NCBI RefSeq assembly: GCF_016651435.1
Contig: NZ_JAEPRJ010000001.1
Span: forward strand, 248,001-312,000
DNA: 64,000 bases
Origin: Catonella massiliensis
Lineage (GTDB): Bacteria; Bacillota; Clostridia; Lachnospirales; Lachnospiraceae
Direction of reading: 5' to 3'
Shown: one piece after another, positions 1 to 64,000 of the stretch
How the letters are laid out: each line of letters opens with the position of its first letter
Numbering within the stretch: position 1 is the stretch's first letter
The notes under the pieces: generated by a model
Database searches by the model: none
What the model saw: only the letters and a program-made list of their open reading frames with translations
What the model was told of the DNA's origin: nothing
Translations under genes and position numbers: made by a program

Positions 1-2
1 TT

Positions 3-614
3 GACACAGGTGTTGCCCTAATTGCAGGAATGATGATAATCCCTGCGGTTTTCGTGTTCTTTGGAATGGAAGGAATGGGCTCAGGTCCAAGCCTTATGTT
101 CATCTCACTTCCTAAAGTCTTTGCGGCTATGGGAGGCACAGGTAAATTTGTAGGTATACTTTTCTTTGTGATGGTTGTATTTGCGGCACTTACCTCCTGT
201 ATATCCATTATGGAAACCTTGGTTGCTAACTGTATGGAAATCTTCCACGCAGGCAGGAAAAAGGTATGTATGGGAGTAGGAATATTTGCAGTAGTTACAG
301 CTGTTATCATCTGCCTTGGATATAACGTCCTCTACTTTGAGGTTCCTCTTCCAAATGGCTCTACAGGGCAGCTTCTTGACATGGCGGATTATATCAGTAA
401 CAGCTTCCTTATGCCTCTCATTTCATTTTTAACCTGCATCTTCATAGGCTGGGTAGTTAAGCCTGGCTGGATAGAAGGCGAAATGCTTGAGAACGGCGCC
501 GCTTTCCACAAAAAGAGAATGTATGAAATTATGGTAAGATACGTAGCGCCTCTTATGATGGGAATATTGTTCTTGCAGTCCACAGGAATTTTTGGCTTCT
601 TAGGTTGGGAATAG
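3..614 (+). CDS. Sodium:neurotransmitter symporter family transporter, C-terminal part
   Basis: The reading frame is open from the window edge, so this is the 3' part (203 codons) of a larger membrane protein. The segment around residues 10-45, with a GSGPSLMFISLPKVF stretch followed by AALTSCISIMETLVAN, matches the conserved half of bacterial neurotransmitter:sodium symporters, which import amino acids with sodium. At least four hydrophobic membrane segments are visible, and the protein ends in a short tail after the last one. Family-level assignment is good; the substrate cannot be told. The true start lies upstream of the window; the first internal ATG at 30 is not the start. A strong terminator follows 12 bases after the stop, so it ends its transcript. 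Confidence 0.85.
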   Translation, partial: DTGVALIAGMMIIPAVFVFFGMEGMGSGPSLMFISLPKVFAAMGGTGKFVGILFFVMVVFAALTSCISIMETLVANCMEIFHAGRKKVCMGVGIFAVVTAVIICLGYNVLYFEVPLPNGSTGQLLDMADYISNSFLMPLISFLTCIFIGWVVKPGWIEGEMLENGAAFHKKRMYEIMVRYVAPLMMGILFLQSTGIFGFLGWE

Positions 615-626
615 GTTTTATTAGTT

Positions 627-659
627 TTAGGACACCCTTATTCGGGTGTCCTAATTTGC
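627..659 (+). terminator. Intrinsic terminator after the symporter gene
   Basis: An 11-bp perfect stem (TTAGGACACCC with GGGTGTCCTAA) and a 6-base loop. The downstream T-tract is weak; the A/T flanks could let it act in both directions. Confidence 0.75.
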
Positions 660-674
660 GCATGAGTACATATT

Positions 675-703
675 TTGACACTGTTATCGTTTAATAGTAT
701 TCT
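675..703 (+). promoter_or_regulatory. Sigma-A type promoter for the GIY-YIG gene
   Basis: TTGACA at 675-680, a 17-bp spacer and TATTCT at 698-703, about 40 bases upstream of the start codon at 741. Confidence 0.6.
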
Positions 704-740
704 ACTTTTATAAAGTATTGATTTGGAAGAAGGACGGAGA

Positions 741-989
741 ATGAAATATCACATATATATTTTAAGGTGTGCTGATAATACCTACTACACAGGCTTTGCT
801 ACAGATGTAGAAAAAAGGCTTGCAGAGCATAATTCAGGCAAGGGAGCCAAATACACCAGAGGCCGCACCCCCTGCACCCTTGTGTACACAGAAAGCTTTG
901 AAGATAGAAGCAGTGCTATGAAGAGAGAATGGGAGATAAAGCACAGGTTAAGTAGGGAGGAGAAGGAGAGGTTGATTTCTTCTAAATAG
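741..989 (+). CDS. GIY-YIG nuclease superfamily protein (UPF0213/YhbQ type)
   Basis: A protein of 82 residues, the usual size of the UPF0213 (YhbQ) branch of the GIY-YIG endonuclease fold. The family signature is visible near the N-terminus: YIYIL-type strand (residues 4-8), then YYTGF in place of the second YIG element, the conserved Arg of the helix that follows (EKRLAEHNSGKGAKYTRGR) and a Glu in the WEIK segment. Family members are small predicted nucleases, possibly in DNA repair, but a cellular role is not settled. The ATG at 741 is chosen because GAAGGACGGAG precedes it; an in-frame TTG at 723 would lie before the ribosome site. It is alone in its transcript. Confidence 0.85.
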   Translation: MKYHIYILRCADNTYYTGFATDVEKRLAEHNSGKGAKYTRGRTPCTLVYTESFEDRSSAMKREWEIKHRLSREEKERLISSK

Positions 990-1111
990 TATGTATGGCT
1001 AGTGTATAAATACTTGCAAAAATGATTTTATACTGATAAAACTCCTTTATAAAATAGAATCGAGGGAAATATTGTGTAACACAAAGATGATATATTAGAA
1101 TTAGGCTTTAT

Positions 1112-1307
1112 CAATACAGTTATTTGAGGTGGTAGACTTCGTCCGGACCACACGCCGATGGCAAGACAGGGAAACCGAGAGATGCAGGAGAAACGGACGC
1201 CTGCCGAATGACTGTATTGTTTAGTCTTGTTTGAGATTTTTATTTTATGAAAATACTGTTATGGATATTGGTGGTATAAAATGTGTACACCCAATATCTT
1301 TTTTATT
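1112..1307 (+). ncRNA. Candidate structured RNA of unassigned class, with its own terminator
   Basis: A 108-base block is closed by a perfect 9-bp stem (CAATACAGT at 1112-1120 with ACTGTATTG at 1211-1219). Inside it are GTGGT/ACCAC (1129-1133 with 1147-1151), GCC/GGC around 1153-1161, a GG-GAAA-CC tetraloop near 1169-1176 and GCAGG/CCTGC (1184-1188 with 1200-1204). A possible long-range helix pairs CGTCCG (1140-1145) with CGGACG (1194-1199). A hairpin at 1264-1298 followed by a T-tract looks like the terminator. Base composition is richer in G and C than the flanks. No open frame crosses it. I compared it from memory with SAM, THF, cobalamin, T-box, c-di-GMP, lysine, ZTP and guanidine classes and none fits. 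Strand and exact ends are inferred from the terminator. Confidence 0.5.
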
Positions 1308-1317
1308 TACTTAAAAA

Positions 1318-1530
1318 GGCTAGATTTTCAAGGTAAGTGCAACACTTTATAAAAATAGTAAATGCAACACTATTGCCAGATAAAATTATATCAATAAAAT
1401 CAGACTGAATTTAATCAAATTTGGTTTGATTTTATTAATTTTGGCGAAAAAAGGTATAGCAAACAGACCTGAAACCACATCTTTCAGGTTAAATGCAACG
1501 GCTTTTAGTGTTGCGTTTACTTTGAAAGGT
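1318..1530. repeat. Decayed insertion-sequence ends or MITE-like element
   Basis: The motif AAGGTAAGTGCAACAC near 1331-1346 faces its imperfect inverse GTGTTGCGTTTACTTT near 1514-1529, with further TAAATGCAAC motifs just inside each end. No transposase lies between. The left-end motif, including the upstream GATTTTCAAGG, recurs at about 4666. The ends resemble those of IS30-like elements, from memory only. The rest of the gap from 990 to 1674 holds the RNA candidate and no gene. Confidence 0.45.
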
Positions 1531-1674
1531 ATTTACTTTACTCCCATTTAGTGTTTTAATAGTTTAGGAGTCAAATTTACATCACTTTCGCTTATTATTT
1601 TAAGCCTTAGTTTTGTAAAAGACTTGAAGGGAACTAAACATAGTGGTATAATGCAAAATAACAAGGGGTTAGAG

Positions 1675-1941
1675 ATGAATTTACAATTTTTTGCAGAAAA
1701 TGATGTACCAAAGCAAAGTTCAGCTTCATTAAAGCGTGCTATCAGAAATTTAACTAAAAGGATTAAGGAGCATGAAGAATACATAGAGAATCCATATGTT
1801 CATGTTCCGGAGTGGGATGATTATTCTGCGTTAAGGCAGGAAGGGCTAAAGAAACATTGGGAAAAAGAGATAAGAAACTTTAATGAATCTATCAATAATA
1901 GGATAGAAGAACTTAAAAAGAGAGGTGATTATGATGGCTAA
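1675..1941 (+). CDS. Phage-associated protein, Ntox50-like (polymorphic toxin type 50) domain
   Basis: An 88-residue protein if started at the ATG at 1675, which follows GGGGTTAGAG; the upstream in-frame ATG at 1624 lacks a ribosome site. The N-terminus MNLQFFAE is a stretch common in proteins of Firmicutes phage head operons. The rest (LKRAIRNLTKRIKEHE, a W-D motif, KHWEKEIRNFNESI) resembles the C-terminal RNase-like domain of polymorphic toxin type 50, often fused to phage minor head proteins. The large head portion is absent, so this is either a free domain or a phage fusion stitched by deletion. It overlaps the next gene by 8 bases, suggesting translational coupling. Function is inferred only from family resemblance. 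Confidence 0.5.
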   Translation: MNLQFFAENDVPKQSSASLKRAIRNLTKRIKEHEEYIENPYVHVPEWDDYSALRQEGLKKHWEKEIRNFNESINNRIEELKKRGDYDG

Positions 1942-2170
1942 TGAGAAACTCACAAAAGAAGGAATTGAATATATAATTGGTCGGCTTTTGAAAAATGCAC
2001 AGGAAACTGTTGGAGAGTGGGAAAAGGATAAGAGCAACCTTTTCTATGATGGCAAGGCACTGGCTTATTATGAAATGCTTGACATAATCAAGACAGAATT
2101 AGACATAAGGGAACAGGACTTGAAAGAGTTCGGGCTTGATGTCAGCTTGGAGGAAAAACTGCTTGCATAA
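1934..2170 (+). CDS. Small phage-associated protein, possible partner of the Ntox50-like gene
   Basis: A 78-residue acidic helical protein starting at an ATG 8 bases after AGAGG; a second ATG lies just before at 1931. I do not recognise a named domain. Similar small proteins with a GRLLKNAQETVGEWEKDK-like segment sit beside Ntox50-like genes in Firmicutes prophages, so an immunity role is possible but unproven. It overlaps the upstream gene and is followed by a terminator, so the two form a short operon. Confidence 0.45.
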   Translation: MANEKLTKEGIEYIIGRLLKNAQETVGEWEKDKSNLFYDGKALAYYEMLDIIKTELDIREQDLKEFGLDVSLEEKLLA

Positions 2171-2185
2171 TGCAAAAATAATATT

Positions 2186-2216
2186 AAAAAAAGCACCTGC
2201 AAAGGGTGCTTTTTTC
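2186..2216 (+). terminator. Intrinsic terminator after the Ntox50-like pair
   Basis: Stem AAAAAGCACC with GGGTGCTTTTT around the loop TGCAAA, ending in a run of T. The A-run upstream makes it potentially bidirectional. Confidence 0.8.
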
Positions 2217-2234
2217 ATGCAGAAAGGAAGTATA

Positions 2235-2552
2235 ATGGAAGAATTTACCCCAATATACCGCATTCTTCAAATTCTCAAAAAAGCAATGGATGTGGAAGAA
2301 TTTGAAAAGGAACTTATTTCAAGTGAAGCCATTAAGGTGAACTATCCTAAATGGTGCAGACTGATGGCAATGCTTGTTAATAATGGGTATATAAGCGGTG
2401 TAAGTGTGTGGAATTCATTAGACTGCTTGTATCCTAAAGTAGAACTTACAAGACCTGAAATTACATTAAAAGGGCTTGAGTATTTAGAAGAAAACAGCAT
2501 GATGAAGAAAGTCTCGAAAGTGGCTAAGGGGGTTATAGATGTTTTTAAATAA
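2235..2552 (+). CDS. YjcQ family phage protein
   Basis: A 105-residue protein starting at an ATG after GAAAGGAAG. The pattern of an N-terminal helix (IYRILQILKKAMD), a winged-helix-like middle (WCRLMAMLVNNGYISGV) and a C-terminal ITLKGLEYLEENSMMKK segment matches the YjcQ family, named for a Bacillus subtilis phage-derived protein. The fold suggests a small winged-helix DNA-binding protein; its role is unknown. It sits between the Ntox50-like pair and an endolysin fragment, consistent with leftover prophage sequence. Confidence 0.65.
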   Translation: MEEFTPIYRILQILKKAMDVEEFEKELISSEAIKVNYPKWCRLMAMLVNNGYISGVSVWNSLDCLYPKVELTRPEITLKGLEYLEENSMMKKVSKVAKGVIDVFK

Positions 2553-2611
2553 AATAAATATGATGATTAAAGAAGATGAGAAGCCTGCACTAGAGAAAGA
2601 AAAACAGAGCA

Positions 2612-2944
2612 GTGATGCTTGAAAAGACAGGAGCCTTCAACAAGGCTGTAGCAGTTATCCCTTCAACAAAGCTTCAGGAGGGTGATATTTTGGTGACAAG
2701 GTCAAAAGGGCATACAGTTATTGTAATCGAGGCAGAATCAGAGGATAAGCCAGCCCATAAACCTGATAAAGCTAAAGCAGAAAAATCAAAGAAAGATATA
2801 AAAGCCATTGCGCTTGAGGTTATAGCAGGCAAATGGGGAAGTGGTGAGGATAGAAAAAACAGGTTTAAGGCAGCAGGTTATAACTATAGTGATGTACAGA
2901 AAGAGGTTAAACAATTCTTAAAGTTTTACCCCATTTATTCTTAA
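2612..2944 (+). pseudogene. Endolysin remnant: end of a CHAP/NlpC-like domain plus Cpl-7 wall-binding repeat
   Basis: The frame begins inside what should be a catalytic domain: a GDILVTRSKGHTVIVIE segment looks like the final strands of a CHAP or NlpC/P60 hydrolase, including the HTV strand. A charged Lys/Pro/Ala linker follows. The C-terminal 45 residues (ALEVIAGKWGSGEDRKNRF, then AAGYNYSDVQ) form one Cpl-7 repeat, known from pneumococcal phage lysin Cpl-7 as a cell-wall-binding module. The catalytic N-terminus, including the active-site Cys, is missing, and no convincing ribosome site precedes the first ATG. I read it as a beheaded phage endolysin. Bases 2553-2611 carry no gene. Confidence 0.7.
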
Positions 2945-3032
2945 AACCTTATCCGCTATAATCTAATTAAACAATTGTTAAAATATAAAAGTTAATTCTT
3001 CGAATTACACTTAACTGAAGGGCAGGGGAAGT

Positions 3033-4147
3033 ATGTACAGTATATTGGTTTGTGATGATGAAAAAGACATAGCAGCAGCCATTAAAATCTATCTGGAAAC
3101 AGAAGGATATAAGGTATTCACGGCAGAAAATGGCAGGGAAGCACTGGACATTGCTGCAAAGGAAGAAATCCATTTAATAATTATGGATGTGATGATGCCT
3201 GTGATGGACGGGATAGAGGCGGTTAGAAAACTTAGGGAAGACAGCATAATTCCGGTAATTATGCTCACTGCAAAAAGTGAAGATGTGGATAAGGTGTTAG
3301 GGCTCGGTATAGGGGCTGATGATTATGTAACAAAGCCCTTCAATCCTATTGAGCTAAGTCGCAAATCAGGAGATATGTAAGGTTTGGCGGACAGCCTGAA
3401 AAGTCTGATGATAAAGTTCTTGCAATAAATGGACTTGAAAATGCAGTAAATGGAAGGATGAAGAGTGAGAGATTTAAGACTGAATTGATTACTAATGTTT
3501 CACATGATATAAAGACTCCGCTTACTTCAATCATAAACTATACAGATCTGTTAAAGAAAGAGAATATAGAAACGGAGCCTGTTAAGGGCTATATCGAGGT
3601 ACTTGACAGACAGTCGGAAAGGCTTAAAAAGCTGATAACTGACCTCCTTGAAGCCTCCAAGGCCTCTTCAGGTAATATAAAGCTGGATATTGCAGAAGTA
3701 GATGCAGGACTAATGCTTGAACAGGTATACGGAGAGTATCAGAACAAATTTGAAAAAGCAGGCCTTACAGGGATAGTTACCAAGCCTTCTGAAACAGTTT
3801 TTATAAAGGCAGATGCAAATCATCTTTTCAGAGTTTTTGATAATATCCTTGGCAATGTAGTAAAATACGCACAGCCTGGCACAAGGGTGTATATAGATCT
3901 TACCCAAAATGACGAAACAATAACAATATCATTTAAGAATATTTCAAAGGAAAAGCTGAATATAACAGGAGAGGAGCTTATGGAACGCTTTGTAAGGGAC
4001 GACAGGTCTAGAAATACTGAGGGAAGCGGACTGGGGCTTTCCATAGCCAAAAGCCTTGCAAATCTGATGGGTGGGAAACTTGAGATTGTGATAGATGGTG
4101 ATTTGTTTAAGGTAGAGGTTAGATTTAATAACCAAGGTAGAATTTAA
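3033..4147 (+). pseudogene. Two-component system collapsed by deletion: receiver domain joined to a histidine kinase catalytic half
   Basis: The 5' part (3033-3380) encodes an OmpR-type receiver domain with DDE near residue 8, the phospho-acceptor Asp in LIIMDVMMP, LTAK and VTKPFNP. The frame then breaks: after NPIEL a small deletion shifts it into a stop. The next frame continues the same protein (KSQIRRYVRFGG then VLAINGLE). At about 3434-3440 this linker runs directly into the end of a kinase signal-transfer helix, followed by the H-box SHDIKTPLTS, an N-box and GSGLGLSIAKSLA. So the regulator lost its DNA-binding domain and the kinase its sensor and membrane segments. A soluble kinase fragment could still start at the ATG at 3458 (229 residues). 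A possible TATAAT lies near 2955. Confidence 0.8.
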
Positions 4148-4166
4148 TATTGATAATATTACAACG

Positions 4167-4203
4167 AAATGACTGCGGCATTTTTTATAGCTGCAGTCAT
4201 TTT
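4167..4203. terminator. Bidirectional terminator between converging genes
   Basis: A 13-bp stem (AAATGACTGCGGC with GCTGCAGTCATTT, one G-T pair), with A-rich and T-rich flanks serving both the kinase remnant on plus and the regulator on minus. Confidence 0.75.
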
Positions 4204-4218
4204 ACATTAAAGCAGATA

Positions 4219-4488
4219 TTATTTATCATTTTCATAAGAGGTTTCTTCCTGTTCTGCAACTGCATCTAATGAAGAAGCGGCGGCAGTTTTGTCTGGAACA
4301 TAGGTAATTATGTCCTCAACCCTGCAATTCAGAATCCTACACAAATTCTCTAAAGTAGCGGTTGATATGTAATCACCTTTTTTTATTCGGCTTATTTGTG
4401 AGTTGCTTACACCGTAGTAGACAGAAAGTTTATATTGAGAAATATTTTTAGCTTTTAATGTCTCCCAAAACTTTTCATAACTTATCAT
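4219..4488 (-). CDS. XRE-type helix-turn-helix regulator
   Basis: An 89-residue protein with a Cro/CI-type helix-turn-helix spanning residues 13-60: SQYKLSVYYGVSNSQISRIK is the recognition unit, followed by the usual hydrophobic helix ATLENLCRILNCRVEDII. The last 25 residues are acidic and low-complexity. Such proteins bind operators as dimers; the target here is unknown. It is a single gene on the minus strand facing a decayed region, so its partners may have been lost. The bidirectional terminator at 4167-4203 ends its transcript. Confidence 0.8.
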   Translation of the reverse strand: MISYEKFWETLKAKNISQYKLSVYYGVSNSQISRIKKGDYISTATLENLCRILNCRVEDIITYVPDKTAAASSLDAVAEQEETSYENDK

Positions 4489-4660
4489 AGCTTAAACCTC
4501 GAACGAATACCTCTGGGTAGTCATAGAATAATAATTGTATATAAATTCTAATGGAATTAAGATATAGTAATGCCTGAAATTAGACAAGACTAAAGTATCG
4601 GACATTGTCCAATATCGGGGGAGATTGAAGGAAAATAACAACCGGAACCATAGTTTAGTG

Positions 4661-4706
4661 CTGGATTTTCAAGGTAAGTGCAACACCATGTTGCATTTAA
4701 GTTGAA
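4661..4706. repeat. IS-like end footprint: left and right ends brought together
   Basis: The left-end motif (GCTGGATTTTCAAGGTAAG, then TGCAACAC) of the element at 1318 recurs here and is followed at once by the inverse ATGTTGCATTTAAGTTG. This is what remains if an element loses its inside. The rest of the 4489-4831 gap holds no gene that I can see. Confidence 0.4.
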
Positions 4707-4831
4707 AAACTACTTTTACTTAAAAAGTAAAATATCCTCTCACAAAATGTTTGTATTTGCAATTTTTATATGGTATAATATTACAGATTTTCAAGATTTA
4801 TAAAAGCAACAGAAGGTTTGGGAGGTTTTAG

Positions 4832-5287
4832 ATGTCAGCGTATATTCCATACATTATAACAGCGGTTATAATCATTGCACTATTGGTAGGTTTGTACTTT
4901 ATATCGAGGTACGCGAAGAAGCTTCAGGATAAGCAGGCTGCGGCAAGCGAACAGATGAGAGAGATGGAGCAGGCTGTTTCCATGCTGATTATAGATAAAA
5001 AGATGATGAAGATAACCGAAGCCGGATTTCCTCAAATAGTTGTGGATCAGGCGCCAAAGCTCTCCAGACTCTCAAAGGTACCTGTAGTTAAGGCAAAGGT
5101 TGGACCTAAGGTAATGAGCCTTATGTGTGACCCTAAGGTATTTAATACAATTCCTGTGAAGAAGGAAGTTAAGGCAATGGTATCAGGCATATACATAACA
5201 GGAGTTAAAGGCCTTAGAACAGGTCTTGACAAGGCTCCTGAGAAGAAAAAATTCATAGATAAGGTAAAGGGCATATTTAAGAAATAA
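4832..5287 (+). CDS. Single-pass membrane-anchored protein of unknown function
   Basis: A 151-residue protein with one N-terminal membrane helix (residues 7-24, YIITAVIIIALLVGLYF), a charged helix, and a lysine-rich soluble part with strands around VPVVKAKVGPKVMSLMCD and PVKKEVKAMVSGIYITGVKG. The C-terminus is basic (KKKFIDKVKGIFKK). No known domain is recognised. It has a clear ribosome site (GGGAGG) and is monocistronic, closed by a terminator 20 bases downstream. The topology suggests a cytoplasmic basic domain held at the membrane. Confidence 0.7.
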   Translation: MSAYIPYIITAVIIIALLVGLYFISRYAKKLQDKQAAASEQMREMEQAVSMLIIDKKMMKITEAGFPQIVVDQAPKLSRLSKVPVVKAKVGPKVMSLMCDPKVFNTIPVKKEVKAMVSGIYITGVKGLRTGLDKAPEKKKFIDKVKGIFKK

Positions 5288-5307
5288 ACAATGTGCACCT
5301 GATGAAA

Positions 5308-5336
5308 GGGCACTCAGTTTAGAGTGCCTTCTTTTA
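5308..5336 (+). terminator. Intrinsic terminator
   Basis: Stem GGCACTC with GAGTGCC, loop AGTTTA, followed by TTCTTTT. Confidence 0.8.
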
Positions 5337-5434
5337 TGCAATATGAAATTATTACTAGGGGTGTGAACTTACACAAGGAAGTTTGCCTTTGGTAGGGTCT
5401 ACCTGAGTGTAGAGTATTTTTAAGAAAGAGGATT

Positions 5435-6307
5435 ATGGATAGAGTTTATGAAAAGGCCTATGGCAAGATAAACCTAAGCCTCGATGTACTTGGGCGGAGG
5501 AAAGACGGTTACCACGATGTAAGTATGGTAATGCAGACTGTATACATTTATGATGTGATTACTCTAAGTAAGCTTGAGGGGAAGGATGAGATAGTCCTTA
5601 CTACAGATGTAGAAGGTCTCCCTACTGGGGAAGGCAACATTGTATACAAGGCAATAAAGTTAATTAAAGAGGAATACGGGATTGATACAGGAGTAAGTGC
5701 CCACATAGAAAAGCACCTTCCCATAGCAGCAGGCATGGGAGGTGGAAGTGCAGATGCGGCTGCTGCTCTAAGAGGGATGAACAGACTTTTTGAACTGGGA
5801 CTTAAGAGTGAAAGGCTTGAAGAGCTTGGAGTAAGGCTTGGGGCTGATGTTCCCTTTCTTATAAAGGGAGGAATCGCACTTGCGGAGGGGATTGGTGAGA
5901 AGTTAACGGCACTACCTGCTTTCCCTGAATGCAGCCTCGTTATAGTAAAGCCCAATGTTTCGGTGTCTACTAAGGAAGTGTATGAAGCCTTTGACAGCTT
6001 GACGGAAGTGGTTCATCCTAATATAAAGAAACTAACTGACTCCCTTGGTAAAGAGGATTTAAGGTATATAGTTAAGCTTTTAGGAAATGTGCTTGAGGAT
6101 GTAACTATTAAAAGACATGGAATAATTGATGAAATAAAGAAATTATTAGTTGAAAGTGGGGCTGTATTCTCCATGATGACAGGAAGCGGCCCTACAGTAT
6201 TTGGAATATTTGAAAATGAAGAGAAGGCGGTAATGGCGGGGAAAAGGCTAAGTGAGATAGGTGGCTTTGAACTTGTAGAGGTTACAAGATGTCAGGGCTT
6301 AGAGTAA
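5435..6307 (+). CDS. ispE: 4-diphosphocytidyl-2-C-methyl-D-erythritol kinase
   Basis: IspE phosphorylates CDP-methylerythritol at the 2-hydroxyl with ATP, the fourth step of the MEP isoprenoid pathway, in the cytoplasm. The 290-residue protein has the GHMP-kinase layout: AYGKINLSLDVLG at the N-terminus with the catalytic Lys11, the glycine-rich ATP loop PIAAGMGGGSADAAAAL at residues 96-112, the catalytic Asp of LGADVPF near 138 and the C-terminal GSGPTVFGIF motif. Length is typical. It is the first gene of a run with the GntR regulator 9 bases downstream and then ddl, so isoprenoid and cell-wall precursor genes are probably co-transcribed. Confidence 0.95.
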   Translation: MDRVYEKAYGKINLSLDVLGRRKDGYHDVSMVMQTVYIYDVITLSKLEGKDEIVLTTDVEGLPTGEGNIVYKAIKLIKEEYGIDTGVSAHIEKHLPIAAGMGGGSADAAAALRGMNRLFELGLKSERLEELGVRLGADVPFLIKGGIALAEGIGEKLTALPAFPECSLVIVKPNVSVSTKEVYEAFDSLTEVVHPNIKKLTDSLGKEDLRYIVKLLGNVLEDVTIKRHGIIDEIKKLLVESGAVFSMMTGSGPTVFGIFENEEKAVMAGKRLSEIGGFELVEVTRCQGLE

Positions 6308-6316
6308 AGGAGATTT

Positions 6317-6994
6317 ATGGATAAATATGTATTAAATGAGTCTGAACTTCCTTTAAGAGATGTTGTTTTTCGTACCCTTAGAAGGCAGATTCTTATGGGT
6401 GAGTTAAAGCCGGGTGAAAGGCTGATGGAGGTTAAACTGACAAAGAAGCTTGGAGTAAGCAGAACTCCGGTAAGAGAAGCAATTCACATGCTTGAAATAG
6501 AAGGACTTGCCAAGGTAGTGCCAAGAAGGGGTGCTTCGGTAAGTGATATAACCGAAGAGGACCTGCAGGATGTACTTGATGTGAGATGTGCCCTTGAGGA
6601 GCTTGCGGTCGAGCTTGCCTGCGCAAGAAGAAGTGAAGAGGATATTTTCAATATAAAGAAGGCGGCAAGGGCCTTTGTGGACGCTACAAAGACGGGAAGT
6701 ATTTCTGAAATGGCTGAAAAAGATGTAGCATTTCACAACTGTATATTTTCAGCTACAGGCAATAAGCGCCTGATTCAGCTTGTGGGCAATCTCTCAGAGA
6801 GAATGTACAGATACAGGATAGAATACCTTAAGAATAAGGGTGTATATGAGGGGTTAATCAAAGAACACAGCGATATTATCCGCTATATAGAGGGGAATGC
6901 TCCGTCTGAGGCCAGAGGAGCAATTAGAAGACATATCACCAATCAGGTTGAAAAGGTAAGCCTTGAAATAAAGGCAGGAAAGGAAAAGAAGTAG
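6317..6994 (+). CDS. GntR family regulator, FadR/FCD subfamily
   Basis: A 225-residue transcription factor. Residues 12-78 are a GntR winged helix (MGELKPGERL, then LGVSRTPVREAIHMLEIEGL, then the wing with RRGASVSDI). Residues 85-215 are an all-helical FCD ligand domain with the Asp (DVLDVR) and His residues (AFHNCIFSA, KEHSDII, RRHI) that bind a metal in this subfamily. FCD regulators usually sense carboxylates; the ligand here is unknown. It lies 9 bases after ispE and 2 bases before ddl, an unusual place for a local regulator, so it may act on genes elsewhere. Confidence 0.9.
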   Translation: MDKYVLNESELPLRDVVFRTLRRQILMGELKPGERLMEVKLTKKLGVSRTPVREAIHMLEIEGLAKVVPRRGASVSDITEEDLQDVLDVRCALEELAVELACARRSEEDIFNIKKAARAFVDATKTGSISEMAEKDVAFHNCIFSATGNKRLIQLVGNLSERMYRYRIEYLKNKGVYEGLIKEHSDIIRYIEGNAPSEARGAIRRHITNQVEKVSLEIKAGKEKK

Positions 6995-6996
6995 AT

Positions 6997-8058
6997 ATGA
7001 AAAAGAGGCTGGCAGTAATAATAGGTGGACGTTCAAGTGAGCATGAGGTTTCTCTTGTAAGTGGAGCAAGCGTAATAGAAGCTATTGATACAGATAAATA
7101 TGATGTTAAGATTATTGTAATAAGTAAAGAGGGTGAGTGGCTTCTTGTGCCGGATGTAGAGACAGTTAAAAGTGGCGCCTGGAAAGAAAGTAAGGTAAAG
7201 GCGGTTATCTCTCCCGATACAAAGGACAAGGCTTTACTTGTATTTAATGAAGATGGTAAGGTGGAGAAACTTACTCTGGATGTGGTTTTTCCTGTTCTTC
7301 ATGGACTTTATGGAGAGGATGGCACGATACAGGGACTTTTTGAAATGGCAGGCATACCTTATGTAGGCTGTGGTGTAATAGCATCTGCTGTAGGCATGGA
7401 TAAATGGTATACTAAAGAAGTAGTACATACTACAGGAATAAGACAGGCTCGCTTTGTGCCTGTGTACAGGAATGAGCTCTCCGATATGGATAAGGTAGTA
7501 GAAAAAATAGAGAAGGCATATCCATATCCTTACTTTGTAAAGCCTTCAAATGCAGGCTCTTCAAAGGGAGTTAGCAAGGCCTCTGACAGGGAGGGTCTCA
7601 AGAAGGCTCTGACCTTGGCGGCAGAACATGACAGAAAAATCCTTGTTGAAGAGACTATAGTGGGAAGAGAGCTCGAATGTGCAGTCCTTGGAGGATATGA
7701 TGCAAAGGCAAGCGGGATAGGTGAGATACTGCCGGCCGCTGAGTTCTATGACTTTGATGCAAAGTACAACAATGCCGAGTCAAAGACAGTGATTTCTCCA
7801 ACTCTTCCTGAGGGAAAGACGGAGGAGATAAGAAGTGCAGCTGTTAAAATATTTAAGGCTCTTGACGGATACGGCCTTTCAAGGGTAGATTTCTTCCTTG
7901 AAAAGGATACCAATGAAGTTGTGTTTAATGAGATAAATACTCTTCCGGGATTTACTGCAATCAGCATGTATCCTATGCTCTGGAATGAGCAGGGAATTGA
8001 CAAGAAAGCCCTCGTTGAAGAGCTTATCAGTTTGGCACTTAGGAGATATGAAAAATAG
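6997..8058 (+). CDS. ddl: D-alanine--D-alanine ligase
   Basis: Ddl joins two D-alanines with ATP to make the dipeptide used by MurF in peptidoglycan synthesis, in the cytoplasm. The 353-residue protein opens with GGRSSEHEVSLVSG, the family N-terminal signature, has PVLHGLYGEDGTIQGLFEM, the ATP-grasp core with KPSNAGSSKGVSK, and the metal and product residues in SRVDFFLEKD and NEINTLPGFT. The YFDFDAKY-type loop is present as FYDFDAKY; a Tyr there instead of Phe is usual for D-Ala-D-Ala specificity, and the identity of that residue cannot be settled without alignment. The start is two bases after the regulator stop. Confidence 0.95.
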   Translation: MKKRLAVIIGGRSSEHEVSLVSGASVIEAIDTDKYDVKIIVISKEGEWLLVPDVETVKSGAWKESKVKAVISPDTKDKALLVFNEDGKVEKLTLDVVFPVLHGLYGEDGTIQGLFEMAGIPYVGCGVIASAVGMDKWYTKEVVHTTGIRQARFVPVYRNELSDMDKVVEKIEKAYPYPYFVKPSNAGSSKGVSKASDREGLKKALTLAAEHDRKILVEETIVGRELECAVLGGYDAKASGIGEILPAAEFYDFDAKYNNAESKTVISPTLPEGKTEEIRSAAVKIFKALDGYGLSRVDFFLEKDTNEVVFNEINTLPGFTAISMYPMLWNEQGIDKKALVEELISLALRRYEK

Positions 8059-8472
8059 ATGAATAAAAAGGTGAAGGTCAGCCTGTCATCATATCAGGAT
8101 ACAGAGTCCGGGGTGGAAGAATTCAGAGTTTCTGCCCCTGGCACCTACAGTCTGATAAATGACAGGCATTTTATAAAATATGAAGAAAAAACTGATGATG
8201 ATGCCATAAACAAGGTGTTGCTAAAGTTTGATAATAATTTCCTTGAAATGACCAAATCAGGTGAGGTAAGGAGCACCCTGACTTTTACTGAGGGAGAAAA
8301 TACTGAAGGCTATTATAAAACCCCTTATGGTACATTTTTAATTGAAACAGATACAAAGAAACTGGATGTAAGGATAGGTAAAAAAAATATATTTGTAAAT
8401 CTTGAATACGGGCTTTATATAGACGGTGAATTTGTAGCGGACTGTAAGATGTATATAGAGATTTTGTTTTAA
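8059..8472 (+). CDS. DUF1934 (YwiB-like) beta-barrel protein
   Basis: A 137-residue protein that begins with the base after the ddl stop codon. It matches DUF1934: an N-terminal strand (KVKVSLSSYQD), a middle with YEEKTDDD..NKVLLKF, a segment with TPYGTFLIETDTKKLDV and a final LEYGLYIDGE strand. The family is a calycin-like small barrel related to Bacillus YwiB, with no settled function. Translation is probably coupled to ddl, so it may serve the cell envelope, but that is inference from position alone. Confidence 0.85.
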   Translation: MNKKVKVSLSSYQDTESGVEEFRVSAPGTYSLINDRHFIKYEEKTDDDAINKVLLKFDNNFLEMTKSGEVRSTLTFTEGENTEGYYKTPYGTFLIETDTKKLDVRIGKKNIFVNLEYGLYIDGEFVADCKMYIEILF

Positions 8473-8481
8473 CCTAAGTGG

Positions 8482-8515
8482 TTGTCAAATACTTTTGACA
8501 CCCACATCATAAAAT
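8482..8515 (+). promoter_or_regulatory. Palindromic site at the -35 region of the DJ-1 gene
   Basis: TGTCAAA-TACT-TTTGACA (8483-8500) is a perfect inverted repeat, nine bases before a TAAAAT that may be the -10 element (8510-8515). Closely similar sites lie at 13453 and 16011. Confidence 0.5.
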
Positions 8516-8536
8516 ATAAAGAAAGGACGGGAAGGC

Positions 8537-9085
8537 ATGAAAACAGCAGTTATATGTATGAATGGATTTGAAGAGGTAGAGGGACTTACAGTAGTTGATA
8601 TGCTAAGAAGACTTGGTATTGAGTGCGATATAGTTGGAAAGAGTGCCGATATTACAGGTTCTCATGGCATAGTAATAAAGGCTGATAAGCTGTTGGAGGA
8701 AATAAAATCTGAGGATTACAGTGCTATCATTCTTCCGGGAGGTCTGCCTGGAGCAACCAACCTTAGGGATGACAGCAAGGTAATTAGTCTTGTAAAAGAA
8801 ATGAATAAGGCAGGCAAGATTGTTGCAGCCATTTGTGCAGCCCCTATAGTCCTTGAGAGGGCAGGAGTCCTTGAAGACAGAGGATTTACAGCTTATCCGG
8901 GAGTTGGCGAAAAGATAGAAGGAGGAAACTTTAAGGAAGAGCTTGTGGTAATGGATGGCAATATTATCACTTCCAGAGGACCCGCAACAAGTATGGAATT
9001 TGCCTTTGCCATAGCCGAGGCACTTGGAGTAAATGCGGACAGCCAGATAAAAGCGACTCTTTGGGACAAGGTAACAGGGAGATAA
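8537..9085 (+). CDS. DJ-1/PfpI family protein
   Basis: A 182-residue protein of the DJ-1/ThiJ/PfpI superfamily, about the family's usual length. The key features are the N-terminal MNGFEEVEGLTVVDMLRR with the conserved Glu near residue 15, PGGLPGATNL, and the nucleophile elbow AAICAAP with Cys100. Proteins of this branch act as glyoxalases, deglycases or redox-protective proteins; which applies is not visible. It has its own promoter region with a palindrome and a GGACGGGAAGG ribosome site. The tcdA gene follows after 21 bases, so the two may share a transcript. Confidence 0.9.
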   Translation: MKTAVICMNGFEEVEGLTVVDMLRRLGIECDIVGKSADITGSHGIVIKADKLLEEIKSEDYSAIILPGGLPGATNLRDDSKVISLVKEMNKAGKIVAAICAAPIVLERAGVLEDRGFTAYPGVGEKIEGGNFKEELVVMDGNIITSRGPATSMEFAFAIAEALGVNADSQIKATLWDKVTGR

Positions 9086-9106
9086 AAGAAGTCAGAAAGG
9101 TAGAGT

Positions 9107-9811
9107 ATGGAGGAGAACCAGTTTGATCGAACAGCCCTGCTTCTTGGCAAGGCCTCGGTAGAGAGATTAGCTCGTAAACGAGTTGCGGTGTTTGGAGTAG
9201 GTGGAGTAGGCGGCTTTGTCTGTGAGGGACTTGTTAGGGCAGGGATTGGTGCCATAGACATAGTTGATAAAGATATTGTTGCCATAAGTAATATTAACCG
9301 CCAATTGATAGCCCTTCACAGTACTGTTGGAAAGAACAAGGTAGATGTGCTTGAAGAGAGGCTTAAGGATATAAATAAAAACTTAATTATTAAAAAATAT
9401 AAATGTTTTTTTCTGCCTGAGACGTCTGAGACTTTTGATTTTAGAGAATATGACTATGTGGTAGATGCAATAGACACAGTTACAGGCAAGATAGAGCTTA
9501 TTCTCAAGGCAAAAGAGGCGGGAGTTCCTATTATTTCTGCTATGGGAGCAGGAAACAAGCTCGACCCTGCAGCCTTTCAGGTTTCGGATATATATAAAAC
9601 GAGTGTCTGCCCACTTGCAAGAGTTATGAGAAGAGAACTTAAGAAAAGAGGGGTAGATAAGCTAAAGGTGGTATATTCTAAGGAGGAGCCCATAAAACCA
9701 CAGTTTGAAGAGGGTGAGGAAGTTGTACCGGGAAGCATTTCCTTTGTGCCGCCTGCCCTGGGGCTTATTATAGCCGGGGAGGTAGTTAAGGACTTAATAA
9801 GAGTAGAATAG
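9107..9811 (+). CDS. tcdA: tRNA threonylcarbamoyladenosine dehydratase (ThiF/E1-like)
   Basis: A 234-residue E1-like enzyme. TcdA adenylates and cyclises the t6A modification at position 37 of ANN-decoding tRNAs. The ATP-binding glycine loop VFGVGGVGGF is at residues 28-37, followed by the Asp of IDIVDKD, the SNINRQ motif with catalytic Arg, and DAIDTV. The late segment VPGSISFVPPALGLIIAG is typical of this branch and not of ThiF or MoeB, which carry zinc cysteines. It shares a transcript with the DJ-1 gene by spacing. An A/T-rich palindrome (9828-9849) lies just after the stop and may help end transcription. Confidence 0.88.
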   Translation: MEENQFDRTALLLGKASVERLARKRVAVFGVGGVGGFVCEGLVRAGIGAIDIVDKDIVAISNINRQLIALHSTVGKNKVDVLEERLKDINKNLIIKKYKCFFLPETSETFDFREYDYVVDAIDTVTGKIELILKAKEAGVPIISAMGAGNKLDPAAFQVSDIYKTSVCPLARVMRRELKKRGVDKLKVVYSKEEPIKPQFEEGEEVVPGSISFVPPALGLIIAGEVVKDLIRVE

Positions 9812-10016
9812 TGGGTTTAAATCTAACCTAAAATATGATAATATTTTAGCAAGGACCTAGCTAAGCACAGCTGTAGCAATCCTGTATCGATGGGTGTCAA
9901 ATACTTCCCCCAAAATCTTAGAATAGAAGTGACAAAAATACAAATTCGATTGGGTTTGCTCGAGGGAGAATTATAGTATTTCTTTTGAAAGAGTTTATGC
10001 GAAAGGAAATAAGGCA

Positions 10017-11018
10017 ATGAAGAAAGACGATTATTTAGTTGAAATAAGAAATGTATTAAAGCAGAATCCTTTCATACTTGTAGGAGTTAGTGATATAGAG
10101 GGTGAGGAAATCTGCCGTTTTTTAAAGAAAGAAAAGATAGAATTTGAAAGTGTGAAGCTAAGCAATGAATCTCCGTATTGGGAAGAAATCCCTGAAGAGA
10201 TTAAGGAGAAGGTTAATAACATCATCCTTAGTGGAAGAAAGGTAATGAGCCTTTGTATAGGGGGCAATATGCCTGAGGCTATTTTTTCGATTGCATCAGC
10301 CTGGCATGCCGGACCTGATGAAGATAAGCCATATTCGCCTATTGAACAGCTCTCCCTTGCTATTAAGAAGGATATTTCCCCTTACTACAGGCTGATTGGA
10401 GCAAACAGCAGAGATTTCATATATGCAATGCGTGAAGAGGCCGCTGCCATGCTTAAGGGCTTTGGCGCAAGAAGTAAGTACAAGAGCATATTAAAAGATG
10501 CAGGAATTACTGATTATGATTTAGAGGATTATAAGCAGAAGGTATATGACTCAGGAGAAGCAGGAATGGAGCGTATTCCTGAAACCTATAGAGCGGGCAT
10601 AGGTCTTGTAATAAGGGAAATAAGGAGAAAAGACAGGGCTGCTCAGGGAATTACGCAAGAGCAGGAGCTTCAGGCAGAGAGGGCGGTAATGAAATCCTAC
10701 CTTATAGGAAGTGTGACTGTGGTAGATATGCATGATGCAAAGCCTGCTGCCGTATTTGACCGTCTTGTTGAGACTGAAAAATATGGTCTTCTTATGCTTT
10801 CGGCAAACGGAGGCAGCTATTTCTTAGGTCCTTGGAGCAAGGTGAAAAAGTTTGAGGAGCATTTTCCTGAGGGTAAGGTGGGAGGAGAACCACCTATAAG
10901 AGGCCACTGGTCAGGCAATTACAGCAGACCTCTTGTGGTTGACTTTGTGGAAAGCCTTGAAAAGGTGAAGGACAAGAGTAAGCTGCACGAGAAGTCTGAA
11001 TTGTTTATGAAGCTCTAG
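10017..11018 (+). CDS. Conserved-looking protein of unknown function
   Basis: A 333-residue soluble protein that I cannot assign. The N-terminal 60 residues are charged and helical. There are recognisable but unidentified blocks: KVMSLCIGGNMPEAIFSIASAWHAG (a Cys-Gly-Gly turn), a helical middle with MREEAAAMLKGFGARSKY, a Glu/Arg/Lys-rich stretch near 195-215, a segment VTVVDMHDAKPAAVFDRL and a C-terminal part with PPIRGHWSGNYSRPLVV. There is no signal peptide or membrane helix. Codon use resembles its neighbours, so it is not obviously imported. It is preceded by a 205-base gap with a half-palindrome TGTCAAATACTT near 9897 and followed by the BirA operator of bioY. Confidence 0.7.
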   Translation: MKKDDYLVEIRNVLKQNPFILVGVSDIEGEEICRFLKKEKIEFESVKLSNESPYWEEIPEEIKEKVNNIILSGRKVMSLCIGGNMPEAIFSIASAWHAGPDEDKPYSPIEQLSLAIKKDISPYYRLIGANSRDFIYAMREEAAAMLKGFGARSKYKSILKDAGITDYDLEDYKQKVYDSGEAGMERIPETYRAGIGLVIREIRRKDRAAQGITQEQELQAERAVMKSYLIGSVTVVDMHDAKPAAVFDRLVETEKYGLLMLSANGGSYFLGPWSKVKKFEEHFPEGKVGGEPPIRGHWSGNYSRPLVVDFVESLEKVKDKSKLHEKSELFMKL

Positions 11019-11024
11019 ATAAGA

Positions 11025-11057
11025 TTGTCAACCTTATACATATAAAAAGGTTTACAA
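11025..11057 (+). promoter_or_regulatory. BirA (biotin repressor) operator upstream of bioY
   Basis: TTGTCAACC (11025-11033), a 15-base spacer and GGTTTACAA (11049-11057). This matches the known Firmicutes BirA box, TTGTAAACC-N14-16-GGTTTACAA, with one mismatch. The right half contains the -35 element, so bound BirA-biotinyl-AMP would block RNA polymerase. Confidence 0.88.
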
Positions 11058-11078
11058 TTCGCAAAAAAGATGTATAAT
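11051..11078 (+). promoter_or_regulatory. bioY promoter
   Basis: TTTACA at 11051-11056, a 16-base spacer and TATAAT at 11073-11078, embedded in the BirA operator. Confidence 0.8.
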
Positions 11079-11079
11079 A

Positions 11080-11119
11080 GTATCCGAATTAATTGCTGAG
11101 TTAGCGTTAATTCGGATAC
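11080..11119 (+). promoter_or_regulatory. Long perfect hairpin at the 5' end of the bioY leader
   Basis: GTATCCGAATTAA (11080-11092) pairs perfectly with TTAATTCGGATAC (11107-11119) around a 14-base loop, starting just after the -10 box. With no strong T-tract behind it, it looks more like an mRNA-stabilising 5' stem or a second operator than a terminator. Confidence 0.55.
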
Positions 11120-11139
11120 TTATTTTAAGGAGAAAAATT

Positions 11140-11712
11140 ATGTCATCAAATGGAAATGCAGCAGTTAAACAGGGAATGGATGTAAAAAGTCTTACCCTCA
11201 TAGGTATAATGGCAGCTATTTGCTGTGTGCTTGGCCCCTGGCAGATACCGATAGGACCGGTTCCGATTTCTTTACAGATTATAGCAGTCTGCCTCTGTTC
11301 CTATGTGCTTGGAGCAAAGAAGGGTGCTTTAGCCGTGCTAATATATGTGCTCCTTGGTCTTGTTGGGCTTCCCGTATTTGCAGGGGCAAAAAGTGGGGGA
11401 ACTGCCTTATTCGGACCGACAGGAGGCTATATAATCGGATTCATATTTATGGCATTTATAGGCGGACTCTTCATAGAAAAAGCGGGGATTAAGAAGATAT
11501 ATATGCAGATAATAGGCCTTGTTTTGGGACTTTTAGTTTGCTATCTTTTTGGAACAATCTGGTTTACGGTAGTAAATACAAAAGGTATAAACTTCACGCA
11601 GGCACTTGGCTATTGCGTATATCCGTTCATACCTTTTGATATAGGAAAGATTGTTATAGCTGTAATACTTGGCAATGCCGTTAGACAGACTCTTAATAAA
11701 ATTAACGCGTAA
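11140..11712 (+). CDS. bioY: Biotin ECF transporter S component BioY
   Basis: BioY is the biotin-binding membrane subunit of an energy-coupling-factor importer. The 190-residue protein has about six membrane helices and the family pattern: PIGPVPISLQIIAV near residue 45, AKKGALAVLIYVLLGLVGLPVFAG and the FGPTGGYIIGF signature. The ATPases and EcfT are not in the window, so it must use a shared module encoded elsewhere. Regulation by BirA is visible in the upstream operator. A run of Gly/Ala-poor charged residues precedes the first helix. Its stop overlaps by 11 bases the end of the converging amylase gene. Confidence 0.95.
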   Translation: MSSNGNAAVKQGMDVKSLTLIGIMAAICCVLGPWQIPIGPVPISLQIIAVCLCSYVLGAKKGALAVLIYVLLGLVGLPVFAGAKSGGTALFGPTGGYIIGFIFMAFIGGLFIEKAGIKKIYMQIIGLVLGLLVCYLFGTIWFTVVNTKGINFTQALGYCVYPFIPFDIGKIVIAVILGNAVRQTLNKINA

Positions 11713-13321
11713 GTATGGCTATACCAAAGGATGGGATGTTAATCATTCCATCCTTTATTGTTACCTCTTTATCGCCGGTTACAAGAAAGGACTCAAGCTT
11801 TGTGTAGTCCTCTCCAAGTTTCTGGCTTACATCATTTTCTGAGGTGTTGATTACAATGAGAAGAGGCTCATAGCTGTTATCAGCCATATTTCTTGTAAAT
11901 ACAGAAACCGTATCAGGATTTGCATTGTCAAAGCCATCATATAGAGCAGTCTTTCCTCTTGCGATTACAGGGTAACTATGCCTTAGCTTAATTGCTCTCT
12001 TAAAATAATTGTAAATGGAAGTCTCATCATCGCTTTGGTCTTCTAAGGTGCCGTACATCATTTCAAACTCATCCATGTCCTTAGGCCCTTTACACATGCC
12101 TTCAGCATTTGCATCCTTTGACCACTGCATAGGAGCTCTCTTGTTTTCATCTTTTCCAGAGCCCTTCATTCCAAGCTCCTCTCCGTAATATATGAAGGCA
12201 TTGCCGCTCATAAGCAGGTTCATTGCCCCTGCGAGCTTAATCATATCAACTCTTCTCTCTCCTGAGTAGTAGCCCGCAGAACGAGGTATATCGTGGTTTG
12301 TATAAAATGGTGCATTTACATAATGTGGATTATTTCCTGAAAAAAGCTCATCCTCTCTAATCATCCTCTCTGCAAAGCTGCTTGCAGGTGCCACGCCCTT
12401 AAGTATCTTGGCTATGACTCCATCACTTCCTGAGAATTCAAAGTCAAAGAAGCTGTCAACGCCACTCTTGTAATAAGCTCCGTACTCACTCTCTGTGGAC
12501 CAGGCTTCACCAACTATATAGGCATCAGGCTTAATTTCCTTAACTGTTTTATTGAGCCAGGTAAGAATTTCCGTATTTTTTGTTACACTTCCTGTCACAT
12601 AGTAGGTAACTGCATCCAACCTAAAGCCGTCTACACCTAGACCAAGCCAGAATTTGAAAATGTCCTTAAACTCATTTCTAACTGCTTCATTTTCAAGGTT
12701 GAAGTCAGGCATTTTAGGACTGAATCTAGCCTCATAGTACCAATCTGTTCCCTCTATAGGAGCATAGCCCTCCTGCTTCTTTTTGGTAAAGTTATAATAA
12801 TTAGCATAAGGACAGGTATTAAAGTCAGGTTCTTCGCCTTTTTTAAGGCCTTTTATATAGTTTACGGCTTCTACAAACCAAGGATGCTCCGAAGAGGAAT
12901 GGTTCATAACCAAATCAAAAATCACCTTTATATTTCTCTTGTGACAATCATCAAGAAGAGCCTTGAAGTCCTCAAGAGTACCAAAATCCTTATCTATATT
13001 TTTATAGTCCATAACATCATACTTATGATAGGACAGAGAAGGGGAAACAGGGGTGAGCCAGATTTCATTTGCAAGGAGGGAAGTGCCTTTCTCAGCCTTT
13101 CCGTCATTGATGTAGTCAAGCTTCTTTCTTATACCTTCAAGGTCTCCTATTCCATCTCCATTGCTGTCATAGAAGGATGAGACGAAGATTTGATAGGTAA
13201 CGCGGTAATTATCATCTATGAGCTTAATAGGAGTGCCCACCGAAGAAGCATTGCAGGCTGTGAGCGAAAAAGTGAGTGGGAGAGTGGCTGCAAGTGGCTT
13301 AATGATTTTATTCAATTTCAT
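11702..13321 (-). CDS. GH13 alpha-amylase family lipoprotein
   Basis: A 539-residue glycoside hydrolase that probably cleaves or rearranges alpha-1,4-glucans at the cell surface. A lipoprotein signal is clear: basic start, hydrophobic core and TFSLTAC with the lipid Cys at 23. The GH13 barrel shows FDLVMNHSS, the nucleophile Asp236 in GFRLDAV, the acid-base Glu272 in IVGEAW and Asp344 in FYTNHDIPR. A C-terminal beta domain ends the protein. I start at the ATG at 13321, 8 bases after AGGAGG; the ATG at 13327 lies only 2 bases from it. Exact specificity (amylase, neopullulanase, glucosidase) is open. It diverges from the AI-2E gene. Confidence 0.92.
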   Translation of the reverse strand: MKLNKIIKPLAATLPLTFSLTACNASSVGTPIKLIDDNYRVTYQIFVSSFYDSNGDGIGDLEGIRKKLDYINDGKAEKGTSLLANEIWLTPVSPSLSYHKYDVMDYKNIDKDFGTLEDFKALLDDCHKRNIKVIFDLVMNHSSSEHPWFVEAVNYIKGLKKGEEPDFNTCPYANYYNFTKKKQEGYAPIEGTDWYYEARFSPKMPDFNLENEAVRNEFKDIFKFWLGLGVDGFRLDAVTYYVTGSVTKNTEILTWLNKTVKEIKPDAYIVGEAWSTESEYGAYYKSGVDSFFDFEFSGSDGVIAKILKGVAPASSFAERMIREDELFSGNNPHYVNAPFYTNHDIPRSAGYYSGERRVDMIKLAGAMNLLMSGNAFIYYGEELGMKGSGKDENKRAPMQWSKDANAEGMCKGPKDMDEFEMMYGTLEDQSDDETSIYNYFKRAIKLRHSYPVIARGKTALYDGFDNANPDTVSVFTRNMADNSYEPLLIVINTSENDVSQKLGEDYTKLESFLVTGDKEVTIKDGMINIPSFGIAILTR

Positions 13322-13452
13322 TTTCATATCCTCCTCTTTGTGGTATCTCTCCATTGTAGACGATATAAAGAAAACTGTAAAGTTAAAGTAGGAAAAAATT
13401 AAAACTTTCACTATGGTTTTTAGTTATTAATTATGATATCATGGTAAATAGT

Positions 13453-13486
13453 GTGCCAAATACTTTTAACATACACATCATTTTAT
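13453..13486 (+). promoter_or_regulatory. Palindromic site upstream of the AI-2E family gene
   Basis: TGCCAAA-TACT-TTTAACA (13454-13471) is an imperfect inverted repeat that matches the site at 8483 over the whole block, including a following CACATCAT. A T/A-rich -10-like stretch begins about ten bases later. Confidence 0.45.
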
Positions 13487-13505
13487 AAATATCCCGGGAG
13501 GCTTT

Positions 13506-14669
13506 ATGAAATTTAACAAGGATTTACTGGAAAAAAGGTGGGTTGCCTATACTTTAGCTACCTGCTCTGCAGTGATTTTATATTTTCTGCTTTCAAATGT
13601 TTCCGATATCTTTAATGGACTAAGGGTTGTATATAAGGTGCTAAGCCCCCTGATTACAGGACTTATCATAGCCTATGTCATTGATCCCTTCGTTACTTTT
13701 TTACAGAGGACTGTATTTGCAAATGTAAAAAATGAACACACGAGGAAGAAGCTTTCGGTAACTGTAGCCTTAGTTGGCATAGCCCTGCTTATAATTCTCC
13801 TTATGTTTGCGCTTATCCCGCAGATTGTCGTTAGTATTAAAACACTGTTTAGCAACATGGATGAGTACATAAGGTCACTTCAGGGATTCTTACAGGCTGC
13901 AAGTGTGGAAGCTGCAACAAGAGGAATAGACATAAGCGGGATAACCAGATTCAGTGATGATATATTAAATGTAGTGGGGAAGAAGATACCTGAGAACTTT
14001 AACGGAATAGTAACTACATCCCTAAGTATAAGCAAGGCAATTTTTGATTTATTTATAGCAATGTTTCTTGCCATATATTTTCTGGCTGATAAAGAAAGAC
14101 TTAAGGGCAGCTTTGACAGGCTGTTAAAGCGTCTTATGAAAGCAGATAGATACAAGGCTTTCGCAGGATTCTGGGCAAGGTGCAACGGCATACTTATAAG
14201 ATACATTGCCTTTGATATAATTGATGGTGTGATAGTAGGAGTAGCAAACTTTATATTTATGTCGGTAGCAGGCATACCTTATTCTGTGCTGATTTCCGTT
14301 CTTGTGGGAGTAACCAACCTGGCACCGACATTTGGCCCTATAGTTGGAGGTATACTTGGAGGCTTCATTCTTGTGCTTGTTAACCCTCTTCAAGCACTGT
14401 GGTTCATCATATTTACCATTATACTTCAGACTATAGACGGCTACGTCCTTAAGCCAAAGCTCTTTGGTGGAAGCCTTGGAGTGCCGGGGGTATGGATACT
14501 TGTATCTATTGTAATTGGCGGAAGGGTTTTTGGAGTTGCAGGCATACTGCTTTCCATACCTTTTGCTGCTATAGTTGACTTCATCTACCATGATATGATA
14601 TTTAGAGAAGCAAGAAAAAATGAAGAAATGGACAAGCAGTTAAAAGAGAAAAAATTAAAAAGTAAATAA
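13506..14669 (+). CDS. AI-2E family transporter (PF01594 type permease)
   Basis: A 387-residue membrane protein of the AI-2E family, a diverse group that includes exporters of autoinducer-2 and sodium/proton antiporters, so the name is not a proof of substrate. Eight hydrophobic segments are apparent: one at 15-30, pairs at 45-65 and 85-110, then a soluble domain (115-180) and a C-terminal block with the diagnostic FGPIVGGILGG and VLKPKLFGGSLGVPGVWIL motifs. The tail is strongly charged (EEMDKQLKEKKLKSK). It starts 8 bases after GGGAGG and is monocistronic, closed by a terminator. Confidence 0.88.
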   Translation: MKFNKDLLEKRWVAYTLATCSAVILYFLLSNVSDIFNGLRVVYKVLSPLITGLIIAYVIDPFVTFLQRTVFANVKNEHTRKKLSVTVALVGIALLIILLMFALIPQIVVSIKTLFSNMDEYIRSLQGFLQAASVEAATRGIDISGITRFSDDILNVVGKKIPENFNGIVTTSLSISKAIFDLFIAMFLAIYFLADKERLKGSFDRLLKRLMKADRYKAFAGFWARCNGILIRYIAFDIIDGVIVGVANFIFMSVAGIPYSVLISVLVGVTNLAPTFGPIVGGILGGFILVLVNPLQALWFIIFTIILQTIDGYVLKPKLFGGSLGVPGVWILVSIVIGGRVFGVAGILLSIPFAAIVDFIYHDMIFREARKNEEMDKQLKEKKLKSK

Positions 14670-14687
14670 AAGAGCGTTACTAAAATC

Positions 14688-14730
14688 AACTGTCAGCCGT
14701 AGGTATAGATTACTGCTGGCAGTTCTTTTA
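14688..14730 (+). terminator. Terminator after the AI-2E family gene
   Basis: AACTGTCAGC (14688-14697) pairs with GCTGGCAGTT (14715-14724), one G-T pair, followed by CTTTTA. From here to the tRNA promoter at 14913 I see no gene or motif. Confidence 0.7.
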
Positions 14731-14912
14731 AATCCAAAGTAAGGAAAATTACAATAGATATGTCGGACTGCTGCAGATAAATTCTCTTGTAATAACTCTT
14801 AACTGCAAGCCACGTACGAGATGATGGTTTACAAGTATAACCTCATGCATAATGCACAATAAAACAATTATTTAAGACAATAAAATAGTGCAATATTTTA
14901 GTTTATTTTTTC

Positions 14913-14941
14913 TTGCATTTTCCTGTGATTTAGTATATAAT
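14913..14941 (+). promoter_or_regulatory. tRNA promoter
   Basis: TTGCAT (14913-14918), a 17-base spacer and TATAAT (14936-14941), 26 bases before the mature tRNA end. Confidence 0.8.
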
Positions 14942-14967
14942 GTTCCTTGCGTTCAACAAAAGCGTGC

Positions 14968-15040
14968 GCGTCTTTAGCTCAGCTGGTAGAGCACCTGACT
15001 CTTAATCAGGGTGTCCAGGGTTCGAGCCCCTGAAGACGCA
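14968..15040 (+). tRNA. tRNA-Lys (anticodon CTT)
   Basis: A full cloverleaf: acceptor GCGTCTT/AAGACGC, D-arm beginning GCTC, anticodon stem CCTGA/TCAGG with loop CTCTTAA (anticodon CTT at 15001-15003), and T-arm CAGGG-TTCGAGC-CCCTG. The discriminator is A and no CCA is encoded, so it must be added after transcription. It reads AAG codons. It is a single tRNA gene with its own promoter and no integration-like duplication nearby. Confidence 0.97.
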
Positions 15041-15046
15041 CTAAAG

Positions 15047-15095
15047 AGGTCCTTGTTTGACAGAAAGCTGTCGGGTAGGGGCTTTTTTGTTTTTA
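15047..15095 (+). terminator. Terminator after tRNA-Lys
   Basis: GACAG-AAAG-CTGTC (15059-15072), extended by weak outer pairing, then a run of six T at 15083. Confidence 0.6.
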
Positions 15096-15181
15096 AAATA
15101 AATCTTTCTCTCACTTACAGTCCCATCTTGACAGGCAATAGGTTCTATTCTATACTTTAGTAGTTACAAGTAAATTCACAA

Positions 15182-15279
15182 AGCAGAGTAGGAAATTTAG
15201 CGTAAAGTGTCCATCAGACGGGGAGTTGCTGACGGAACGAAGGGGAAGTCCCGCGGTGAAATTTCCGCATCCCGCTGTT
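15182..15279 (+). ncRNA. THF (tetrahydrofolate) riboswitch
   Basis: The conserved folate-binding elements are present in order: the AGAGTAGGAAATT entry strand, GCGTAAAGTG, AACGAAG, then GCGGTGAAATTTCCGC and ATCCCGCTG closing the P1 side. They match the THF aptamer known from Firmicutes folT and folE leaders. It lies 58 bases before the folate transporter start. Downstream, CTTTTGTAGT (about 15301-15310) can pair with ACTGCAAAG (about 15320-15328), which covers part of the AAAGGAGG ribosome site, so control is probably at translation. The pairing is my inference. Confidence 0.92.
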
Positions 15280-15336
15280 ACATTAGAGAAGTACCGGACT
15301 CTTTTGTAGTAAGGATAAACTGCAAAGGAGGTTAAA

Positions 15337-15987
15337 ATGAACGAAAAAGAAAACTGCAAACCTTGCCGCATTGTATCAGAGCTTCAGGGAATTGTGAATT
15401 TTCCTGCCAATCTGGTGAAGGAAACCCTTGCCCTGCCAAAGACTTTTGGAGAATCAGCGAGAGAGTTTAAAAGTCTGCATACCGTTATTCTTTGCGGCCT
15501 TTTGGGGGCCTTAAGCATCATCCTTGGTATGCTTGCTTCCATTGATTTTGGCCCATTTAAGGTGACTTATGCCTGGATACCAAACCGCATAGTAGACTTT
15601 GCCTTTGGGCCTGTGGTTGGCGCCATCTACGGCGGAGTTATGGATGTGGTAAAGTTTATAATCAAGCCAAGTGGTACATTTAACCTGGCTTATACTGCAA
15701 TGGCTGTATTTGCAGGGATAATATTCGGTGCAGTGCTTTATAAAAAGCCTGTCAGCTTTATGAGAATAGTATTTGCACAGAGCTTGGTTAAGATATTTAT
15801 CAATGTGGGAATGGGTACCTACCTTATGGCATTTGAAAGAGGAAAGGCTCTTATGGAGTTACTCCCTGTAAGGCTTGTAAAGAACGTCATCATGATACCT
15901 CTTGACAGTATCATTTTGTTTGTTGTACTTACAGCCCTTATGAAGGTATTACCAAGACTTAAAAGTAACAGCCTTCACCAGGCTTAG
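15337..15987 (+). CDS. folT: Folate ECF transporter S component
   Basis: A 216-residue membrane protein with about six helices: the S component of an ECF importer for folates. A 50-residue cytoplasmic N-terminus (with a CKPC pair and SVSELQG-like segment) precedes the first helix VILCGLLGALSIILGMLA. Then come FGPFKVTYAWIPNRIVDFAFGPVVGAIYGG, a typical S-component substrate region, and KFIIKPSGTFNLAYTAMAV. The THF riboswitch in its leader identifies the substrate more firmly than sequence alone. Energy is supplied by EcfA/EcfT from another locus. Ribosome site AAAGGAGG lies 6 bases before the ATG. Confidence 0.92.
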   Translation: MNEKENCKPCRIVSELQGIVNFPANLVKETLALPKTFGESAREFKSLHTVILCGLLGALSIILGMLASIDFGPFKVTYAWIPNRIVDFAFGPVVGAIYGGVMDVVKFIIKPSGTFNLAYTAMAVFAGIIFGAVLYKKPVSFMRIVFAQSLVKIFINVGMGTYLMAFERGKALMELLPVRLVKNVIMIPLDSIILFVVLTALMKVLPRLKSNSLHQA

Positions 15988-16010
15988 TATATGCCGGATA
16001 TTTAAAGCGT

Positions 16011-16043
16011 TGTCAAATGATTTGGCACACGAAGCCTTATAAT
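16011..16043 (+). promoter_or_regulatory. Palindromic site and -10 box upstream of the carbamate-kinase-like gene
   Basis: TGTCAAA-TGA-TTTGGCA (16011-16027) is an imperfect inverted repeat like those at 8483 and 13454, and a perfect TATAAT follows at 16038-16043, with no good -35 hexamer at normal spacing. That arrangement suits an activator or repressor bound at the -35 region. Confidence 0.45.
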
Positions 16044-16070
16044 ATAGATTAGTCATCAGTTGGAGGGACT

Positions 16071-17018
16071 ATGGATAACGAGAAGAAATTAGTTGTTGTG
16101 GCACTTGGAAGAAATGCGTTTGGGAAAACAATCCCTAAGCAGAAAGAGAATGTAAGGCTTGCTGCGGAGAGGATAGCTGAGATTGTGGAAGCCGGCTACA
16201 GGGTTGTAGTTACACATAGTAACGGGGAGCAGATAGGTATGCTTCATACGGCAATGACTGAGTATTCAAGGCTTGAGCCGGAGTTTTCGGTTGCTCCTAT
16301 GTCGGTCTGCGGCGCTCTAAGCCAGGGCTATATTGGTTATGACTTACAAAATAGTATCAGAGAAGAGCTGCTTAACAGAGGTATATACAAGACTGTATGC
16401 ACTATTATAACTCAGGTAAGAGTTGACCCTTTTGATAAGGCATTTACCAATCCTACCAAGGTTATAGGCAGGTATATGAACCGTGAGGAGGCTGATGCAG
16501 AGATAAACAAGGGTAACTTTGTGGTAGAAGAGGAAAAGGGATTTAGAAGAGTTATTCCTTCTCCACGCCCTATCGACATCTATGAAATAGATGCTATCAG
16601 GACTCTTTCTGAGGCTGACCAGGTGGTTATAGCCTGTGGTGGCGGCGGTATTCCGGTTATGCAGCAGGGAACTGCCCTAAAGGGTGCAAGTGCTATTATA
16701 GAAAAGGATTTTACTGCGGCCAGGCTTGGAGAAATGCTTGGCGCTGATGAAATCATCTTCCTTACCAACAAGGATAATCTGATTGTCCATAAGGGAAGCC
16801 CTGATGAGATGCCGCTATCTGAGATTACTATCAGTGAGGCAAGAAAGTATATGGAAGAGGGCAACTTCGAGCCGGGACTGGACCTTGCTAAGATAGAGGC
16901 GGCAGTCGAATTCGTTGCTACAGGAAAAGGCAAAAGAGCTATAATCACATCAATGGACAAAGTTCTCCTTGGAATCAAGGGAAGAGCAGGAACTATAATA
17001 TGCGGAAATGATAATTAA
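16071..17018 (+). CDS. Carbamate kinase-like protein (diverged active-site motifs)
   Basis: A 315-residue amino-acid-kinase-fold protein, closest to carbamate kinase, which makes ATP from carbamoyl phosphate and ADP in the arginine deiminase route. The fold is clear: VACGGGGIPVM-type loop, IIEKDFTAARLGEMLGAD, and a C-terminal GRAGTII. The classical motifs are altered: ALGGNA is ALGRNA, HGNGPQ is HSNGEQ and GSMGPK is replaced by GLDLAK. These are phosphate-binding and substrate residues in the Enterococcus enzyme, so activity or substrate may differ. No arcA or arcB lies nearby. It has its own promoter region and a strong terminator. Confidence 0.75.
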   Translation: MDNEKKLVVVALGRNAFGKTIPKQKENVRLAAERIAEIVEAGYRVVVTHSNGEQIGMLHTAMTEYSRLEPEFSVAPMSVCGALSQGYIGYDLQNSIREELLNRGIYKTVCTIITQVRVDPFDKAFTNPTKVIGRYMNREEADAEINKGNFVVEEEKGFRRVIPSPRPIDIYEIDAIRTLSEADQVVIACGGGGIPVMQQGTALKGASAIIEKDFTAARLGEMLGADEIIFLTNKDNLIVHKGSPDEMPLSEITISEARKYMEEGNFEPGLDLAKIEAAVEFVATGKGKRAIITSMDKVLLGIKGRAGTIICGNDN

Positions 17019-17024
17019 ATGAAT

Positions 17025-17067
17025 AAAACATCCGGTCTAATCAGCTGATAAAGACCGGATGTTTTTT
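17025..17067. terminator. Strong, probably bidirectional terminator
   Basis: A 14-bp perfect stem (AAAACATCCGGTCT with AGACCGGATGTTTT) followed by T residues, between converging genes on plus and minus. Confidence 0.85.
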
Positions 17068-17073
17068 AATAAA

Positions 17074-18405
17074 TCAATGAAGGTCATCAATTTGCAAATT
17101 AACATCTTTAGCTACCGCATTGGCATCGGTATTGCATTTGGTAAGAACCTTTTTTATATCATTTCCTCTTGCAATAGCTTGAAGAGCACTGCTCCAAAGG
17201 GAGCGTACCTTTGTCCAACCGGGAGTGACCTGATAATAATCTCCCATAGAAGGCATAAAATCAGTTAAAAACATATGCATTTTCTCACCAATATCAGTAT
17301 TATCATAAAGTCCCTTAAGCTCTTTGTGAACTGGAAACGCACGGCTTGCCTTTACAGCCTTTCTTACACCGCTTGGATCATTTGCCATATAGTCAATAAA
17401 GATTTTAGCTGCCCTTATCTTGTTTTCATCTTTGTTATTGAAGATACCAAATCCCCATATTCCACTTGAAAGCTTGGATATACCATTTGGAGAAGGGAAC
17501 TTCATTGGGATAATTTCATCATCTGTATTAACCTTACTATCTGTTGACACGCTGGAATCAAGCTGCATAGATGGATTCCAGCAAATGCTCATGGCAAGTT
17601 CACTCTGACGGAATCTTGCATTTTCACCAAGGCTATCCAGCTGAGGGTCGATATTAATGCCATTACAGGAAGTAAGCTCTGTAAGAGCCTTAATGTTATT
17701 TGCAGAGTTGATGGTATACTGCCTGTGCGTTTTATCTGTAAAGGAACCATCATAAAGATTGGTAACAAATGCACGTGTACCCTGGTCTCCGCTCTGGCTT
17801 GCGCAGTAAATGCTTAGGACATCATCGTGGCCTGAATTATATATAGCATTTACAGCCTTAAAAAAGTTCTCCGTTGTCCAACTGTGATTAGTAAGATTGA
17901 CATATTGGAGTGCATTTGCCTCTGCAAAAATACGTTTGTTTATTGCCATACAGTGTGTCACAACGCAGAGAGGGTATTCGTAGTACTTTCCATCATTAGA
18001 ACGACAGGCGTAAGTGACGTTATCATAGATGTCTTTTGAGGCGTCAGTATACATATCACTGAGGTCGACCATAAGACCTCTCGCACCCCAGTTGGCTACA
18101 AGCCTTTCGGGCCCCTCAAGTACAATATCCGGGGTTCTTCCGTATCTTATAGCCTCTTCTATCTCTCTGTCACCTGTATTGTAGAATAAGTACTTTACTT
18201 TTACCTTGATTTCAGGGTGAGATGCAGTAAAATCATTAATAAGCTTGGTTACAGTCTCTTCATTACCCCAATCACCGACAGGATAAGTCCACAATTCTAT
18301 CTCAGCCTCATCTACTATAGGCCTTGCTACATTACGTGAACAAGACGTAGTGGAAAGGAGGACACAAAAAATGAGAGACAGACATAACAAAGTTTTCTTT
18401 TTCAT
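17074..18405 (-). CDS. ABC transporter extracellular solute-binding lipoprotein (family 1)
   Basis: A 443-residue secreted lipoprotein. The signal peptide MKKKTLLCLSLIFCVLLS ends in TTSC, with the lipid-carrying Cys at 22. The mature part follows the family-1 binding-protein pattern used for sugars and oligosaccharides: IELWTYPVGDW, INDFTASHPEIKVKVKY, the PDIVLEGPE strand and, late, WGFGIFNNKDENK followed by AKIFIDYMANDPSG. The ATG at 18405 gives a good signal peptide; an in-frame ATG at 18429 would add eight residues ahead of it. No permease or ATPase gene is beside it, so it is an orphan that must pair with membrane parts elsewhere. Confidence 0.88.
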   Translation of the reverse strand: MKKKTLLCLSLIFCVLLSTTSCSRNVARPIVDEAEIELWTYPVGDWGNEETVTKLINDFTASHPEIKVKVKYLFYNTGDREIEEAIRYGRTPDIVLEGPERLVANWGARGLMVDLSDMYTDASKDIYDNVTYACRSNDGKYYEYPLCVVTHCMAINKRIFAEANALQYVNLTNHSWTTENFFKAVNAIYNSGHDDVLSIYCASQSGDQGTRAFVTNLYDGSFTDKTHRQYTINSANNIKALTELTSCNGINIDPQLDSLGENARFRQSELAMSICWNPSMQLDSSVSTDSKVNTDDEIIPMKFPSPNGISKLSSGIWGFGIFNNKDENKIRAAKIFIDYMANDPSGVRKAVKASRAFPVHKELKGLYDNTDIGEKMHMFLTDFMPSMGDYYQVTPGWTKVRSLWSSALQAIARGNDIKKVLTKCNTDANAVAKDVNLQIDDLH

Positions 18406-18546
18406 ATAATCTACCACACTATCTATCATTATTTAAACCTATAGTTAAGTATAACAATGTAGAATGCTTTTTTCAAGATTTAAAGTATTGAAGGTCAAAA
18501 AAGGTTCTGATAAAATACTATATAAAGTCGTATCAAAGGAAAGGAA

Positions 18547-19851
18547 ATGATTATGGATAAATACGTAGAAGCCTCTAGAAGGCTGATTGATTTTTTGGAC
18601 AGTAACCCAAGTCCGTTTCATGTAGTAAATGCTTTGTCTAAAATGTATGAGAAGGCAGGGTTTAAGAGACTTTGCGAGAAAGACAAATTTGATGTGGTTA
18701 AAGGCGGTGATTACTATGTAACCAGAAATAACTCTGCCATCATAGCCTTTAGAGTACCAAAGGCAGACTTTAAGGGCTTTAATATAACCTCTGCACACAG
18801 TGATTCTCCTACATTTAAGATAAAGGCTAATGCAGAGATAAATGTAGAAAAGAACTTTGTAAAATTAAATGTCGAAAAATACGGTGGGATGCTTATGGCA
18901 CCTTGGTTTGACAGACCTCTTGGAATAGCAGGCAGGGTAATGGTAAAGAATGGCAAGAAGATTGAGGAGAGACTTCTTCATATAGATAGAGATATTGTCA
19001 TGATGCCAAACCTTGCTATTCATATGAACCGTGAGGCAAATGAGGGATATAAGTATAATGCTCAAATTGACACCCAGCCTATATTTGCAGAGATTGGTTC
19101 AAATGTCACCCTTTATGATATTGTGGCAAAAGAACTTGGCATTGCTAAGGAAGACATACTAGATACAGACCTTTTCTTATCAAACAGGGTTAAAGGTACT
19201 CTTTGGGGAGCTGATAATGAGTTTATAGCTGCAGGCAGGCTCGATGACCTTCAGTGCGCATTTGCAGGAGCTGAAAGCATAGTAGAAGCCAAAAACAAGA
19301 ATAATATAGTAGTTCACTCGGTATTTGACAATGAAGAGGTAGGCTCAGGAACCAAGCAGGGGGCGGCTTCTACCTTCCTTAAGGATGTGCTCATACGTGT
19401 AAACAAGGCTCTTGGCGGGGATGAGGAAAGTTATCATCAGGCTGTGGCAAGGAGCTTTATGGTATCAGCTGACAATGCCCATTCTGTACATCCAAACTAT
19501 ACAGAAAAGGCTGACCCTTGCAACAGGCCTGTTGTTAACAAGGGAGTGGTTATCAAGTACAATGCTAACCAGAAATATACCACAGATGCAGTGTCGGGAG
19601 CTGTATTTAGAGAAATCTGCGCCGAGGCAAAGGTGCCTGTTCAGACCTTTGTCAACCGTTCAGATGCCGCAGGAGGCTCTACCCTTGGTAATATATCCAA
19701 TACCCAGGTATCGCTCAATGCGGTAGACATAGGCATGGCACAGTGGGCTATGCATTCTCCTTATGAGAGCGGCGGCGTAAAGGATACCTACTATCTTGAG
19801 GCTGCCATGAAGCAGTTCTTTAAGACGGATATAAGTGCAAGGCTTGCATAA
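18547..19851 (+). CDS. M18 family metallo-aminopeptidase
   Basis: A 434-residue cytoplasmic zinc aminopeptidase of the M18 (aspartyl aminopeptidase) family. The dinuclear zinc site can be read: His in SAHSDSPTFK, Asp in GRLDDLQ, the Glu pair in FDNEEVGSGT, and the late His in MHSPYES. The N-terminal SNPSPFHVVNAL segment is a family hallmark. Start is ambiguous between ATG at 18547 and ATG at 18553, because AAGGAAAGGAA gives each a suitable ribosome site. A second, more distant M18 gene is at 40338; the two probably differ in preference for N-terminal residues. It is monocistronic. Confidence 0.92.
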   Translation: MIMDKYVEASRRLIDFLDSNPSPFHVVNALSKMYEKAGFKRLCEKDKFDVVKGGDYYVTRNNSAIIAFRVPKADFKGFNITSAHSDSPTFKIKANAEINVEKNFVKLNVEKYGGMLMAPWFDRPLGIAGRVMVKNGKKIEERLLHIDRDIVMMPNLAIHMNREANEGYKYNAQIDTQPIFAEIGSNVTLYDIVAKELGIAKEDILDTDLFLSNRVKGTLWGADNEFIAAGRLDDLQCAFAGAESIVEAKNKNNIVVHSVFDNEEVGSGTKQGAASTFLKDVLIRVNKALGGDEESYHQAVARSFMVSADNAHSVHPNYTEKADPCNRPVVNKGVVIKYNANQKYTTDAVSGAVFREICAEAKVPVQTFVNRSDAAGGSTLGNISNTQVSLNAVDIGMAQWAMHSPYESGGVKDTYYLEAAMKQFFKTDISARLA

Positions 19852-19880
19852 ATAGGCTGAAAACATTAAAGTGTTGTAGA

Positions 19881-19911
19881 GCAGGGTAAATTATTTTACT
19901 CTGCTTTACTT
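19881..19911 (+). terminator. Terminator after the M18 peptidase gene
   Basis: AGCAGGGTAAA pairs with TTTACTCTGCT, followed by TTTACTTTTG. Between here and 20250 the A/T-rich gap holds the hppA promoter region; I see a small AAAAAGC-TT-GCTTTTT hairpin near 20174 but no gene. Confidence 0.65.
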
Positions 19912-20263
19912 TTGCTCAATATGAAATTACTCCGAAATTCCAAATCGCATATAAAACATCCTCATATGAATAATTTACTGAAAAACTAAACCTAAAATGT
20001 AGCAGTAAATGCGTGTAACATATCAAAAAGAGTGACCTATAAAACAGTGTTGCGAAAAAATAGATAGAAAAAATTGATAAACATTTGGATTTAATTTGCA
20101 ATTCCTATGAATTGTTAAAAGATTAACATTTTTATTCGGCGTTATTTATAATTTTTTGGTATAAATAACTAAAAAAGCTTGCTTTTTATCTAAAAACATA
20201 CTAAAATTTAAAAGCTAAACGGAGATAATTAGCATCTTAACTAATAATGAGGAGGGTATGTGA

Positions 20264-22291
20264 ATGGGAACTTTAGCAATTTCAGTACCAATTTGCGCGG
20301 CGATTGCACTTGTTTTTGCCTTTGGTCTGGCAAAATGGATAGGAGGCCTGGACAGTGGAACGGATAGGATGAAGGAAATATCCGGCTACATCCACGAGGG
20401 AGCTATGGCCTTTCTTAAACGAGAGTACAAAACTATGGTGGTCGTTGTAGTTGTACTTTTTGTGCTAATCGGTGTGCTGCTTAACAGCTGGGTTACAGCC
20501 GTACTTTATGTGATAGGTGCACTGCTTTCAGTGCTTGCAGGCTACTTTGGTATGACAGTAGCAACAAAAGGAAATGTAAGGACTGCCAACGCAGCAAAAG
20601 ACGGCGGTATGGTTAAGGCTCTTAAGGTAGCCTTCCGTTCAGGTGCTGTTATGGGACTTTGTGTAACAGGTCTTGGACTCTGTGGACTTGGAGTTATCTT
20701 TGTGGCAATGGGAGTAGATGCAGCAGATGTAATCACAGGCTTCGGTCTTGGTGCATCATCTATGGCACTTTTTGGACGTGTAGGCGGTGGTATCTATACC
20801 AAGGCAGCAGACGTAGGAGCAGACCTTGTAGGTAAGGTAGAGGCAGGCATCCCTGAGGATGATCCTAGAAACCCTGCAGTTATTGCGGACAACGTAGGCG
20901 ACAATGTAGGTGACGTGGCAGGAATGGGCTCAGACCTTTTTGAATCCTATGTAGGCTCAATCATTTCAGCTATTACCTTAGCTGTAGTTATTCCAAAGAT
21001 TACACCTCAGATAGGAGCAGAGTTTGCTCTTGACCCTTATATGGGCTCACTCTTCCCATTACTTCTTTCAGCTATAGGCATAATCGCCTCAATCCTTGGC
21101 ATTATGTTCGTAAGAGGTAAAGAAGGGGGCAACCCTGCGTCAGCACTTAATGCAGGAACCTATGTGAGCGGTATCATAGTTATCGTTGCTTCATTTGTAA
21201 TGAGCAAGATGCTCCTTAATACCTACAATCCTGCCATTGCTATAATAGCGGGACTTATAGTTGGTATAGCCATAGGAAAGCTAACAGAGATATATACCTC
21301 AGGAGATTATAAGCATGTTAAAAAGATAGCAGAGCAGTCACAGACAGGCTCAGCTACTACAATTATATCAGGACTTGGCGTAGGTATGATGTCTACACTT
21401 TGGCCTATTATCTGCGTTGCAGCAGGTATCCTTGTTGCCAATGCTTTTGCAGGACTTTACGGTATTGCGCTTGCAGCCGTAGGTATGCTTTCAACCACAG
21501 CCATGACAGTTGCGGTAGACGCTTACGGTCCTGTTTCTGATAATGCGGGCGGTATAGCTGAAATGTGTGAGCTTCCTCACGAGGTAAGAGAGATAACAGA
21601 CAAGCTCGATGCTGTAGGCAATACCACAGCTGCTATAGGTAAAGGCTTTGCCATTGGTTCAGCGGCACTTACAGCGCTTGCTCTCTTTGCTTCCTATTCA
21701 CAGGTGGCAAAGCTTGATTCAATAAGCCTTCTTGATCCTCTTGTAATAGCAGGTCTCTTTATAGGGGCTATGCTTCCTTTCCTCTTCTCAGCTATGACCA
21801 TGAACTCTGTGGGCAGGGCTGCAAATGATATGATAGAGGAAGTTAGAAGGCAGTTTAGAGAGGACAAGGGCATAATGGAGGGCAAGTCTAAGCCTGATTA
21901 TGCAAAATGCGTAGATATATCAACCAAGGCGGCACTTAAAGAGATGATACTTCCGGGACTTATGGCTATAGCGGCTCCTCTTGCTGTGGGTATAGTTATG
22001 GGAACTGAGGCTCTTGGTGGTATGCTTGCAGGAGCTCTCTCATCAGGTGTACTTCTTGCAATCATGATGAGTAATGCAGGTGGTGCTTGGGACAATGCTA
22101 AGAAATACATAGAAGAGGGACATTTTGGAGGAAAGGGAAGTGAGCCACACAAGGCAGCAGTAGTAGGTGATACAGTGGGAGATCCTTTCAAAGATACCTC
22201 AGGTCCTTCAATCAATATTCTTATTAAGCTTATGACTATAGTTGCAGTTGTATTTGCGCCTCTTTTTGTAGCTATAGGCGGCTTGCTTTAA
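20264..22291 (+). CDS. hppA: Membrane-bound ion-pumping pyrophosphatase
   Basis: A 675-residue integral membrane enzyme with about 16 helices that couples hydrolysis of pyrophosphate to export of sodium or protons. The catalytic loops are complete: [50 protein letters not shown] and the C-terminal [11 protein letters not shown] and [15 protein letters not shown]. The region [20 protein letters not shown] carries an Ala where potassium-independent enzymes have Lys, which points to the potassium-dependent, mostly sodium-pumping branch. Ribosome site AGGAGG. It is transcribed alone; a terminator-like stem at 22396 and a composite repeat follow. Confidence 0.95.
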
Positions 22292-22395
22292 TTTGATTTT
22301 TATACCGGTTTAAGCTTGAAAAATGACGGCTCCGGTGCTAACATAAGCCTATAGATGTTGATAGGTGGTTGTTATATAAGGCATCTGTTTTAATA

Positions 22396-22421
22396 AAATT
22401 AAGGCAGGTGCCTTAAATTTT
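22396..22421 (+). terminator. Terminator-like hairpin after hppA
   Basis: TTAAGGCA-GG-TGCCTTAA with A-rich left and T-rich right flanks, about 100 bases beyond the stop. Confidence 0.55.
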
Positions 22422-22440
22422 GCCTGACACTGATTTGTTG

Positions 22441-22918
22441 TAGGGCTGATGTGTTGTCTGATGGCTAAGTCACGCCTCCACTAATAAATGTCCAGACTCG
22501 CTCCGGTTTTTCTGGAAGATGCCGGGTTAAGTTTTTGAATGATGACGAAAAACCTAATGCGCTCGCTTTTTGGCAGTGACTCACACTTAGCAAATTGCGA
22601 AGCAATGAAGCTAAGTGTGTAAGTCCTGCCTATATAATAGCCGTCCACGAGTGACGAGTGCGTAGCACGATGTCAGAGTGGAAACGGCGAACTATGCGGC
22701 ATTATTAGTTCCGGCTGTTTAACTGATAAGTCGGCAAAAACAAACACATCAGCCAAATGGGGCAGGTGGGGGAGTAGCTGTCTTTCATTTGGCATTTGAG
22801 TTATTATGTGTGTTAATTTAAGGTATCAGCTCCGAATGATAAATTCTAAGCGAGCGCATTAGGCGTAGCGAAGCGGATGCCGGAGCGAGTCTGAAATGTT
22901 ATCATTCGGAGCGTCACT
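22441..22918. repeat. Composite palindromic repeat, copy A
   Basis: A 478-base multi-hairpin element with no open frame. An outer inverted repeat (GGCTGATGTGTT at 22444, AACACATCAGCC at 22743) encloses a minus-oriented core module (about 22475-22712), a GCTAAGTGTG stem (22581-22619) and a GCCGT/ACGGC stem (about 22639-22688). A plus-oriented module follows (22828-22916): arms GCTCCGAATGATAA and TTATCATTCGGAGC around the core TAAGCGAGCGCATTAGG to GCCGGAGCGAGTCTG. Copies B and C are at 43741 and 57981. GC content is above the flanks. Confidence 0.85.
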
Positions 22919-23012
22919 TAGGCTGGTTTATGTAATTCGACAACTTAGAATTGTAAATTACTAATATCGAGCAGTATTAGAAATATTTAATGAGTAGGTA
23001 AAGAGGCAAAAA

Positions 23013-24449
23013 ATGGAAAATAAACTTATTAAAGAATTAAGAGAAGAAATATCAGAGAAAAAGGTACTCATTCTGGGCTTTGGAAGAGAAGGAAAGCTAA
23101 ATCTTGAGGTAGTGGCAAGGGCAGGAGGAGTTAGTGAAATTGCCATTGCGGATCAGAATGATATCAATACTCAGGAAGCAAGGGATATAGTCACTAAAGC
23201 AGGAAGTAAGGACATCGATATAAGTACAATAACGGGAGATGGCTATCTTTCACATATTGATGAGTTTGACATAGTACTTAAAAGCCCCGGTGTAGTTCTT
23301 CCTAAGCCTTTTTCAGAGTACAAGGCACTTGTAACTTCTCAGGCTCAGTATTTCCTGAAGGTATATGGAGGACAGACTATAGGAGTGACAGGTACAAAGG
23401 GAAAGAGCACTACCACAACCCTCATCTACCACGAACTAAAGGAAAACGGCTTTGATACAGTTTTGGTTGGAAATATAGGTATACCTGCCTTTGGACTCAT
23501 AGACGCGATAAAGGATGATACAAAGGTAGTATTTGAACTTTCCTGCCATCAGCTTGAATACGGTAAGTATTCTCCTCATATCGGTGTATATCTAAATGTC
23601 TTCCCTGAACACCTTGACCACTATGGCAGCTTTGAAAAGTACAGGGCTTCAAAGGAAAACATATACAGAAATCAAAAAGAGGGAGATAGGCTCTACTGCG
23701 GAACCGGGGTTATACCAAAGCAGGGTGAGGCTAAGTCCAAGGTAACTGTGGTTTATGACTTTAATAGAGATGATAAGAAGTTTGAAAATGACGAGCATGT
23801 CACTACATTTGTAGAAGGAGATTTCATATCCCACAAAACATTTACCTTTAGTATAAAAGAGCATGAAACAGCCTTAAGAGGCTTTCACAATTTCTTTGAT
23901 ATAGCTATAGCTTTCGCTGTCTGCACGGACCTTGGTGTAAGTATAGAAGGCTTTGAGGCTGCTCTAAGGACATATAAACCTCTCCCGCACCGCCTTGAAT
24001 TCGTGGGGAATGTAGACGGGATAAAATTCTACGACGATTCCATTTCCACAATTCCTGCTACAGCGATAGAAGCGATGAATACCATAAGTGATACTGATAC
24101 TATAATCATAGGAGGAATGGACAGAGGAATAGACTACGAGCCTCTTATAAAATACCTTGAAAAGTCTAAGGTTCCTAATATTATTCTTATGGAGACTACA
24201 GGGGCAAGGATTAGGGAGGAGATAAAGATGGGCTATATGGAGTTAAACAATTCAGACAGGCTTCATCTTGTGGACAATCTTTATGATGCAGTTAAGCTTG
24301 CAAAGAAGATAACTAAGAAGGGGAAATCCTGCATCATGAGTCCTGCTGCCGCAAGCTACGGCATATTTAAGAACTTTGAAGAAAGAGGAGAGACCTTTAA
24401 GAAGTATGTAAAAGAAGAAATTTCTCTAAAAAACGCAGAAAAAATTTAA
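23013..24449 (+). CDS. murD: UDP-N-acetylmuramoyl-L-alanine--D-glutamate ligase
   Basis: MurD adds D-glutamate to UDP-MurNAc-L-Ala in cytoplasmic peptidoglycan synthesis. The 478-residue protein has the three Mur-ligase domains: an N-terminal Rossmann part (VLILGFGREGKLN), the ATP P-loop GVTGTKGKSTTTTLIYHE near residues 123-140 with FELSCHQLE and the HLDHYGSFE segment, and a C-terminal part with FYDDSISTIPATAIEAM and IIGGMDRGIDY. The carbamylated Lys region is present. It is somewhat longer than the Escherichia coli enzyme. The gene follows composite repeat A and stands alone, away from the dcw cluster. Confidence 0.93.
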   Translation: MENKLIKELREEISEKKVLILGFGREGKLNLEVVARAGGVSEIAIADQNDINTQEARDIVTKAGSKDIDISTITGDGYLSHIDEFDIVLKSPGVVLPKPFSEYKALVTSQAQYFLKVYGGQTIGVTGTKGKSTTTTLIYHELKENGFDTVLVGNIGIPAFGLIDAIKDDTKVVFELSCHQLEYGKYSPHIGVYLNVFPEHLDHYGSFEKYRASKENIYRNQKEGDRLYCGTGVIPKQGEAKSKVTVVYDFNRDDKKFENDEHVTTFVEGDFISHKTFTFSIKEHETALRGFHNFFDIAIAFAVCTDLGVSIEGFEAALRTYKPLPHRLEFVGNVDGIKFYDDSISTIPATAIEAMNTISDTDTIIIGGMDRGIDYEPLIKYLEKSKVPNIILMETTGARIREEIKMGYMELNNSDRLHLVDNLYDAVKLAKKITKKGKSCIMSPAAASYGIFKNFEERGETFKKYVKEEISLKNAEKI

Positions 24450-24637
24450 AATAAAGAATTGATAATCGTGCTTTTTTGTTTTATCATGTGTTTTGCAGAG
24501 TCATAGGAGTTATTATGCGATGGCGCATCATAGAATGATGGTTGTTAACATTTAACATTGTAATGAGAAGATTGTGAATGCTTTTAGGGAATGCTCGGAT
24601 TGTTGGGGAAAATAAATAATAAGGATTCAGGTACAAA

Positions 24638-25822
24638 ATGAAAGAAAAGAAGAATCTTACACTGAATTATATATTTGTTCAGATTGGCATGTGGGCGATG
24701 TACGCTCCCCTTATGGGGTATACTTCAGTTTTCTTACTTGCAAAGAAATTTACCAATACAGAAGTTGGTATAATTTCAGGACTGGGCTGCGTGATATCCG
24801 CAGTATTACAGGCTTTGATATCTGCTTATGCGGATAAGGAGAATGCCAAGTCAGTTAAAACCCTTCTCACCATGATTGCGAGTTTCCAGCTTGTTCTAGC
24901 GGGTGTGCTTTTGGCACTTGGCAACCATCTCTTCTTAGTAGCCGGCATAGTATTTGGTGCACTTATCGCTATCATGCAGCTAATGGTGCCTCTTACTAAC
25001 TCTCTTGCTATGGAAATGATGAACCAGGGGAAGGAGATTAATTACGGAGTTGCCAGAGGGACAGCCTCCTTGCTTTATGCGGTACTTGTGAACTCGATGG
25101 GAGCTTTTGTAAAAGATGATGACCTAAGCATAGTTCCTATTGCAACTATGATATCAGCCTCCATTCTGCTTGCGGGCACTGTTTTCTTTCCTTTTAAGAA
25201 GGCCAAAAGACACCGGGAAGCTGTGGAGGAGAGGACTTATGAGACTAAGCCTTTCTTAGTGAAGTACCCTAAACTTGCTATATTCTTAGTGGGAGCTGTT
25301 TGTGCCTACGTAGGACATAATCTTATTAATACATTTTTATACCAGATTGTTATGCTTAAGGGCGGAACTCACACCAATATGGGTGTATGCCTTGCTTTGG
25401 CAGCAGTATTTGAAATACCTGTTATGTTTGGTTTTGCCTTCCTTGTCACAAAGAGAGACAGCAGCACCTGGGTAAGGGTTGGTAGTGTAGGCATTATGTT
25501 TAAGATAATCCTCACTCTTATTGTACCTAATGTGATGAGCCTTTACTTTGTACAGGTCTGTCAGTTGTTTGGCTTTGCAACCTTTGTAGTGGCTACAGTT
25601 TATTATGCAAACCACGCTGTAGAGGAATGTGATAGAGTTAAGGGACAGGCTTATATGACTATGTCTAATACACTTGGAATAGTTTTTGCTTCTCTTCTTG
25701 GTGGAGCACTTATAGATATTCTTGGTACAAATGGGATGCTTGTGGTAGGCTCCATAATTTCAGTTGTAGGCTGTGTATTAGTCTTCATATCGACTACTAA
25801 GGAAAAGAAGGAGGCTATATAG
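24638..25822 (+). CDS. MFS transporter
   Basis: A 394-residue carrier with 12 predicted membrane helices split by a charged loop near residues 190-210 (KKAKRHREAVEERTYE). The start MKEKKNLTLNYIFVQIGMWAMYAP and the internal ISGLGCVISAVLQAL pattern recall the LacY/PPP-like and nucleoside-symporter side of the superfamily, with LGNISGIVFASLLGG-like helix 11 replaced by NTLGIVFASLLGGALID. Substrate is unknown. The nearest downstream gene, lysA, has its own promoter only six bases after this stop, so the two are likely separate units. Confidence 0.85.
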   Translation: MKEKKNLTLNYIFVQIGMWAMYAPLMGYTSVFLLAKKFTNTEVGIISGLGCVISAVLQALISAYADKENAKSVKTLLTMIASFQLVLAGVLLALGNHLFLVAGIVFGALIAIMQLMVPLTNSLAMEMMNQGKEINYGVARGTASLLYAVLVNSMGAFVKDDDLSIVPIATMISASILLAGTVFFPFKKAKRHREAVEERTYETKPFLVKYPKLAIFLVGAVCAYVGHNLINTFLYQIVMLKGGTHTNMGVCLALAAVFEIPVMFGFAFLVTKRDSSTWVRVGSVGIMFKIILTLIVPNVMSLYFVQVCQLFGFATFVVATVYYANHAVEECDRVKGQAYMTMSNTLGIVFASLLGGALIDILGTNGMLVVGSIISVVGCVLVFISTTKEKKEAI

Positions 25823-25827
25823 AAAGA

Positions 25828-25856
25828 TTGACAAAGTCTATCTGTTATAATATCAT
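25828..25856 (+). promoter_or_regulatory. lysA promoter
   Basis: TTGACA at 25828-25833, 17-base spacer and TATCAT at 25851-25856, about 40 bases before the start codon. Confidence 0.6.
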
Positions 25857-25894
25857 ATTGATATTGTATACAAGTATACCGATGTGGAGGTTTT

Positions 25895-27157
25895 ATGAAA
25901 AAAATACCGTTTGTAACATTAGATGAGGTAAAGGAAATAGTAAAGACCTACCCTACTCCTTTCCACATATATGATGAAAAGGGGATTAGGGAAAATGCTA
26001 GAAAGCTAAAAAAAGCTTTTGGCTGGAATAAGGGCTTTAAGGAGTACTTTGCAGTAAAGGCTACACCTAATCCATATATTTTAGATATTCTAAAAGAAGA
26101 GGGCTGTGGAACAGATTGTTCATCTCTTGCAGAACTTATGATGAGTGAGGCCTGTGGAATAACAGGAGAAAATATCATGTTTTCGTCAAATGTTACTCCT
26201 GCTGAAGAATATGTAAAGGCAAGAGAGCTTGGGGCTATCATCAATCTTGACGATATAACCCATATAGACTTTCTAAAAGACTGTGCAGGCATACCTGAGA
26301 AAATAAGCTGCCGTTACAATCCGGGCGGAGTATTCAAGGTAAGCAATGACATTATGGATAATCCAAATGATGCAAAGTATGGTATGACCAAAGCACAGAT
26401 GTTTGAGGCATTTACCCGTCTTAAAGAGCTTGGCGTAAAGGAATTTGGCATACATTCATTCCTTGTAAGCAACACAGTAACCAATGACTATTACCCTATG
26501 CTTGCAACGGAACTTTTTAAGCTGGCTGTAGAGCTTAAGGAAAAATGTGATGTTCATATTGGCTTTATTAATCTTTCGGGAGGTGTGGGAGTTCCTTACA
26601 GACCTGAACAGGAGCCAAATGATATCTTTGTCATAGGTGAAGGAGTAAGAAAAGCCTTCGAAGAAATCCTTTTGCCAAATGGTATGGGGGATGTAAGTAT
26701 ATTTACAGAGCTTGGAAGATTTATGCTTGCTCCATACGGACATCTTGTAACTAAGGCTATACACGAGAAGCATATCTACAAAGAGTATATAGGTGTGGAT
26801 GCCTGTGCGGCAAACCTTATGAGGCCTGCTATGTACGGAGCTTATCATCATATAACGGTGCTTGGTAAGGAAGATGAGAAGGAAGAGTTTAAGTATGATG
26901 TGACCGGCTCACTCTGTGAGAACAATGACAAGTTTGCGGTAGACAGGATGCTTCCTCATATTGATATGGGAGACTATCTGGTCATCCACGATACAGGGGC
27001 CCACGGATTTGCAATGGGCTACAACTACAATGGAAGGCTCAGATCGGCAGAGCTTTTAAGGACAGAGGCGGGGGGAGTTAAACTTATAAGAAGGGCTGAA
27101 ACACCTGCTGATTATTTTGCTACCTTGGACTATCCGGGGCTTAGCAAAACAAAGTAA
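25895..27157 (+). CDS. lysA: Diaminopimelate decarboxylase
   Basis: A 420-residue fold-type III PLP enzyme that decarboxylates meso-diaminopimelate to lysine. The PLP Lys is residue 55 in YFAVKATPNP, followed by GTDCSSLAEL, the HIGFINLSGGVG glycine loop that holds the phosphate, the ELGRF segment and the C-terminal active-site pair CENNDKF and GAHGFAMGYNYNG. The GSLCEN motif supplies the Cys from the second subunit of the dimer. It is a stand-alone gene just before the flagellar cluster. The exact decarboxylase type is inferred from family resemblance; related carboxynorspermidine enzymes are shorter. Confidence 0.88.
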   Translation: MKKIPFVTLDEVKEIVKTYPTPFHIYDEKGIRENARKLKKAFGWNKGFKEYFAVKATPNPYILDILKEEGCGTDCSSLAELMMSEACGITGENIMFSSNVTPAEEYVKARELGAIINLDDITHIDFLKDCAGIPEKISCRYNPGGVFKVSNDIMDNPNDAKYGMTKAQMFEAFTRLKELGVKEFGIHSFLVSNTVTNDYYPMLATELFKLAVELKEKCDVHIGFINLSGGVGVPYRPEQEPNDIFVIGEGVRKAFEEILLPNGMGDVSIFTELGRFMLAPYGHLVTKAIHEKHIYKEYIGVDACAANLMRPAMYGAYHHITVLGKEDEKEEFKYDVTGSLCENNDKFAVDRMLPHIDMGDYLVIHDTGAHGFAMGYNYNGRLRSAELLRTEAGGVKLIRRAETPADYFATLDYPGLSKTK

Positions 27158-27197
27158 AAAAATTTTTCGTTTTTTGAGATTTTTAAAAGAAAAAGAC

Positions 27198-27224
27198 TAA
27201 AGTAATGATAATTTTTGCCGATAA
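27198..27224 (+). promoter_or_regulatory. Sigma-28 promoter of flgM
   Basis: TAAAGTAA, an 11-base spacer and a perfect GCCGATAA (27217-27224), the flagellar sigma consensus. Confidence 0.85.
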
Positions 27225-27272
27225 ATAAATCAGAGATACTAATTGAACTTGGTTAGGAGATTTATTTATCGG
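27218..27272 (+). promoter_or_regulatory. Long inverted repeat in the flgM leader
   Basis: CCGATAAATAAATC (27218-27231) pairs perfectly with GATTTATTTATCGG (27259-27272). The left arm includes the sigma-28 -10 box. The right arm may be a second, decayed copy of the box or a regulator site. Confidence 0.6.
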
Positions 27273-27316
27273 TTAATTTATATCCAAACCAAAACAGATT
27301 AATGGAAGGTGATGTT

Positions 27317-27586
27317 ATGAGAGTAGATAATTTTGGACAGATTTCAAACGCTTACAATGTTAGCAAGGCAAGAAAGCCTGAAGCCGTGGCTAAGACTGAG
27401 AGAGGCAGTGACACAGTTGAAATCTCTGATGCAGCTAAGACATTTCAGGTAGCAAGGACAGCGGTGAATTCTGCTTCTGATGTCCGTACTGACAAGGTTG
27501 CACAGCTTAAGTCTGCAATTGAGAACGGTACTTACTCTGTTTCTGCAAGAGATATAGCTGATAAACTTCTAGAGGGACGTTTTTAG
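27317..27586 (+). CDS. flgM: Anti-sigma-28 factor FlgM
   Basis: An 89-residue protein that holds flagellar sigma factor inactive until the hook is finished and FlgM is exported. The N-terminal half is unstructured with MRVDNFGQISNAYN; the C-terminal half carries the sigma-binding helices (VEISDAAKTFQVA, RTDKVAQLKSAIENGTYSV, ARDIADKLLEG). The ATG at 27317 is preferred because GGAAGGTGATG lies just ahead; an ATG at 27302 would place the ribosome site inside the gene. It is transcribed from a sigma-28 promoter, the usual feedback, and begins the flagellar operon. Confidence 0.92.
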   Translation: MRVDNFGQISNAYNVSKARKPEAVAKTERGSDTVEISDAAKTFQVARTAVNSASDVRTDKVAQLKSAIENGTYSVSARDIADKLLEGRF

Positions 27587-27620
27587 AATAGAAGATGGCA
27601 AATAAATAATCGGAGGAACT

Positions 27621-28133
27621 ATGGCGAGCTTAATTGAAGAACTAATCATGGTCCTAGGCGAAGAGGAAAGGATTTACAGTGAAATCATTCCTCTCGCTGA
27701 GAAAAAAACCCGAATAATTGTAAAAAATGACCTCCAGTCTTTAACCAGCATTACTGAGGAAGAGCAGGCTTTAGTGAGCAGAATCAGCAAACTGGAAAAG
27801 AAAAGACAGGAGGTCATTCGTAATATAGGCGTAGTTATGAATAAGAAGGAAAGTGAACTAAACTTCCTTTCCATCATCAATCTGATAAGAGGGCAGGAAA
27901 GAGAGCAGCAGGAGCTTAGGGTGATACACGATAAGCTTAAAAGCACTATTAGCCTTCTAGCTATGCTTAATGAGAGAAATCAGATGCTTATAAAGCAGTC
28001 GCTCGAAATGATTGATTTTGATATGAATCTGCTTCAGAGCCTGAGGACCTCTCCGGGAGTAGGACAGTATAATACATCCTCAGAAGTAGAACTTCAGGGT
28101 GAAAATAGCGGGATGTTTGATGCTAAGAGTTAA
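27621..28133 (+). CDS. flgN: FlgN family export chaperone
   Basis: A 170-residue, almost fully helical protein between flgM and flgK, the standard FlgN place. FlgN chaperones hook-associated proteins FlgK and FlgL to the flagellar export gate. The sequence shows heptad-like runs (LIEELIMVLGEEERIYSEI, ITEEEQALVSRISKLEKKRQE, LRVIHDKLKSTISLLAMLNERNQMLIKQSLEMIDF) and a polar, disordered tail. Conservation of the family is low, so position carries most of the weight. Ribosome site CGGAGG. Confidence 0.88.
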   Translation: MASLIEELIMVLGEEERIYSEIIPLAEKKTRIIVKNDLQSLTSITEEEQALVSRISKLEKKRQEVIRNIGVVMNKKESELNFLSIINLIRGQEREQQELRVIHDKLKSTISLLAMLNERNQMLIKQSLEMIDFDMNLLQSLRTSPGVGQYNTSSEVELQGENSGMFDAKS

Positions 28134-28153
28134 TTACAGCAGGGAGATATAAT

Positions 28154-30052
28154 ATGAGTTTAATGACAAGCTTTGGCGTGGGAGTTTCTGGCCTTAACAC
28201 GGCCCAGAATTCGCTTAACGCGACTGCACACAACTTAACCAACGTTGATACCAAGGGCTATGTGCGCCAGCAGGTGCTTACTGTTGATAAGGAATACGAG
28301 AGAACGGCGACACTTAGATATATGGACCAGACCGGCCACGGCTCTATCGTAGATAAAATCAGACAGCTAAGAGACAGGTTCTTAGATGATTCCTTTAGAA
28401 GGGAGAGCGGAAGACAGGGATTCTACAATGCACAGGCAGAAATAGTGACAGAAGTAGAAAATCTTTTTGGCGAGCTTCAGGGTACAACCTTCCAGAGCTC
28501 GATGCAAGATCTCTGGAAATCCGTTCAGGAGCTTCAGAAGGAGCCTGAGAGCGTGGTCGCAAGAACTTCTTTGGTTGAGACAGCGGGAACTTTTATAGAG
28601 CGTTGTCATACCATTACTACTCAGCTTAAAAGCTTAAGACAGGATATCAATCTTAAGATAGAAAACAACGTGAAGCGTATCAATGAGATTGGAGTAAGGC
28701 TTGATCAAATAAATGATGAAGTCCGCAAGGAAGAGGTCATCGGTCAGTCAGCAAACGACTACAGAGACGAGAGAAACAAGCTTCTTGATGAGCTTGGAAG
28801 CTATGTGAAGGTTAGCTACAAAGAAGTCAAAGACGGCTCTGTACTTGTAACAGTAGAGGGAACGCAGTTTGTAACCGAATTCGGAGTAAATGAGATAGGC
28901 CTTAAGACCACTGATGATGAACTTAAATTACACACTCCTGTGTGGAACTTTGATATAAATGATGATAAGGAACCAAGAGAAGTATTTAACTTTGACTTCC
29001 CTCCAACATCAGCAGCAGATACAGATATAGGTTCACTTAAGGGCCTCCTTCTTGCAAGGGGCAGGCAGGGAAGATATACAGACATTCCTGTACAGCCAAA
29101 GCCTGAGGACTATGAAGAGGGCGAAGATGACGAGCATTATATAAGTGCTATGAGAGCCTTTGAGCAGGCAAAGGTTAACTACAACAATACAGTAGCGCCT
29201 TCTCTTTTAACCAATACAGAGGCTCAGTTTGACCAGTTAATCCACGGTCTTACTACTATGATAAATGACATACTTGCACCTAACCTTACTGCAACCTGGA
29301 CAGACGGAGGAGTTCCGGTGTGGAAGAATTCAGAAGGCAAGGTGCTTGAGGGAGATGAGATTCCTAATATAGATATTTCAGATCTCGAAGACTATAAGAT
29401 AGAGGAGAAAGATGCCCTAGGCAATCCTACAGGAAGGTACAAGGTATCCATCCTCGATGTTAAGAATGCACCGGTGAGTGCAGATAAAACTAAAACACCG
29501 GGTAATGCACTCTTTGATAGAAAGAGCACGCCTCGTTATAAAGAGCTTGATGTGGAGATGGACGGCAAGAAGGTAATGCTCTACAACAGTGAGGACTATG
29601 ATCCAAACTATGAGGGCTCTAAGTACTCGATGTTCTCTATGGGAGAAATTGAGGTAAATAAGCAGATAAGGGAAAATGTTTCTCTCATACCTTTAAGCTA
29701 TAACACCAACACAGGCGATTACAGTATGGATATAGCGGCAAAGCTAAACAAAGTATGGGATGAAAAATTTGCTGTATTAAATCCAAATACACTTACTAAG
29801 AATACTTTTATGGAGTATTATACAGCTTTTACTTCTGAGGTAGCCAATACAGGCCACACCCTTAAAGCTATGGCTAAGAGCCAGGAAACCACAACCCAGA
29901 GTGTGGACAACCAGAGGCAGCAGGTGCTTGGGACCTCTTCAGATGAAGAGCTTACACATATGATTAAATTTCAACAGGCCTTTAATGCAGCATCCAGGTA
30001 TATTACTGTTATAGATGAGATGCTTGAGCACGTTGTAACCAGACTTGGTTAA
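28154..30052 (+). CDS. flgK: Flagellar hook-associated protein 1 (FlgK), first copy
   Basis: A 632-residue protein that forms the junction between hook and filament. The N-terminus carries the rod/hook signature GVSGLNTAQNSLNATAHNLT, then NVDTKGYVRQQV; the C-terminus has the matching QTTTQSVDNQRQQVLGTSSDEELTHMIKFQQAFNAASRYI helix pair. The middle (about 230-520) is a variable, surface-exposed domain. It is exported through the flagellar type III apparatus without a cleaved signal. It sits directly upstream of a second FlgK-like gene that differs widely in the middle, so one may play a separate junction role. Confidence 0.93.
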   Translation: MSLMTSFGVGVSGLNTAQNSLNATAHNLTNVDTKGYVRQQVLTVDKEYERTATLRYMDQTGHGSIVDKIRQLRDRFLDDSFRRESGRQGFYNAQAEIVTEVENLFGELQGTTFQSSMQDLWKSVQELQKEPESVVARTSLVETAGTFIERCHTITTQLKSLRQDINLKIENNVKRINEIGVRLDQINDEVRKEEVIGQSANDYRDERNKLLDELGSYVKVSYKEVKDGSVLVTVEGTQFVTEFGVNEIGLKTTDDELKLHTPVWNFDINDDKEPREVFNFDFPPTSAADTDIGSLKGLLLARGRQGRYTDIPVQPKPEDYEEGEDDEHYISAMRAFEQAKVNYNNTVAPSLLTNTEAQFDQLIHGLTTMINDILAPNLTATWTDGGVPVWKNSEGKVLEGDEIPNIDISDLEDYKIEEKDALGNPTGRYKVSILDVKNAPVSADKTKTPGNALFDRKSTPRYKELDVEMDGKKVMLYNSEDYDPNYEGSKYSMFSMGEIEVNKQIRENVSLIPLSYNTNTGDYSMDIAAKLNKVWDEKFAVLNPNTLTKNTFMEYYTAFTSEVANTGHTLKAMAKSQETTTQSVDNQRQQVLGTSSDEELTHMIKFQQAFNAASRYITVIDEMLEHVVTRLG

Positions 30053-30082
30053 GGCCTATTCGTGAACAAATAGGAGAGATAT

Positions 30083-31939
30083 ATGCCATCAACATTTTTT
30101 GGATTGGATATAGGTACGTCAGGACTTCATACCTATCAGGCTGCGCTCAATACAACTGCGCACAATATAACTAACACAAGGACAGAAGGATACAGCCGCC
30201 AGCAGGTTAACCGTCAGGCAAAGGATCCTATTGCCATCGCACAGCGCTATGGTATGGTAGGAACAGGTGTTACTGCTAATAAGATTTCACAGGTAAGAGA
30301 TGAGTATTATGACTTAAAATACCGCTCTGCCAATACGGTTAACGGAGAATATGAAACAAGGTCTTATTACTTAAACAACATCCAAAATTTCTTAAATGAA
30401 ATAAAGGACGGTGGCTTCAATACCAACTTCAAGAACCTTTTTAATGGTATGTCAGAGGTTGAAAAAAATCCTACAAGTAAGTCTGCAAGGGCACAGATGG
30501 TAAACCAAGCCTATGCACTTACCGAGTATTTTAACAATGTATCTGAGAACTTAAAAAATACTCAGAATGAAGTTAACTTTGCTATTAAAAATACCGTAGA
30601 TACCATTAATTCATACGGAGACCAGATTGCAACCCTTACCAAGCAGATAAACATGGTAGAGGTAAGCGGAGGCTTTGCAAACGACCTTCGTGACCAGAGA
30701 AATCTCCTTGTGGACAAGCTTTCCGAGCTTACAAGTGTAAGTGTTAAGGAGGAGAAAATCGGCGAGGCTCTTGATGGGAAGCTTGCGGGAGTTACTCATT
30801 ATACAGTTAAGATAAATGGCGGTTATCTTGTAAATAACTACAGAGCCAATAAGCTTGATGTGGTGCCAAGAGATTATATAAGCAATATAAACGACGTAGA
30901 GGGACTATATGACGTGACCTGGTCAGACGGTCAGGGATTTAGCGCACATAACAGCCACCTGGGCGGTAAGCTTGGTGCCCTCTTTGAGATGCGTGACGGC
31001 AACAATATGGCGTCTCTTAGATGTCACGTAAAAGAGGCTTCAGAGGGCGATACAGAGATTACTCTTGAAGACACCAACATCAACAGCATTGAGGAAATGA
31101 ACTTCCCTCCTAGAGGACGTATACAGTTAGGCAGCGAAGAGTATGAATATACAGGCTTTGACGTAAAGATTGAGAAAGACGAAGATACAGGAAAAGATAA
31201 ATATAAATATATTTTTAAGCTAAAGGAAGATAAGCCTATCACTAAGGACATAAGCGAGGATTCAAAGGTGGTGGCAAAGATAGGCGAGCAGGTTAATTTT
31301 AAGGGAATTCCTTATTACCTGGACCAGTTAAATACCTTTGTAAGAAAGTTCTCCAAAGAATTTAATGAGGTGCATAAGACAGGCGTGGACCTTGACGGCA
31401 ATCAGGGAGAAGACTTCTTTAATGGTATTGACAAGACCACAGGTGAGAACTACAAGTTCAAGGTGCCTGGAACTGAGGATGAAAGCGGCAACGAAATAAC
31501 AGAGTTCTCTTCAGATGACGAGACATACTACAGGCTTGTTGCGCATAATTATTCCGTAACAAGGACATTTAAGGAAAATCCAAGCCTTATTGCCGCAGCA
31601 AGCACGATATCTGAGGGTATAGAGAATACAGATGTAATGAAGAAGCTTGAGAGTCTTCAGAGGGATAGAACCATGTTTGACCATGGTAAGCCTGAGGAAT
31701 TCTACCAGTCACTTACATCTGATATAGGTGTAGGCGCAAAGACAGCAGAAACATTTGCAAAAAATCAGGATATGATGGTTAAGGCAATTAATAACCAAAG
31801 GCTCTCTATTTCCGGCGTTGACAGTGATGAAGAAGCAATGGATTTGGTTAAATTTAGAAATTGTTATAATCTTTCTGCTAAAGTAATTACAGTAATGAAC
31901 GAAATATATAATAAGCTGATTAATGAAATGGCAGTTTAA
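30083..31939 (+). CDS. flgK: Flagellar hook-associated protein 1 (FlgK), second copy
   Basis: A 618-residue paralogue of the preceding gene, 30 bases downstream. The N-terminal motif GLDIGTSGLHTYQAALNTT and NTRTEGYSRQQV and the C-terminal NNQRLSISGVDSDEEAMDLVKFRNCYNLSAKVITV confirm the FlgK family. Most of the sequence between them is unlike copy one. Two FlgK-type genes in a row occur in several Lachnospiraceae; which one forms the junction is not known from sequence. An acidic insert near 330-410 is species-specific. Confidence 0.93.
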   Translation: MPSTFFGLDIGTSGLHTYQAALNTTAHNITNTRTEGYSRQQVNRQAKDPIAIAQRYGMVGTGVTANKISQVRDEYYDLKYRSANTVNGEYETRSYYLNNIQNFLNEIKDGGFNTNFKNLFNGMSEVEKNPTSKSARAQMVNQAYALTEYFNNVSENLKNTQNEVNFAIKNTVDTINSYGDQIATLTKQINMVEVSGGFANDLRDQRNLLVDKLSELTSVSVKEEKIGEALDGKLAGVTHYTVKINGGYLVNNYRANKLDVVPRDYISNINDVEGLYDVTWSDGQGFSAHNSHLGGKLGALFEMRDGNNMASLRCHVKEASEGDTEITLEDTNINSIEEMNFPPRGRIQLGSEEYEYTGFDVKIEKDEDTGKDKYKYIFKLKEDKPITKDISEDSKVVAKIGEQVNFKGIPYYLDQLNTFVRKFSKEFNEVHKTGVDLDGNQGEDFFNGIDKTTGENYKFKVPGTEDESGNEITEFSSDDETYYRLVAHNYSVTRTFKENPSLIAAASTISEGIENTDVMKKLESLQRDRTMFDHGKPEEFYQSLTSDIGVGAKTAETFAKNQDMMVKAINNQRLSISGVDSDEEAMDLVKFRNCYNLSAKVITVMNEIYNKLINEMAV

Positions 31940-31976
31940 TTTCAAAGTGATAGTGATATAGAAAGGACTTAAGGCT

Positions 31977-33503
31977 ATGATGAGAGTTACCAACCAGATA
32001 ATGACCAACAATACTCTGGCTAACATAAATACTAACAAGCTCAATCTTATGGGTATAGAGGAACAGTATCAGACAGGAAAGAAGATACAGCGTCCTTCTG
32101 ATGATCCGGTTGTGGCAGTCAGGGCACTAAAGCTTCGTAACAATCTTACTGAGATAAGGCAGTATTATAAGAAGAATGTTCCGGATGCAAAGAGCTGGCT
32201 GGAGGTAACTGAAAGTGCACTTACTCAGGTGACAGACATCTGCAAAACACTTCATGGCCTTGCCACTCAGGGCTCCCAGGACAGTCTTACTGCTGAGAAC
32301 CGTGCAAGCATAATGAAGACAATGGCACAGTACAGACAGCAGATATACCAGGAGGGTGATGCGAACTACGCCGGAAGATATGTGTTTACGGGCTATAAGA
32401 CAGATACAAGCCTTACATACCTTGAAAATGATAAGAGCAAGCAGTATACAATTACTGAAGAGTTTGATAAGACATCCATCAAAAACAGCCTTAGGACTTA
32501 CGGCGGATTCTCCCTTAAGGACTATGAACCTGGCGGCACCAATGATTTTACCGAGCACGCAGAGAATATGGCAGTAAATTATATAAGGCTTTCATACAAG
32601 AACCTTGATACCGCCTCAGATGATTTTCCAAAGCTTACAGTGAAGGATGCCGATGGCAATGAAGATACCATTGATATAACGTCTACAAATGAAAATGGAG
32701 AGGTACTCACCTCTAAAGACTCAAAAGCTTATGAAAAGCCTGAGACAGGAGCAAAGTTCATAGCTGACACAGGAGAGCTCATTCTTTCTGATGAAGCTTA
32801 TGAAAATCTTAAGAGTGCAAAAAGCTTCAATGTAGTGTATAATAAGACTGAATTCCAAACTGGCGATGTTCGTCCTGAACACTATTTTGACTGCACAGCA
32901 ACTCCTTTTGATGCGGACGGTAATCTTACAGAAGATGAAAGTAAGATAATCAACTACAAAAAGGAAGACCAGGATATAGAGTATGAGGTAAGCTTCAACC
33001 AGAGGCTTCAGATAAATACTCAGGCAAAGGATGCGCTTACTCAGGACCTTGGCAGAGAGCTTGACGGAATTCTTACAAGCATTGAGGATGTGAATCTGGT
33101 AGAAAGTAAAATCAAAGAGGTAGACAAGGTAATAGGCAATACTACAGACGAGAATGACCTCGCAAGCCTTAAGCAGCTTAAGGAGGCGATGAACACAGAG
33201 CTTACCCTTAAGAAAAAGGTTATGCAGGAGAGATTCTCCAAGTCCATTAACAGCATAAGGGACTATCAGGACGTAGTAAATAAGGCTATCGCAGACCTTG
33301 GTAGCCGCGATGCAAGACTTGACCTTACGGAAGAGAGACTTTCCGGTCAAACTGATGATTTTACCGACCTTATGTCAAATAATGAGAATGCGGATCTTGC
33401 CGAGACTATTATTAACTTTAATGCACAGAATGTCATATACAATGCATCTCTTCAGGCAGGTGCAAAGGTAGTGCAGAATTCATTATTGGACTTTTTAAGA
33501 TAA
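31977..33503 (+). CDS. flgL: Flagellar hook-associated protein 3 (FlgL)
   Basis: A 508-residue flagellin-like protein at the hook-filament junction. The N-terminal coiled coil MRVTNQIMTNNTLANINTN, then LMGIEEQYQTGKKIQRPSDDPVVAVRAL, is diagnostic, and the C-terminus (RLSGQTDDFTDLMSNNENADLAETIINFN...QNSLLDFLR) is its partner. At 508 residues it is longer than the typical 300-residue FlgL because of an acidic middle region (about 165-370). Two ATG codons in a row (31977, 31980) are both usable; GAAAGGACTTAAGG precedes them. Confidence 0.93.
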   Translation: MMRVTNQIMTNNTLANINTNKLNLMGIEEQYQTGKKIQRPSDDPVVAVRALKLRNNLTEIRQYYKKNVPDAKSWLEVTESALTQVTDICKTLHGLATQGSQDSLTAENRASIMKTMAQYRQQIYQEGDANYAGRYVFTGYKTDTSLTYLENDKSKQYTITEEFDKTSIKNSLRTYGGFSLKDYEPGGTNDFTEHAENMAVNYIRLSYKNLDTASDDFPKLTVKDADGNEDTIDITSTNENGEVLTSKDSKAYEKPETGAKFIADTGELILSDEAYENLKSAKSFNVVYNKTEFQTGDVRPEHYFDCTATPFDADGNLTEDESKIINYKKEDQDIEYEVSFNQRLQINTQAKDALTQDLGRELDGILTSIEDVNLVESKIKEVDKVIGNTTDENDLASLKQLKEAMNTELTLKKKVMQERFSKSINSIRDYQDVVNKAIADLGSRDARLDLTEERLSGQTDDFTDLMSNNENADLAETIINFNAQNVIYNASLQAGAKVVQNSLLDFLR

Positions 33504-33541
33504 ACATTAACAATATAACCTAAATGAAAGAGGTGGAAAAC

Positions 33542-34009
33542 ATGCTTGTAAAGACAAGATTTTTTGGAGAAGTTGATATCGAAGATGAGAAAATCCTTAC
33601 ATTTGACAATGGGATTATGGGCTTCGAGGATATGAAACGCTGGACACTTATTTATGACATTGAAAAGGGTTCCGAGGGCCCTATTTCCTGGTTCCAGTCA
33701 CTTGATATGGCAGAGCTTGCTCTTCCTGTAATCAACCCATATACAGTTACTGCAGTATATGAGCCTGTTGTTGAAGATGAGCTTCTTAAGCCACTCGGAG
33801 AATTTAAGGATGAAGAGCTTGTTACATTTTTAACTATTACTATTCCAAGTGAGGACCCTAGCAAGACAACTGCTAACTTCAGGGCTCCTATACTTATCAA
33901 TCCTGTAAACCGCAAGGGAATACAGGTTATAGTAAATAACGAGGACTATCCTATTAAGTTTAGCATCTACGAATCAGTTCAGAAAATGAAGGCAGAGAAA
34001 AATAAGTAA
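33542..34009 (+). CDS. fliW: Flagellar assembly factor FliW
   Basis: A 155-residue beta-rich protein that binds CsrA and, when flagellin is scarce or secreted, is freed to inactivate it; FliW also binds flagellin. The FliW signature is clear: TRFFGEVDIEDEKILTFDNGIMGFED, WFQSLDMAELALPVINP and an end with NFRAPILINPVNRKGIQVI. I start at the ATG at 33542, preceded by AAAGAGGTGG, and not at the ATG at 33524. It stands next to csrA with 14 bases between, so the pair forms a regulatory switch over the flagellin genes further down. Confidence 0.95.
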   Translation: MLVKTRFFGEVDIEDEKILTFDNGIMGFEDMKRWTLIYDIEKGSEGPISWFQSLDMAELALPVINPYTVTAVYEPVVEDELLKPLGEFKDEELVTFLTITIPSEDPSKTTANFRAPILINPVNRKGIQVIVNNEDYPIKFSIYESVQKMKAEKNK

Positions 34010-34023
34010 GAGGAGGAATAGGA

Positions 34024-34248
34024 ATGTTAGCTTTATCAAGGAAACCCGGTGAAAGTGTCATTATCGGAAATGACATTGAGCTTACCATCCTTGAAGTAAA
34101 GGGAGAACAGGTAAAAGTCGGAATCAAGGCTCCTAAGAGCGTTGCGATATATAGAAAAGAACTGTTCGAGCAGATACAGGAGTCTAATAGAGAGGCTTCC
34201 CATGCTTCAGAGAAGGGTATGAAGGATATAAACAAAATTTTCGAATAA
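34024..34248 (+). CDS. csrA: Carbon storage regulator CsrA (translational repressor)
   Basis: A 74-residue RNA-binding dimer. The N-terminus MLALSRKPGESVIIGNDIEL, with Arg6-like and the VKVGIKAPKSVAIYRKE(L/I) segment with the critical Arg, is textbook CsrA. It binds ANGGA motifs in hairpin loops and blocks ribosome access. Target sites with this shape occur in both flagellin leaders in the window (37546 and 38887). The acidic, polar C-terminal tail after residue 50 is a usual extension. Strong ribosome site AGAGGAGG. Confidence 0.96.
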   Translation: MLALSRKPGESVIIGNDIELTILEVKGEQVKVGIKAPKSVAIYRKELFEQIQESNREASHASEKGMKDINKIFE

Positions 34249-34262
34249 AATACAGGAGGGGT

Positions 34263-34289
34263 TAAGTTTACTCCTGATACTGCCGATAA
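34263..34289 (+). promoter_or_regulatory. Sigma-28 promoter upstream of flaG-fliD
   Basis: TAAGTTTA, 11-base spacer and GCCGATAA (34282-34289), in the 126-base gap after csrA. The gap also contains an AGGAGGGG tract from the end of csrA. Confidence 0.75.
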
Positions 34290-34374
34290 GACTTATAGAA
34301 AGCGTATTCTATGTTTTAAAACTATTTCAACATGCAAAGGATTGTATGATTTAAGTTTACATGGAGGTGAACAA

Positions 34375-34797
34375 ATGAGTCTTAAAGTGATGCCTAATGC
34401 TGTAAGTCAGTCTGGCATCGAACTAAACGGCAATATTAGCTACCCCGCAAAAAGTGGGAGAGAGACTAAATTTGACATCGACGTAGCTATTACCGGTCGT
34501 GCCAAGAACGGTTATGTTGGACAGACTGACAACCAGGGAAACGAAAACGGGATTGCGGACTCAGAAGATGAGAACCGCATAAAGAGCGCAATTGACCAGG
34601 CGAATGAGAGGATTAAGCAGTCAAACGGTTACAGAAGGTTAGCTTTTTCGTATAACAAGGAAACCGGGAAGATTTCCATAAAGGTATATGATGAGATAAC
34701 CAGAGAACTAATCAAAGAGATTCCGCCTGATAAAAACAAAAGTATACTTGAGAGAATACATGATTTGGCAGGTATAGTTGTTGACGAAAAAAGGTAA
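34375..34797 (+). CDS. flaG: FlaG-like flagellar protein
   Basis: A 140-residue protein in the usual FlaG place before fliD. The last 75 residues (ANERIKQSNGYRRLAFSYNKETGKISIKVYDEITRELIKEIPPDK followed by LAGIVVDEKR) are the FlaG domain; the N-terminal part is disordered. FlaG influences filament length in other bacteria. The start is the ATG at 34375 after GGAGGTGAACAA; an in-frame ATG at 34342 has no ribosome site. It is led by a sigma-28 promoter and spaced 12 bases from fliD. Confidence 0.9.
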   Translation: MSLKVMPNAVSQSGIELNGNISYPAKSGRETKFDIDVAITGRAKNGYVGQTDNQGNENGIADSEDENRIKSAIDQANERIKQSNGYRRLAFSYNKETGKISIKVYDEITRELIKEIPPDKNKSILERIHDLAGIVVDEKR

Positions 34798-34809
34798 GGA
34801 GGAATTGAT

Positions 34810-36330
34810 ATGCCAATAAGACTTTCAGGAATTAACTCTGGCACGGATACTGATGCCATGATCAAGAAGATTATGGATGCGCAGAGAACCAGGTTAAACA
34901 AGGTTGAGGGAAAGAAGACCAAGCTTGAATGGAAACAGGAAAAGTGGAAAGAGCTTAATACCAAGCTTTATTCTCTTTATACCAATAAGATATCTGCGCT
35001 TAGATTCTCAAGTGCTTATACAACTAAGAAGACTTCAAGCACAAATGAAGGTGTAGTTAAGGTTACCGGTGAACCATCTGCTTCTGACGGAGCACATAAG
35101 ATACAGGTTAAGCAGGTGGCTACATCCCAGAGTGTGACCGGTGCAAAGGTAACAGATATTGAAGATTTCAGTAAGGATTCAGTGCTTACAGACAATGGAT
35201 TCGAGCTTGGTGAGGAGATTACATTCAAGGTAGGCGATAAGGAGCATACCTTAGAGGTAAACGGTGACACCACAGTTGGAGACTTCCTTAATGCAGCTAA
35301 GAAGGCTGGTATTAATGCAAGTCTTGATACCAAGCAGCAGAGAATTTACTTATCTTCAAAAGAGAGCGGCTTAGCCAATGCTTTTGAGATTAAGGAGTCT
35401 AAAAACGATGTGAGCATGACAAGTGGACTTGAAAAACTAGGTCTTTCAGGTTCAGGAGTTACCAAGCTTGATGCAAAGAATGCTATCTTTAGGGTAGACG
35501 GTACTGAGTACGAGACAGCTACAAACACCAACACCATTAACGGTCTTAATATAACCGTGTCAGGAACTACTGCTGACTATAACTTAGGTGATGCCGGAAA
35601 GAGTGTTTCAGTAAGTGCTACTACTGACGTAGACTCAGTATATAACAACTTCAAGGGCTTTATTAAAGAGTATAATTCTCTCTTAAAAGAGATGAATGAG
35701 CTCTACTATGCAGGTTCTTCAAGAGGATATTCTCCTCTTACAGCTGACCAGAAGAAGGACATGTCTGAAAAGGATGTTGAGAACTGGGAAAAGAAGATAA
35801 AGGATTCCCTTCTTAGAAGAGATGAGAAGCTTGGCAATGTACTTAATGGTATGAGGGAAGCTATGCAGACCTCAGTAAAAGTTGGAGCTGATTCAAACGG
35901 CGAAGGCGGAACCAAGTACAGCCTCGCAAGCTTTGGAGTTATGACCTCTTCTGATTATAAAGAAAAGGGACTGCTTCATATATTTGGAGATTCTGAGGAC
36001 GGAGTATATTCTGCAAAGGAAGACAAGCTAAAGAAGGCTCTTACAGAGAATCCAGCTGAAACAGCAGAGGCTCTTCAGGGAATAATGAAAAATCTTTATG
36101 ATAAGATGACGGATGCAATGAAGGGTACCAGCCTTTCATCTGCTATGACATTCTATAACGATAAAGAGATGGTACAGCTTTCTACTACATACAAGAAAGA
36201 ATATACCACACTTGAAGACAAGCTAAATAAGATGGAAGACAAGTACTACAAGCAGTTCGCTGCTATGGAAAAAACTATGTCTACCATGAATTCCCAGAGT
36301 GCCAAGCTTCAGAGTATGCTTGGAAGATAA
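34810..36330 (+). CDS. fliD: Flagellar filament cap protein FliD
   Basis: A 506-residue cap protein that helps flagellin fold and insert at the filament tip. The N-terminus MPIRLSGINSGTDTDAMIKK, then RLNKVEGKKTKLEWKQEKWKELN, is typical FliD-N. The C-terminal half contains the FliD-C coiled coil (VYNNFKGFIKEYNSLLKEMNELYY) and ends in a Ser/Gln-rich segment with KLQSMLGR. Export is through the flagellar type III system. Ribosome site AAGGAGG. A terminator follows the stop within 14 bases, closing the flaG-fliD unit. Confidence 0.94.
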   Translation: MPIRLSGINSGTDTDAMIKKIMDAQRTRLNKVEGKKTKLEWKQEKWKELNTKLYSLYTNKISALRFSSAYTTKKTSSTNEGVVKVTGEPSASDGAHKIQVKQVATSQSVTGAKVTDIEDFSKDSVLTDNGFELGEEITFKVGDKEHTLEVNGDTTVGDFLNAAKKAGINASLDTKQQRIYLSSKESGLANAFEIKESKNDVSMTSGLEKLGLSGSGVTKLDAKNAIFRVDGTEYETATNTNTINGLNITVSGTTADYNLGDAGKSVSVSATTDVDSVYNNFKGFIKEYNSLLKEMNELYYAGSSRGYSPLTADQKKDMSEKDVENWEKKIKDSLLRRDEKLGNVLNGMREAMQTSVKVGADSNGEGGTKYSLASFGVMTSSDYKEKGLLHIFGDSEDGVYSAKEDKLKKALTENPAETAEALQGIMKNLYDKMTDAMKGTSLSSAMTFYNDKEMVQLSTTYKKEYTTLEDKLNKMEDKYYKQFAAMEKTMSTMNSQSAKLQSMLGR

Positions 36331-36343
36331 TAAAAAGATTACG

Positions 36344-36375
36344 AAGAGATATCATGATTATGGTATCTCTTTTTG
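36344..36375 (+). terminator. Terminator after fliD
   Basis: AAGAGATATC (36344-36353) pairs with GGTATCTCTT (36362-36371), followed by TTTT. Confidence 0.75.
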
Positions 36376-36491
36376 AATGCAAAGAGGGCGAAGCCACTGT
36401 AAGGTAAATAGTTTTGTTCGTATTCGTGATTTTAATATATAAAATCACAAATGGAAAAATATTATTTCACAAATTAAATTTTTAAAGCATC

Positions 36492-36518
36492 TAAAGTAAA
36501 GTTTGCTTTATCCGATAT
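36492..36518 (+). promoter_or_regulatory. Sigma-28 promoter of fliS
   Basis: TAAAGTAA (36492-36499), 11-base spacer and TCCGATAT (36511-36518). Confidence 0.75.
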
Positions 36519-36561
36519 ATACTTTGTAATTAGTAACAGACATACATTTGGAGGGAGTACG

Positions 36562-36933
36562 ATGACAAACGCAGCTAGTCTTTATCAGGGAGCATCAATA
36601 AATACAGCTACGCCTGCTGAGCTTACACTTATGCTCTACAATGGAGCTATCAAGTTTTGTAACCAGGCAATGGCCGGCATTGAGGAGAAGAACGTAGAGA
36701 AGGCAAACAATAACCTGATTAAAGCGCAGAACATTATATGGGAGCTTCAGGGAACCCTGGACTTCAAATATAAGGTAGCCAAGGATTTTGATATCATTTA
36801 CCAGCGCATATTAAGAAACCTGCTTATGGCTAACATCAGAAAGGATGCAGATAAGCTTAATGAAGCCCTTGAGGATATAAGAGGAATGAGGGACGTATGG
36901 GTAGAAGTAATGAAGGCGGCAAAGAATTCATAA
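36562..36933 (+). CDS. fliS: Flagellin export chaperone FliS
   Basis: A 123-residue helical protein that binds the C-terminal helix of flagellin and stops it polymerising in the cytoplasm. The start ASLYQGASINTATPAELTLMLYNGAIKFCNQA and the end AEDIRGMRDVWVEVMKAAK-like helix match the family. It leads a short operon from a sigma-28 promoter, with a FliT-like partner gene that begins at the last base of its stop codon. Ribosome site GGAGGGAG. Confidence 0.95.
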   Translation: MTNAASLYQGASINTATPAELTLMLYNGAIKFCNQAMAGIEEKNVEKANNNLIKAQNIIWELQGTLDFKYKVAKDFDIIYQRILRNLLMANIRKDADKLNEALEDIRGMRDVWVEVMKAAKNS

Positions 36934-37418
36934 TGAATACAGAAGTGGGAAATTACTTAGAACTTATGGCTGATTCTCTGGTTAAGAAGGGAAAGAAACT
37001 TGAAGAGGTGCTTGAACTTACAAAGGCACAAGAAACCCTGCTTAGCAAAGAGGAATTTGATGAAGAGAATTTTGACAATCTCATAAACAAAAAAAGTGCG
37101 TTGATTGAAGAGATAAATAAGCTTGATGAAGGCTTTGAGCTTACTTATAACAGAGTAAGGGAAATGATTAAGGAGAATCCTGAGTCCTATAAAGACAAGA
37201 TAGAGAAGCTTCAGAATTCAATCAGAACACTTGTAGATAAGGGAGTGGAGATAGAAGCCTGCGAAAGAAGAAACCAGATTAAGTTCGATCTTAAGGTTTC
37301 TAAAGGTAAGGACAAGATTCGAAGCTATAACCTAAACAGCAATGCAGTCACAAAATACTACAGCAATATGAATGGTAGTGTGGATGGCACAACATATTTC
37401 GTGGACAAAAAAAAATAA
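36933..37418 (+). CDS. FliT/FlgN-like flagellar chaperone candidate
   Basis: A 161-residue helical protein with no strongly named family. Its ATG at 36933 shares one base with the fliS stop, so translation is coupled. The sequence is mostly coiled-coil-like (YLELMADSLVKKGKKLEEVLELTKAQETLL, LINKKSALIEEINKLDEGFELTYNRVREMI) with a C-terminal extension. FliT or FlgN-type chaperones commonly occupy this place; FliT holds FliD. Position supports a flagellar chaperone, sequence only its helical form. The C-terminal DKKK tail precedes the flagellin promoter by 12 bases. Confidence 0.65.
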   Translation: MNTEVGNYLELMADSLVKKGKKLEEVLELTKAQETLLSKEEFDEENFDNLINKKSALIEEINKLDEGFELTYNRVREMIKENPESYKDKIEKLQNSIRTLVDKGVEIEACERRNQIKFDLKVSKGKDKIRSYNLNSNAVTKYYSNMNGSVDGTTYFVDKKK

Positions 37419-37429
37419 TTATAAAATAC

Positions 37430-37456
37430 TAAAGTTTTTGAAAACGATGTCGATAT
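37430..37456 (+). promoter_or_regulatory. Sigma-28 promoter of the first flagellin gene
   Basis: TAAAGTTT (37430-37437), 11-base spacer and GTCGATAT (37449-37456). The -35 half matches the consensus exactly. Confidence 0.85.
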
Positions 37457-37545
37457 ATATTGTGAAGGTAAAACTTAAGGCTAATCAAAAGGAGTGTACG
37501 GCCTTAAAGAGAGGCCAAAAGTTTTATAACTATATTATATTAACT

Positions 37546-37580
37546 ATTCAGCAAGGAAGCTGAATACAAATTCAAGGAGG
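37546..37580 (+). promoter_or_regulatory. CsrA-binding leader of flagellin gene 1
   Basis: ATTCAGC-AAGGAA-GCTGAAT (37546-37565) is a hairpin that presents AAGGA in its loop, the ideal CsrA site. A second GGA site is the ribosome site AAGGAGG (37574-37580). Two sites spaced this closely match the Bacillus hag leader, where CsrA blocks the ribosome. Confidence 0.78.
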
Positions 37581-37589
37581 AAAATTATT

Positions 37590-38402
37590 ATGGTAGTACA
37601 GCACAATCTTACAGCAATGAACTCAAACAGACAGCTTGGTATCACAAGCGGATTACAGGCAAAATCATCTGAGAAACTTTCATCAGGTTACAAGATCAAC
37701 AGAGCAGCAGACGATGCAGCAGGTCTTTCAATATCTGAGAAGATGAGAAGCCAGGTTAGAGGTCTTAACAGATCTTCAGCTAACGCACAGGATGGTATAT
37801 CACTTATCCAGGTAGCAGAAGGTGCTCTTAACGAGACACACTCTATCCTTCAGAGAATGAACGAGCTCGCAGTTCAGGCAGCGAACGATACCAATACTGA
37901 GGACGACAGAGGCGCAATCCAGAAGGAAGTAACAGCTCTTACATCTGAAATTGACCGTATCAAAGATACAACAGCGTTCAATACACAGAACCTTCTCGAT
38001 GGTGACTTTACTGACAAGAAGATCCACGTAGGTGCTCTTAAGGATCAGACAATTGAAATCAGCATCGGTGCTATGGATGCAGACACAATTGGTGCAGGTG
38101 GTCAGGACCTTACAACTCAGGATGGAGCAGAGTCTGCAATCGAGGCATTCCAGGGAGCAATTAAAGTTGTTTCTGATCAGAGATCAGACCTTGGTGCTCT
38201 TCAGAACCGTCTTGAGCATACAGTACTCAACCTTGACAACGTATCTGAGAATACACAGGCAGCTGAGTCACGTATCCGTGATACAGATGTTCCTACAGAA
38301 ATGGTTAACTTCAGCAAGAACAACATTCTTGCTCAGGCAGGACAGTCAATGCTTGCACAGGCTAACCAGTCTACTCAGGGTGTTCTTTCATTGCTTAGAT
38401 AA
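37590..38402 (+). CDS. fliC: Flagellin, first copy
   Basis: A 270-residue filament subunit, short for the family because the outer D2/D3 domains are nearly absent. The N-terminal domain reads MVVQHNLTAMNSNRQLGIT, with KSSEKLSSGYKINRAADDAAGLSISEKMRSQ; the C-terminal domain has DRSDLGALQNRLEHT-like and ends MLAQANQSTQGVLSLLR. It is exported via FliS. Residue 21 is Gly; the second copy has Ser there and is otherwise identical in protein sequence. Expression is by sigma-28 with CsrA/FliW control of translation. A terminator follows. Confidence 0.96.
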   Translation: MVVQHNLTAMNSNRQLGITSGLQAKSSEKLSSGYKINRAADDAAGLSISEKMRSQVRGLNRSSANAQDGISLIQVAEGALNETHSILQRMNELAVQAANDTNTEDDRGAIQKEVTALTSEIDRIKDTTAFNTQNLLDGDFTDKKIHVGALKDQTIEISIGAMDADTIGAGGQDLTTQDGAESAIEAFQGAIKVVSDQRSDLGALQNRLEHTVLNLDNVSENTQAAESRIRDTDVPTEMVNFSKNNILAQAGQSMLAQANQSTQGVLSLLR

Positions 38403-38423
38403 TCTTAAGGTACGCATAATGAG

Positions 38424-38457
38424 AAAGGCCGCTAGAGATAGCGGTCTTTTTTTATTT
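38424..38457 (+). terminator. Terminator after flagellin gene 1
   Basis: GGCCGCT-AGAGAT-AGCGGTC followed by a seven-T run. Confidence 0.85.
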
Positions 38458-38583
38458 GACAGGAAATTTCTCCGAAATTACCTGTCAAACAAAAAACTCT
38501 CCGAGGGATGCACAGCTCGCGGCAGGGGAATTTGCCTTACGGCACCGCTCGCGCGCGAAGTGTGTGCGAGCACACACTTTTTT
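38455..38583 (+). other. Structured spacer between the flagellin genes, ending in a second terminator
   Basis: TTTGACAGG (38455-38463) and CCTGTCAAA (38481-38489) close a 16-bp stem with one mismatch. About 70 bases later AAGTGTGTGC-GA-GCACACACTT (38558-38579) plus T residues is a second strong terminator. The block between is G/C rich. It could be a small RNA, or simply tandem terminators. No open frame with a ribosome site is visible, and 38590-38780 holds nothing I recognise. Confidence 0.4.
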
Positions 38584-38782
38584 ATGTTACATCTTGGTTA
38601 CAAAATACGAAATTTTTGAAATTTTTAAATTGCATATTGCAAGAATTGTAACTGCATGTTAGAATTATAAAAGAAGGGTATTCACAAATGCTGAAACACC
38701 CCATTAAAAGTATAGAATAATAGATGATTTATTGCAGTAAAAGGATTTTACAAATATTTTTTTAAAATATTAAATTATCTAT

Positions 38783-38809
38783 TAAGTTTTTGGATTCCAC
38801 CGCCGATAT
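38783..38809 (+). promoter_or_regulatory. Sigma-28 promoter of the second flagellin gene
   Basis: TAAGTTTT, 11-base spacer and GCCGATAT (38802-38809). Confidence 0.8.
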
Positions 38810-38886
38810 ATATTATGTGAGGAAGAGAATACAGAGCTTACGGCCGGGGCCTAGTTGAAGCCTCACTTACAAAATAACAAAAATAG

Positions 38887-38918
38887 CGGCAAGGAAGCCG
38901 ATAGTTAATTCAAGGAGG
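38887..38918 (+). promoter_or_regulatory. CsrA-binding leader of flagellin gene 2
   Basis: CGGC-AAGGAA-GCCG (38887-38900) keeps the AAGGAA loop of the first copy while its stem has different bases on both arms, so the stem is kept by paired change. The ribosome site AAGGAGG (38912-38918) is the second GGA site. Confidence 0.78.
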
Positions 38919-38927
38919 AAAATTATT

Positions 38928-39740
38928 ATGGTAGTACAGCACAATCTTACAGCAATGAACTCAAACAGACAGCTTGGTATCACAAGCTCATTACAGGCAA
39001 AATCATCTGAGAAACTTTCATCAGGTTACAAGATCAACAGAGCAGCAGACGATGCAGCAGGTCTTTCAATATCTGAGAAGATGAGAAGCCAGGTTAGAGG
39101 TCTTAACAGATCTTCAGCTAACGCACAGGATGGTATATCACTTATCCAGGTAGCAGAAGGTGCTCTTAACGAGACACACTCTATCCTTCAGAGAATGAAC
39201 GAACTCGCAGTTCAGGCAGCGAACGATACCAATACTGAGGACGACAGAGGTGCAATCCAGAAGGAAGTAACAGCTCTTACATCTGAAATTGACCGTATCA
39301 AAGATACAACAGCGTTCAATACACAGAACCTTCTCGATGGTGACTTTACTGACAAGAAGATCCACGTAGGTGCTCTTAAGGATCAGACAATTGAAATCAG
39401 CATCGGTGCTATGGATGCAGACACAATTGGTGCAGGTGGTCAGGACCTTACAACTCAGGATGGCGCAGAGTCTGCAATCGAGGCATTCCAGGGAGCAATT
39501 AAAGTTGTTTCTGATCAGAGATCAGACCTTGGTGCTCTTCAGAACCGTCTTGAGCATACAGTACTCAACCTTGACAACGTATCTGAGAATACACAGGCAG
39601 CTGAGTCACGTATCCGTGATACAGATGTTCCTACAGAAATGGTTAACTTCAGCAAGAACAACATTCTTGCTCAGGCAGGACAGTCAATGCTTGCACAGGC
39701 TAACCAGTCTACTCAGGGTGTTCTTTCATTGCTTAGATAA
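38928..39740 (+). CDS. fliC: Flagellin, second copy
   Basis: A 270-residue flagellin identical to the first copy except residue 21 (Ser for Gly). The two genes differ at only a few DNA positions across 813 bases, yet their upstream and downstream regions are unrelated apart from the last 20 bases of leader, so recent duplication or ongoing gene conversion is likely. It has its own sigma-28 promoter, CsrA-type leader and terminator. Having two copies may raise subunit supply more than change its antigenic type. Confidence 0.96.
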   Translation: MVVQHNLTAMNSNRQLGITSSLQAKSSEKLSSGYKINRAADDAAGLSISEKMRSQVRGLNRSSANAQDGISLIQVAEGALNETHSILQRMNELAVQAANDTNTEDDRGAIQKEVTALTSEIDRIKDTTAFNTQNLLDGDFTDKKIHVGALKDQTIEISIGAMDADTIGAGGQDLTTQDGAESAIEAFQGAIKVVSDQRSDLGALQNRLEHTVLNLDNVSENTQAAESRIRDTDVPTEMVNFSKNNILAQAGQSMLAQANQSTQGVLSLLR

Positions 39741-39764
39741 TACTAAGTTATGCATAATAATCAG

Positions 39765-39790
39765 GACCGCTAGAAATAGCGGTCTTTTTA
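39765..39790 (+). terminator. Terminator after flagellin gene 2
   Basis: GACCGCT-AGAAAT-AGCGGTC followed by TTTTTA. Confidence 0.85.
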
Positions 39791-39999
39791 TGTGTGCGGA
39801 AGATTTTCTTGTTGTACAGCATGTCTGATAGTCTGTGTGAAAGCACAGTCCTTTTTTATTTATAGAAATTCAAGTTAATATTATATTTGAATAAAACCGT
39901 GTTGAAAGAATGAAAACAGAGTGGTAGAATATTCCTTGGAGAGTATCTGTGGCAAAATAAAAACTCCCTAAGTATAACTATACGAAGGGAGGGATGTGT

Positions 40000-40104
40000 A
40001 TGACAGATTATGAAATCGTTATGATTTTTCTGGGGATATTAGCACTGCTGATGTCCTTCGGAGTTCTGCTTATAAACATTCTTACTTACCTTAAGAAAAA
40101 GTAA
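40000..40104 (+). CDS. Small holin-like hydrophobic peptide (possible type I toxin)
   Basis: A 34-residue peptide, too short for a usual gene scan: MTDYEIVMIFLGILALLMSF, then GVLLINILTYLKKK. It has one membrane helix (about 6-29), a polar start and a basic end, the pattern of holin-like toxins in Firmicutes. A strong ribosome site (GGGAGGG) precedes it. Its reading frame contains GCTGATGTCC, which can pair with GGACATCAGC in the 3' untranslated region, a fold that would lock the message. A promoter on the minus strand at 40204-40232 would make an antisense RNA across its 3' end. It is therefore a candidate toxin with RNA antitoxin. Confidence 0.6.
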   Translation: MTDYEIVMIFLGILALLMSFGVLLINILTYLKKK

Positions 40105-40109
40105 GATTT

Positions 40110-40197
40110 TATCTTGTCCGACATACAAGATAGGTGTGTCCTTAGGGACATCAGCACCAACTCTTAGGGAGTAAACCTGTTCACAGGTACTCTCTTC
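40110..40197 (-). ncRNA. Candidate antisense antitoxin RNA
   Basis: On the minus strand TTGCAA (40227-40232), 17 bases and TATATT (40204-40209) form a good promoter. Transcription from about 40197 leftward would give an RNA with a hairpin (GTACCTGTGAACAGGTTTAC-like, near 40165-40190) and a segment complementary to the toxin transcript's 3' part. The 3' end is not clear; no strong terminator is visible on this strand, so the listed left end is a guess. Confidence 0.4.
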
Positions 40198-40203
40198 TCC
40201 AAT

Positions 40204-40232
40204 AATATAGCATATTTTAGGGATAATTGCAA
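40204..40232 (-). promoter_or_regulatory. Antisense promoter
   Basis: TTGCAA and TATATT at 17-base spacing, read on the minus strand. Confidence 0.55.
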
Positions 40233-40337
40233 GGTGGATTAATGGCATAGCCCTAAAAGGCTATGGGAGCAAAATTGAAAGAAAAGGTGTAAAATCCAGC
40301 TCTTTGGATTAATATAAGAGGATTGAAAGGAGACAAA

Positions 40338-41774
40338 ATGGCAGTAAAGAAGGCAGAAAAGAAGACGGATAAGAAGGCAGAGAAGAAGACTAAGGAGATA
40401 AGGCAGAGCGCTTGGGAAAAGTACGATAAGAAGGCACTTGACGCCTGCTTTGCACTTAGTGAGACATACAGACAGTTCATTTCTGACTGCAAAACAGAGA
40501 GAGAATGTGTGGATGAGTCAATCAGACAGGCAGAGAAAGCAGGATATAAGAATCTTGCTGACTTCATTGGAAAGAAGAAAAAGTTAAAAGCAGGCGACAA
40601 GGTCTATATGTCAAATATGGGCAGGGCAATTGCACTCTTTGTTATCGGCAAGAAGCCTATGGTGGAGGGCCTTAATATCCTCTGTGCCCATATAGACTCA
40701 CCTAGAATAGATGCCAAGCAGGTGCCTCTTTATGAGGATACTGAAATTGCAATGCTTGATACACATTATTACGGCGGAATCAAGAAGTACCAGTGGGTAA
40801 CACTTCCTCTTGCAATTCACGGCGTAGTTGTAAAGGAAGATGGAAAAGCCGTAAATATCTGTATCGGTGAGGAAGAAGAAGGTCCTGTAATCGGTATTAC
40901 AGACCTACTCATCCATCTTTCGGCTGACCAGATGCAAAAGACAGCGGCCAAGGTGGTCGAGGGAGAAGACCTCAATGTAATGCTTGGAAGCATGCCTCTT
41001 AAGGGAGAAGAAAAAGAGGCTGTAAAGGCTAATATTCTTAAGATATTAAAGGACAAGTACGGAATAGAAGAAGAGGATTTTATTTCCGCAGACCTTGAAA
41101 TAGTTCCTGCAGGAAAGGCTAAGCACTATGGTCTTGACAGCAGTATGATTATGGGCTATGGACAGGATGACAGGGTATGTGCTTATACTTCTCTTAAAGC
41201 TATTCTTGATGCACCTGCACCTTCTAAGACAGCCTGCTGTCTCCTTGTGGACAAGGAAGAAATAGGCAGCGTAGGTGCCACAGGTATGGAATCAAGATTC
41301 TTTGAAAATGTAGTGGCTGAGGTTATGAACCTTGTGGGAGAGTACAATGAGCTTGCTCTTAGAAGAGCTCTTGCCAATTCCCGTATGCTTTCATCAGATG
41401 TAAGTGCAGCCTTTGATCCAAACTACCCTGGGGTAAATGAGAAGAAGAATACCGCTTATTTTGGTAAAGGTATTGTATTTAATAAATATACAGGCTCTCG
41501 TGGTAAGAGTGGAAGCAATGAGGCTTCTGCAGAATACATGGCAGCTATAAGAAAGATAATGAAGGACAACAATGTTACCTTCCAGACCGCGGAGCTTGGC
41601 AAGGTAGACCAGGGCGGTGGCGGAACCATCGCCTACATAGCAGCTGCTTACAATATGGAGGTCATTGACTCGGGTGTTGCGGTTATGAATATGCATGCAC
41701 CTTGGGAGATAAGCTGCAAGGCTGATATTTACGAGGCTTACCTTGGTTACAAGGCATTCTTAAAGGATGCATAA
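40338..41774 (+). CDS. M18 family aminopeptidase, second gene
   Basis: A 478-residue zinc aminopeptidase of the M18 family, in the longer branch annotated as aminopeptidase 1. It opens with a 25-residue Lys/Ala/Glu tail (VKKAEKKTDKKAEKKTKE) that is likely flexible. Metal ligands: His in CAHIDSPRID, Asp in GQDDRVC, the Glu pair in VDKEEIGSVGAT and His in MHAPWEISCK. The ATG at 40338 follows GAAAGGAG; the TTG at 40323 is not needed. It is paralogous to the gene at 18547, with low overall identity, so substrate preference probably differs. Confidence 0.9.
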   Translation: MAVKKAEKKTDKKAEKKTKEIRQSAWEKYDKKALDACFALSETYRQFISDCKTERECVDESIRQAEKAGYKNLADFIGKKKKLKAGDKVYMSNMGRAIALFVIGKKPMVEGLNILCAHIDSPRIDAKQVPLYEDTEIAMLDTHYYGGIKKYQWVTLPLAIHGVVVKEDGKAVNICIGEEEEGPVIGITDLLIHLSADQMQKTAAKVVEGEDLNVMLGSMPLKGEEKEAVKANILKILKDKYGIEEEDFISADLEIVPAGKAKHYGLDSSMIMGYGQDDRVCAYTSLKAILDAPAPSKTACCLLVDKEEIGSVGATGMESRFFENVVAEVMNLVGEYNELALRRALANSRMLSSDVSAAFDPNYPGVNEKKNTAYFGKGIVFNKYTGSRGKSGSNEASAEYMAAIRKIMKDNNVTFQTAELGKVDQGGGGTIAYIAAAYNMEVIDSGVAVMNMHAPWEISCKADIYEAYLGYKAFLKDA

Positions 41775-41924
41775 TTTGCGGTATAACTGTGATTTGAATT
41801 GGGAATTTTCATTAATGCTTATTACAAGAAATAATGAGTGTAAAAGTTACACTTAAATTAGACTTAATTGTATAGAAGAACAGGTATGCAATCGGTAAAA
41901 TAATAGGGCGGAGAAATAAAAAAT

Positions 41925-41985
41925 AATCCACAAGCTAATATATTAGTGCTTATATGTAAGGCGCCGAATATGTTGCTTGTGGATT
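41925..41985 (+). promoter_or_regulatory. Large hairpin in the gap before guaA
   Basis: AATCCACAAGC (41925-41935) pairs perfectly with GCTTGTGGATT (41975-41985). It is followed by TTGCTATG and not by a T-run, so it may be a weak terminator of the peptidase gene or part of the guaA leader. It does not match the purine riboswitch. The rest of 41775-42115 is A/T-rich with no gene. Confidence 0.45.
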
Positions 41986-42115
41986 TGCTATGTAATTAAG
42001 ATGATAAGACAAGTTAATTAATCATCATAGGTATTTGCTTTATTACATTGAATAATGTAGGGTTTTATGTTATATTTTTTATAGATTTTAATAACTACCT
42101 CGAAAGGAGCCATAA

Positions 42116-43660
42116 GTGAAAAAAGAATTAGTTGTAGTAATTGATTTTGGCGGACAGTACAACCAGCTGGTTGCAAGAAGAGTGCGTGAAGCCAATGTTT
42201 ATTGTGAAATATATTCTTACAAGACAGAATTATCTAAGATAAAGGAAATGAACCCTAAGGGTATCATACTTACAGGAGGTCCTAGCAGTGTATACGAGGA
42301 AAATGCGGCTACCTGTGGAGAGGAGTTATTTAAGCTTGGCATCCCTGTGCTTGGACTTTGCTACGGTGCTCAGCTTATGAGCCATGTACTTGGTGGCAAG
42401 GTTGAAAAGGCAGAACATAGAGAGTATGGAAAGACAGAGACAGTCTTTGATACTTCTTCAAAGCTTTTTGCAGGAATACCTGAGAAGTCGGTAGTGTGGA
42501 TGAGCCATTTTGACTATATTTCAAAGCTTGGAGATGGATTTAAGTCTATTGCCCACACTGCATCTACAGCCAATGCAGCCATTGAAAATGTAGAAGAAGG
42601 GCTTTATGGCATCCAGTTCCACCCTGAAGTTCTCCATACAGAGTACGGCAAAGAAATGCTTTCTAACTTCGTTCATAATATCTGTGGCTGCGTAGGCGAC
42701 TGGAAGATGTCTGCATTTGTGGAAAACAGCGTAAAGGAAATCAAAGAAAGAGTTGGAGACGGGAAGGTGCTTTGTGCACTCTCAGGTGGAGTTGACTCCT
42801 CTGTGGCTGCAGTCCTTCTTTCAAAGGCAGTAGGTAAGCAGCTTACCTGCGTATTTGTAGACCATGGCTTACTTCGTAAAAATGAAGGAGACGAGGTAGA
42901 GGCTGTATTTGGGCCAAATGGCAGCTATGAGCTGAACTTTATAAGAGTAAATGCACAGCAGAGATTCTACGACAAGCTTGCAGGAGTTACTGAGCCTGAG
43001 GCTAAGCGTAAGATAATAGGTGAGGAATTCATCCGAGTATTTGAAGAAGAGGCTAAGAAAATAGGAACAGTTGACTACCTGGTACAGGGAACCATCTATC
43101 CTGACGTAGTAGAGAGCGGTGTAGGCGGTGAGTCTGTAGTCATCAAGTCACACCACAATGTAGGCGGACTTCCTGACTATGTGGACTTTAAGGAAATTAT
43201 CGAGCCACTTCGCAATCTTTTCAAGGATGAGGTAAGAAAGGTAGGGCTTGAACTTGGCATACCTGAGCGTCTTGTATTCCGCCAGCCATTCCCAGGCCCA
43301 GGTCTTGGTATAAGAATAATAGGAGAGGTGACAGCAGAGAAGGTTAAGATAGTTCAGGATGCAGATGCAATCTACAGAGAAGAGATAGCCAATGCAGGCC
43401 TTGACAAGTCTATAGGACAGTACTTTGCAGCCCTCACCAATATGCGTTCAGTAGGCGTAATGGGTGATGAAAGAACCTACGACTATGCCATTGCTCTAAG
43501 AGCAGTAGATACCACCGACTTCATGACAGCCGAAGCCAGCGAGATACCTTGGGCAGTACTTCAGAAGGTAGTAAGCAGGATAATCAACGAGGTCAGGGGA
43601 GTTAACAGGGTACTGTATGATATCACAAGTAAACCTCCTGGAACGATAGAGCTCGAGTAG
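42116..43660 (+). CDS. guaA: GMP synthase (glutamine-hydrolysing)
   Basis: GuaA converts XMP to GMP using ATP and ammonia from glutamine. The 514-residue protein has the class I amidotransferase domain with nucleophile Cys82 in GLCYGAQ, its His-Glu pair in FHPEVLHTE, the ATP-pyrophosphatase P-loop [17 protein letters not shown] near residue 222, and the C-terminal dimer domain ending in [13 protein letters not shown]. The start is GTG at 42116, 5 bases after AAGGAG. No xanthine or guanine riboswitch is recognisable in its 340-base leader. Confidence 0.96.
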
Positions 43661-43686
43661 ATAAAATTAAATATATTTATGTTAGC

Positions 43687-43718
43687 AACCTCCCATCATT
43701 TTGGTGGGAGGATTTTGT
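43687..43718 (+). terminator. Terminator after guaA
   Basis: CCTCCCA (43689-43695) with TGGGAGG (43705-43711), then ATTTTG. Similar hairpins recur at 46547 and 57919. Confidence 0.8.
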
Positions 43719-43740
43719 GGATATAGAGTCACAAATTCAA

Positions 43741-44228
43741 ATTTGTCGAGCTGATGGATTTGTTTTCCACGCTAAGTTACGCCTCCACTAATAAATGTCC
43801 AGACTCGCTCCGGTTTTTCTGTAAGATGCAGTTGTAATATGGCTTTGTTGACGAAAAACCTGATGCGCTCGCTTAGGCATTATTAGTTCCGGCTATTTGA
43901 TTGATAAGTCGTCACAAACAAACACATCAGCCACATGGGGGGGGGCAGGTGGTAGTGGCTACCTTTAATTTGGTAATCGGTTGTTATTTATATAAATTTA
44001 AGGTATCAGCTCCGAATGATAAATTCTAAGCGAGCGTATTAGGCGGAGCGAAGCGGAGGCCGGAGCGAGTCTGAAATGTTATCATTCGGAGCGTCACTGT
44101 GTGGTAAGATAACAGCAAAAACTGATAATGCCTAAGCGAGCGCGTTAGGCGTAGCGAAGCGGATGCCGGAGCGAGTCTGGACATTTATCAGTTTTTGCGT
44201 CTACTTTGTAACTTATTTTAGCCCTACA
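43741..44228. repeat. Composite palindromic repeat, copy B
   Basis: A second member of the element seen at 22441. The outer inverted repeat is CTGATGGATTTGTTTT (43751) with AACAAACACATCAG (about 43917-43930). A minus module at about 43779-43890 lacks the inner GCTAAGTGTG and GCCGT stems of copies A and C. Two plus modules follow: 44007-44096 with stem GCTCCGAATGATAA, and 44112-44198 with the same core inside a different stem, GCAAAAACTGATAA paired with TTATCAGTTTTTGC. It contains no gene. Confidence 0.85.
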
Positions 44229-44255
44229 AATTAAAATTTAATGGAGGACTGTTGA

Positions 44256-45062
44256 ATGATTTGGAATGCGAAGAACGGTACAATTCCTATTGGTAACACG
44301 AAAATGAGTTATGTTTCATTTGGTTTAGGAAAAAAAGTATTGATTCTTCTACCGGGTTTATCCGACGGATTAGCTACTGTGGACGGAAAAGCTCTTCTGC
44401 TGGCTATACCATATAAGTTGTTCTTCAAAGACTATACTTTGTTTATGTTCAGCAGAAAAAATAATCTGCCAGACAACTATTCAATTAAGGAAATGGCGGA
44501 TGATCAGGCTGAGGCAATGAGAAAACTGAGTATTGAAAAAGCATCTGTCTTAGGTGTATCTGAAGGTGGAATGATAGCACAATATCTCGCAATCAATCAC
44601 GCTGATTTGATAGATAGGCTCGTAATTGCAGTCTCTGCACCAAATGCTAATGATATAGTCCATTCTGTTGTTGAATCATGGATAGGCTTGGCAAAGCTAC
44701 AGAACCATAAGCAACTGATGATTAATACAGCGGAAAAGAGCTATTCCGAAGCGTATCTAAAAAAGTATCGGAAAATATATCCTGTAATTGGATGGATTGG
44801 AAAGCCGAAGAACTATGATAGATTTTTGATTAATGCTAATGCGATATTGAATTTCGATTGCTTTAATGATCTTAAAAAAATTATTTGTCCGACGCTAATT
44901 ATTGGAGGAGAGGCTGATCAAGTTGTCGGTCCAATGGCCTCTTATGAAATGCATGAGCAGATTAAGGGCAGTGAACTTTATATGTATAAAAAATTCGGAC
45001 ATGCTGCATATGAAGAAGCGAATGATTTTAACAAGCGTGTGTTTGAATTTTTAGTTAGTTAA
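44256..45062 (+). CDS. Alpha/beta hydrolase
   Basis: A 268-residue alpha/beta-hydrolase-fold protein. The nucleophile elbow is GVSEGGMIAQYLA (Ser near residue 110), the acidic residue is in GEADQVVGP and the His in FGHAAYEE; an N-terminal LLPGLSDG strand forms the oxyanion region. The substrate, ester, lactone or other, is not visible. A/T-rich codon use differs somewhat from the housekeeping genes. It begins 15 bases after the ribosome region AATGGAGGA and lies between composite repeat B and the accessory island, so it may be acquired. Confidence 0.82.
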   Translation: MIWNAKNGTIPIGNTKMSYVSFGLGKKVLILLPGLSDGLATVDGKALLLAIPYKLFFKDYTLFMFSRKNNLPDNYSIKEMADDQAEAMRKLSIEKASVLGVSEGGMIAQYLAINHADLIDRLVIAVSAPNANDIVHSVVESWIGLAKLQNHKQLMINTAEKSYSEAYLKKYRKIYPVIGWIGKPKNYDRFLINANAILNFDCFNDLKKIICPTLIIGGEADQVVGPMASYEMHEQIKGSELYMYKKFGHAAYEEANDFNKRVFEFLVS

Positions 45063-45101
45063 ATCCAAGCTTGTTTAAATTATCGAATAGTGTGAAAACA
45101 A

Positions 45102-45146
45102 AGCACATGACTTTAAGACCAAAAATCTTTCAGCTATGTGCTTTTT
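45102..45146 (+). terminator. Terminator shared with the transposase fragment's end
   Basis: AGCACAT and ATGTGCT around a 27-base loop, then TTTTT. The same hairpin recurs at 47104 and, degraded, at 58494, so it belongs to the 3' end of the decayed insertion sequence. Confidence 0.6.
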
Positions 45147-45216
45147 CTGTGCTTATTTTATATCTGGTGGAATCTTAGCGGATATACCTTTTCTATAAAA
45201 CTTTACAGTGCTTTCT

Positions 45217-45531
45217 TTATGCCACTGCAGCCTCTGGATGGAGCGCATTACGCAGATATTCAGGTAGTCTTGATTCAAAATCAGCAGTAAAAGCAGTCAA
45301 TTGCTCATCGTTTTGCTTCAAGATTACCTGAAGGATTGCCATCAAGGTATCCATCAGAATGCCAAGTGATCTGCTGAAAGTAATGTCTGCTATTTCATCG
45401 ACAAGGAAGAAGAACAACTCGCCAAGGGTTCTCTGATTTTCATTTTGACGTCGTTCCATTGCAATTAACATATATCTGGTAAGCACAATAGCTATGTGGG
45501 CTGTTAGTGCAGCATAGGATAAGCTTGACAT
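45217..45531 (-). pseudogene. Transposase C-terminal fragment, copy 1
   Basis: A 104-residue open frame that is only the end of a DDE transposase, IS4-like, from family memory: LSYAALTAHIAIVLTRYMLI, QRTLGELFFFLVDEIADITFSRSLGIL and a tail with LPEYLRNALHP. The catalytic DDE residues lie upstream and are lost. The same segment, with 3' flank, is repeated at 47219. The fragment's upstream edge (near 45525) is where the antitoxin promoter starts. Confidence 0.7.
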
Positions 45532-45553
45532 AATATAATTTATATGCTATTCT
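45525..45553 (+). promoter_or_regulatory. Promoter of the type III antitoxin RNA
   Basis: TTGACA (45525-45530), 17-base spacer and TATTCT (45548-45553), just before the first repeat at 45567. Confidence 0.75.
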
Positions 45554-45566
45554 GTTACTAGATAAA

Positions 45567-45656
45567 ACTCATAGAGCGTGAGTATAAAGAAAGCTCAATA
45601 GAAGATTTGGTCATAGAGCGTGACCAAGTAAAATAAAAGAAAAGCTCACTGAGAAG
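45567..45656 (+). ncRNA. tenpI: Type III antitoxin RNA, two tandem repeats (TenpI/ToxI type)
   Basis: Repeat 1 begins ACTCATAGAGCGTGAGT (45567-45583) and repeat 2 GGTCATAGAGCGTGACC (45609-45625). The loop CATAGAGCGTG is constant while the stem is ACTCA/TGAGT in one and GGTCA/TGACC in the other, a paired change. Each unit continues with AAAGAAAGCTCA- and AGAAAAGCTCA-type sequence and AGAAGA. In known type III systems the toxin cuts this RNA into units that each bind one toxin. A terminator and the toxin follow directly. Confidence 0.85.
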
Positions 45657-45685
45657 ACAACTCCTGTTTACAGGGGTTGTTTTTA
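45657..45685 (+). terminator. Internal terminator between antitoxin repeats and toxin
   Basis: ACAACTCCTG-TTTA-CAGGGGTTGT followed by TTTTTA. In type III loci this element keeps toxin mRNA low relative to the repeat RNA. Confidence 0.88.
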
Positions 45686-45699
45686 TCATAGGAGAAAAG

Positions 45700-46146
45700 A
45701 TGGCTAAGAAGAGGTTTGTATTTTTATCAAATGAATTTTATAGTATATATACTGCAACCGAATATCCAGAAATGGAGCAAAAGCATAACAGACCATATAT
45801 TCAGGTTTGTGTTGAGATAGATGGTGTTCAATTTGCGATACCTTTGAGGTCTGGTATAAACCATCCCCATGTTTTGTGGACTGATAAAGCTAATCATTGC
45901 GGAGTTGATTTTTCAAAGGCGGTTGTAATTAAAAAGGAAAGCTATATTGATATGAATATAGAACCACATTTAAGACAGAAAGAGTTTGATGCTTTGCGAG
46001 GAAAAGACTACAAGATTAAGTGTAAAATGCAAAAGTACATTAAAAAATATAAAGAAGCAAAGCAGGATTTGAGTAAGCCTGTAAATCAGAGACTTGTACA
46101 GTATTCAACTCTCCAATATTTTGAAGAAGATTTGGATATTGATTAA
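45700..46146 (+). CDS. tenpN: Type III toxin-antitoxin system toxin, TenpIN/ToxN family endoribonuclease
   Basis: A 148-residue toxin that would cut mRNA and its own repeat RNA. The sequence begins RFVFLSNEFYSIY, has NRPYIQVCVEIDGVQFAIPL, the WTDKANHCGVDFSKAVVI block, and the C-terminal YKIKCKMQKYIKKYKEA helix, the pattern of the TenpN branch of ToxN-like RNases. The order promoter, RNA repeats, terminator, toxin is the hallmark of type III loci, known to abort phage infection. Ribosome site AGGAG lies 5 bases upstream. The locus lies between direct copies of a decayed transposase. Confidence 0.87.
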   Translation: MAKKRFVFLSNEFYSIYTATEYPEMEQKHNRPYIQVCVEIDGVQFAIPLRSGINHPHVLWTDKANHCGVDFSKAVVIKKESYIDMNIEPHLRQKEFDALRGKDYKIKCKMQKYIKKYKEAKQDLSKPVNQRLVQYSTLQYFEEDLDID

Positions 46147-46546
46147 ATTTATGAAAAATATATCAGCTAATGTGTATAAAATAGCTAAAAGCCTGTGACG
46201 GGATATAAACGAGGCACGGGTTATTTCTGGGATAAAAGAGCAAAAACAGTGTGTACCAGACAGTACCAGAATGAAAAAAGGTTTTAATGTAGTGCAGAAA
46301 GGGATGTAATGTATGGAAAATGACCGATGTTCAGAAGAGCTCGAGTAGGAGAAGCAAATATGTTACTGTTATAAAACGCTTGGAAATACACGGATTTGGC
46401 GCTTTTGAAGTAGTAAAATTCTCTAAATGATACTGTTTTGATACTGAAAAGCTGAAAAGATAGGTTCAAAAGGGAGTTGTTGAATTGAGCGAGCTTTGCG
46501 AGCGATACTTATTGACCGAAGGGTAATAAGATAGGTACAAAGGTTA
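46147..46546. other. Gap with no recognised gene
   Basis: A 400-base A/T-rich stretch between the toxin and the GNAT gene. It contains short open frames with several stops and a GAGCTCGAGTAG word like the guaA end. I see no promoter pair, repeat or RNA that I trust. Confidence 0.5.
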
Positions 46547-46579
46547 AAAGCCTTCCGTCTTTTATGGTGGGAGGCTTTT
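46547..46579 (+). terminator. Terminator-like hairpin before the GNAT gene
   Basis: AAAAGCCTTCC and GGGAGGCTTTT flank a T/A-rich loop. The same hairpin plus about 45 bases of following sequence recurs at 57919. Confidence 0.65.
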
Positions 46580-46621
46580 GTGGAAAATAGAGAATGGTAG
46601 ATTAGAAGTTGTGGAGTATGA

Positions 46622-47056
46622 ATGAATATAAGAATTAGAAAAATGACAGTCAGTGATTTGGAACCGCTTTACAAACTTTTGTCGAATTCGAAAGTAATGC
46701 AATATCTCGAAGCACCCTACACAAAAGAGCAGACCGAGCAATTCCTCTTTCGATCCGGTCTTTCTGAGACACCATTGATATACGCAGTTGAAAAAGATAA
46801 CGACTTCATCGGATATGTGATTTATCATGATTACGATTCAGAGAGTGTCGAGATTGGATGGGTTTTAGAACCTTCCTTTTGGGGGCTAGGGATTGCATCT
46901 TGCTTGACATCAGGTATGATAGAAAAAGCTAGAAACTCAGGTAAACAGGTAGTGATTGAATGTGTACCTGAACAAAAAAGTAGTATTCGGATAGCTGAAA
47001 AATATGGATTTCAAAAGTGTGGTATTATCGATGGACTGATGATATATCGTTTGTAG
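46622..47056 (+). CDS. GNAT family N-acetyltransferase
   Basis: A 144-residue acetyl-CoA transferase domain protein. It has the start of the fold (IRKMTVSDLEPLYKLLSN), the strand YAVEKDNDFIGYVIYHDYDSESVEIGWVL and the acetyl-CoA loop in WGLGIASCLTSGMIEKA, then VVIECVPEQKSSIRIAEKYGF. The Gln/Arg-X-X-Gly-X-Gly/Ala loop is present as GLGIAS. This resembles RimJ/RimL-like acetyltransferases, whose targets are ribosomal proteins, peptides or small amines. Ribosome site GGAG. It shares a block between transposase fragments with the type III system. Confidence 0.85.
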   Translation: MNIRIRKMTVSDLEPLYKLLSNSKVMQYLEAPYTKEQTEQFLFRSGLSETPLIYAVEKDNDFIGYVIYHDYDSESVEIGWVLEPSFWGLGIASCLTSGMIEKARNSGKQVVIECVPEQKSSIRIAEKYGFQKCGIIDGLMIYRL

Positions 47057-47218
47057 AGGTAAATCCCTGTCTGTCGGGCTAATTCAGTAAATTATATAGT
47101 GAAAGCACATAACTTTAAGACCAAAAATCTTTCAGCTATGTGCTTTTCCTGTGCTTATTTTATATCTGGTGGAATCTTAGCGGATATACCTTTTCTATAA
47201 AACTTTACATTGATTTCT

Positions 47219-47742
47219 TTATGCCACTGGCGCCTCTGGATGGAGCGCATTACGCAGATATTCAGGTAGTCTTGCTTCAAAATCAGCAGTAAAAGCAGTC
47301 AATTGCTCATCACTGAGCTTCAAGATTACCTGAAGGCTTGCCATCAAGGTATCCATCAGGATGCCAAGTGATCTGCTGAAAGTAATGTCTGCTATTTCAT
47401 CGACAAGGAAGAAGAACAGCTCGCCAAGGGTTCTCTGATCTTCATTTTGACGTTGCGCCATTGCAATTAACATATATCAGGTAAGCAAAATAGCTATGTG
47501 GGCTGTTAGTGCATCATAGGATAAGCTATGTTCCTTACACAAACAATTTTTGCAGGAATTGGATTCTCCTTTCCTACCATAGCACCGATAGTAAGCAGAT
47601 ACTTTGATTTGCCACGGCGCTTTTTGTTCCGGGAATAGCTCTCTTTGATATTTGTATCTTTTGCTGAAATGTCATTGCGGTATGCCATTTTATGCTCTAT
47701 AATAGTAGATATTTTAGACGACAGTGCATATTTATTTGACAA
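47219..47742 (-). pseudogene. Decayed transposase, copy 2
   Basis: On the minus strand, the C-terminal 84 residues match copy 1 (45217) but a TGA replaces an Arg codon (AGA) just upstream of its first Met, and the upstream part (47506-47742) is in another frame with KDTNIKESYSRNKKRRGKSK and AKIVCVRN, a middle region of the same transposase. An internal deletion and frameshift join the two parts. It therefore cannot be made whole. The flank from 47097 copies that of the first fragment. Confidence 0.68.
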
Positions 47743-47872
47743 AAAAGCTCCAGAAAGAGATAGTGCCAGTGAGAGGCTTGCCCGTACTGAACAGCTTATT
47801 GCTTCGGTAGAGAAGGATGGGGTAGAAGGGATTCAGACAGAAGTGGATAAGAACAGTCTGGATGATGGTTAA
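47645..47872 (+). CDS. Short unassigned open frame
   Basis: A 75-codon frame partly overlapping the transposase remnant on the other strand. The last 45 codons (KKAPERDSASERLARTEQ, then SVEKDGVEG) look like real protein, while the beginning is the antisense of the transposase. I suspect the tail of a lost gene. No ribosome site is visible. Confidence 0.2.
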   Translation: MIFVSFAEMSLRYAILCSIIVDILDDSAYLFDKKAPERDSASERLARTEQLIASVEKDGVEGIQTEVDKNSLDDG

Positions 47873-47932
47873 GTTATTTTATCAGACTTGAGGTATCATT
47901 TTGTGACTTCAAGTAAAAACATGGAGGTATTT

Positions 47933-48826
47933 ATGGCAGAGGATAAAAATCTTGTCATAGTTCATAATAAAGAAATACAGAGTATGATTTATACCTTTAG
48001 GGGTAGTCAGGTAATGCTTGACAGTGACCTTGCTATGCTTTATCAGGTAGAAACTAAATATTTAAATAGGCAGAGAAATAGGAATGCTGAAAGATTTCCA
48101 GAAGATTTCTGTTTTCAGTTGTCAAAAGAAGAATATGAGATTTTGAGGTGCCAAAATGTCACCTCAAAAAATGAAAATGGTTCAGGTGGTAGAAGATATC
48201 TTCCTTATGTTTTTACAGAACAGGGAATTGCAATGCTTTCGTCAGTTCTTAAAAGTGAAGTAGCAGCTAAAGCAAGTATAAATATAATGAGAGCTTTTGT
48301 AGAAATGCGTAAGTTTCTTATATCAAATAATGAAATGTTTGCTCGTCTTGATAGAGTTGAGTTAAAGCAATTGGAAACAGATAAGAAGTTGGAAGAAGTC
48401 TTTGACTATATAGCCACAACAAAAGAGGTGAAACAGAAAATCTTTTTTAACGGTCAGATATATGATGCGTTCAGCCTTATGGTGGAAATTGTAGAAAAGG
48501 CTGAAAAAGAGCTCATACTGATAGACAACTATGTGGATGTGAATACTCTAAATATCCTTAGCAAAAAAAGAAAGCAAGTTGATGTAATGATTGTCACATC
48601 AGGGAAAGGAAATCTTACGAAGAAGGATGTTACTAAGTTCAATTCACAGTACCCTAAGCTTACAGTGAAAATAAATGAAGATTTTCATGACAGATTTATT
48701 ATCATAGATAGAACAGAGGTTTACCATGTAGGAGCATCTATCAAAGATGCTGGGAAGAAGAGCTTTGGAATTACGAAGTTAGAAGAGCAGGACTTGATAG
48801 ACAGTCTTTTAGGTAAGGTGCGATAA
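47933..48826 (+). CDS. ORF6N domain protein with a PLD-like C-terminal domain
   Basis: A 297-residue protein, start at the ATG at 47933 after GGAGG. Residues 10-115 are an ORF6N phage DNA-binding domain (IQSMIYTFRGSQVMLDSDLA, MLYQVETKYLNRQRNRN, the GGRRYLPYVFTEQGIAML block). The C-terminal 150 residues show a phospholipase-D-like strand pattern (KELILIDNYVDVNTLN, MIVTSGKGNLT and HDRFIIID near the end), which in this kind of protein is a nuclease-like or ligand module. Related ORF6N genes lie at 49037, 58750 and as a scrap at 60745. Confidence 0.8.
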   Translation: MAEDKNLVIVHNKEIQSMIYTFRGSQVMLDSDLAMLYQVETKYLNRQRNRNAERFPEDFCFQLSKEEYEILRCQNVTSKNENGSGGRRYLPYVFTEQGIAMLSSVLKSEVAAKASINIMRAFVEMRKFLISNNEMFARLDRVELKQLETDKKLEEVFDYIATTKEVKQKIFFNGQIYDAFSLMVEIVEKAEKELILIDNYVDVNTLNILSKKRKQVDVMIVTSGKGNLTKKDVTKFNSQYPKLTVKINEDFHDRFIIIDRTEVYHVGASIKDAGKKSFGITKLEEQDLIDSLLGKVR

Positions 48827-48833
48827 TATCGGG

Positions 48834-48918
48834 CATCAGCTCCGTTTTTGCGTTGCTCAGAGGCGCATTGCGAAGCAGCTAAGCCTATGAGCAATGCAAA
48901 AAGGTAGGAGCGTCACTT
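48834..48918. repeat. Short palindromic repeat module
   Basis: Immediately after the ORF6N stop: CAGCTCCG, then TTTTTGCGTTGCTCA (48845) pairing with TGAGCAATGCAAAAA (48887-48901), and GGAGCGTCACTTAG. The outer words CAGCTCC and GGAGCGTCACT are the same as the ends of the larger repeats' plus module, so it is a relative with another core. Confidence 0.6.
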
Positions 48919-49036
48919 AGTAAGATAAAAATCAGAATTAAAAGACATGCTTGAAGGCTGTAGGTTGAAAATTCAAAATAGATAAGACATAATTAGTGTC
49001 ATAATGTAAATGAATTAAGGGGAAAATGGAGGTATT

Positions 49037-49414
49037 ATGGTAGGGGATAAAGCACTTGTTATGGTTGATAATAGGGAAATACAGAGTATGATTTACACAT
49101 TTAGGGGTAGGCAGGTAATGATAGATAGTGACCTTACCAGGTTGTATCAGGTTAATACAGGACGCCTAAATAAGCAAGTAAAAAGAAACATTGATAGATT
49201 TCCAGTACAGTTTATGTTCCAATTAACTGCTGAGGAATATCAATTTTTGATATCGCAAAATGCGATATCAAACAAAGGTAGAGGTGGCAGGCGAAAACTT
49301 CCGTATGTTTTTACGGAGCAGGGTATAGCTATGCTTTCAGCAGTTCTTAATAGTGCAGTTGCAGTAGATATGAGTATTAAGATTATGAATAGCTTTGAAA
49401 CAGCCGTTTTGTGA
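49037..49414 (+). CDS. ORF6N domain protein, short
   Basis: A 125-residue ORF6N protein with the same leader and opening as the 47933 gene (KALVMVDNREIQSMIYTFRG). It keeps the PYVFTEQGIAMLSAV block but ends after KIMNSFETAVL, so there is no C-terminal effector domain. It is either a naturally short regulator or a truncated copy. Ribosome site GGAGG. Its leader, from about 48940, is shared with the copy at 58750. Confidence 0.7.
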   Translation: MVGDKALVMVDNREIQSMIYTFRGRQVMIDSDLTRLYQVNTGRLNKQVKRNIDRFPVQFMFQLTAEEYQFLISQNAISNKGRGGRRKLPYVFTEQGIAMLSAVLNSAVAVDMSIKIMNSFETAVL

Positions 49415-49538
49415 TATTTGTGCTTGCAAAATGCTTGTAAAGTTTAGAAATGGGTCACCTGTAGAACAATTCTTTGGGTGATTTTTTTATTATATTGAAA
49501 ATCCTCGCTCTTGCTGGATTGAGAACTTCAATTCAACA

Positions 49539-49568
49539 TTGAAAGATAGACTAATTAGTAGTATACTA
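49539..49568 (+). promoter_or_regulatory. Promoter of the restriction operon with a palindromic operator
   Basis: TTGAAA (49539-49544), a 17-base spacer and TATACT (49562-49567). TAGTATACTA (49559-49568) is a perfect palindrome over the -10 box, a likely binding site for the XRE protein encoded next. Confidence 0.6.
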
Positions 49569-49613
49569 TTTTTTGATATTGTTGCTAAGATAATGGCAAT
49601 TTGGAGGACTGAA

Positions 49614-49823
49614 ATGTATGTAAGCTATAAAAAACTTTGGAAGATGCTCATTGACTTGGATATGAGTAAAACAGAGTTGATTCAGAAATCAAAAATCACA
49701 ACAAATGTAATGGCACATATGGGAAAAAATGAAGATATCCGTGTGGAGTCTTTAGTAAAAATATGTACAGCGCTTGGCTGTACTTTTGATTATATAGCAG
49801 AAATTATTCCTGATAAAAAGTAA
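49614..49823 (+). CDS. Small XRE-family controller protein
   Basis: A 69-residue helix-turn-helix protein (MYVSYKKLWKMLIDLDMSKT, then LIQKSKITTNVMAHMGK, with the recognition helix and DIRVESLVKICTALGCTFDYI). Its size and place just before hsdM, 15 bases apart, suit a controller protein that times the restriction genes. The ATG at 49614 follows TTTGGAGGA; the longer frame starting at 49539 would run through the promoter. Confidence 0.8.
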   Translation: MYVSYKKLWKMLIDLDMSKTELIQKSKITTNVMAHMGKNEDIRVESLVKICTALGCTFDYIAEIIPDKK

Positions 49824-49838
49824 AGGAGTTTTAATGCA

Positions 49839-51578
49839 ATGACTGACAAGGAACTAAAAGAATTAAAAGACACTCTATGGCACTCTGCCGATGTTCTTCG
49901 TGCAAGTGCACATTTAGCAGCAAATAAATATGGTCAGCCTATTCTAGGACTTATCTTTCTGAGATATGCCGACATCTTATATAAACAACATAAAGAAGAA
50001 ATTGAAGCAGAATACAACCGTCTTAAAGGTGGACGTATGGAAAAATCTATGAAAGAGATTTCCATCGAGAAATGTGGCTTCTATCTCCCTGAGTGTGCTT
50101 ACTACGACTTTATAAACAATGCACCGGACGATGCAAACAAGGCTACTCTTGTAAAGAAAGCTATGGAAGCCATTGAGGATGAGAATCCTAAAATGGATGG
50201 TGTACTTCCAAAAGAAGTTTACGCACAGTTAGTACCGGAAGAAGAGCCGGAGCTTCTATCTAATATCGTACGTATTTTCAAAGATATTCCGGAAAATAGT
50301 ACAATCGATATCTTCGGTGAAATCTATGAATATTTCTTAGGGAACTTCGCACTTGCAGAAGGTAAGGATGGAGGAACATTCTATACTCCTGCGACAGTTG
50401 TTAGATATATGGTTGAAGTATTGAATCCACAGCCGGGCGAAAAGAAATTCTTAGACCCGGCCTGCGGTTCCGGGGGTATGTTCGTTCAGGCTGCAAGATA
50501 CATGCATGATCACAACGCCAGCGAAAGCGAGCAAATGAAGTTCCGTTGCTATGGTGTTGAGAAAGAGCCTGACACTGTTAAACTTGCTAAGATGAATTTG
50601 CTTCTCAACAATGTACGTGGCGATATCACAGAAGCCAACTCATTTTATTCTGATCCATATAATGCATTCGGACAATTCGATTATGTAATGGCAAATCCTC
50701 CATTCAACGTAGATGAAGTTGTTGTTGATAAGGTTTCTGATGATGCACGTTTCAACACATACGGGGTACCACGAAATAAGAGTAATTCAACAAAGAAAAA
50801 ATCTGACAAGAAAGAAACTGTGCCTAACGCAAACTATTTGTGGATTGGCTACTTTGCCACTGCCTTAAATGAGAACGGTAAGGCAGCACTTGTTATGGCT
50901 AATTCTGCATCTGATGCATCCGGTTCAGAATATGATATTAGAAAGAAAATGATTGAAGAAGGAATCATCTCTCAGATGGTGACCCTTCCTTCTAATATGT
51001 TCTCATCAGTTACCCTTCCTGCAACTCTTTGGTTCTTTGATAAGCAGAAGCCAAATACTGAGAAGAAAAATCAAATCTTATTTATAGATGCAAGAAATGT
51101 ATTTACACAGGTGGATCGTGCTCACAGAAAGTTCTCTGAGGAGCAGATTAAAAATCTTGGCGTTATCACAAAGCTTTATCACGGAGATACACAGGCACTT
51201 GTAGATTTGATTGATGAATACAAAATAGAACTTGCTGATGCACCGGAAACTTCTGATGACAAAGAAGTTCTTACAAAAACATATTGGCAATCACAGATTG
51301 ACTGGTTGACAGAAAGATTCCCAGATGGTGTATATGCTGATGTTATCGGTCTTTGTAAGGTGGCACCGCTGCATGGTGAAGACGGTATCATTGATCAGGA
51401 CTATTCTCTTAATGCAGGACGTTATGTCGGAGTAGTCATTGAAGATGATGGATTAACCGAGGAAGAGTTTAAGGAAGAAATGTTATCCTTGAACGCCGAG
51501 TTCACTTCATTAATTGCTGAGGCAAGAGAACTTGAAGAACTCATCGCAAATAATCTGAAAGGGTTACTGGGTGAGTGA
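49839..51578 (+). CDS. hsdM: Type I restriction-modification system methyltransferase subunit
   Basis: A 579-residue adenine methyltransferase of the N6 type. The N-terminal helical domain precedes the SAM-binding motif I FLDPACGSGGMFVQ (residues 204-217) and the catalytic motif IV NPPFN (about 284-288). With HsdS it methylates host DNA, with HsdR it forms the restriction complex. It starts at ATG 49839 after GGAG and overlaps the hsdS frame. Long and intact, so function is likely. Confidence 0.95.
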   Translation: MTDKELKELKDTLWHSADVLRASAHLAANKYGQPILGLIFLRYADILYKQHKEEIEAEYNRLKGGRMEKSMKEISIEKCGFYLPECAYYDFINNAPDDANKATLVKKAMEAIEDENPKMDGVLPKEVYAQLVPEEEPELLSNIVRIFKDIPENSTIDIFGEIYEYFLGNFALAEGKDGGTFYTPATVVRYMVEVLNPQPGEKKFLDPACGSGGMFVQAARYMHDHNASESEQMKFRCYGVEKEPDTVKLAKMNLLLNNVRGDITEANSFYSDPYNAFGQFDYVMANPPFNVDEVVVDKVSDDARFNTYGVPRNKSNSTKKKSDKKETVPNANYLWIGYFATALNENGKAALVMANSASDASGSEYDIRKKMIEEGIISQMVTLPSNMFSSVTLPATLWFFDKQKPNTEKKNQILFIDARNVFTQVDRAHRKFSEEQIKNLGVITKLYHGDTQALVDLIDEYKIELADAPETSDDKEVLTKTYWQSQIDWLTERFPDGVYADVIGLCKVAPLHGEDGIIDQDYSLNAGRYVGVVIEDDGLTEEEFKEEMLSLNAEFTSLIAEARELEELIANNLKGLLGE

Positions 51579-51579
51579 T

Positions 51580-52776
51580 ATGGAGACAAGAGAAGTAAAA
51601 TTAGGCGATATTGTTAAGTATAACAAAGGATATGCGTTCAAAAGCAGTGAATATACTGACGAAGGTGTAATGGTTGTTCGAGTAACGGATTTTACATTAG
51701 ACTCTATTAGTGATGTTGATGCAGTATATTTAGCACCAGACGATAGGTATGATAAATTTATTCTGAAAACTAATGATATTTTAATTCAAACGGTAGGATC
51801 GTGGGAAAATAATCCCAATTCAATTGTTGGAAAAGTTGTAAGAGTACCGAACCAGTGTGATAGTGCATATCTCAACCAAAATATTGTTCGAATTATACCT
51901 AATAATGATTTTAATAATACATATTTATTTTATGCACTTAAGGCAAATCAATTCTCAACATACTGTGTTTTACGTGGACAAGGCGCAGCTAATCAAGCAA
52001 GTATTACCTTAGCTACTATTTTTAGATTTAAGTTCAAAGCACATAATTTTGCTGAACAAAAAAGGATTGCAGATATTCTGTCTGCCTACGACAACCTTAT
52101 CGAAAACAACAACAAGCGTATCAAGTTGTTGGAGCAAATGGCAGAGAATTTATATAAAGAATGGTTTGTAAGATTTCGATTTCCGGGATATGAGGATGTG
52201 GAGTTTGAAAATGGAATTCCTAAGGGATGGAAAATTGAAAGCCTCTCAGATATTGCCAATATTATTATGGGACAAAGTCCTGAATCTGAAAACTATAATA
52301 CTAATTGCATAGGATTGCCTTTTCATCAAGGCGTAGGAAGTTATGGCGATTTCTATCTAATTGATGGTGTCTATAGTACGAAAGGAAATCGCATTGCTGA
52401 GGCTAATAGTATTATTTTTAGTGTTCGAGCACCTGTTGGAAGAATCAACATAACATTAAATAAAATAATTTTAGGCAGAGGTGTGGCTGGCATTAATTCT
52501 GTAAAAGGATATAATGCATATTTGTTGTGGATGTTGAAGAACCGGTTTCAGCAGGAAGATATTATTGGTAATGGATCGATTTTTGCATCAGTCACAAAAA
52601 AAGAGTTATTTGGATTTAAAATGTTCATGCCAAATGAGGATCTTATACAAAAATTTGATTCTATTGCATCTGGGATAGAAAGTGTGATGCGAAATATCTC
52701 ATTGATTAATAGTAATCTTAAGAAGCAACGAGACATGCTCTTACCACGCCTAATGAGTGGAAAGCTTGAAGTTTAA
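51580..52776 (+). CDS. hsdS: Type I restriction-modification system specificity subunit
   Basis: A 398-residue DNA-recognition subunit with two target-recognition domains (about 5-165 and 215-380), each followed by a conserved helix. The first TRD reads KLGDIVKYNKGYAFKSS; the middle helix ENNNKRIKLLEQMAENLYKEWFVRF and PGYEDVEFENGIPKGW join to the second TRD (LSDIANIIMGQSPESENYNT). The ATG at 51580 starts just after the hsdM stop; a GTG at 51571 inside hsdM is an alternative. Target sequence cannot be read from this. Confidence 0.94.
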   Translation: METREVKLGDIVKYNKGYAFKSSEYTDEGVMVVRVTDFTLDSISDVDAVYLAPDDRYDKFILKTNDILIQTVGSWENNPNSIVGKVVRVPNQCDSAYLNQNIVRIIPNNDFNNTYLFYALKANQFSTYCVLRGQGAANQASITLATIFRFKFKAHNFAEQKRIADILSAYDNLIENNNKRIKLLEQMAENLYKEWFVRFRFPGYEDVEFENGIPKGWKIESLSDIANIIMGQSPESENYNTNCIGLPFHQGVGSYGDFYLIDGVYSTKGNRIAEANSIIFSVRAPVGRINITLNKIILGRGVAGINSVKGYNAYLLWMLKNRFQQEDIIGNGSIFASVTKKELFGFKMFMPNEDLIQKFDSIASGIESVMRNISLINSNLKKQRDMLLPRLMSGKLEV

Positions 52777-52788
52777 GGAGGGGTCCAT

Positions 52789-55700
52789 ATGCGTAATTTT
52801 ATATCTGAAGACGATATAGAACAGGCTATACTTTCAAAATTAAAAGCTGAACCATTTCAATATGATATCCTCATTTGTGATGCTGATCCAAGCAAGCGTG
52901 ATGATTTGAATGATGGCACAGGAAGGGATTTTAAGAAAGAATGTGTTCTTCCTGATGTTATGCTGTCTTCTCTTAAGCGTATTAATCCAACTATCGAAGA
53001 AGATAAAATTAAAGAGATAGTAAAGACATTAAGGCAAGATTATTCAGGAACGGACGTTGTAGATACTAACTACAAATTATACAGGCAAATTCGTAATAAT
53101 ATAAAAATCAGTATTCGCAGAAACGGAAAAGAGGACTTTGATTTTGTAAAATTGATAGACTTTGAACATCCGGAGAATAATACTTTCACAGCGGTATCGC
53201 AGATGTGGATTCAGGGGAAGGTCTACTACAGAAGACCGGATATCCTTATCTTCATCAATGGTATGCCTCTTGTGTTTATCGAACTAAAAAACAGCATTGT
53301 TAAGGTTGAAGAAGCCTACAACAAGAATCTGAAAGATTACATGCGAGACATTCCGAATCTCTTTGCATTTAATCAGATTTGTGTACTTTCAAATGGTTTG
53401 GAGACGAAGCTTGGTGCATTTAATGCAAGCTATGACTATTTCTTTGAATGGCTCAAGATTGACAGTGAAAAGGAAAAACCGGATAGAGAAGCTATTCTCT
53501 CGGCAGATAGTGTAAAGAACAGCTCAGTCAGATATTTTGTCGATGGTCTTCTTAACAAAGATAGATTGATTGACTATATTGAAAACTTTATTCTCTTTGA
53601 AAATCAGAGAATAAAGATTATCGCTAAGAACCATCAGTACTTAGGTGTAAATAACCTAATCGAATCAGTGGAAAACAGAAAAGAGCTTAATGGTAAGCTT
53701 GGTGTCTTCTGGCATACACAGGGTTCAGGTAAATCCTATTCTATGGTTATGTTTGCCCGTAAAGTGAAGCGTAAGATTCAAGGTAATTTCTCGTTTCTCG
53801 TTATTACAGACCGTGAGGATTTGGATACTCAGATTCATAAGAACTTCGTACGTACTGAGGTTATTGGTTCTAAAGAAGAATGCCAGCCTAAGGATAGTAA
53901 GCAGTTAAGAGAATTTCTAACTACTAATAAGGCTTTTATCTTTACTTTGATTCATAAGTTCAGATACGATAAGACAAAGAAATATCCCGTTCTTTCTACT
54001 CGTGACGATATTATTGTCCTTGTTGATGAAGCACATAGAACGCAGTATAAGGATTTGGCAGAGAATATGAGAACCGCACTTCCGAATGCTAATTTTGTTG
54101 CATTTACCGGAACGCCACTCCTTGGTACAAAACGTCTTACAAATCAGTGGTTTGGAGATTATGTATCAGAGTATAATTTTGCACAGTCTGTTGAAGACGG
54201 TTCTACAGTACCTTTATTCTATTCCAGACGAGTTCCGGAAGTTGGGCTTGAGAATGATTTCCTTGATGATGACATTGTGGACATTATCGAAGAAGAAAAT
54301 TTAAACGAGGATGAAACACGTCTGTTAGAAAACGCATCTTCTCGTATTTTAGAGGTCATCAAGCGTGATGACAGACTGGATAAGGTTGCACAGGATATTG
54401 CCTATCACTTCCCAAGACGTGGATTCCTTGGAAAAGCTATGGTTATATCTGTCGATAAATATACTGCTGTCAAAATGTATGATAAGGTTCAGCATTACTG
54501 GGCTATAGAAAAGCAGAACATCATGAAAGAGCGAAATATAGCTTCTACTAAGGAAGAACGTGATCGGCTCACTTGTATTCTTGCTTATATGAATAAGGTT
54601 GAAATGGCTGTTATCATTTCAGAGGAAAATGATGAAGAAGCCAAGTTTGCAAAGCAGGGCTTACGGATATCTGAGCATCGTGCAAAGATGAAAGAAATCA
54701 CACCAGATGGCAGAGATATTGAGGATAGATTCAAAGATCCTAATGATTCGTTGCAGCTCGTATTCGTGTGTGCGATGTGGCTGACAGGATTTGATGTAAA
54801 GAATCTTTCTACACTCTACTTGGACAAGCCGATGAAAGGTCATACCCTAATGCAGGCGATTGCTCATGCCAACAGAGTGTATCCGGGTAAAACTGCCGGT
54901 ATCATTGTTGATTATGTCAACGTGTTTAAATACATGAAGAAGGCATTAACAGAATATGCCACCGGTGATGATGGAACAGAATTCCCGGCAAAGGATATTG
55001 ACCAGCTAATAGGCTATATTGACGCTACTATTGAAGAGGCGGATTCCTTCCTAAGGTCAATGAGCATCGACCTAGAAAAGATAGTTGCTGATTCTAATAT
55101 ACTGGATAAACTGGATGCATTAAGAAGTGCTTATGACACTATCGTTGCCAAAGATGATAATAAAGAGAAGTTCAAAGTCATTCTCAATACTTTGACGAAT
55201 CTCTATGAAGCATCAAAGCCGGAAATCTTTGAGAAAAATTGGAGCAGCGATAAGTTTGCACCGCTTGTGTATCTGCATGGTCTTTTTTATCACGCTATTG
55301 ATGATGAAAAAATCGCTCGTGCAAGACAGAGAATGAATCAGGTACTGGATGGCAGTGTGACCGCAAATCGGGAATTTGTCAGCTATGTTCGTGAAGAACC
55401 ACAGTATATGATTAAAGGTACAAAGGCAATTGATCTTTCTAAGGTAGATGTGGAACAGCTACGAAAAGAAATCAAACTTGCCAAGTATAAGGCTATTGAA
55501 ATCAACGATTTGAAGGAGTTTATTGAGCAAGCACTCGAACAGATGCTTAATAAAAACTGTACAAGAACAAAATTTTCAGAAAGGTTCAAGCATATTATTG
55601 ATTCCTATAATGCAGGTGGAACTGAAAACGAGGATTATTACGAGCAATTGGTAAAACTTCTTGAAGAACTTCGTAAGGAAGATAATCGTGCAAATACAGA

Positions 55701-56022
55701 AGGTCTTACAGAAGAAGAGCTGGAAATCTATGATTTGTTGATTGCAGGAAAGAAGTTGACACAAGCTGAGGAGCAAAATGTAAAGCTATCTGCTAAGAAT
55801 CTGTATAGGAAATTGGTGGATAATCGCAGTAGCCTTCTAGTAGTAGATTGGTACAAAGATGAACAGCCATGTGCTAAGTTGAAACATGAGGTGGAGCTAT
55901 CTCTGAATGATGATCTGCCTGAAAGCTATGATAAAGCAGCGTTTGATTCTAAGGTATCTCTGCTTATGAACCATTTTGTGGATATGGCAGTTCAGGGATA
56001 TGGATGGATTGGAGTTGCATAG
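52789..56022 (+). CDS. hsdR: Type I restriction-modification system restriction subunit
   Basis: A 1077-residue translocase and nuclease. The N-terminal PD-(D/E)XK site has Asp151 in RRPDILIF and FIELKNS with Glu165 and Lys167. The DNA-translocase core follows: Walker A in WHTQGSGKSY (residues 309-317), DEAH at 413-416, FTGTPLLGT, and later helicase motifs with VVCAMWLTGFDV- and MQAIAHANRVYPGK-type residues. Intact across its whole length. It starts after AAGGAGG, 13 bases after hsdS. Confidence 0.95.
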   Translation: MRNFISEDDIEQAILSKLKAEPFQYDILICDADPSKRDDLNDGTGRDFKKECVLPDVMLSSLKRINPTIEEDKIKEIVKTLRQDYSGTDVVDTNYKLYRQIRNNIKISIRRNGKEDFDFVKLIDFEHPENNTFTAVSQMWIQGKVYYRRPDILIFINGMPLVFIELKNSIVKVEEAYNKNLKDYMRDIPNLFAFNQICVLSNGLETKLGAFNASYDYFFEWLKIDSEKEKPDREAILSADSVKNSSVRYFVDGLLNKDRLIDYIENFILFENQRIKIIAKNHQYLGVNNLIESVENRKELNGKLGVFWHTQGSGKSYSMVMFARKVKRKIQGNFSFLVITDREDLDTQIHKNFVRTEVIGSKEECQPKDSKQLREFLTTNKAFIFTLIHKFRYDKTKKYPVLSTRDDIIVLVDEAHRTQYKDLAENMRTALPNANFVAFTGTPLLGTKRLTNQWFGDYVSEYNFAQSVEDGSTVPLFYSRRVPEVGLENDFLDDDIVDIIEEENLNEDETRLLENASSRILEVIKRDDRLDKVAQDIAYHFPRRGFLGKAMVISVDKYTAVKMYDKVQHYWAIEKQNIMKERNIASTKEERDRLTCILAYMNKVEMAVIISEENDEEAKFAKQGLRISEHRAKMKEITPDGRDIEDRFKDPNDSLQLVFVCAMWLTGFDVKNLSTLYLDKPMKGHTLMQAIAHANRVYPGKTAGIIVDYVNVFKYMKKALTEYATGDDGTEFPAKDIDQLIGYIDATIEEADSFLRSMSIDLEKIVADSNILDKLDALRSAYDTIVAKDDNKEKFKVILNTLTNLYEASKPEIFEKNWSSDKFAPLVYLHGLFYHAIDDEKIARARQRMNQVLDGSVTANREFVSYVREEPQYMIKGTKAIDLSKVDVEQLRKEIKLAKYKAIEINDLKEFIEQALEQMLNKNCTRTKFSERFKHIIDSYNAGGTENEDYYEQLVKLLEELRKEDNRANTEGLTEEELEIYDLLIAGKKLTQAEEQNVKLSAKNLYRKLVDNRSSLLVVDWYKDEQPCAKLKHEVELSLNDDLPESYDKAAFDSKVSLLMNHFVDMAVQGYGWIGVA

Positions 56023-56037
56023 TACTTGGGAGACAGG

Positions 56038-56790
56038 ATGTATTTATTAAGATATGCGTTTGCTTATGCGTTTGAATATAGCAGAATGTATCTGGATGTA
56101 TTAGCTCAGATGGATGATGTTAATAATATTTCGGTAACATCAGTAGGATGTGGTTCGATGATAGATTATCGGCCATTGGTACATGCATTAGAAATGAAGC
56201 GTAAAATAGATTGTAGCATAAGATATGTTGGAATAGATAAAATTGACTGGAACTACAAAATTCGTCAAAGACAAAATGATGAATTACATTATTTAATTAG
56301 AAATGCGGCTGATTTTTTCACAAATAATAGTCGATTTATTTCCGATGTGTATTTTTTCCCGAAGTCAATTAGTGAGTTCTCTGATAGTGAACTGAATGTT
56401 ATGGCAAATAGCTTATTATCAAAGAAGATACAGAAAGATAGATTTTTTGTTTGTATATCACTTAGGGAAGATCAGGGAAGTATGGATAGAGATATACAAA
56501 AAACAAAATGCTTAATCGAAGCGATAGGTAAGAATGGGTTTAAAACAAAATAGCCTTATACTCAATATACATATTTTGTTTGTGATAATGGCATTGTCAC
56601 ATTAGATAATGAGTTTAAGTATCCACCAGATGCATTGGAATTTGTGAAAAATCTAAATATAGAATGTGCGAATTATAAGATTCAAAAAATGAATTGCCAA
56701 TCTGATTGTCAGAAATATTTAAGGAGATGGCCCATTTTAAAAGTAGGGCATATTAGATATCAGGTAATTATGTTTGAAAGGGTAGATTAG
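56038..56790 (+). pseudogene. Methyltransferase-like gene of the restriction operon, with one in-frame TAG
   Basis: A 250-codon gene, 15 bases after hsdR, with one in-frame stop (TAG at 56551-56553) after 171 residues. Reading through, the rest (about 79 codons) ends exactly at the base before the next gene. The front has VTSVGCGSMIDYRPL and VGIDKIDW, an S-adenosylmethionine-style glycine loop and acidic strand, so it is a Rossmann-fold methyltransferase-like protein. The tail, from TQYTYFVCDNGIV to RYQVIMFERVD, reads as good protein. Either a nonsense mutation or readthrough accounts for the TAG. Family not recognised. ATG at 56038 follows GGGAG. Confidence 0.6.
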
Positions 56791-57732
56791 ATGATATTAA
56801 GCGTAAGTAGAAGAACGGATATTCCTAATTATTATTCGGAATGGTTCTATAATAGAATAAAAGAAGGATTTTTATATGTTCGTAATCCTATGAATGCTCA
56901 TCAGATAAGTGAAATAAAAATCACTCCAGATGTTGTAGATTGCATAGTGTTTTGGACAAAGAATCCGTTGCCAATGATAAAGAGAATAGACGAGATAAAA
57001 GATTATAATTATTATTTTCAATTTACATTAACTGGATACGGAAATGATGTTGAGGCTAATTTGCCAAGTAAAAAAACAAAAATGATACCGGTATTTCAAG
57101 AGTTATCTGAGAAAATTGGTAAACAAAAAGTGATTTGGAGATACGATCCTATATTTTTTTCTGATAGATATACGAAAGAATATCATTTGAAGGCATTTAA
57201 AAGTATTGCAGAGGCTTTAAATGGATATACAGAAAAGTGCGTGATTAGTTTTGTTGATATATATACTAAAAATAAAAAAAATATGGAAGGATTGTCAAGT
57301 TATGAATTAAATGATAATGAACTGAGAGAATTTGCCAAGGAATTAAGCAAAATGGCAGCGGATAATAATATTAAAATTGGAAGTTGTGCAGAAAAAATAA
57401 ATTTGGACGATTGTGGTATAGTTCATAATTGTTGCATAGATAGAGAATTGATTGAAAAAATTATTGGATGTAAAATCAATGTTTCCAAAGATAAAAATCA
57501 GCGGATAGAATGCGGATGTGTTGAAAGTGTTGAAATAGGTGCTTATAATACATGTAAAAATGGATGTGCATATTGTTATGCTAATTATAGTTCAAAAAGC
57601 GTAGAAACAAATGCTGCCAAATATGATCCGTTGTCACCAATTCTATGTAGTCAAGTTCAAGAAGATGACAAAATATCGATTAGAAAAGTTGAATCATTAA
57701 AACAAGCACAGCTTAGTGTTTTTGATATGTGA
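56791..57732 (+). CDS. DUF1848 protein, Cys-rich, next to the restriction operon
   Basis: A 313-residue protein of the DUF1848 family, beginning right after the stop of the previous gene. The start ILSVSRRTDIPNYYSEWF and the core VFWTKNPLPMI, FTLTGYGND and WRYDPIFFSDRYT are diagnostic. The C-terminal half is Cys-rich: a CGC motif and, at about 250-262, CKNGCAYCYAN, a spacing like an iron-sulphur site. The family is often described as radical-SAM-like, from memory; its reaction is unknown. Its tight linkage to hsdR and the methyltransferase-like gene suggests a role with the restriction system. Confidence 0.75.
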   Translation: MILSVSRRTDIPNYYSEWFYNRIKEGFLYVRNPMNAHQISEIKITPDVVDCIVFWTKNPLPMIKRIDEIKDYNYYFQFTLTGYGNDVEANLPSKKTKMIPVFQELSEKIGKQKVIWRYDPIFFSDRYTKEYHLKAFKSIAEALNGYTEKCVISFVDIYTKNKKNMEGLSSYELNDNELREFAKELSKMAADNNIKIGSCAEKINLDDCGIVHNCCIDRELIEKIIGCKINVSKDKNQRIECGCVESVEIGAYNTCKNGCAYCYANYSSKSVETNAAKYDPLSPILCSQVQEDDKISIRKVESLKQAQLSVFDM

Positions 57733-57918
57733 GAGCAATATTACAGAGTATCTTTGGCTCCATTTTGGCTCTGAAAATTTGGTAGTGGCATAAAAACGAG
57801 AGCGATTTTTGAAAAATATGGATAATAAATTCATTAAAAATCATAGAAAAACAATCAGTTCAAGCTATCCATACCCGAACTGGAGTAATATTTCTGTAAA
57901 TAAACATTTTAAGTTGTT

Positions 57919-57952
57919 TAAGCCTTCCATCATTTTGGTGGGAGGCTTTTGT
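57919..57952 (+). terminator. Terminator-like hairpin before repeat copy C
   Basis: AAGCCTTCC and GGTGGGAGGCTT around a T-rich loop, then TTGTAG. It repeats the hairpin at 46547, including the following 45 bases. The stretch 57733-57918 holds no gene. Confidence 0.6.
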
Positions 57953-57980
57953 AGAAATATTGTGTGGTAGATTTGAAGTT

Positions 57981-58456
57981 GTAGGGCTGATGTGTTTGTT
58001 TTATTACTTAGTCACGCCTTCGCTGATAAATGTATAGACTTGCTCCGGTTTTTCTGTAAGATGTTGTTATAATTTGGTGCTGTTGACGAAAAACCTAATG
58101 CGCTCGCTTTTTGGCAGTGACTCACGCTTAGCGAATTGCAAAGCAATAAAGCTAAGTGTGCTAGTCCTGCCTATATAATAGCCGTCCACGATTGACGAGT
58201 GCTTGCACGAAGTCAGAGTGGAAACAGTGAACCATGCGGTATTATCAGCTCCGGCTGTTTAATTGATGAATAATTGAAAACAAACGCATCAGCCACATAG
58301 GGGCAGGTAGTAGTGGCTGCCTTTAATTTGATATTCGAATTATTATTTTCATAAATCTATGGTGCCAGCTCCGAATGATAAATTCTAAGCGAGCGCGTTA
58401 GGCGTAGCAAAGCGGATGCCGGAGCAAGTCTGAAATGTTATCATTCGGAGCATCAC
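57981..58456. repeat. Composite palindromic repeat, copy C
   Basis: Third copy of the 22441 element. Outer inverted repeat GGCTGATGTGTTTGTTTT (57984) with AAAACAAACGCATCAGCC (58277-58294). The minus module's outer stem is GCTGATAA with TTATCAGC, where copy A has ACTAATAA with TTATTAGT, a paired change. Inner stems near 58121-58160 (GCTTAGC/GCTAAGT) and 58181-58230 match copy A. A plus module ends at 58366-58453. Confidence 0.85.
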
Positions 58457-58493
58457 TGAGGTCAGTTTGTCTAAACCATCAAACATTATAAAA

Positions 58494-58540
58494 ACACATA
58501 ACTTTAAGATAATAGAATCTTTTTGTAATGTGTTTTTTTG
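58494..58540 (+). terminator. Terminator-like hairpin, degraded insertion-sequence end
   Basis: AACACAT and ATGTGTT around a 28-base loop and then a T-run. The first arm with CATAACTTTAAGA matches the transposase-fragment ends at 45102 and 47104. Confidence 0.5.
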
Positions 58541-58749
58541 TACCTATTCAATGATAAAAATGTTATAATATGTATAATAACTTCATAGCATATAACTAAT
58601 GGCAGAAAAAAATCATAATTAAAAGATTTACTTGAAGGCTGTAGGTGGAAATTCAAAATAAATGAACTGCACACATAAGGCGACATCAAAATAGGTAAGA
58701 CCAACTTGCATTAGATTTCAAATGATTTAAGGGGAAAGTGGAGGTATTT

Positions 58750-59058
58750 ATGGTAGGGGATAAAGCTCTTGTTATGGTTGATGATAGGAAAATACAGAGT
58801 ATGATTTACACCTTTAGGGGTAGGCAGGTAATGATAGATAGAGATTTAGCATATCTTTATAATGTTGAAACTAAAGCATTAAATCAAGCAGTAAAAAGAA
58901 ATATTAGTAGATTTCCTGAAAGCTTTAGGTTTCAAATAAGTGATGATGAGAAAGATGAACTGGTCACAAATTGTGACCTCAAGTTTAAGTGGTCATGGTG
59001 GCAGACGATATATGCCTTATGCTTAATCGCAATCGGAGGATTTTATGGAAACATATAA
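58750..59058 (+). pseudogene. Truncated ORF6N gene
   Basis: Starts like the 49037 gene (KALVMVDDRKIQSMIYTFRG), keeps ALNQAVKRNISRFPESFRFQ, then a frameshift near 58980 moves the GGRRYMPYA block to another frame, where it stops at once. The 3' half is gone, replaced by the ankyrin gene's leader. A premature chimeric tail of about 25 residues would be made if translated. Confidence 0.7.
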
Positions 59059-60136
59059 AATAGCACATTTTGGAACTTTCGATGCATCTGAACTGGACTC
59101 GGAAATTATAGCAATCTATAACAACGATTTAGAAGCATTGAAAAAACTGCTTGGTAAAAAAATCAACAAGATTATTAAAATAAAGGGAAAATATACCGAA
59201 TCATTTACTCCGTTAGAAATGGCACTGTACTTAAACAAAAAGGATATAATCAAATACTTATATGAAAACAATGCTTCGTACAAAGGTAAATTCCACCCTA
59301 AGCCGATTGAAATTGCTCTAAGGTGTTGCGATGCCGAAACAGTTCTTATGTTTAAAAATGATTTGGAAAGTATGGACGAAGAGAAAAAAGCCGAACTATT
59401 GAAAACGATTTTTTGGGGAGATAATAAGGCAGAAAATATAGATGCTTTGGAGAGTCTTGGCATCACCATCTCTAAATACGGCGGGCTTATGTTAAGATAT
59501 TCAGCTTTTAATAATGATATTGAAACGGTGAGGCTTTTTTTAGAAAAGGGAGCCGATGTAAATTATCACAAAGCGGACTCGGTTTTCTCCGATACAAGCA
59601 CACCTATCATAAAAGCCGTGCTGTGCAATAATCTTGAAATTGTCCGTTTGCTTGCACAGCATGGAGCTGACATAAGCCTTGAAAATAAGCGAGGAGAAAG
59701 ACCGTATTCCATCGCTGCTAAAAATGATAACAGAGAAATGATACAGCTTTTAGCAAAATACGAAACAAGAGATTTACACAGTATTGAAAGCAAGGATACT
59801 GTGCTAAAAAAGTATAAATTGCCGAATAGTTTGGTCGAATTTCTTAAAGGAGACAAACTAAAGATAGAAATTACAAATGACAAGTATTGCAAATTTATTC
59901 GTTTTTATCCTTATCAGTACACTGTAGAGATGAAATGGAAGAGAAAAAAAGTACTGTCATTGGTGGCAGAAGTTGATAATTACAGTGTTGTCGATATAGT
60001 TTGGCATCCTCATAAGCAAATGATTTGTGCTATTGACGAGGAACATGAGACTTTTACTCCCCTTGCCCCTTGGGAAGAGTTTTATATGAATATGGAAAAA
60101 TATGTTGTGGCATACTTGAACGGAGAATATGAATAA
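59045..60136 (+). CDS. Ankyrin-repeat protein
   Basis: A 363-residue protein with about five ankyrin repeats between residues 25 and 245. Typical units are TPLEMALYLNKKDIIKYLYEN, AFNNDIETVRLFLEKGADVN and TPIIKAVLCNNLEIVRLLAQHGADISLENKRG. The C-terminal 110 residues (KYKLPNSLVEFLKGD, FYPYQYTVEMKW, IVWHPHKQMICAIDEEHE) form a separate globular part with no name I know. Ankyrin repeats bind proteins, so it may be an interaction or immunity protein. A/T-rich codon use suggests transfer. The start follows GGAGGATTTT. Confidence 0.82.
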   Translation: METYKIAHFGTFDASELDSEIIAIYNNDLEALKKLLGKKINKIIKIKGKYTESFTPLEMALYLNKKDIIKYLYENNASYKGKFHPKPIEIALRCCDAETVLMFKNDLESMDEEKKAELLKTIFWGDNKAENIDALESLGITISKYGGLMLRYSAFNNDIETVRLFLEKGADVNYHKADSVFSDTSTPIIKAVLCNNLEIVRLLAQHGADISLENKRGERPYSIAAKNDNREMIQLLAKYETRDLHSIESKDTVLKKYKLPNSLVEFLKGDKLKIEITNDKYCKFIRFYPYQYTVEMKWKRKKVLSLVAEVDNYSVVDIVWHPHKQMICAIDEEHETFTPLAPWEEFYMNMEKYVVAYLNGEYE

Positions 60137-60187
60137 AGAGAGTTTTTATCAATTCGGAATTTTTTCGAGTATGTGAAACTTTTTTGA

Positions 60188-60422
60188 ATTTATCAGGACA
60201 AATGTCCATATAAATGTCCGGATAAATTCGGAACTTACCGAGGTAGAGCAAGTAATTTTTAACTTAATCCAGAATAATGATGGAATTTCGAAGGCTGAAA
60301 TGGCTACAAGAATTGGAAAATCTGAAAAGACAGTTCAGAGGGTTATATCTTCACTGACAAAAAAACAAGCTATTGCAAGAGAAGGTTCTAATAAATCCGG
60401 TAAATGGATAGTAAATATATAG
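60188..60422 (+). pseudogene. Winged-helix fragment, end of an AlbA_2/RecG-like DNA-binding protein
   Basis: After a stop near 60178 the frame reads IRTNVHINVRINSELTEVEQ, then VIFNLIQNNDGISKAEMATRIGKSEKTVQRVISSLTKKQAIAREGSNKSGKWIVNI. This is a winged helix like that ending divergent AAA/AlbA_2 family proteins. The N-terminal part is absent and there is no start codon with a ribosome site. Confidence 0.55.
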
Positions 60423-60493
60423 TAAATATATAATAAGCTTAATACTTTGAGTCAATATATAACATATATGAAATACTTAAGGAGCATTTTAAA

Positions 60494-60553
60494 ATGAAGG
60501 CTGGAGAATTATGTGAAAAAGCCTGGAAGGAAGTAGTTTATTATATAAATTAA
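60494..60553 (+). CDS. Very small open frame of unknown meaning
   Basis: A 19-residue peptide, MKAGELCEKAWKEVVYYIN, 10 bases before the next gene, with AAGGAGC about 9 bases before its ATG. It may be a leader for the next frame or a chance frame. Confidence 0.3.
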   Translation: MKAGELCEKAWKEVVYYIN

Positions 60554-60563
60554 AGGAGGCTGT

Positions 60564-60746
60564 ATGAAAGATTTTAATAAGTACAAATTATTAAGTGAAG
60601 GAAAGGCATTTGGAGATAGGGCTAAAATTGCCTTATTATTACTTGATAGCAGCACAGCTTATGAAGAGCTAAAAGATGAAGGAGCGCAAACCTCAGTTGC
60701 CGGGAGTTATGGCTGTATAGGTGGTGATCCGGCTTCAATACTTTAG
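60564..60746 (+). CDS. Small acidic peptide of unknown function, perhaps a truncated gene
   Basis: A 60-residue peptide preceded by an excellent ribosome site, AAAGGAGG. The first half (DFNKYKLLSEGKAFGDRAKI) is charged; the second half has a Gly/Ser-rich tail with one Cys (QTSVAGSYGCIGGDP). It stops immediately before the ORF6N scrap at 60745, so it may have lost its C-terminus at that junction. A ribosomally made peptide precursor is conceivable because a peptide-sensing module follows, but no known class fits and no maturation enzyme is near. Confidence 0.4.
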   Translation: MKDFNKYKLLSEGKAFGDRAKIALLLLDSSTAYEELKDEGAQTSVAGSYGCIGGDPASIL

Positions 60747-60792
60747 CCAGTTCTTAAAAGTGAAATAGCAGATAAAGCAAGTATAAATATTG
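60745..60792 (+). repeat. Short ORF6N gene scrap
   Basis: CAGTTCTTAAAAGTGAAATA, then GCAGATAAAGCAAGTATAAATAT, repeats with two or three changes a stretch of the ORF6N gene near 48244-48287, in the same reading orientation. Confidence 0.6.
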
Positions 60793-60816
60793 AGTACAAA
60801 AAAGGAAGTAAAAAGA

Positions 60817-61479
60817 GTGAAAATATTTATTATAGAAGATGAGATGACAATCAGGGAGGAACTAATCGAGCTTCTTCAAAAATATGGATATGAGTGTAGC
60901 AGCAGTGACGATTTTCGCCATATCTCAGAAGCTGCGCTTTCCTCAGGGGCAGACTTAATCCTCCTTGATATCAATCTGCCCTATCAGGACGGCTTTCAGG
61001 TATGCAGGGAAATAAGACAGAAATCAACGGTTCCCGTTATTGTTCTAACTAGCAGGAACAATGACTTTGACGAACTGATGAGTCTAAACACAGGAGCTGA
61101 CGATTATATATCAAAGCCATATAATGCACAGGTTCTTCTGGCAAGAATACAAAAACTTCTGGAGAGAACATATGATGTGCAGGACAATGTTACAATTACC
61201 TACAAGGGACTGACCTTAAACGTACTTAAAGCTGAAATAAGCTACAAAGGGCAGAGTAAAGCACTTACCAAAAATGAAATGGGGATTTTACGGATGCTTA
61301 TGATGAATAAGGGGAATATCATTCCACGTGATGCCATCATTGATGAGCTATGGCAGAGTGAGGAGTTTATTGACGAAAATACCCTGAATGTAAATATTGT
61401 GCGCTTGAGAAAAACACTTGCAGAGATAGGCCTGCCTGATTATCTGAAAACAAAGCGCGGACTGGGGTATTGCATATGA
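60817..61479 (+). CDS. Response regulator, OmpR family, BceR-like
   Basis: A 220-residue regulator if started at GTG 60817, 8 bases after AAGGAAG; a TTG at 60790 would add nine residues that are shared with the ORF6N scrap's flank. The receiver domain has IIEDE, the phosphorylated Asp51 in LILLDINLP and VLTSRN, and the C-terminal winged helix ends in KTKRGLGYCI. It is coupled to the kinase by an ATGA overlap. Such regulators drive ABC transporter genes in response to peptide antibiotics; a matching operator is at 62525. Confidence 0.9.
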   Translation: MKIFIIEDEMTIREELIELLQKYGYECSSSDDFRHISEAALSSGADLILLDINLPYQDGFQVCREIRQKSTVPVIVLTSRNNDFDELMSLNTGADDYISKPYNAQVLLARIQKLLERTYDVQDNVTITYKGLTLNVLKAEISYKGQSKALTKNEMGILRMLMMNKGNIIPRDAIIDELWQSEEFIDENTLNVNIVRLRKTLAEIGLPDYLKTKRGLGYCI

Positions 61480-62492
61480 GGATGTCAGAATATCTAAAGG
61501 ACCGTATTTTCTCTTTGATGTGTATGTTTGTATCTATGGTTCTGCTCTTTGCCCTTCTTTGGCTAATTGGAACAGCTACAGTCTTTGTCCTGTTTGCAGA
61601 AGTGGTTTTTGCTACAGCGTATGTGACATCACTTACCTATGATTTTATCCGCAAGCGTGGATACTATAAGCTGCTTTTGAAAATGTTAGAGCAGATGGAA
61701 GAAAAGACGCTTCTAGGAGAACTCCTCTCACATCCGGGATTTTTAGAGGGACAGCTTTTGATAGAGGTGTTGCGCCGCTGCAATAAATATCAAAATGACA
61801 GGATAGCCGCTGCCAGACAGGATACCAGAGAATATAGAGAGTACATTGAGTCCTGGGTACATGAGATTAAGACACCGATTACGTCCGTACGTCTTATGAT
61901 TGAAAATGATAAGAATCCCACGACACTGCGCATCAATGATGAAATAGGTAAGATTGAAAACTACGTGGAACAGGCTTTGTATTACGCTCGTAGTACTGAT
62001 GTGGAAAAAGACTTTAAGGTAGAGAAAACTTCCTTACAGGCAATAACTGTAGCAGCGCTGAAGTTATACTCCAAACCACTGATACAGGCGGGAGGAAAGC
62101 CGGTTATGGAAGGGCTTGATATTCCTGTTACAGCAGATATCAAGAGTTGTACTTTTATCATCGGGCAGCTGATTTCCAATGCAATTAAGTATCGAAAAGA
62201 TGGACTGCAAATCACATTTACAGGTAGAGCTGAAAAAAACAGGGTGTTGCTTTTGGTCTCGGACAATGGAATTGGGATATCGGAAGCTGATCTACCTAGG
62301 ATATTTGATAAGGGCTTTACAGGTGAAAATGGACGCCGCTATTCCAAGTCCACCGGCATTGGCTTATATCTTTGTAAAAAAATGTGTGAGAAAATGAATA
62401 TCGGGCTTTCTGCTTCCAGTACGTCTGGGGGAGGGACTACCATAACGATGGATTTTCCTACTGAAAGCTACTTGAAAGAGGCGGGGGTGTAG
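61476..62492 (+). CDS. Histidine kinase, BceS-like intramembrane-sensing type
   Basis: A 338-residue kinase. Two close membrane helices (about 12-31 and 33-52) with almost no extracellular loop are the intramembrane-sensing kind, which gets its signal from the ABC permease. The H-box is ESWVHEIKTPITS with His129; the ATPase domain has ISNAIKY, NGIGIS, FDKGFTGENGRR and STGIGLYLCKKM. The ATG overlaps the regulator's stop. The next gap is 139 bases with an operator. Confidence 0.9.
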   Translation: MRMSEYLKDRIFSLMCMFVSMVLLFALLWLIGTATVFVLFAEVVFATAYVTSLTYDFIRKRGYYKLLLKMLEQMEEKTLLGELLSHPGFLEGQLLIEVLRRCNKYQNDRIAAARQDTREYREYIESWVHEIKTPITSVRLMIENDKNPTTLRINDEIGKIENYVEQALYYARSTDVEKDFKVEKTSLQAITVAALKLYSKPLIQAGGKPVMEGLDIPVTADIKSCTFIIGQLISNAIKYRKDGLQITFTGRAEKNRVLLLVSDNGIGISEADLPRIFDKGFTGENGRRYSKSTGIGLYLCKKMCEKMNIGLSASSTSGGGTTITMDFPTESYLKEAGV

Positions 62493-62519
62493 ATTCCTGC
62501 TTCTTTTATTATTATATCT

Positions 62520-62554
62520 TTAGATTACATTTTTGTAAGGTAAATGTAATCTAA
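62520..62554 (+). promoter_or_regulatory. BceR-type operator inside a long inverted repeat
   Basis: TTACA-TTTT-TGTAA (62525-62538) matches the TNACA-N4-TGTAA consensus described for BceR-like regulators. The outer repeat TTAGATTACATTT (62520-62532) with AAATGTAATCTAA (62542-62554) is perfect. A possible TAGAAT -10 box is at 62583-62588, upstream of the transporter genes. Confidence 0.7.
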
Positions 62555-62631
62555 CTTAATGGCATAGTCAGATGTATTAAAGTAGAATAAAGGTACAAAA
62601 ATAAAGGGCCTTTGAGAAAGGAGTAAGACAA

Positions 62632-63390
62632 ATGGAAAATACAATATTACAGGTAGATGATATCCAAAAATTTTATGGCAACAAGGGAAATCTGACTAAG
62701 GCTATTGACCACATTTCATTATCCGTGGAAAAGGGAGAATTCCTTGGGATTATGGGAGCCTCAGGCTCAGGTAAAACTACATTGCTAAACTGTATCTCTA
62801 CGATAGACACGGTCACAAGCGGACATATTTACATAGAGGGAAAGGATATTACAGAACTTCATGGAGCCTCGCTTTCGGATTTTCGAGGGAAAAAGCTGGG
62901 ATTTATATTTCAGGATTTTAATCTTTTGGATACGCTGACTGCTTATGAAAACATTTCACTTGCGCTGTCTATAGCGGGTATGAAGCCAGGGGACATTAAC
63001 GAGAGAGTATTACAGGTTGCAAAGGCACTGAATATTCAAGAAGTGTTAGAAAAGTATCCTTATCAGATGTCAGGAGGCCAGCAGCAGCGTGTAGCAGCGG
63101 CGAGGGCAATAGTGACAAATCCCGCTATAGTACTGGCAGATGAGCCGACAGGGGCACTGGATACGAACTCCTCAAGGATGTTGTTGACTATGTTAACAGA
63201 GCTTAACGAACAACTGGATGCGACCATTCTAATGGTAACTCATGACGCCTTTTCAGCGAGCTATTGTAAGCGCATACTTTTTATCAAGGACGGTAAGGTT
63301 TTTAATGAACTGCATCGTGGTGGGGATACCCGCAAAGAGTTTTTTGCAAAGATATTGGAAGTGGTGTCGGTACTGGGAGGTGAAAAATGA
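62632..63390 (+). CDS. ABC transporter ATP-binding protein, BceA-like
   Basis: A 252-residue ATPase of the MacB/BceA group. Walker A GASGSGKTT at 42-50, Q-loop FIFQDFNLLDTLTAYENI, signature SGGQQQRVAAARA and Walker B IVLADEPTGALD are all intact. With the permease that follows, it clears or shields peptide antibiotics such as bacitracin or lantibiotics from their lipid targets, and signals to the kinase. The ribosome site is GAAAGGAG. The stop overlaps the start of the permease gene (ATGA). Confidence 0.93.
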   Translation: MENTILQVDDIQKFYGNKGNLTKAIDHISLSVEKGEFLGIMGASGSGKTTLLNCISTIDTVTSGHIYIEGKDITELHGASLSDFRGKKLGFIFQDFNLLDTLTAYENISLALSIAGMKPGDINERVLQVAKALNIQEVLEKYPYQMSGGQQQRVAAARAIVTNPAIVLADEPTGALDTNSSRMLLTMLTELNEQLDATILMVTHDAFSASYCKRILFIKDGKVFNELHRGGDTRKEFFAKILEVVSVLGGEK

Positions 63391-64000
63391 TTTCACTAAA
63401 GCTGATTTTTCGAAATGTTCACAAGAACATGAGAGAATATTTTATTTATTTTTTAACGCTGATGTTCTCGGTAAGCCTGTTTTACGCCTTTAACTCTATA
63501 TCGGCTCAGCCTGCACTTTCTAATCTTGGCACCACCAGAAAGGTATTATATGAACAGCTGGTTATACTGATATCGGCACTTTCGATTGTGATTGCTGTGG
63601 TGCTGGCGTTTTTAATTATTTATGCAAACCAATTCCTATTAAAACGGCGTAAAAAGGAATTAGGTATTTACATGTTGCTCGGGATGAAGAAGGGGCAGAT
63701 TTCAAGACTGTTTGCAGGCGAAACTCTATGCATTGGAAGTATTGCACTGGCAGTGGGATTGGTTTTGGGATTTGCCATCTCACAGGGAGTTTCACTGGCA
63801 GCGCTAAGGCTCTTTGCGGTAGAATTGAACAAATTTCAGGTTGTATTTTCTGCAAAGGCACTTTTTATGACTGCCTTATGCTTTGCAATTATCTTCCTGA
63901 TTGTACTGCTTTTTAATGTCTGGTCGGTTACAAATGTAGAGTTGATTGACCTGATAAGAGCAGACAGAAAAAATGAAATGATGAAGTCAGGAAAGCCGGT
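63387..64000 (+). CDS. ABC transporter permease, BceB/FtsX-like, truncated by the window edge
   Basis: The first 204 codons of a large permease. The start (ISLKLIFRNVHKNMREYFIYFLTLMFSVSLFYAFNSI) and the two membrane pairs (about 17-37, 52-75, 104-128, 150-172), with the FtsX-type loop RRKKELGIYMLLGMKKGQI, are typical of BceB-like permeases of about 650 residues. The large extracellular sensor domain would lie beyond the window. Confidence 0.9.
   Translation, partial: MISLKLIFRNVHKNMREYFIYFLTLMFSVSLFYAFNSISAQPALSNLGTTRKVLYEQLVILISALSIVIAVVLAFLIIYANQFLLKRRKKELGIYMLLGMKKGQISRLFAGETLCIGSIALAVGLVLGFAISQGVSLAALRLFAVELNKFQVVFSAKALFMTALCFAIIFLIVLLFNVWSVTNVELIDLIRADRKNEMMKSGKP

What the first reader, a model, noticed from the sequence alone, without database searches (positions are those of the whole stretch)
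22441..58456. A family of about 480-bp composite palindromic repeats in three copies (22441, 43741, 57981)
Seen directly: three non-coding blocks share the same order of hairpins, an outer inverted repeat (GGCTGATGTGTTT-type ends) and plus and minus modules. They lie downstream of hppA, guaA and the DUF1848 gene, not inside genes, and carry no transposase. A and C are alike; B has lost two inner stems and gained a second plus module. The layout recalls composite REP/BIME or MITE-type mobile hairpins, but this family is not one I recognise.
Basis: partly seen in the sequence, partly recalled or inferred. Interest (0 to 1): 0.8.

Follow-up and report, generated by a model that had tools for sequence, protein, structure and literature searches.

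The report
REP-like hairpin pairs in mobile elements
Three non-coding blocks in this Catonella genome belong to a dispersed family of small mobile-looking elements that carry inverted pairs of an unusual hairpin, found so far almost only in this genus; it is a new variant of a familiar kind of bacterial repeat rather than a new kind of system.

Summary
The blocks (about 22439-22953, 43733-44239, 57969-58470) are copies of a dispersed family; 21 copies were counted as composites and 61 hairpin modules found in the stretches held (lower bounds). Inside, modules point outwards. Each has a variable but complementary outer stem, a conserved internal loop (CTAAGCGAGCGCATTAGG / CCGGAGCGAGTCTG) and a one-sided tail, GCGTNAC by a loose pattern in 70 of 78 modules. 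At a site shared with Catonella morbi the core differs at 4 of 57 columns, while 6 of 17 stem pairs changed on both sides (helix set by hand). C. morbi lacks the element at the sites of copies A and B. An exact pattern over 84,980 species hit only C. morbi. No Y1 (RAYT-type) transposase is in this genome; no longer element with these ends was found. Best reading: a REPIN- or BOX-like non-autonomous element with MITE-type ends, moved by an unknown enzyme.

The parts
22439..22953 (+). Copy A of the composite element (long form with extra inner stems), between hppA and a Mur ligase gene; left end degenerate, right end CAATTCTAAGTTGTCGAATT on the minus strand
22481..22568 (-). Minus module of copy A (long inner loop)
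22833..22907 (+). Plus module of copy A
22444..22754 (.). Inner inverted repeat of copy A (GGCTGATGTGTTG ... CAAACACATCAGCC)
   Evidence: read directly
43733..44239 (+). Copy B, with both terminal inverted repeats, between guaA and an alpha/beta hydrolase gene
43788..43887 (-). Minus module of copy B
44013..44087 (+). First plus module of copy B
44120..44192 (+). Second plus module of copy B (different outer stem)
43693..43711 (+). Terminator-like hairpin (CCATCATTTTGGTGGGAGG) just upstream of copy B
57969..58470 (+). Copy C (long form), downstream of the DUF1848 gene; left end AGATTTGAAGTTGTAGGGCTGATG, right end no longer recognisable
58024..58109 (-). Minus module of copy C
58372..58446 (+). 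Plus module of copy C
57927..57945 (+). Terminator-like hairpin upstream of copy C, same sequence as at copy B
46550..46614 (+). Similar terminator followed by a lone left-end-like sequence (AGATTAGAAGTTGTGG) with no element behind it; similarity with C. morbi ends here

Best explanation
A family of non-autonomous mobile elements, standard form about 400 bp. SHOWN: terminal inverted repeats (AAATTCTAAKTTGT type), two or three copies of one hairpin module in inverted orientation with their one-sided tails outwards, an inner inverted repeat and a conserved spacer, no gene. Copies lie between genes, in 8 of 22 examined within 7 bases of a neighbouring ORF end or overlapping it. Some sites are shared with C. 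morbi, others are occupied in one species only. INFERRED: an enzyme supplied in trans recognises the folded single strand (internal loop plus tail, as RAYTs recognise REP hairpins) and copies or moves the inverted pair as one unit, leaving no target duplication. Single modules would be leftovers or captured halves. The enzyme is not identified and may be lost from this genome. Once inserted, the long hairpins probably also influence the ends of neighbouring transcripts.
For: Copies genome-wide. 14 copies with both ends; the 8 short ones are 393-400 bp, mean pairwise identity 87%, range 79-96%. Tail GCGTNAC, loose pattern, in 70 of 78 modules (no shuffle control). Structure on 14 chosen sequences: 91.6% of cells paired against 78.9% in shuffles, 27 double-change cells against 8.0 in shuffles and 0-7 when slid, 9 pairs with a change on both sides against 5.7 (7 of 500 shuffles reach it). 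Orthologous site between ilvC and recJ: of 17 stem positions 6 changed on both sides, 10 same, 1 lost pairing (hand-set helix). Second orthologous site beside rsmG: 2 of 12 shared pairs changed on both sides. C. morbi lacks the element at the hppA and guaA sites. C. morbi has its own copies and end variant, a perfect 23-bp repeat at both ends of one copy. One partial copy in another genus.
Against: No transposition was seen; no same-species empty site could be obtained. No target duplication. No candidate enzyme: PF01797 absent, no longer element with the same ends. Number of further pair types is no higher than in shuffles (12 against 11.6). Single modules fold only 1.4 to 4.6 sd below shuffles (6 tested), and automatic folding of the ilvC-recJ pair shared 3 pairs and no double change. 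Inverted arms can stay matched by template-switch repair without selection (recalled). The hppA and guaA intergenic regions of C. morbi differ otherwise too, so loss cannot be told from gain; the site of copy C could not be compared.
Confidence: 0.6

Rival explanations
1. Ordinary MITE: a deletion derivative of an insertion sequence with the same terminal repeats, moved by a double-strand DDE transposase; the hairpins are passengers.
For: Terminal inverted repeats, size, intergenic position, no gene. C. morbi has a second, shorter element (3 copies) with different ends and one module, as if modules ride on different ends.
Against: No target-site duplication in 14 copies; no longer element with these ends found in this genome, C. 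morbi or three other members of the genus (at most 3 mismatches).
Confidence: 0.2
2. A host-functional structured element (RNA or DNA hairpin at gene ends, for transcript stability, termination or topology) that is kept by selection and only secondarily dispersed.
For: Core nearly unchanged while stems change in a compensating way at the ilvC-recJ site; location between genes; conserved inner stems at the rsmG site.
Against: Both orientations relative to genes occur. Only 3 of 12 C. morbi loci have a counterpart among the loci held here. G001, G002 and G004 of the same genus have none by BLAST. No Rfam match, for copy B even at E up to 1.
Confidence: 0.12
3. The modules belong to rpn-type genes (PDDEXK_2, PF12784), which would encode the mobilising nuclease.
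For: In this genome 9 of 14 PDDEXK_2 loci have a module on the 5' side of the gene, on the opposite strand.
Against: 0 of 8 in C. morbi, and 0 of 6 scanned loci in G001, G004 and G021 (one further locus dropped for lack of an ORF; two of the six hold under 200 bases upstream). Six of the nine are one tandem array, and the 2069-kb copy seems to share the array's second, degenerate module, so this looks like one event multiplied by gene duplication.
Confidence: 0.05
4. Recent segmental duplication of one intergenic region.
For: Some flanks are duplicated (e313/e315, e2479/e2658, e2746/e2806, e2806/e2810).
Against: 10 of 20 copies share no flank with any other; short copies differ by up to about 20%; a second species has the family.
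Confidence: 0.01

Closest known systems
REPIN / BIME (inverted doublets of REP hairpins; PMC3116915, abstract and outline seen; PMC3733652, abstract and passages seen)
   Same: Inverted pairs of hairpins with an unpaired tag at one end only, extragenic, whole unit folds as one long hairpin; singles also occur. The tail resembles the CGTC tag of CGTC-REPs, a class that PMC3733652 says apparently lacks a dedicated transposase.
   Different: Module is 59-101 nt (profile matches) instead of 20-40; the conserved part is an internal loop while the stem varies; bounded by terminal inverted repeats; tens of copies; no RAYT in the genome.
BOX elements of Streptococcus pneumoniae and S. suis (PMC3049150, passages seen)
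   Same: Modular composite with variable number of inner modules (reported 67-637 bp), terminal inverted repeats, lone modules elsewhere, stop codons of genes inside some elements, slow turnover.
   Different: Target duplications are reported for BOX and none is seen here; module plan and orientation differ; BOX ends are said to resemble ISSpn2, while no parent was found here. Sequences were not compared.
Prokaryotic MITEs in general (PMC10969869, passages seen)
   Same: 50-500 bp size class, terminal inverted repeats, intergenic, strong secondary structure, no gene.
   Different: No target duplication, no related insertion sequence found; some copies slightly longer.

Membership tests
REP/BIME with RAYT | Short palindrome of 20-40 bp | tested here: not met
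   Modules span 59-101 nt in the profile matches (partial ones are shorter), with a large internal loop.
REP/BIME with RAYT | Inverted doublets in extragenic space | tested here: met
   Minus then plus module with tails outward in the composites; between genes.
REP/BIME with RAYT | Unpaired GTAG or CGTC tag at one end | tested here: inconclusive
   One-sided tail GCGTNAC by a loose pattern in 70 of 78 modules; the first C belongs to the stem in many copies, and G or A in place of the last C of the tag is common.
REP/BIME with RAYT | Y1 (RAYT) transposase in the genome | tested here: not met
   PF01797: 0 matches in the window's genome; it rang in 5 of 14 control genomes. Not tested in C. morbi.
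MITE | Terminal inverted repeats | tested here: met
   Both ends present in 14 copies; perfect 23-bp ends in one C. morbi copy.
MITE | Target-site duplication | tested here: not met
   14 copies, boundary shifts 0-8 on each side, lengths 2-9: best excess about 1 copy over mismatched pairs.
MITE | Autonomous relative with the same ends | tested here: not met
   End patterns found the known small elements, lone or partial ends and chance matches (own genome; C. morbi, G001, G002, G004, G205; the short-element end). At most 3 mismatches, so a diverged partner could be missed.
BOX element | boxA/boxB/boxC sequence homology | not tested
   No BOX sequence was fetched; likeness is of plan only.
Known RNA family | Match to an Rfam model | tested here: not met
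   None at gathering score at the window's three copies; none at E up to 1 for copy B.

The most novel reading that the evidence does not exclude
The module is a new structure-recognised motif: an asymmetric conserved internal loop with a one-sided tail, displayed on a stem of free sequence. A non-Y1 enzyme or a host protein reads the folded strand, and the motif is shared by elements with different terminal repeats.
Probability: 0.2. Interest if true: 0.7.

Novelty: new variant of a known kind. Interest (0 to 1): 0.45.

Why it matters
CGTC-tagged REPs are described as apparently lacking a dedicated transposase (PMC3733652, abstract). A family with sharp ends, a polar hairpin and copies both shared and unshared between two species gives a compact case for finding out what moves such hairpins when no RAYT is present. 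The reversal of the usual REP pattern (loop conserved, stem free) points to recognition of shape.

Tried and rejected
Y1/RAYT partner: searched, absent from this genome. Rpn/PDDEXK_2 link: pursued because a tandem array of six such genes is interleaved with modules; not supported outside this genome. Target duplications and palindromic targets: scanned in 14 copies, none enriched; inverted flanks of 6 bases in 1 copy. Parent element by its ends: searches (own genome; C. morbi, G001, G002, G004, G205; short-element end in G000-G004): none. The two near-matches were read: a decayed left part and a lone end. Known RNA: none. Phage or plasmid cargo: an exact module pattern found none in viral contigs, and copy B found none in the phage and plasmid records. 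Paralogous empty sites by comparing flanks: no clean empty site. Automatic folding of the ilvC-recJ pair gave 3 shared pairs and 0 double changes; the 6-of-17 count rests on a helix set by hand. DNA folding parameters gave branched folds of low ensemble frequency (2 sequences). Papers: the listings (at most 10-15 titles each, open-licence PubMed Central only) showed no title or abstract start about this family. Copies left out of the 21: partial places at 1717, 2523, 2723, 2724, 2737 and 2805 kb; kept among the 21 are some incomplete ones (1708, 2365, 2746 and 3006 kb).
Full report
Observation. The three blocks were read directly. Each holds a minus module, an inner inverted repeat (GGCTGATGTGTTTG/CAAACACATCAGCC type), a G-rich spacer and a plus module. 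No ORF of 100 aa or more overlaps them. BLAST of copy C against the window's own genome (3.12 Mb in 3 contigs) gave 59 pieces (40 of 51 candidates scored, so a lower bound). The plus-module pattern gave 34 matches and 0 for the reversed control.

Anatomy. Printing 26 places with flanks showed that complete copies reach beyond the inner repeat to terminal inverted repeats AAATTCTAAKTTGTNGGGCT...AACTCGACAAATTAGAATTT. The end pattern gave 46 matches against 10 for the control; of the matches with 0-2 mismatches, those at 71, 2478 and 2737 kb do not lie at an end of a complete copy. 14 copies have both ends (393-562 bp). The 8 short ones are 393-400 bp, 79-96% alike (mean 87%), and their consensus folds end to end. 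In 13 of the 21 composites the two halves abut without the inner segment of about 128 bp that A and C carry. Copy B and the copies at 2814 and 2840 kb have a second plus module.

The module. In the loci held, a profile found 61 modules in this genome and 17 in C. morbi. The constant part is CTAAGCGAGCGCATTAGG on the 5' side and CCGGAGCGAGTCTG on the 3' side, with variants. Outer and inner stems differ in sequence but stay largely complementary. On 14 chosen sequences 91.6% of cells pair (78.9% in shuffles, 36-46% when slid) and 27 cells changed on both sides (8.0 in shuffles, 0-7 when slid); the number of further pair types is not above shuffles (12 against 11.6). The structure was set after seeing the sequences. 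Six single modules fold 1.4 to 4.6 sd below shuffles. 70 of 78 modules are followed on the 3' side by GCGTNAC, by a loose pattern without a shuffle control, often as GCGTSACTTAG; one of the 70 (C. morbi, ilvC-recJ site) matches inside its own stem. So the module is polar, and the modules of a composite have their tails outwards.

Relatives. Of 41 genomes (own plus 40 relatives), 3 matched by BLAST: this one, G003 of the same genus, and one weak 35-base match in G021. G003 has the contig lengths of Catonella morbi ATCC 51271, the only species hit by an exact pattern over the 84,980-species collection (the own genome may be left out there). The covariance model R1 on 299 family genomes found this genome and one other genus, G205, with one partial copy. 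There the filters were strict, 16 candidates per listed genome were scored, and G003 seems not to have been drawn (299 genomes in 298 genera, the shared genus being taken up by G000 and G004). Viral contigs by exact pattern, phages and plasmids by BLAST of copy B: none.

Shared and unshared sites. C. morbi has the hppA-to-Mur-ligase and guaA regions without the element, but these intergenic regions also differ otherwise; the site of copy C could not be compared. Of 12 C. morbi loci examined, 3 have a counterpart among the loci held: a single module between ilvC and recJ, a composite between rsmG and a NUDIX-like gene, and the left end of the copy at 2375 kb. The names ilvC, recJ, rsmG and NUDIX are my reading of the translations, not a family search. 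At ilvC-recJ the core differs at 4 of 57 columns (alignment), while of 17 stem positions 10 are the same, 6 changed on both sides and 1 lost pairing (helix set by hand; automatic folding chose another fold for one species). At the rsmG site 2 of 12 shared pairs changed on both sides.

Insertion habits. Copies lie between genes in both orientations; 8 of 22 lie within 7 bases of a neighbouring ORF end or overlap it, and in e2806 and e2840 the neighbour's stop codon overlaps the terminal repeat (simple ORF finder). No target duplication of 2-9 bases at boundary shifts of 0-8 was enriched. Nineteen of 21 composites lie in about 35% of the contig (beyond 2.36 Mb or before 0.32 Mb; binomial p about 2e-7), with limits chosen after seeing the data.

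Mover. No PF01797 match in this genome. PF12784 matches: 14, of which 9 have a module on the 5' side, but 0 of 8 in C. morbi, so this looks like duplication of one unit. No longer element with the same ends was found.

Interpretation. The parts best fit a REPIN-like inverted pair of tailed hairpins inside MITE-like ends, with BOX-like modularity. Papers used: PMC3733652 (abstract and passages), PMC3049150 (passages), PMC10969869 (passages) and PMC3116915 (abstract and outline). Membership in REP/BIME-with-RAYT and in classical MITE each fails at least one tested feature, so neither name is claimed. Inferred and not shown: movement itself, recognition of a folded single strand, and the identity of the enzyme.

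Noticed in passing
window 46550-46614 and G003:C6 near 63735 (L157): A similar terminator hairpin and a lone left-end-like sequence without an element, at a shared site; similarity between the two species stops there and a different gene follows in each. In the sequences held, 6 of 6 terminators of this type are followed by an end-like sequence (held loci are biased to element sites).
   Followed up: partly
L031 (G000:C1:430000-448000): Tandem array of six PDDEXK_2 (rpn-type) genes in units of about 2 kb, interleaved with eight single modules; one clear degenerate second module (others weaker).
   Followed up: partly
G000:C1 2.36-3.01 Mb and 0.27-0.315 Mb: Strong clustering of composite copies in about a third of the chromosome; cause unknown (origin position not determined).
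   Followed up: partly
L115 / L154 (G205): One partial copy (right half) in another genus of the family, which suggests horizontal transfer.
   Followed up: partly
L084 (two places) and L086, C. morbi: A second, short element of roughly 180 bp with different ends (GAATTTGCAAATAACAAAGC side) carrying one module; three copies, no longer relative with this end found.
   Followed up: yes
L112 4743-4930 and about 13670: Left half of an element fused to an rve_3-type integrase remnant at a GGTGGCTGT junction; a second such remnant is cut by the left end of another copy.
   Followed up: partly
L081 about 2340-2395, C. morbi: Left end of an element appears to lie inside a remnant of an rpn-type gene, at an AAATT sequence.
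   Followed up: no
L010 and L012 (copies at 2479 and 2658 kb): The two copies share the first 39 bases of their right flanks and a duplicated stretch of about 460 bp further out.
   Followed up: partly
window 15182-15279, 45603-45654, 1119-1212: THF riboswitch, 6A RNA and skipping-rope RNA by Rfam.
   Followed up: no
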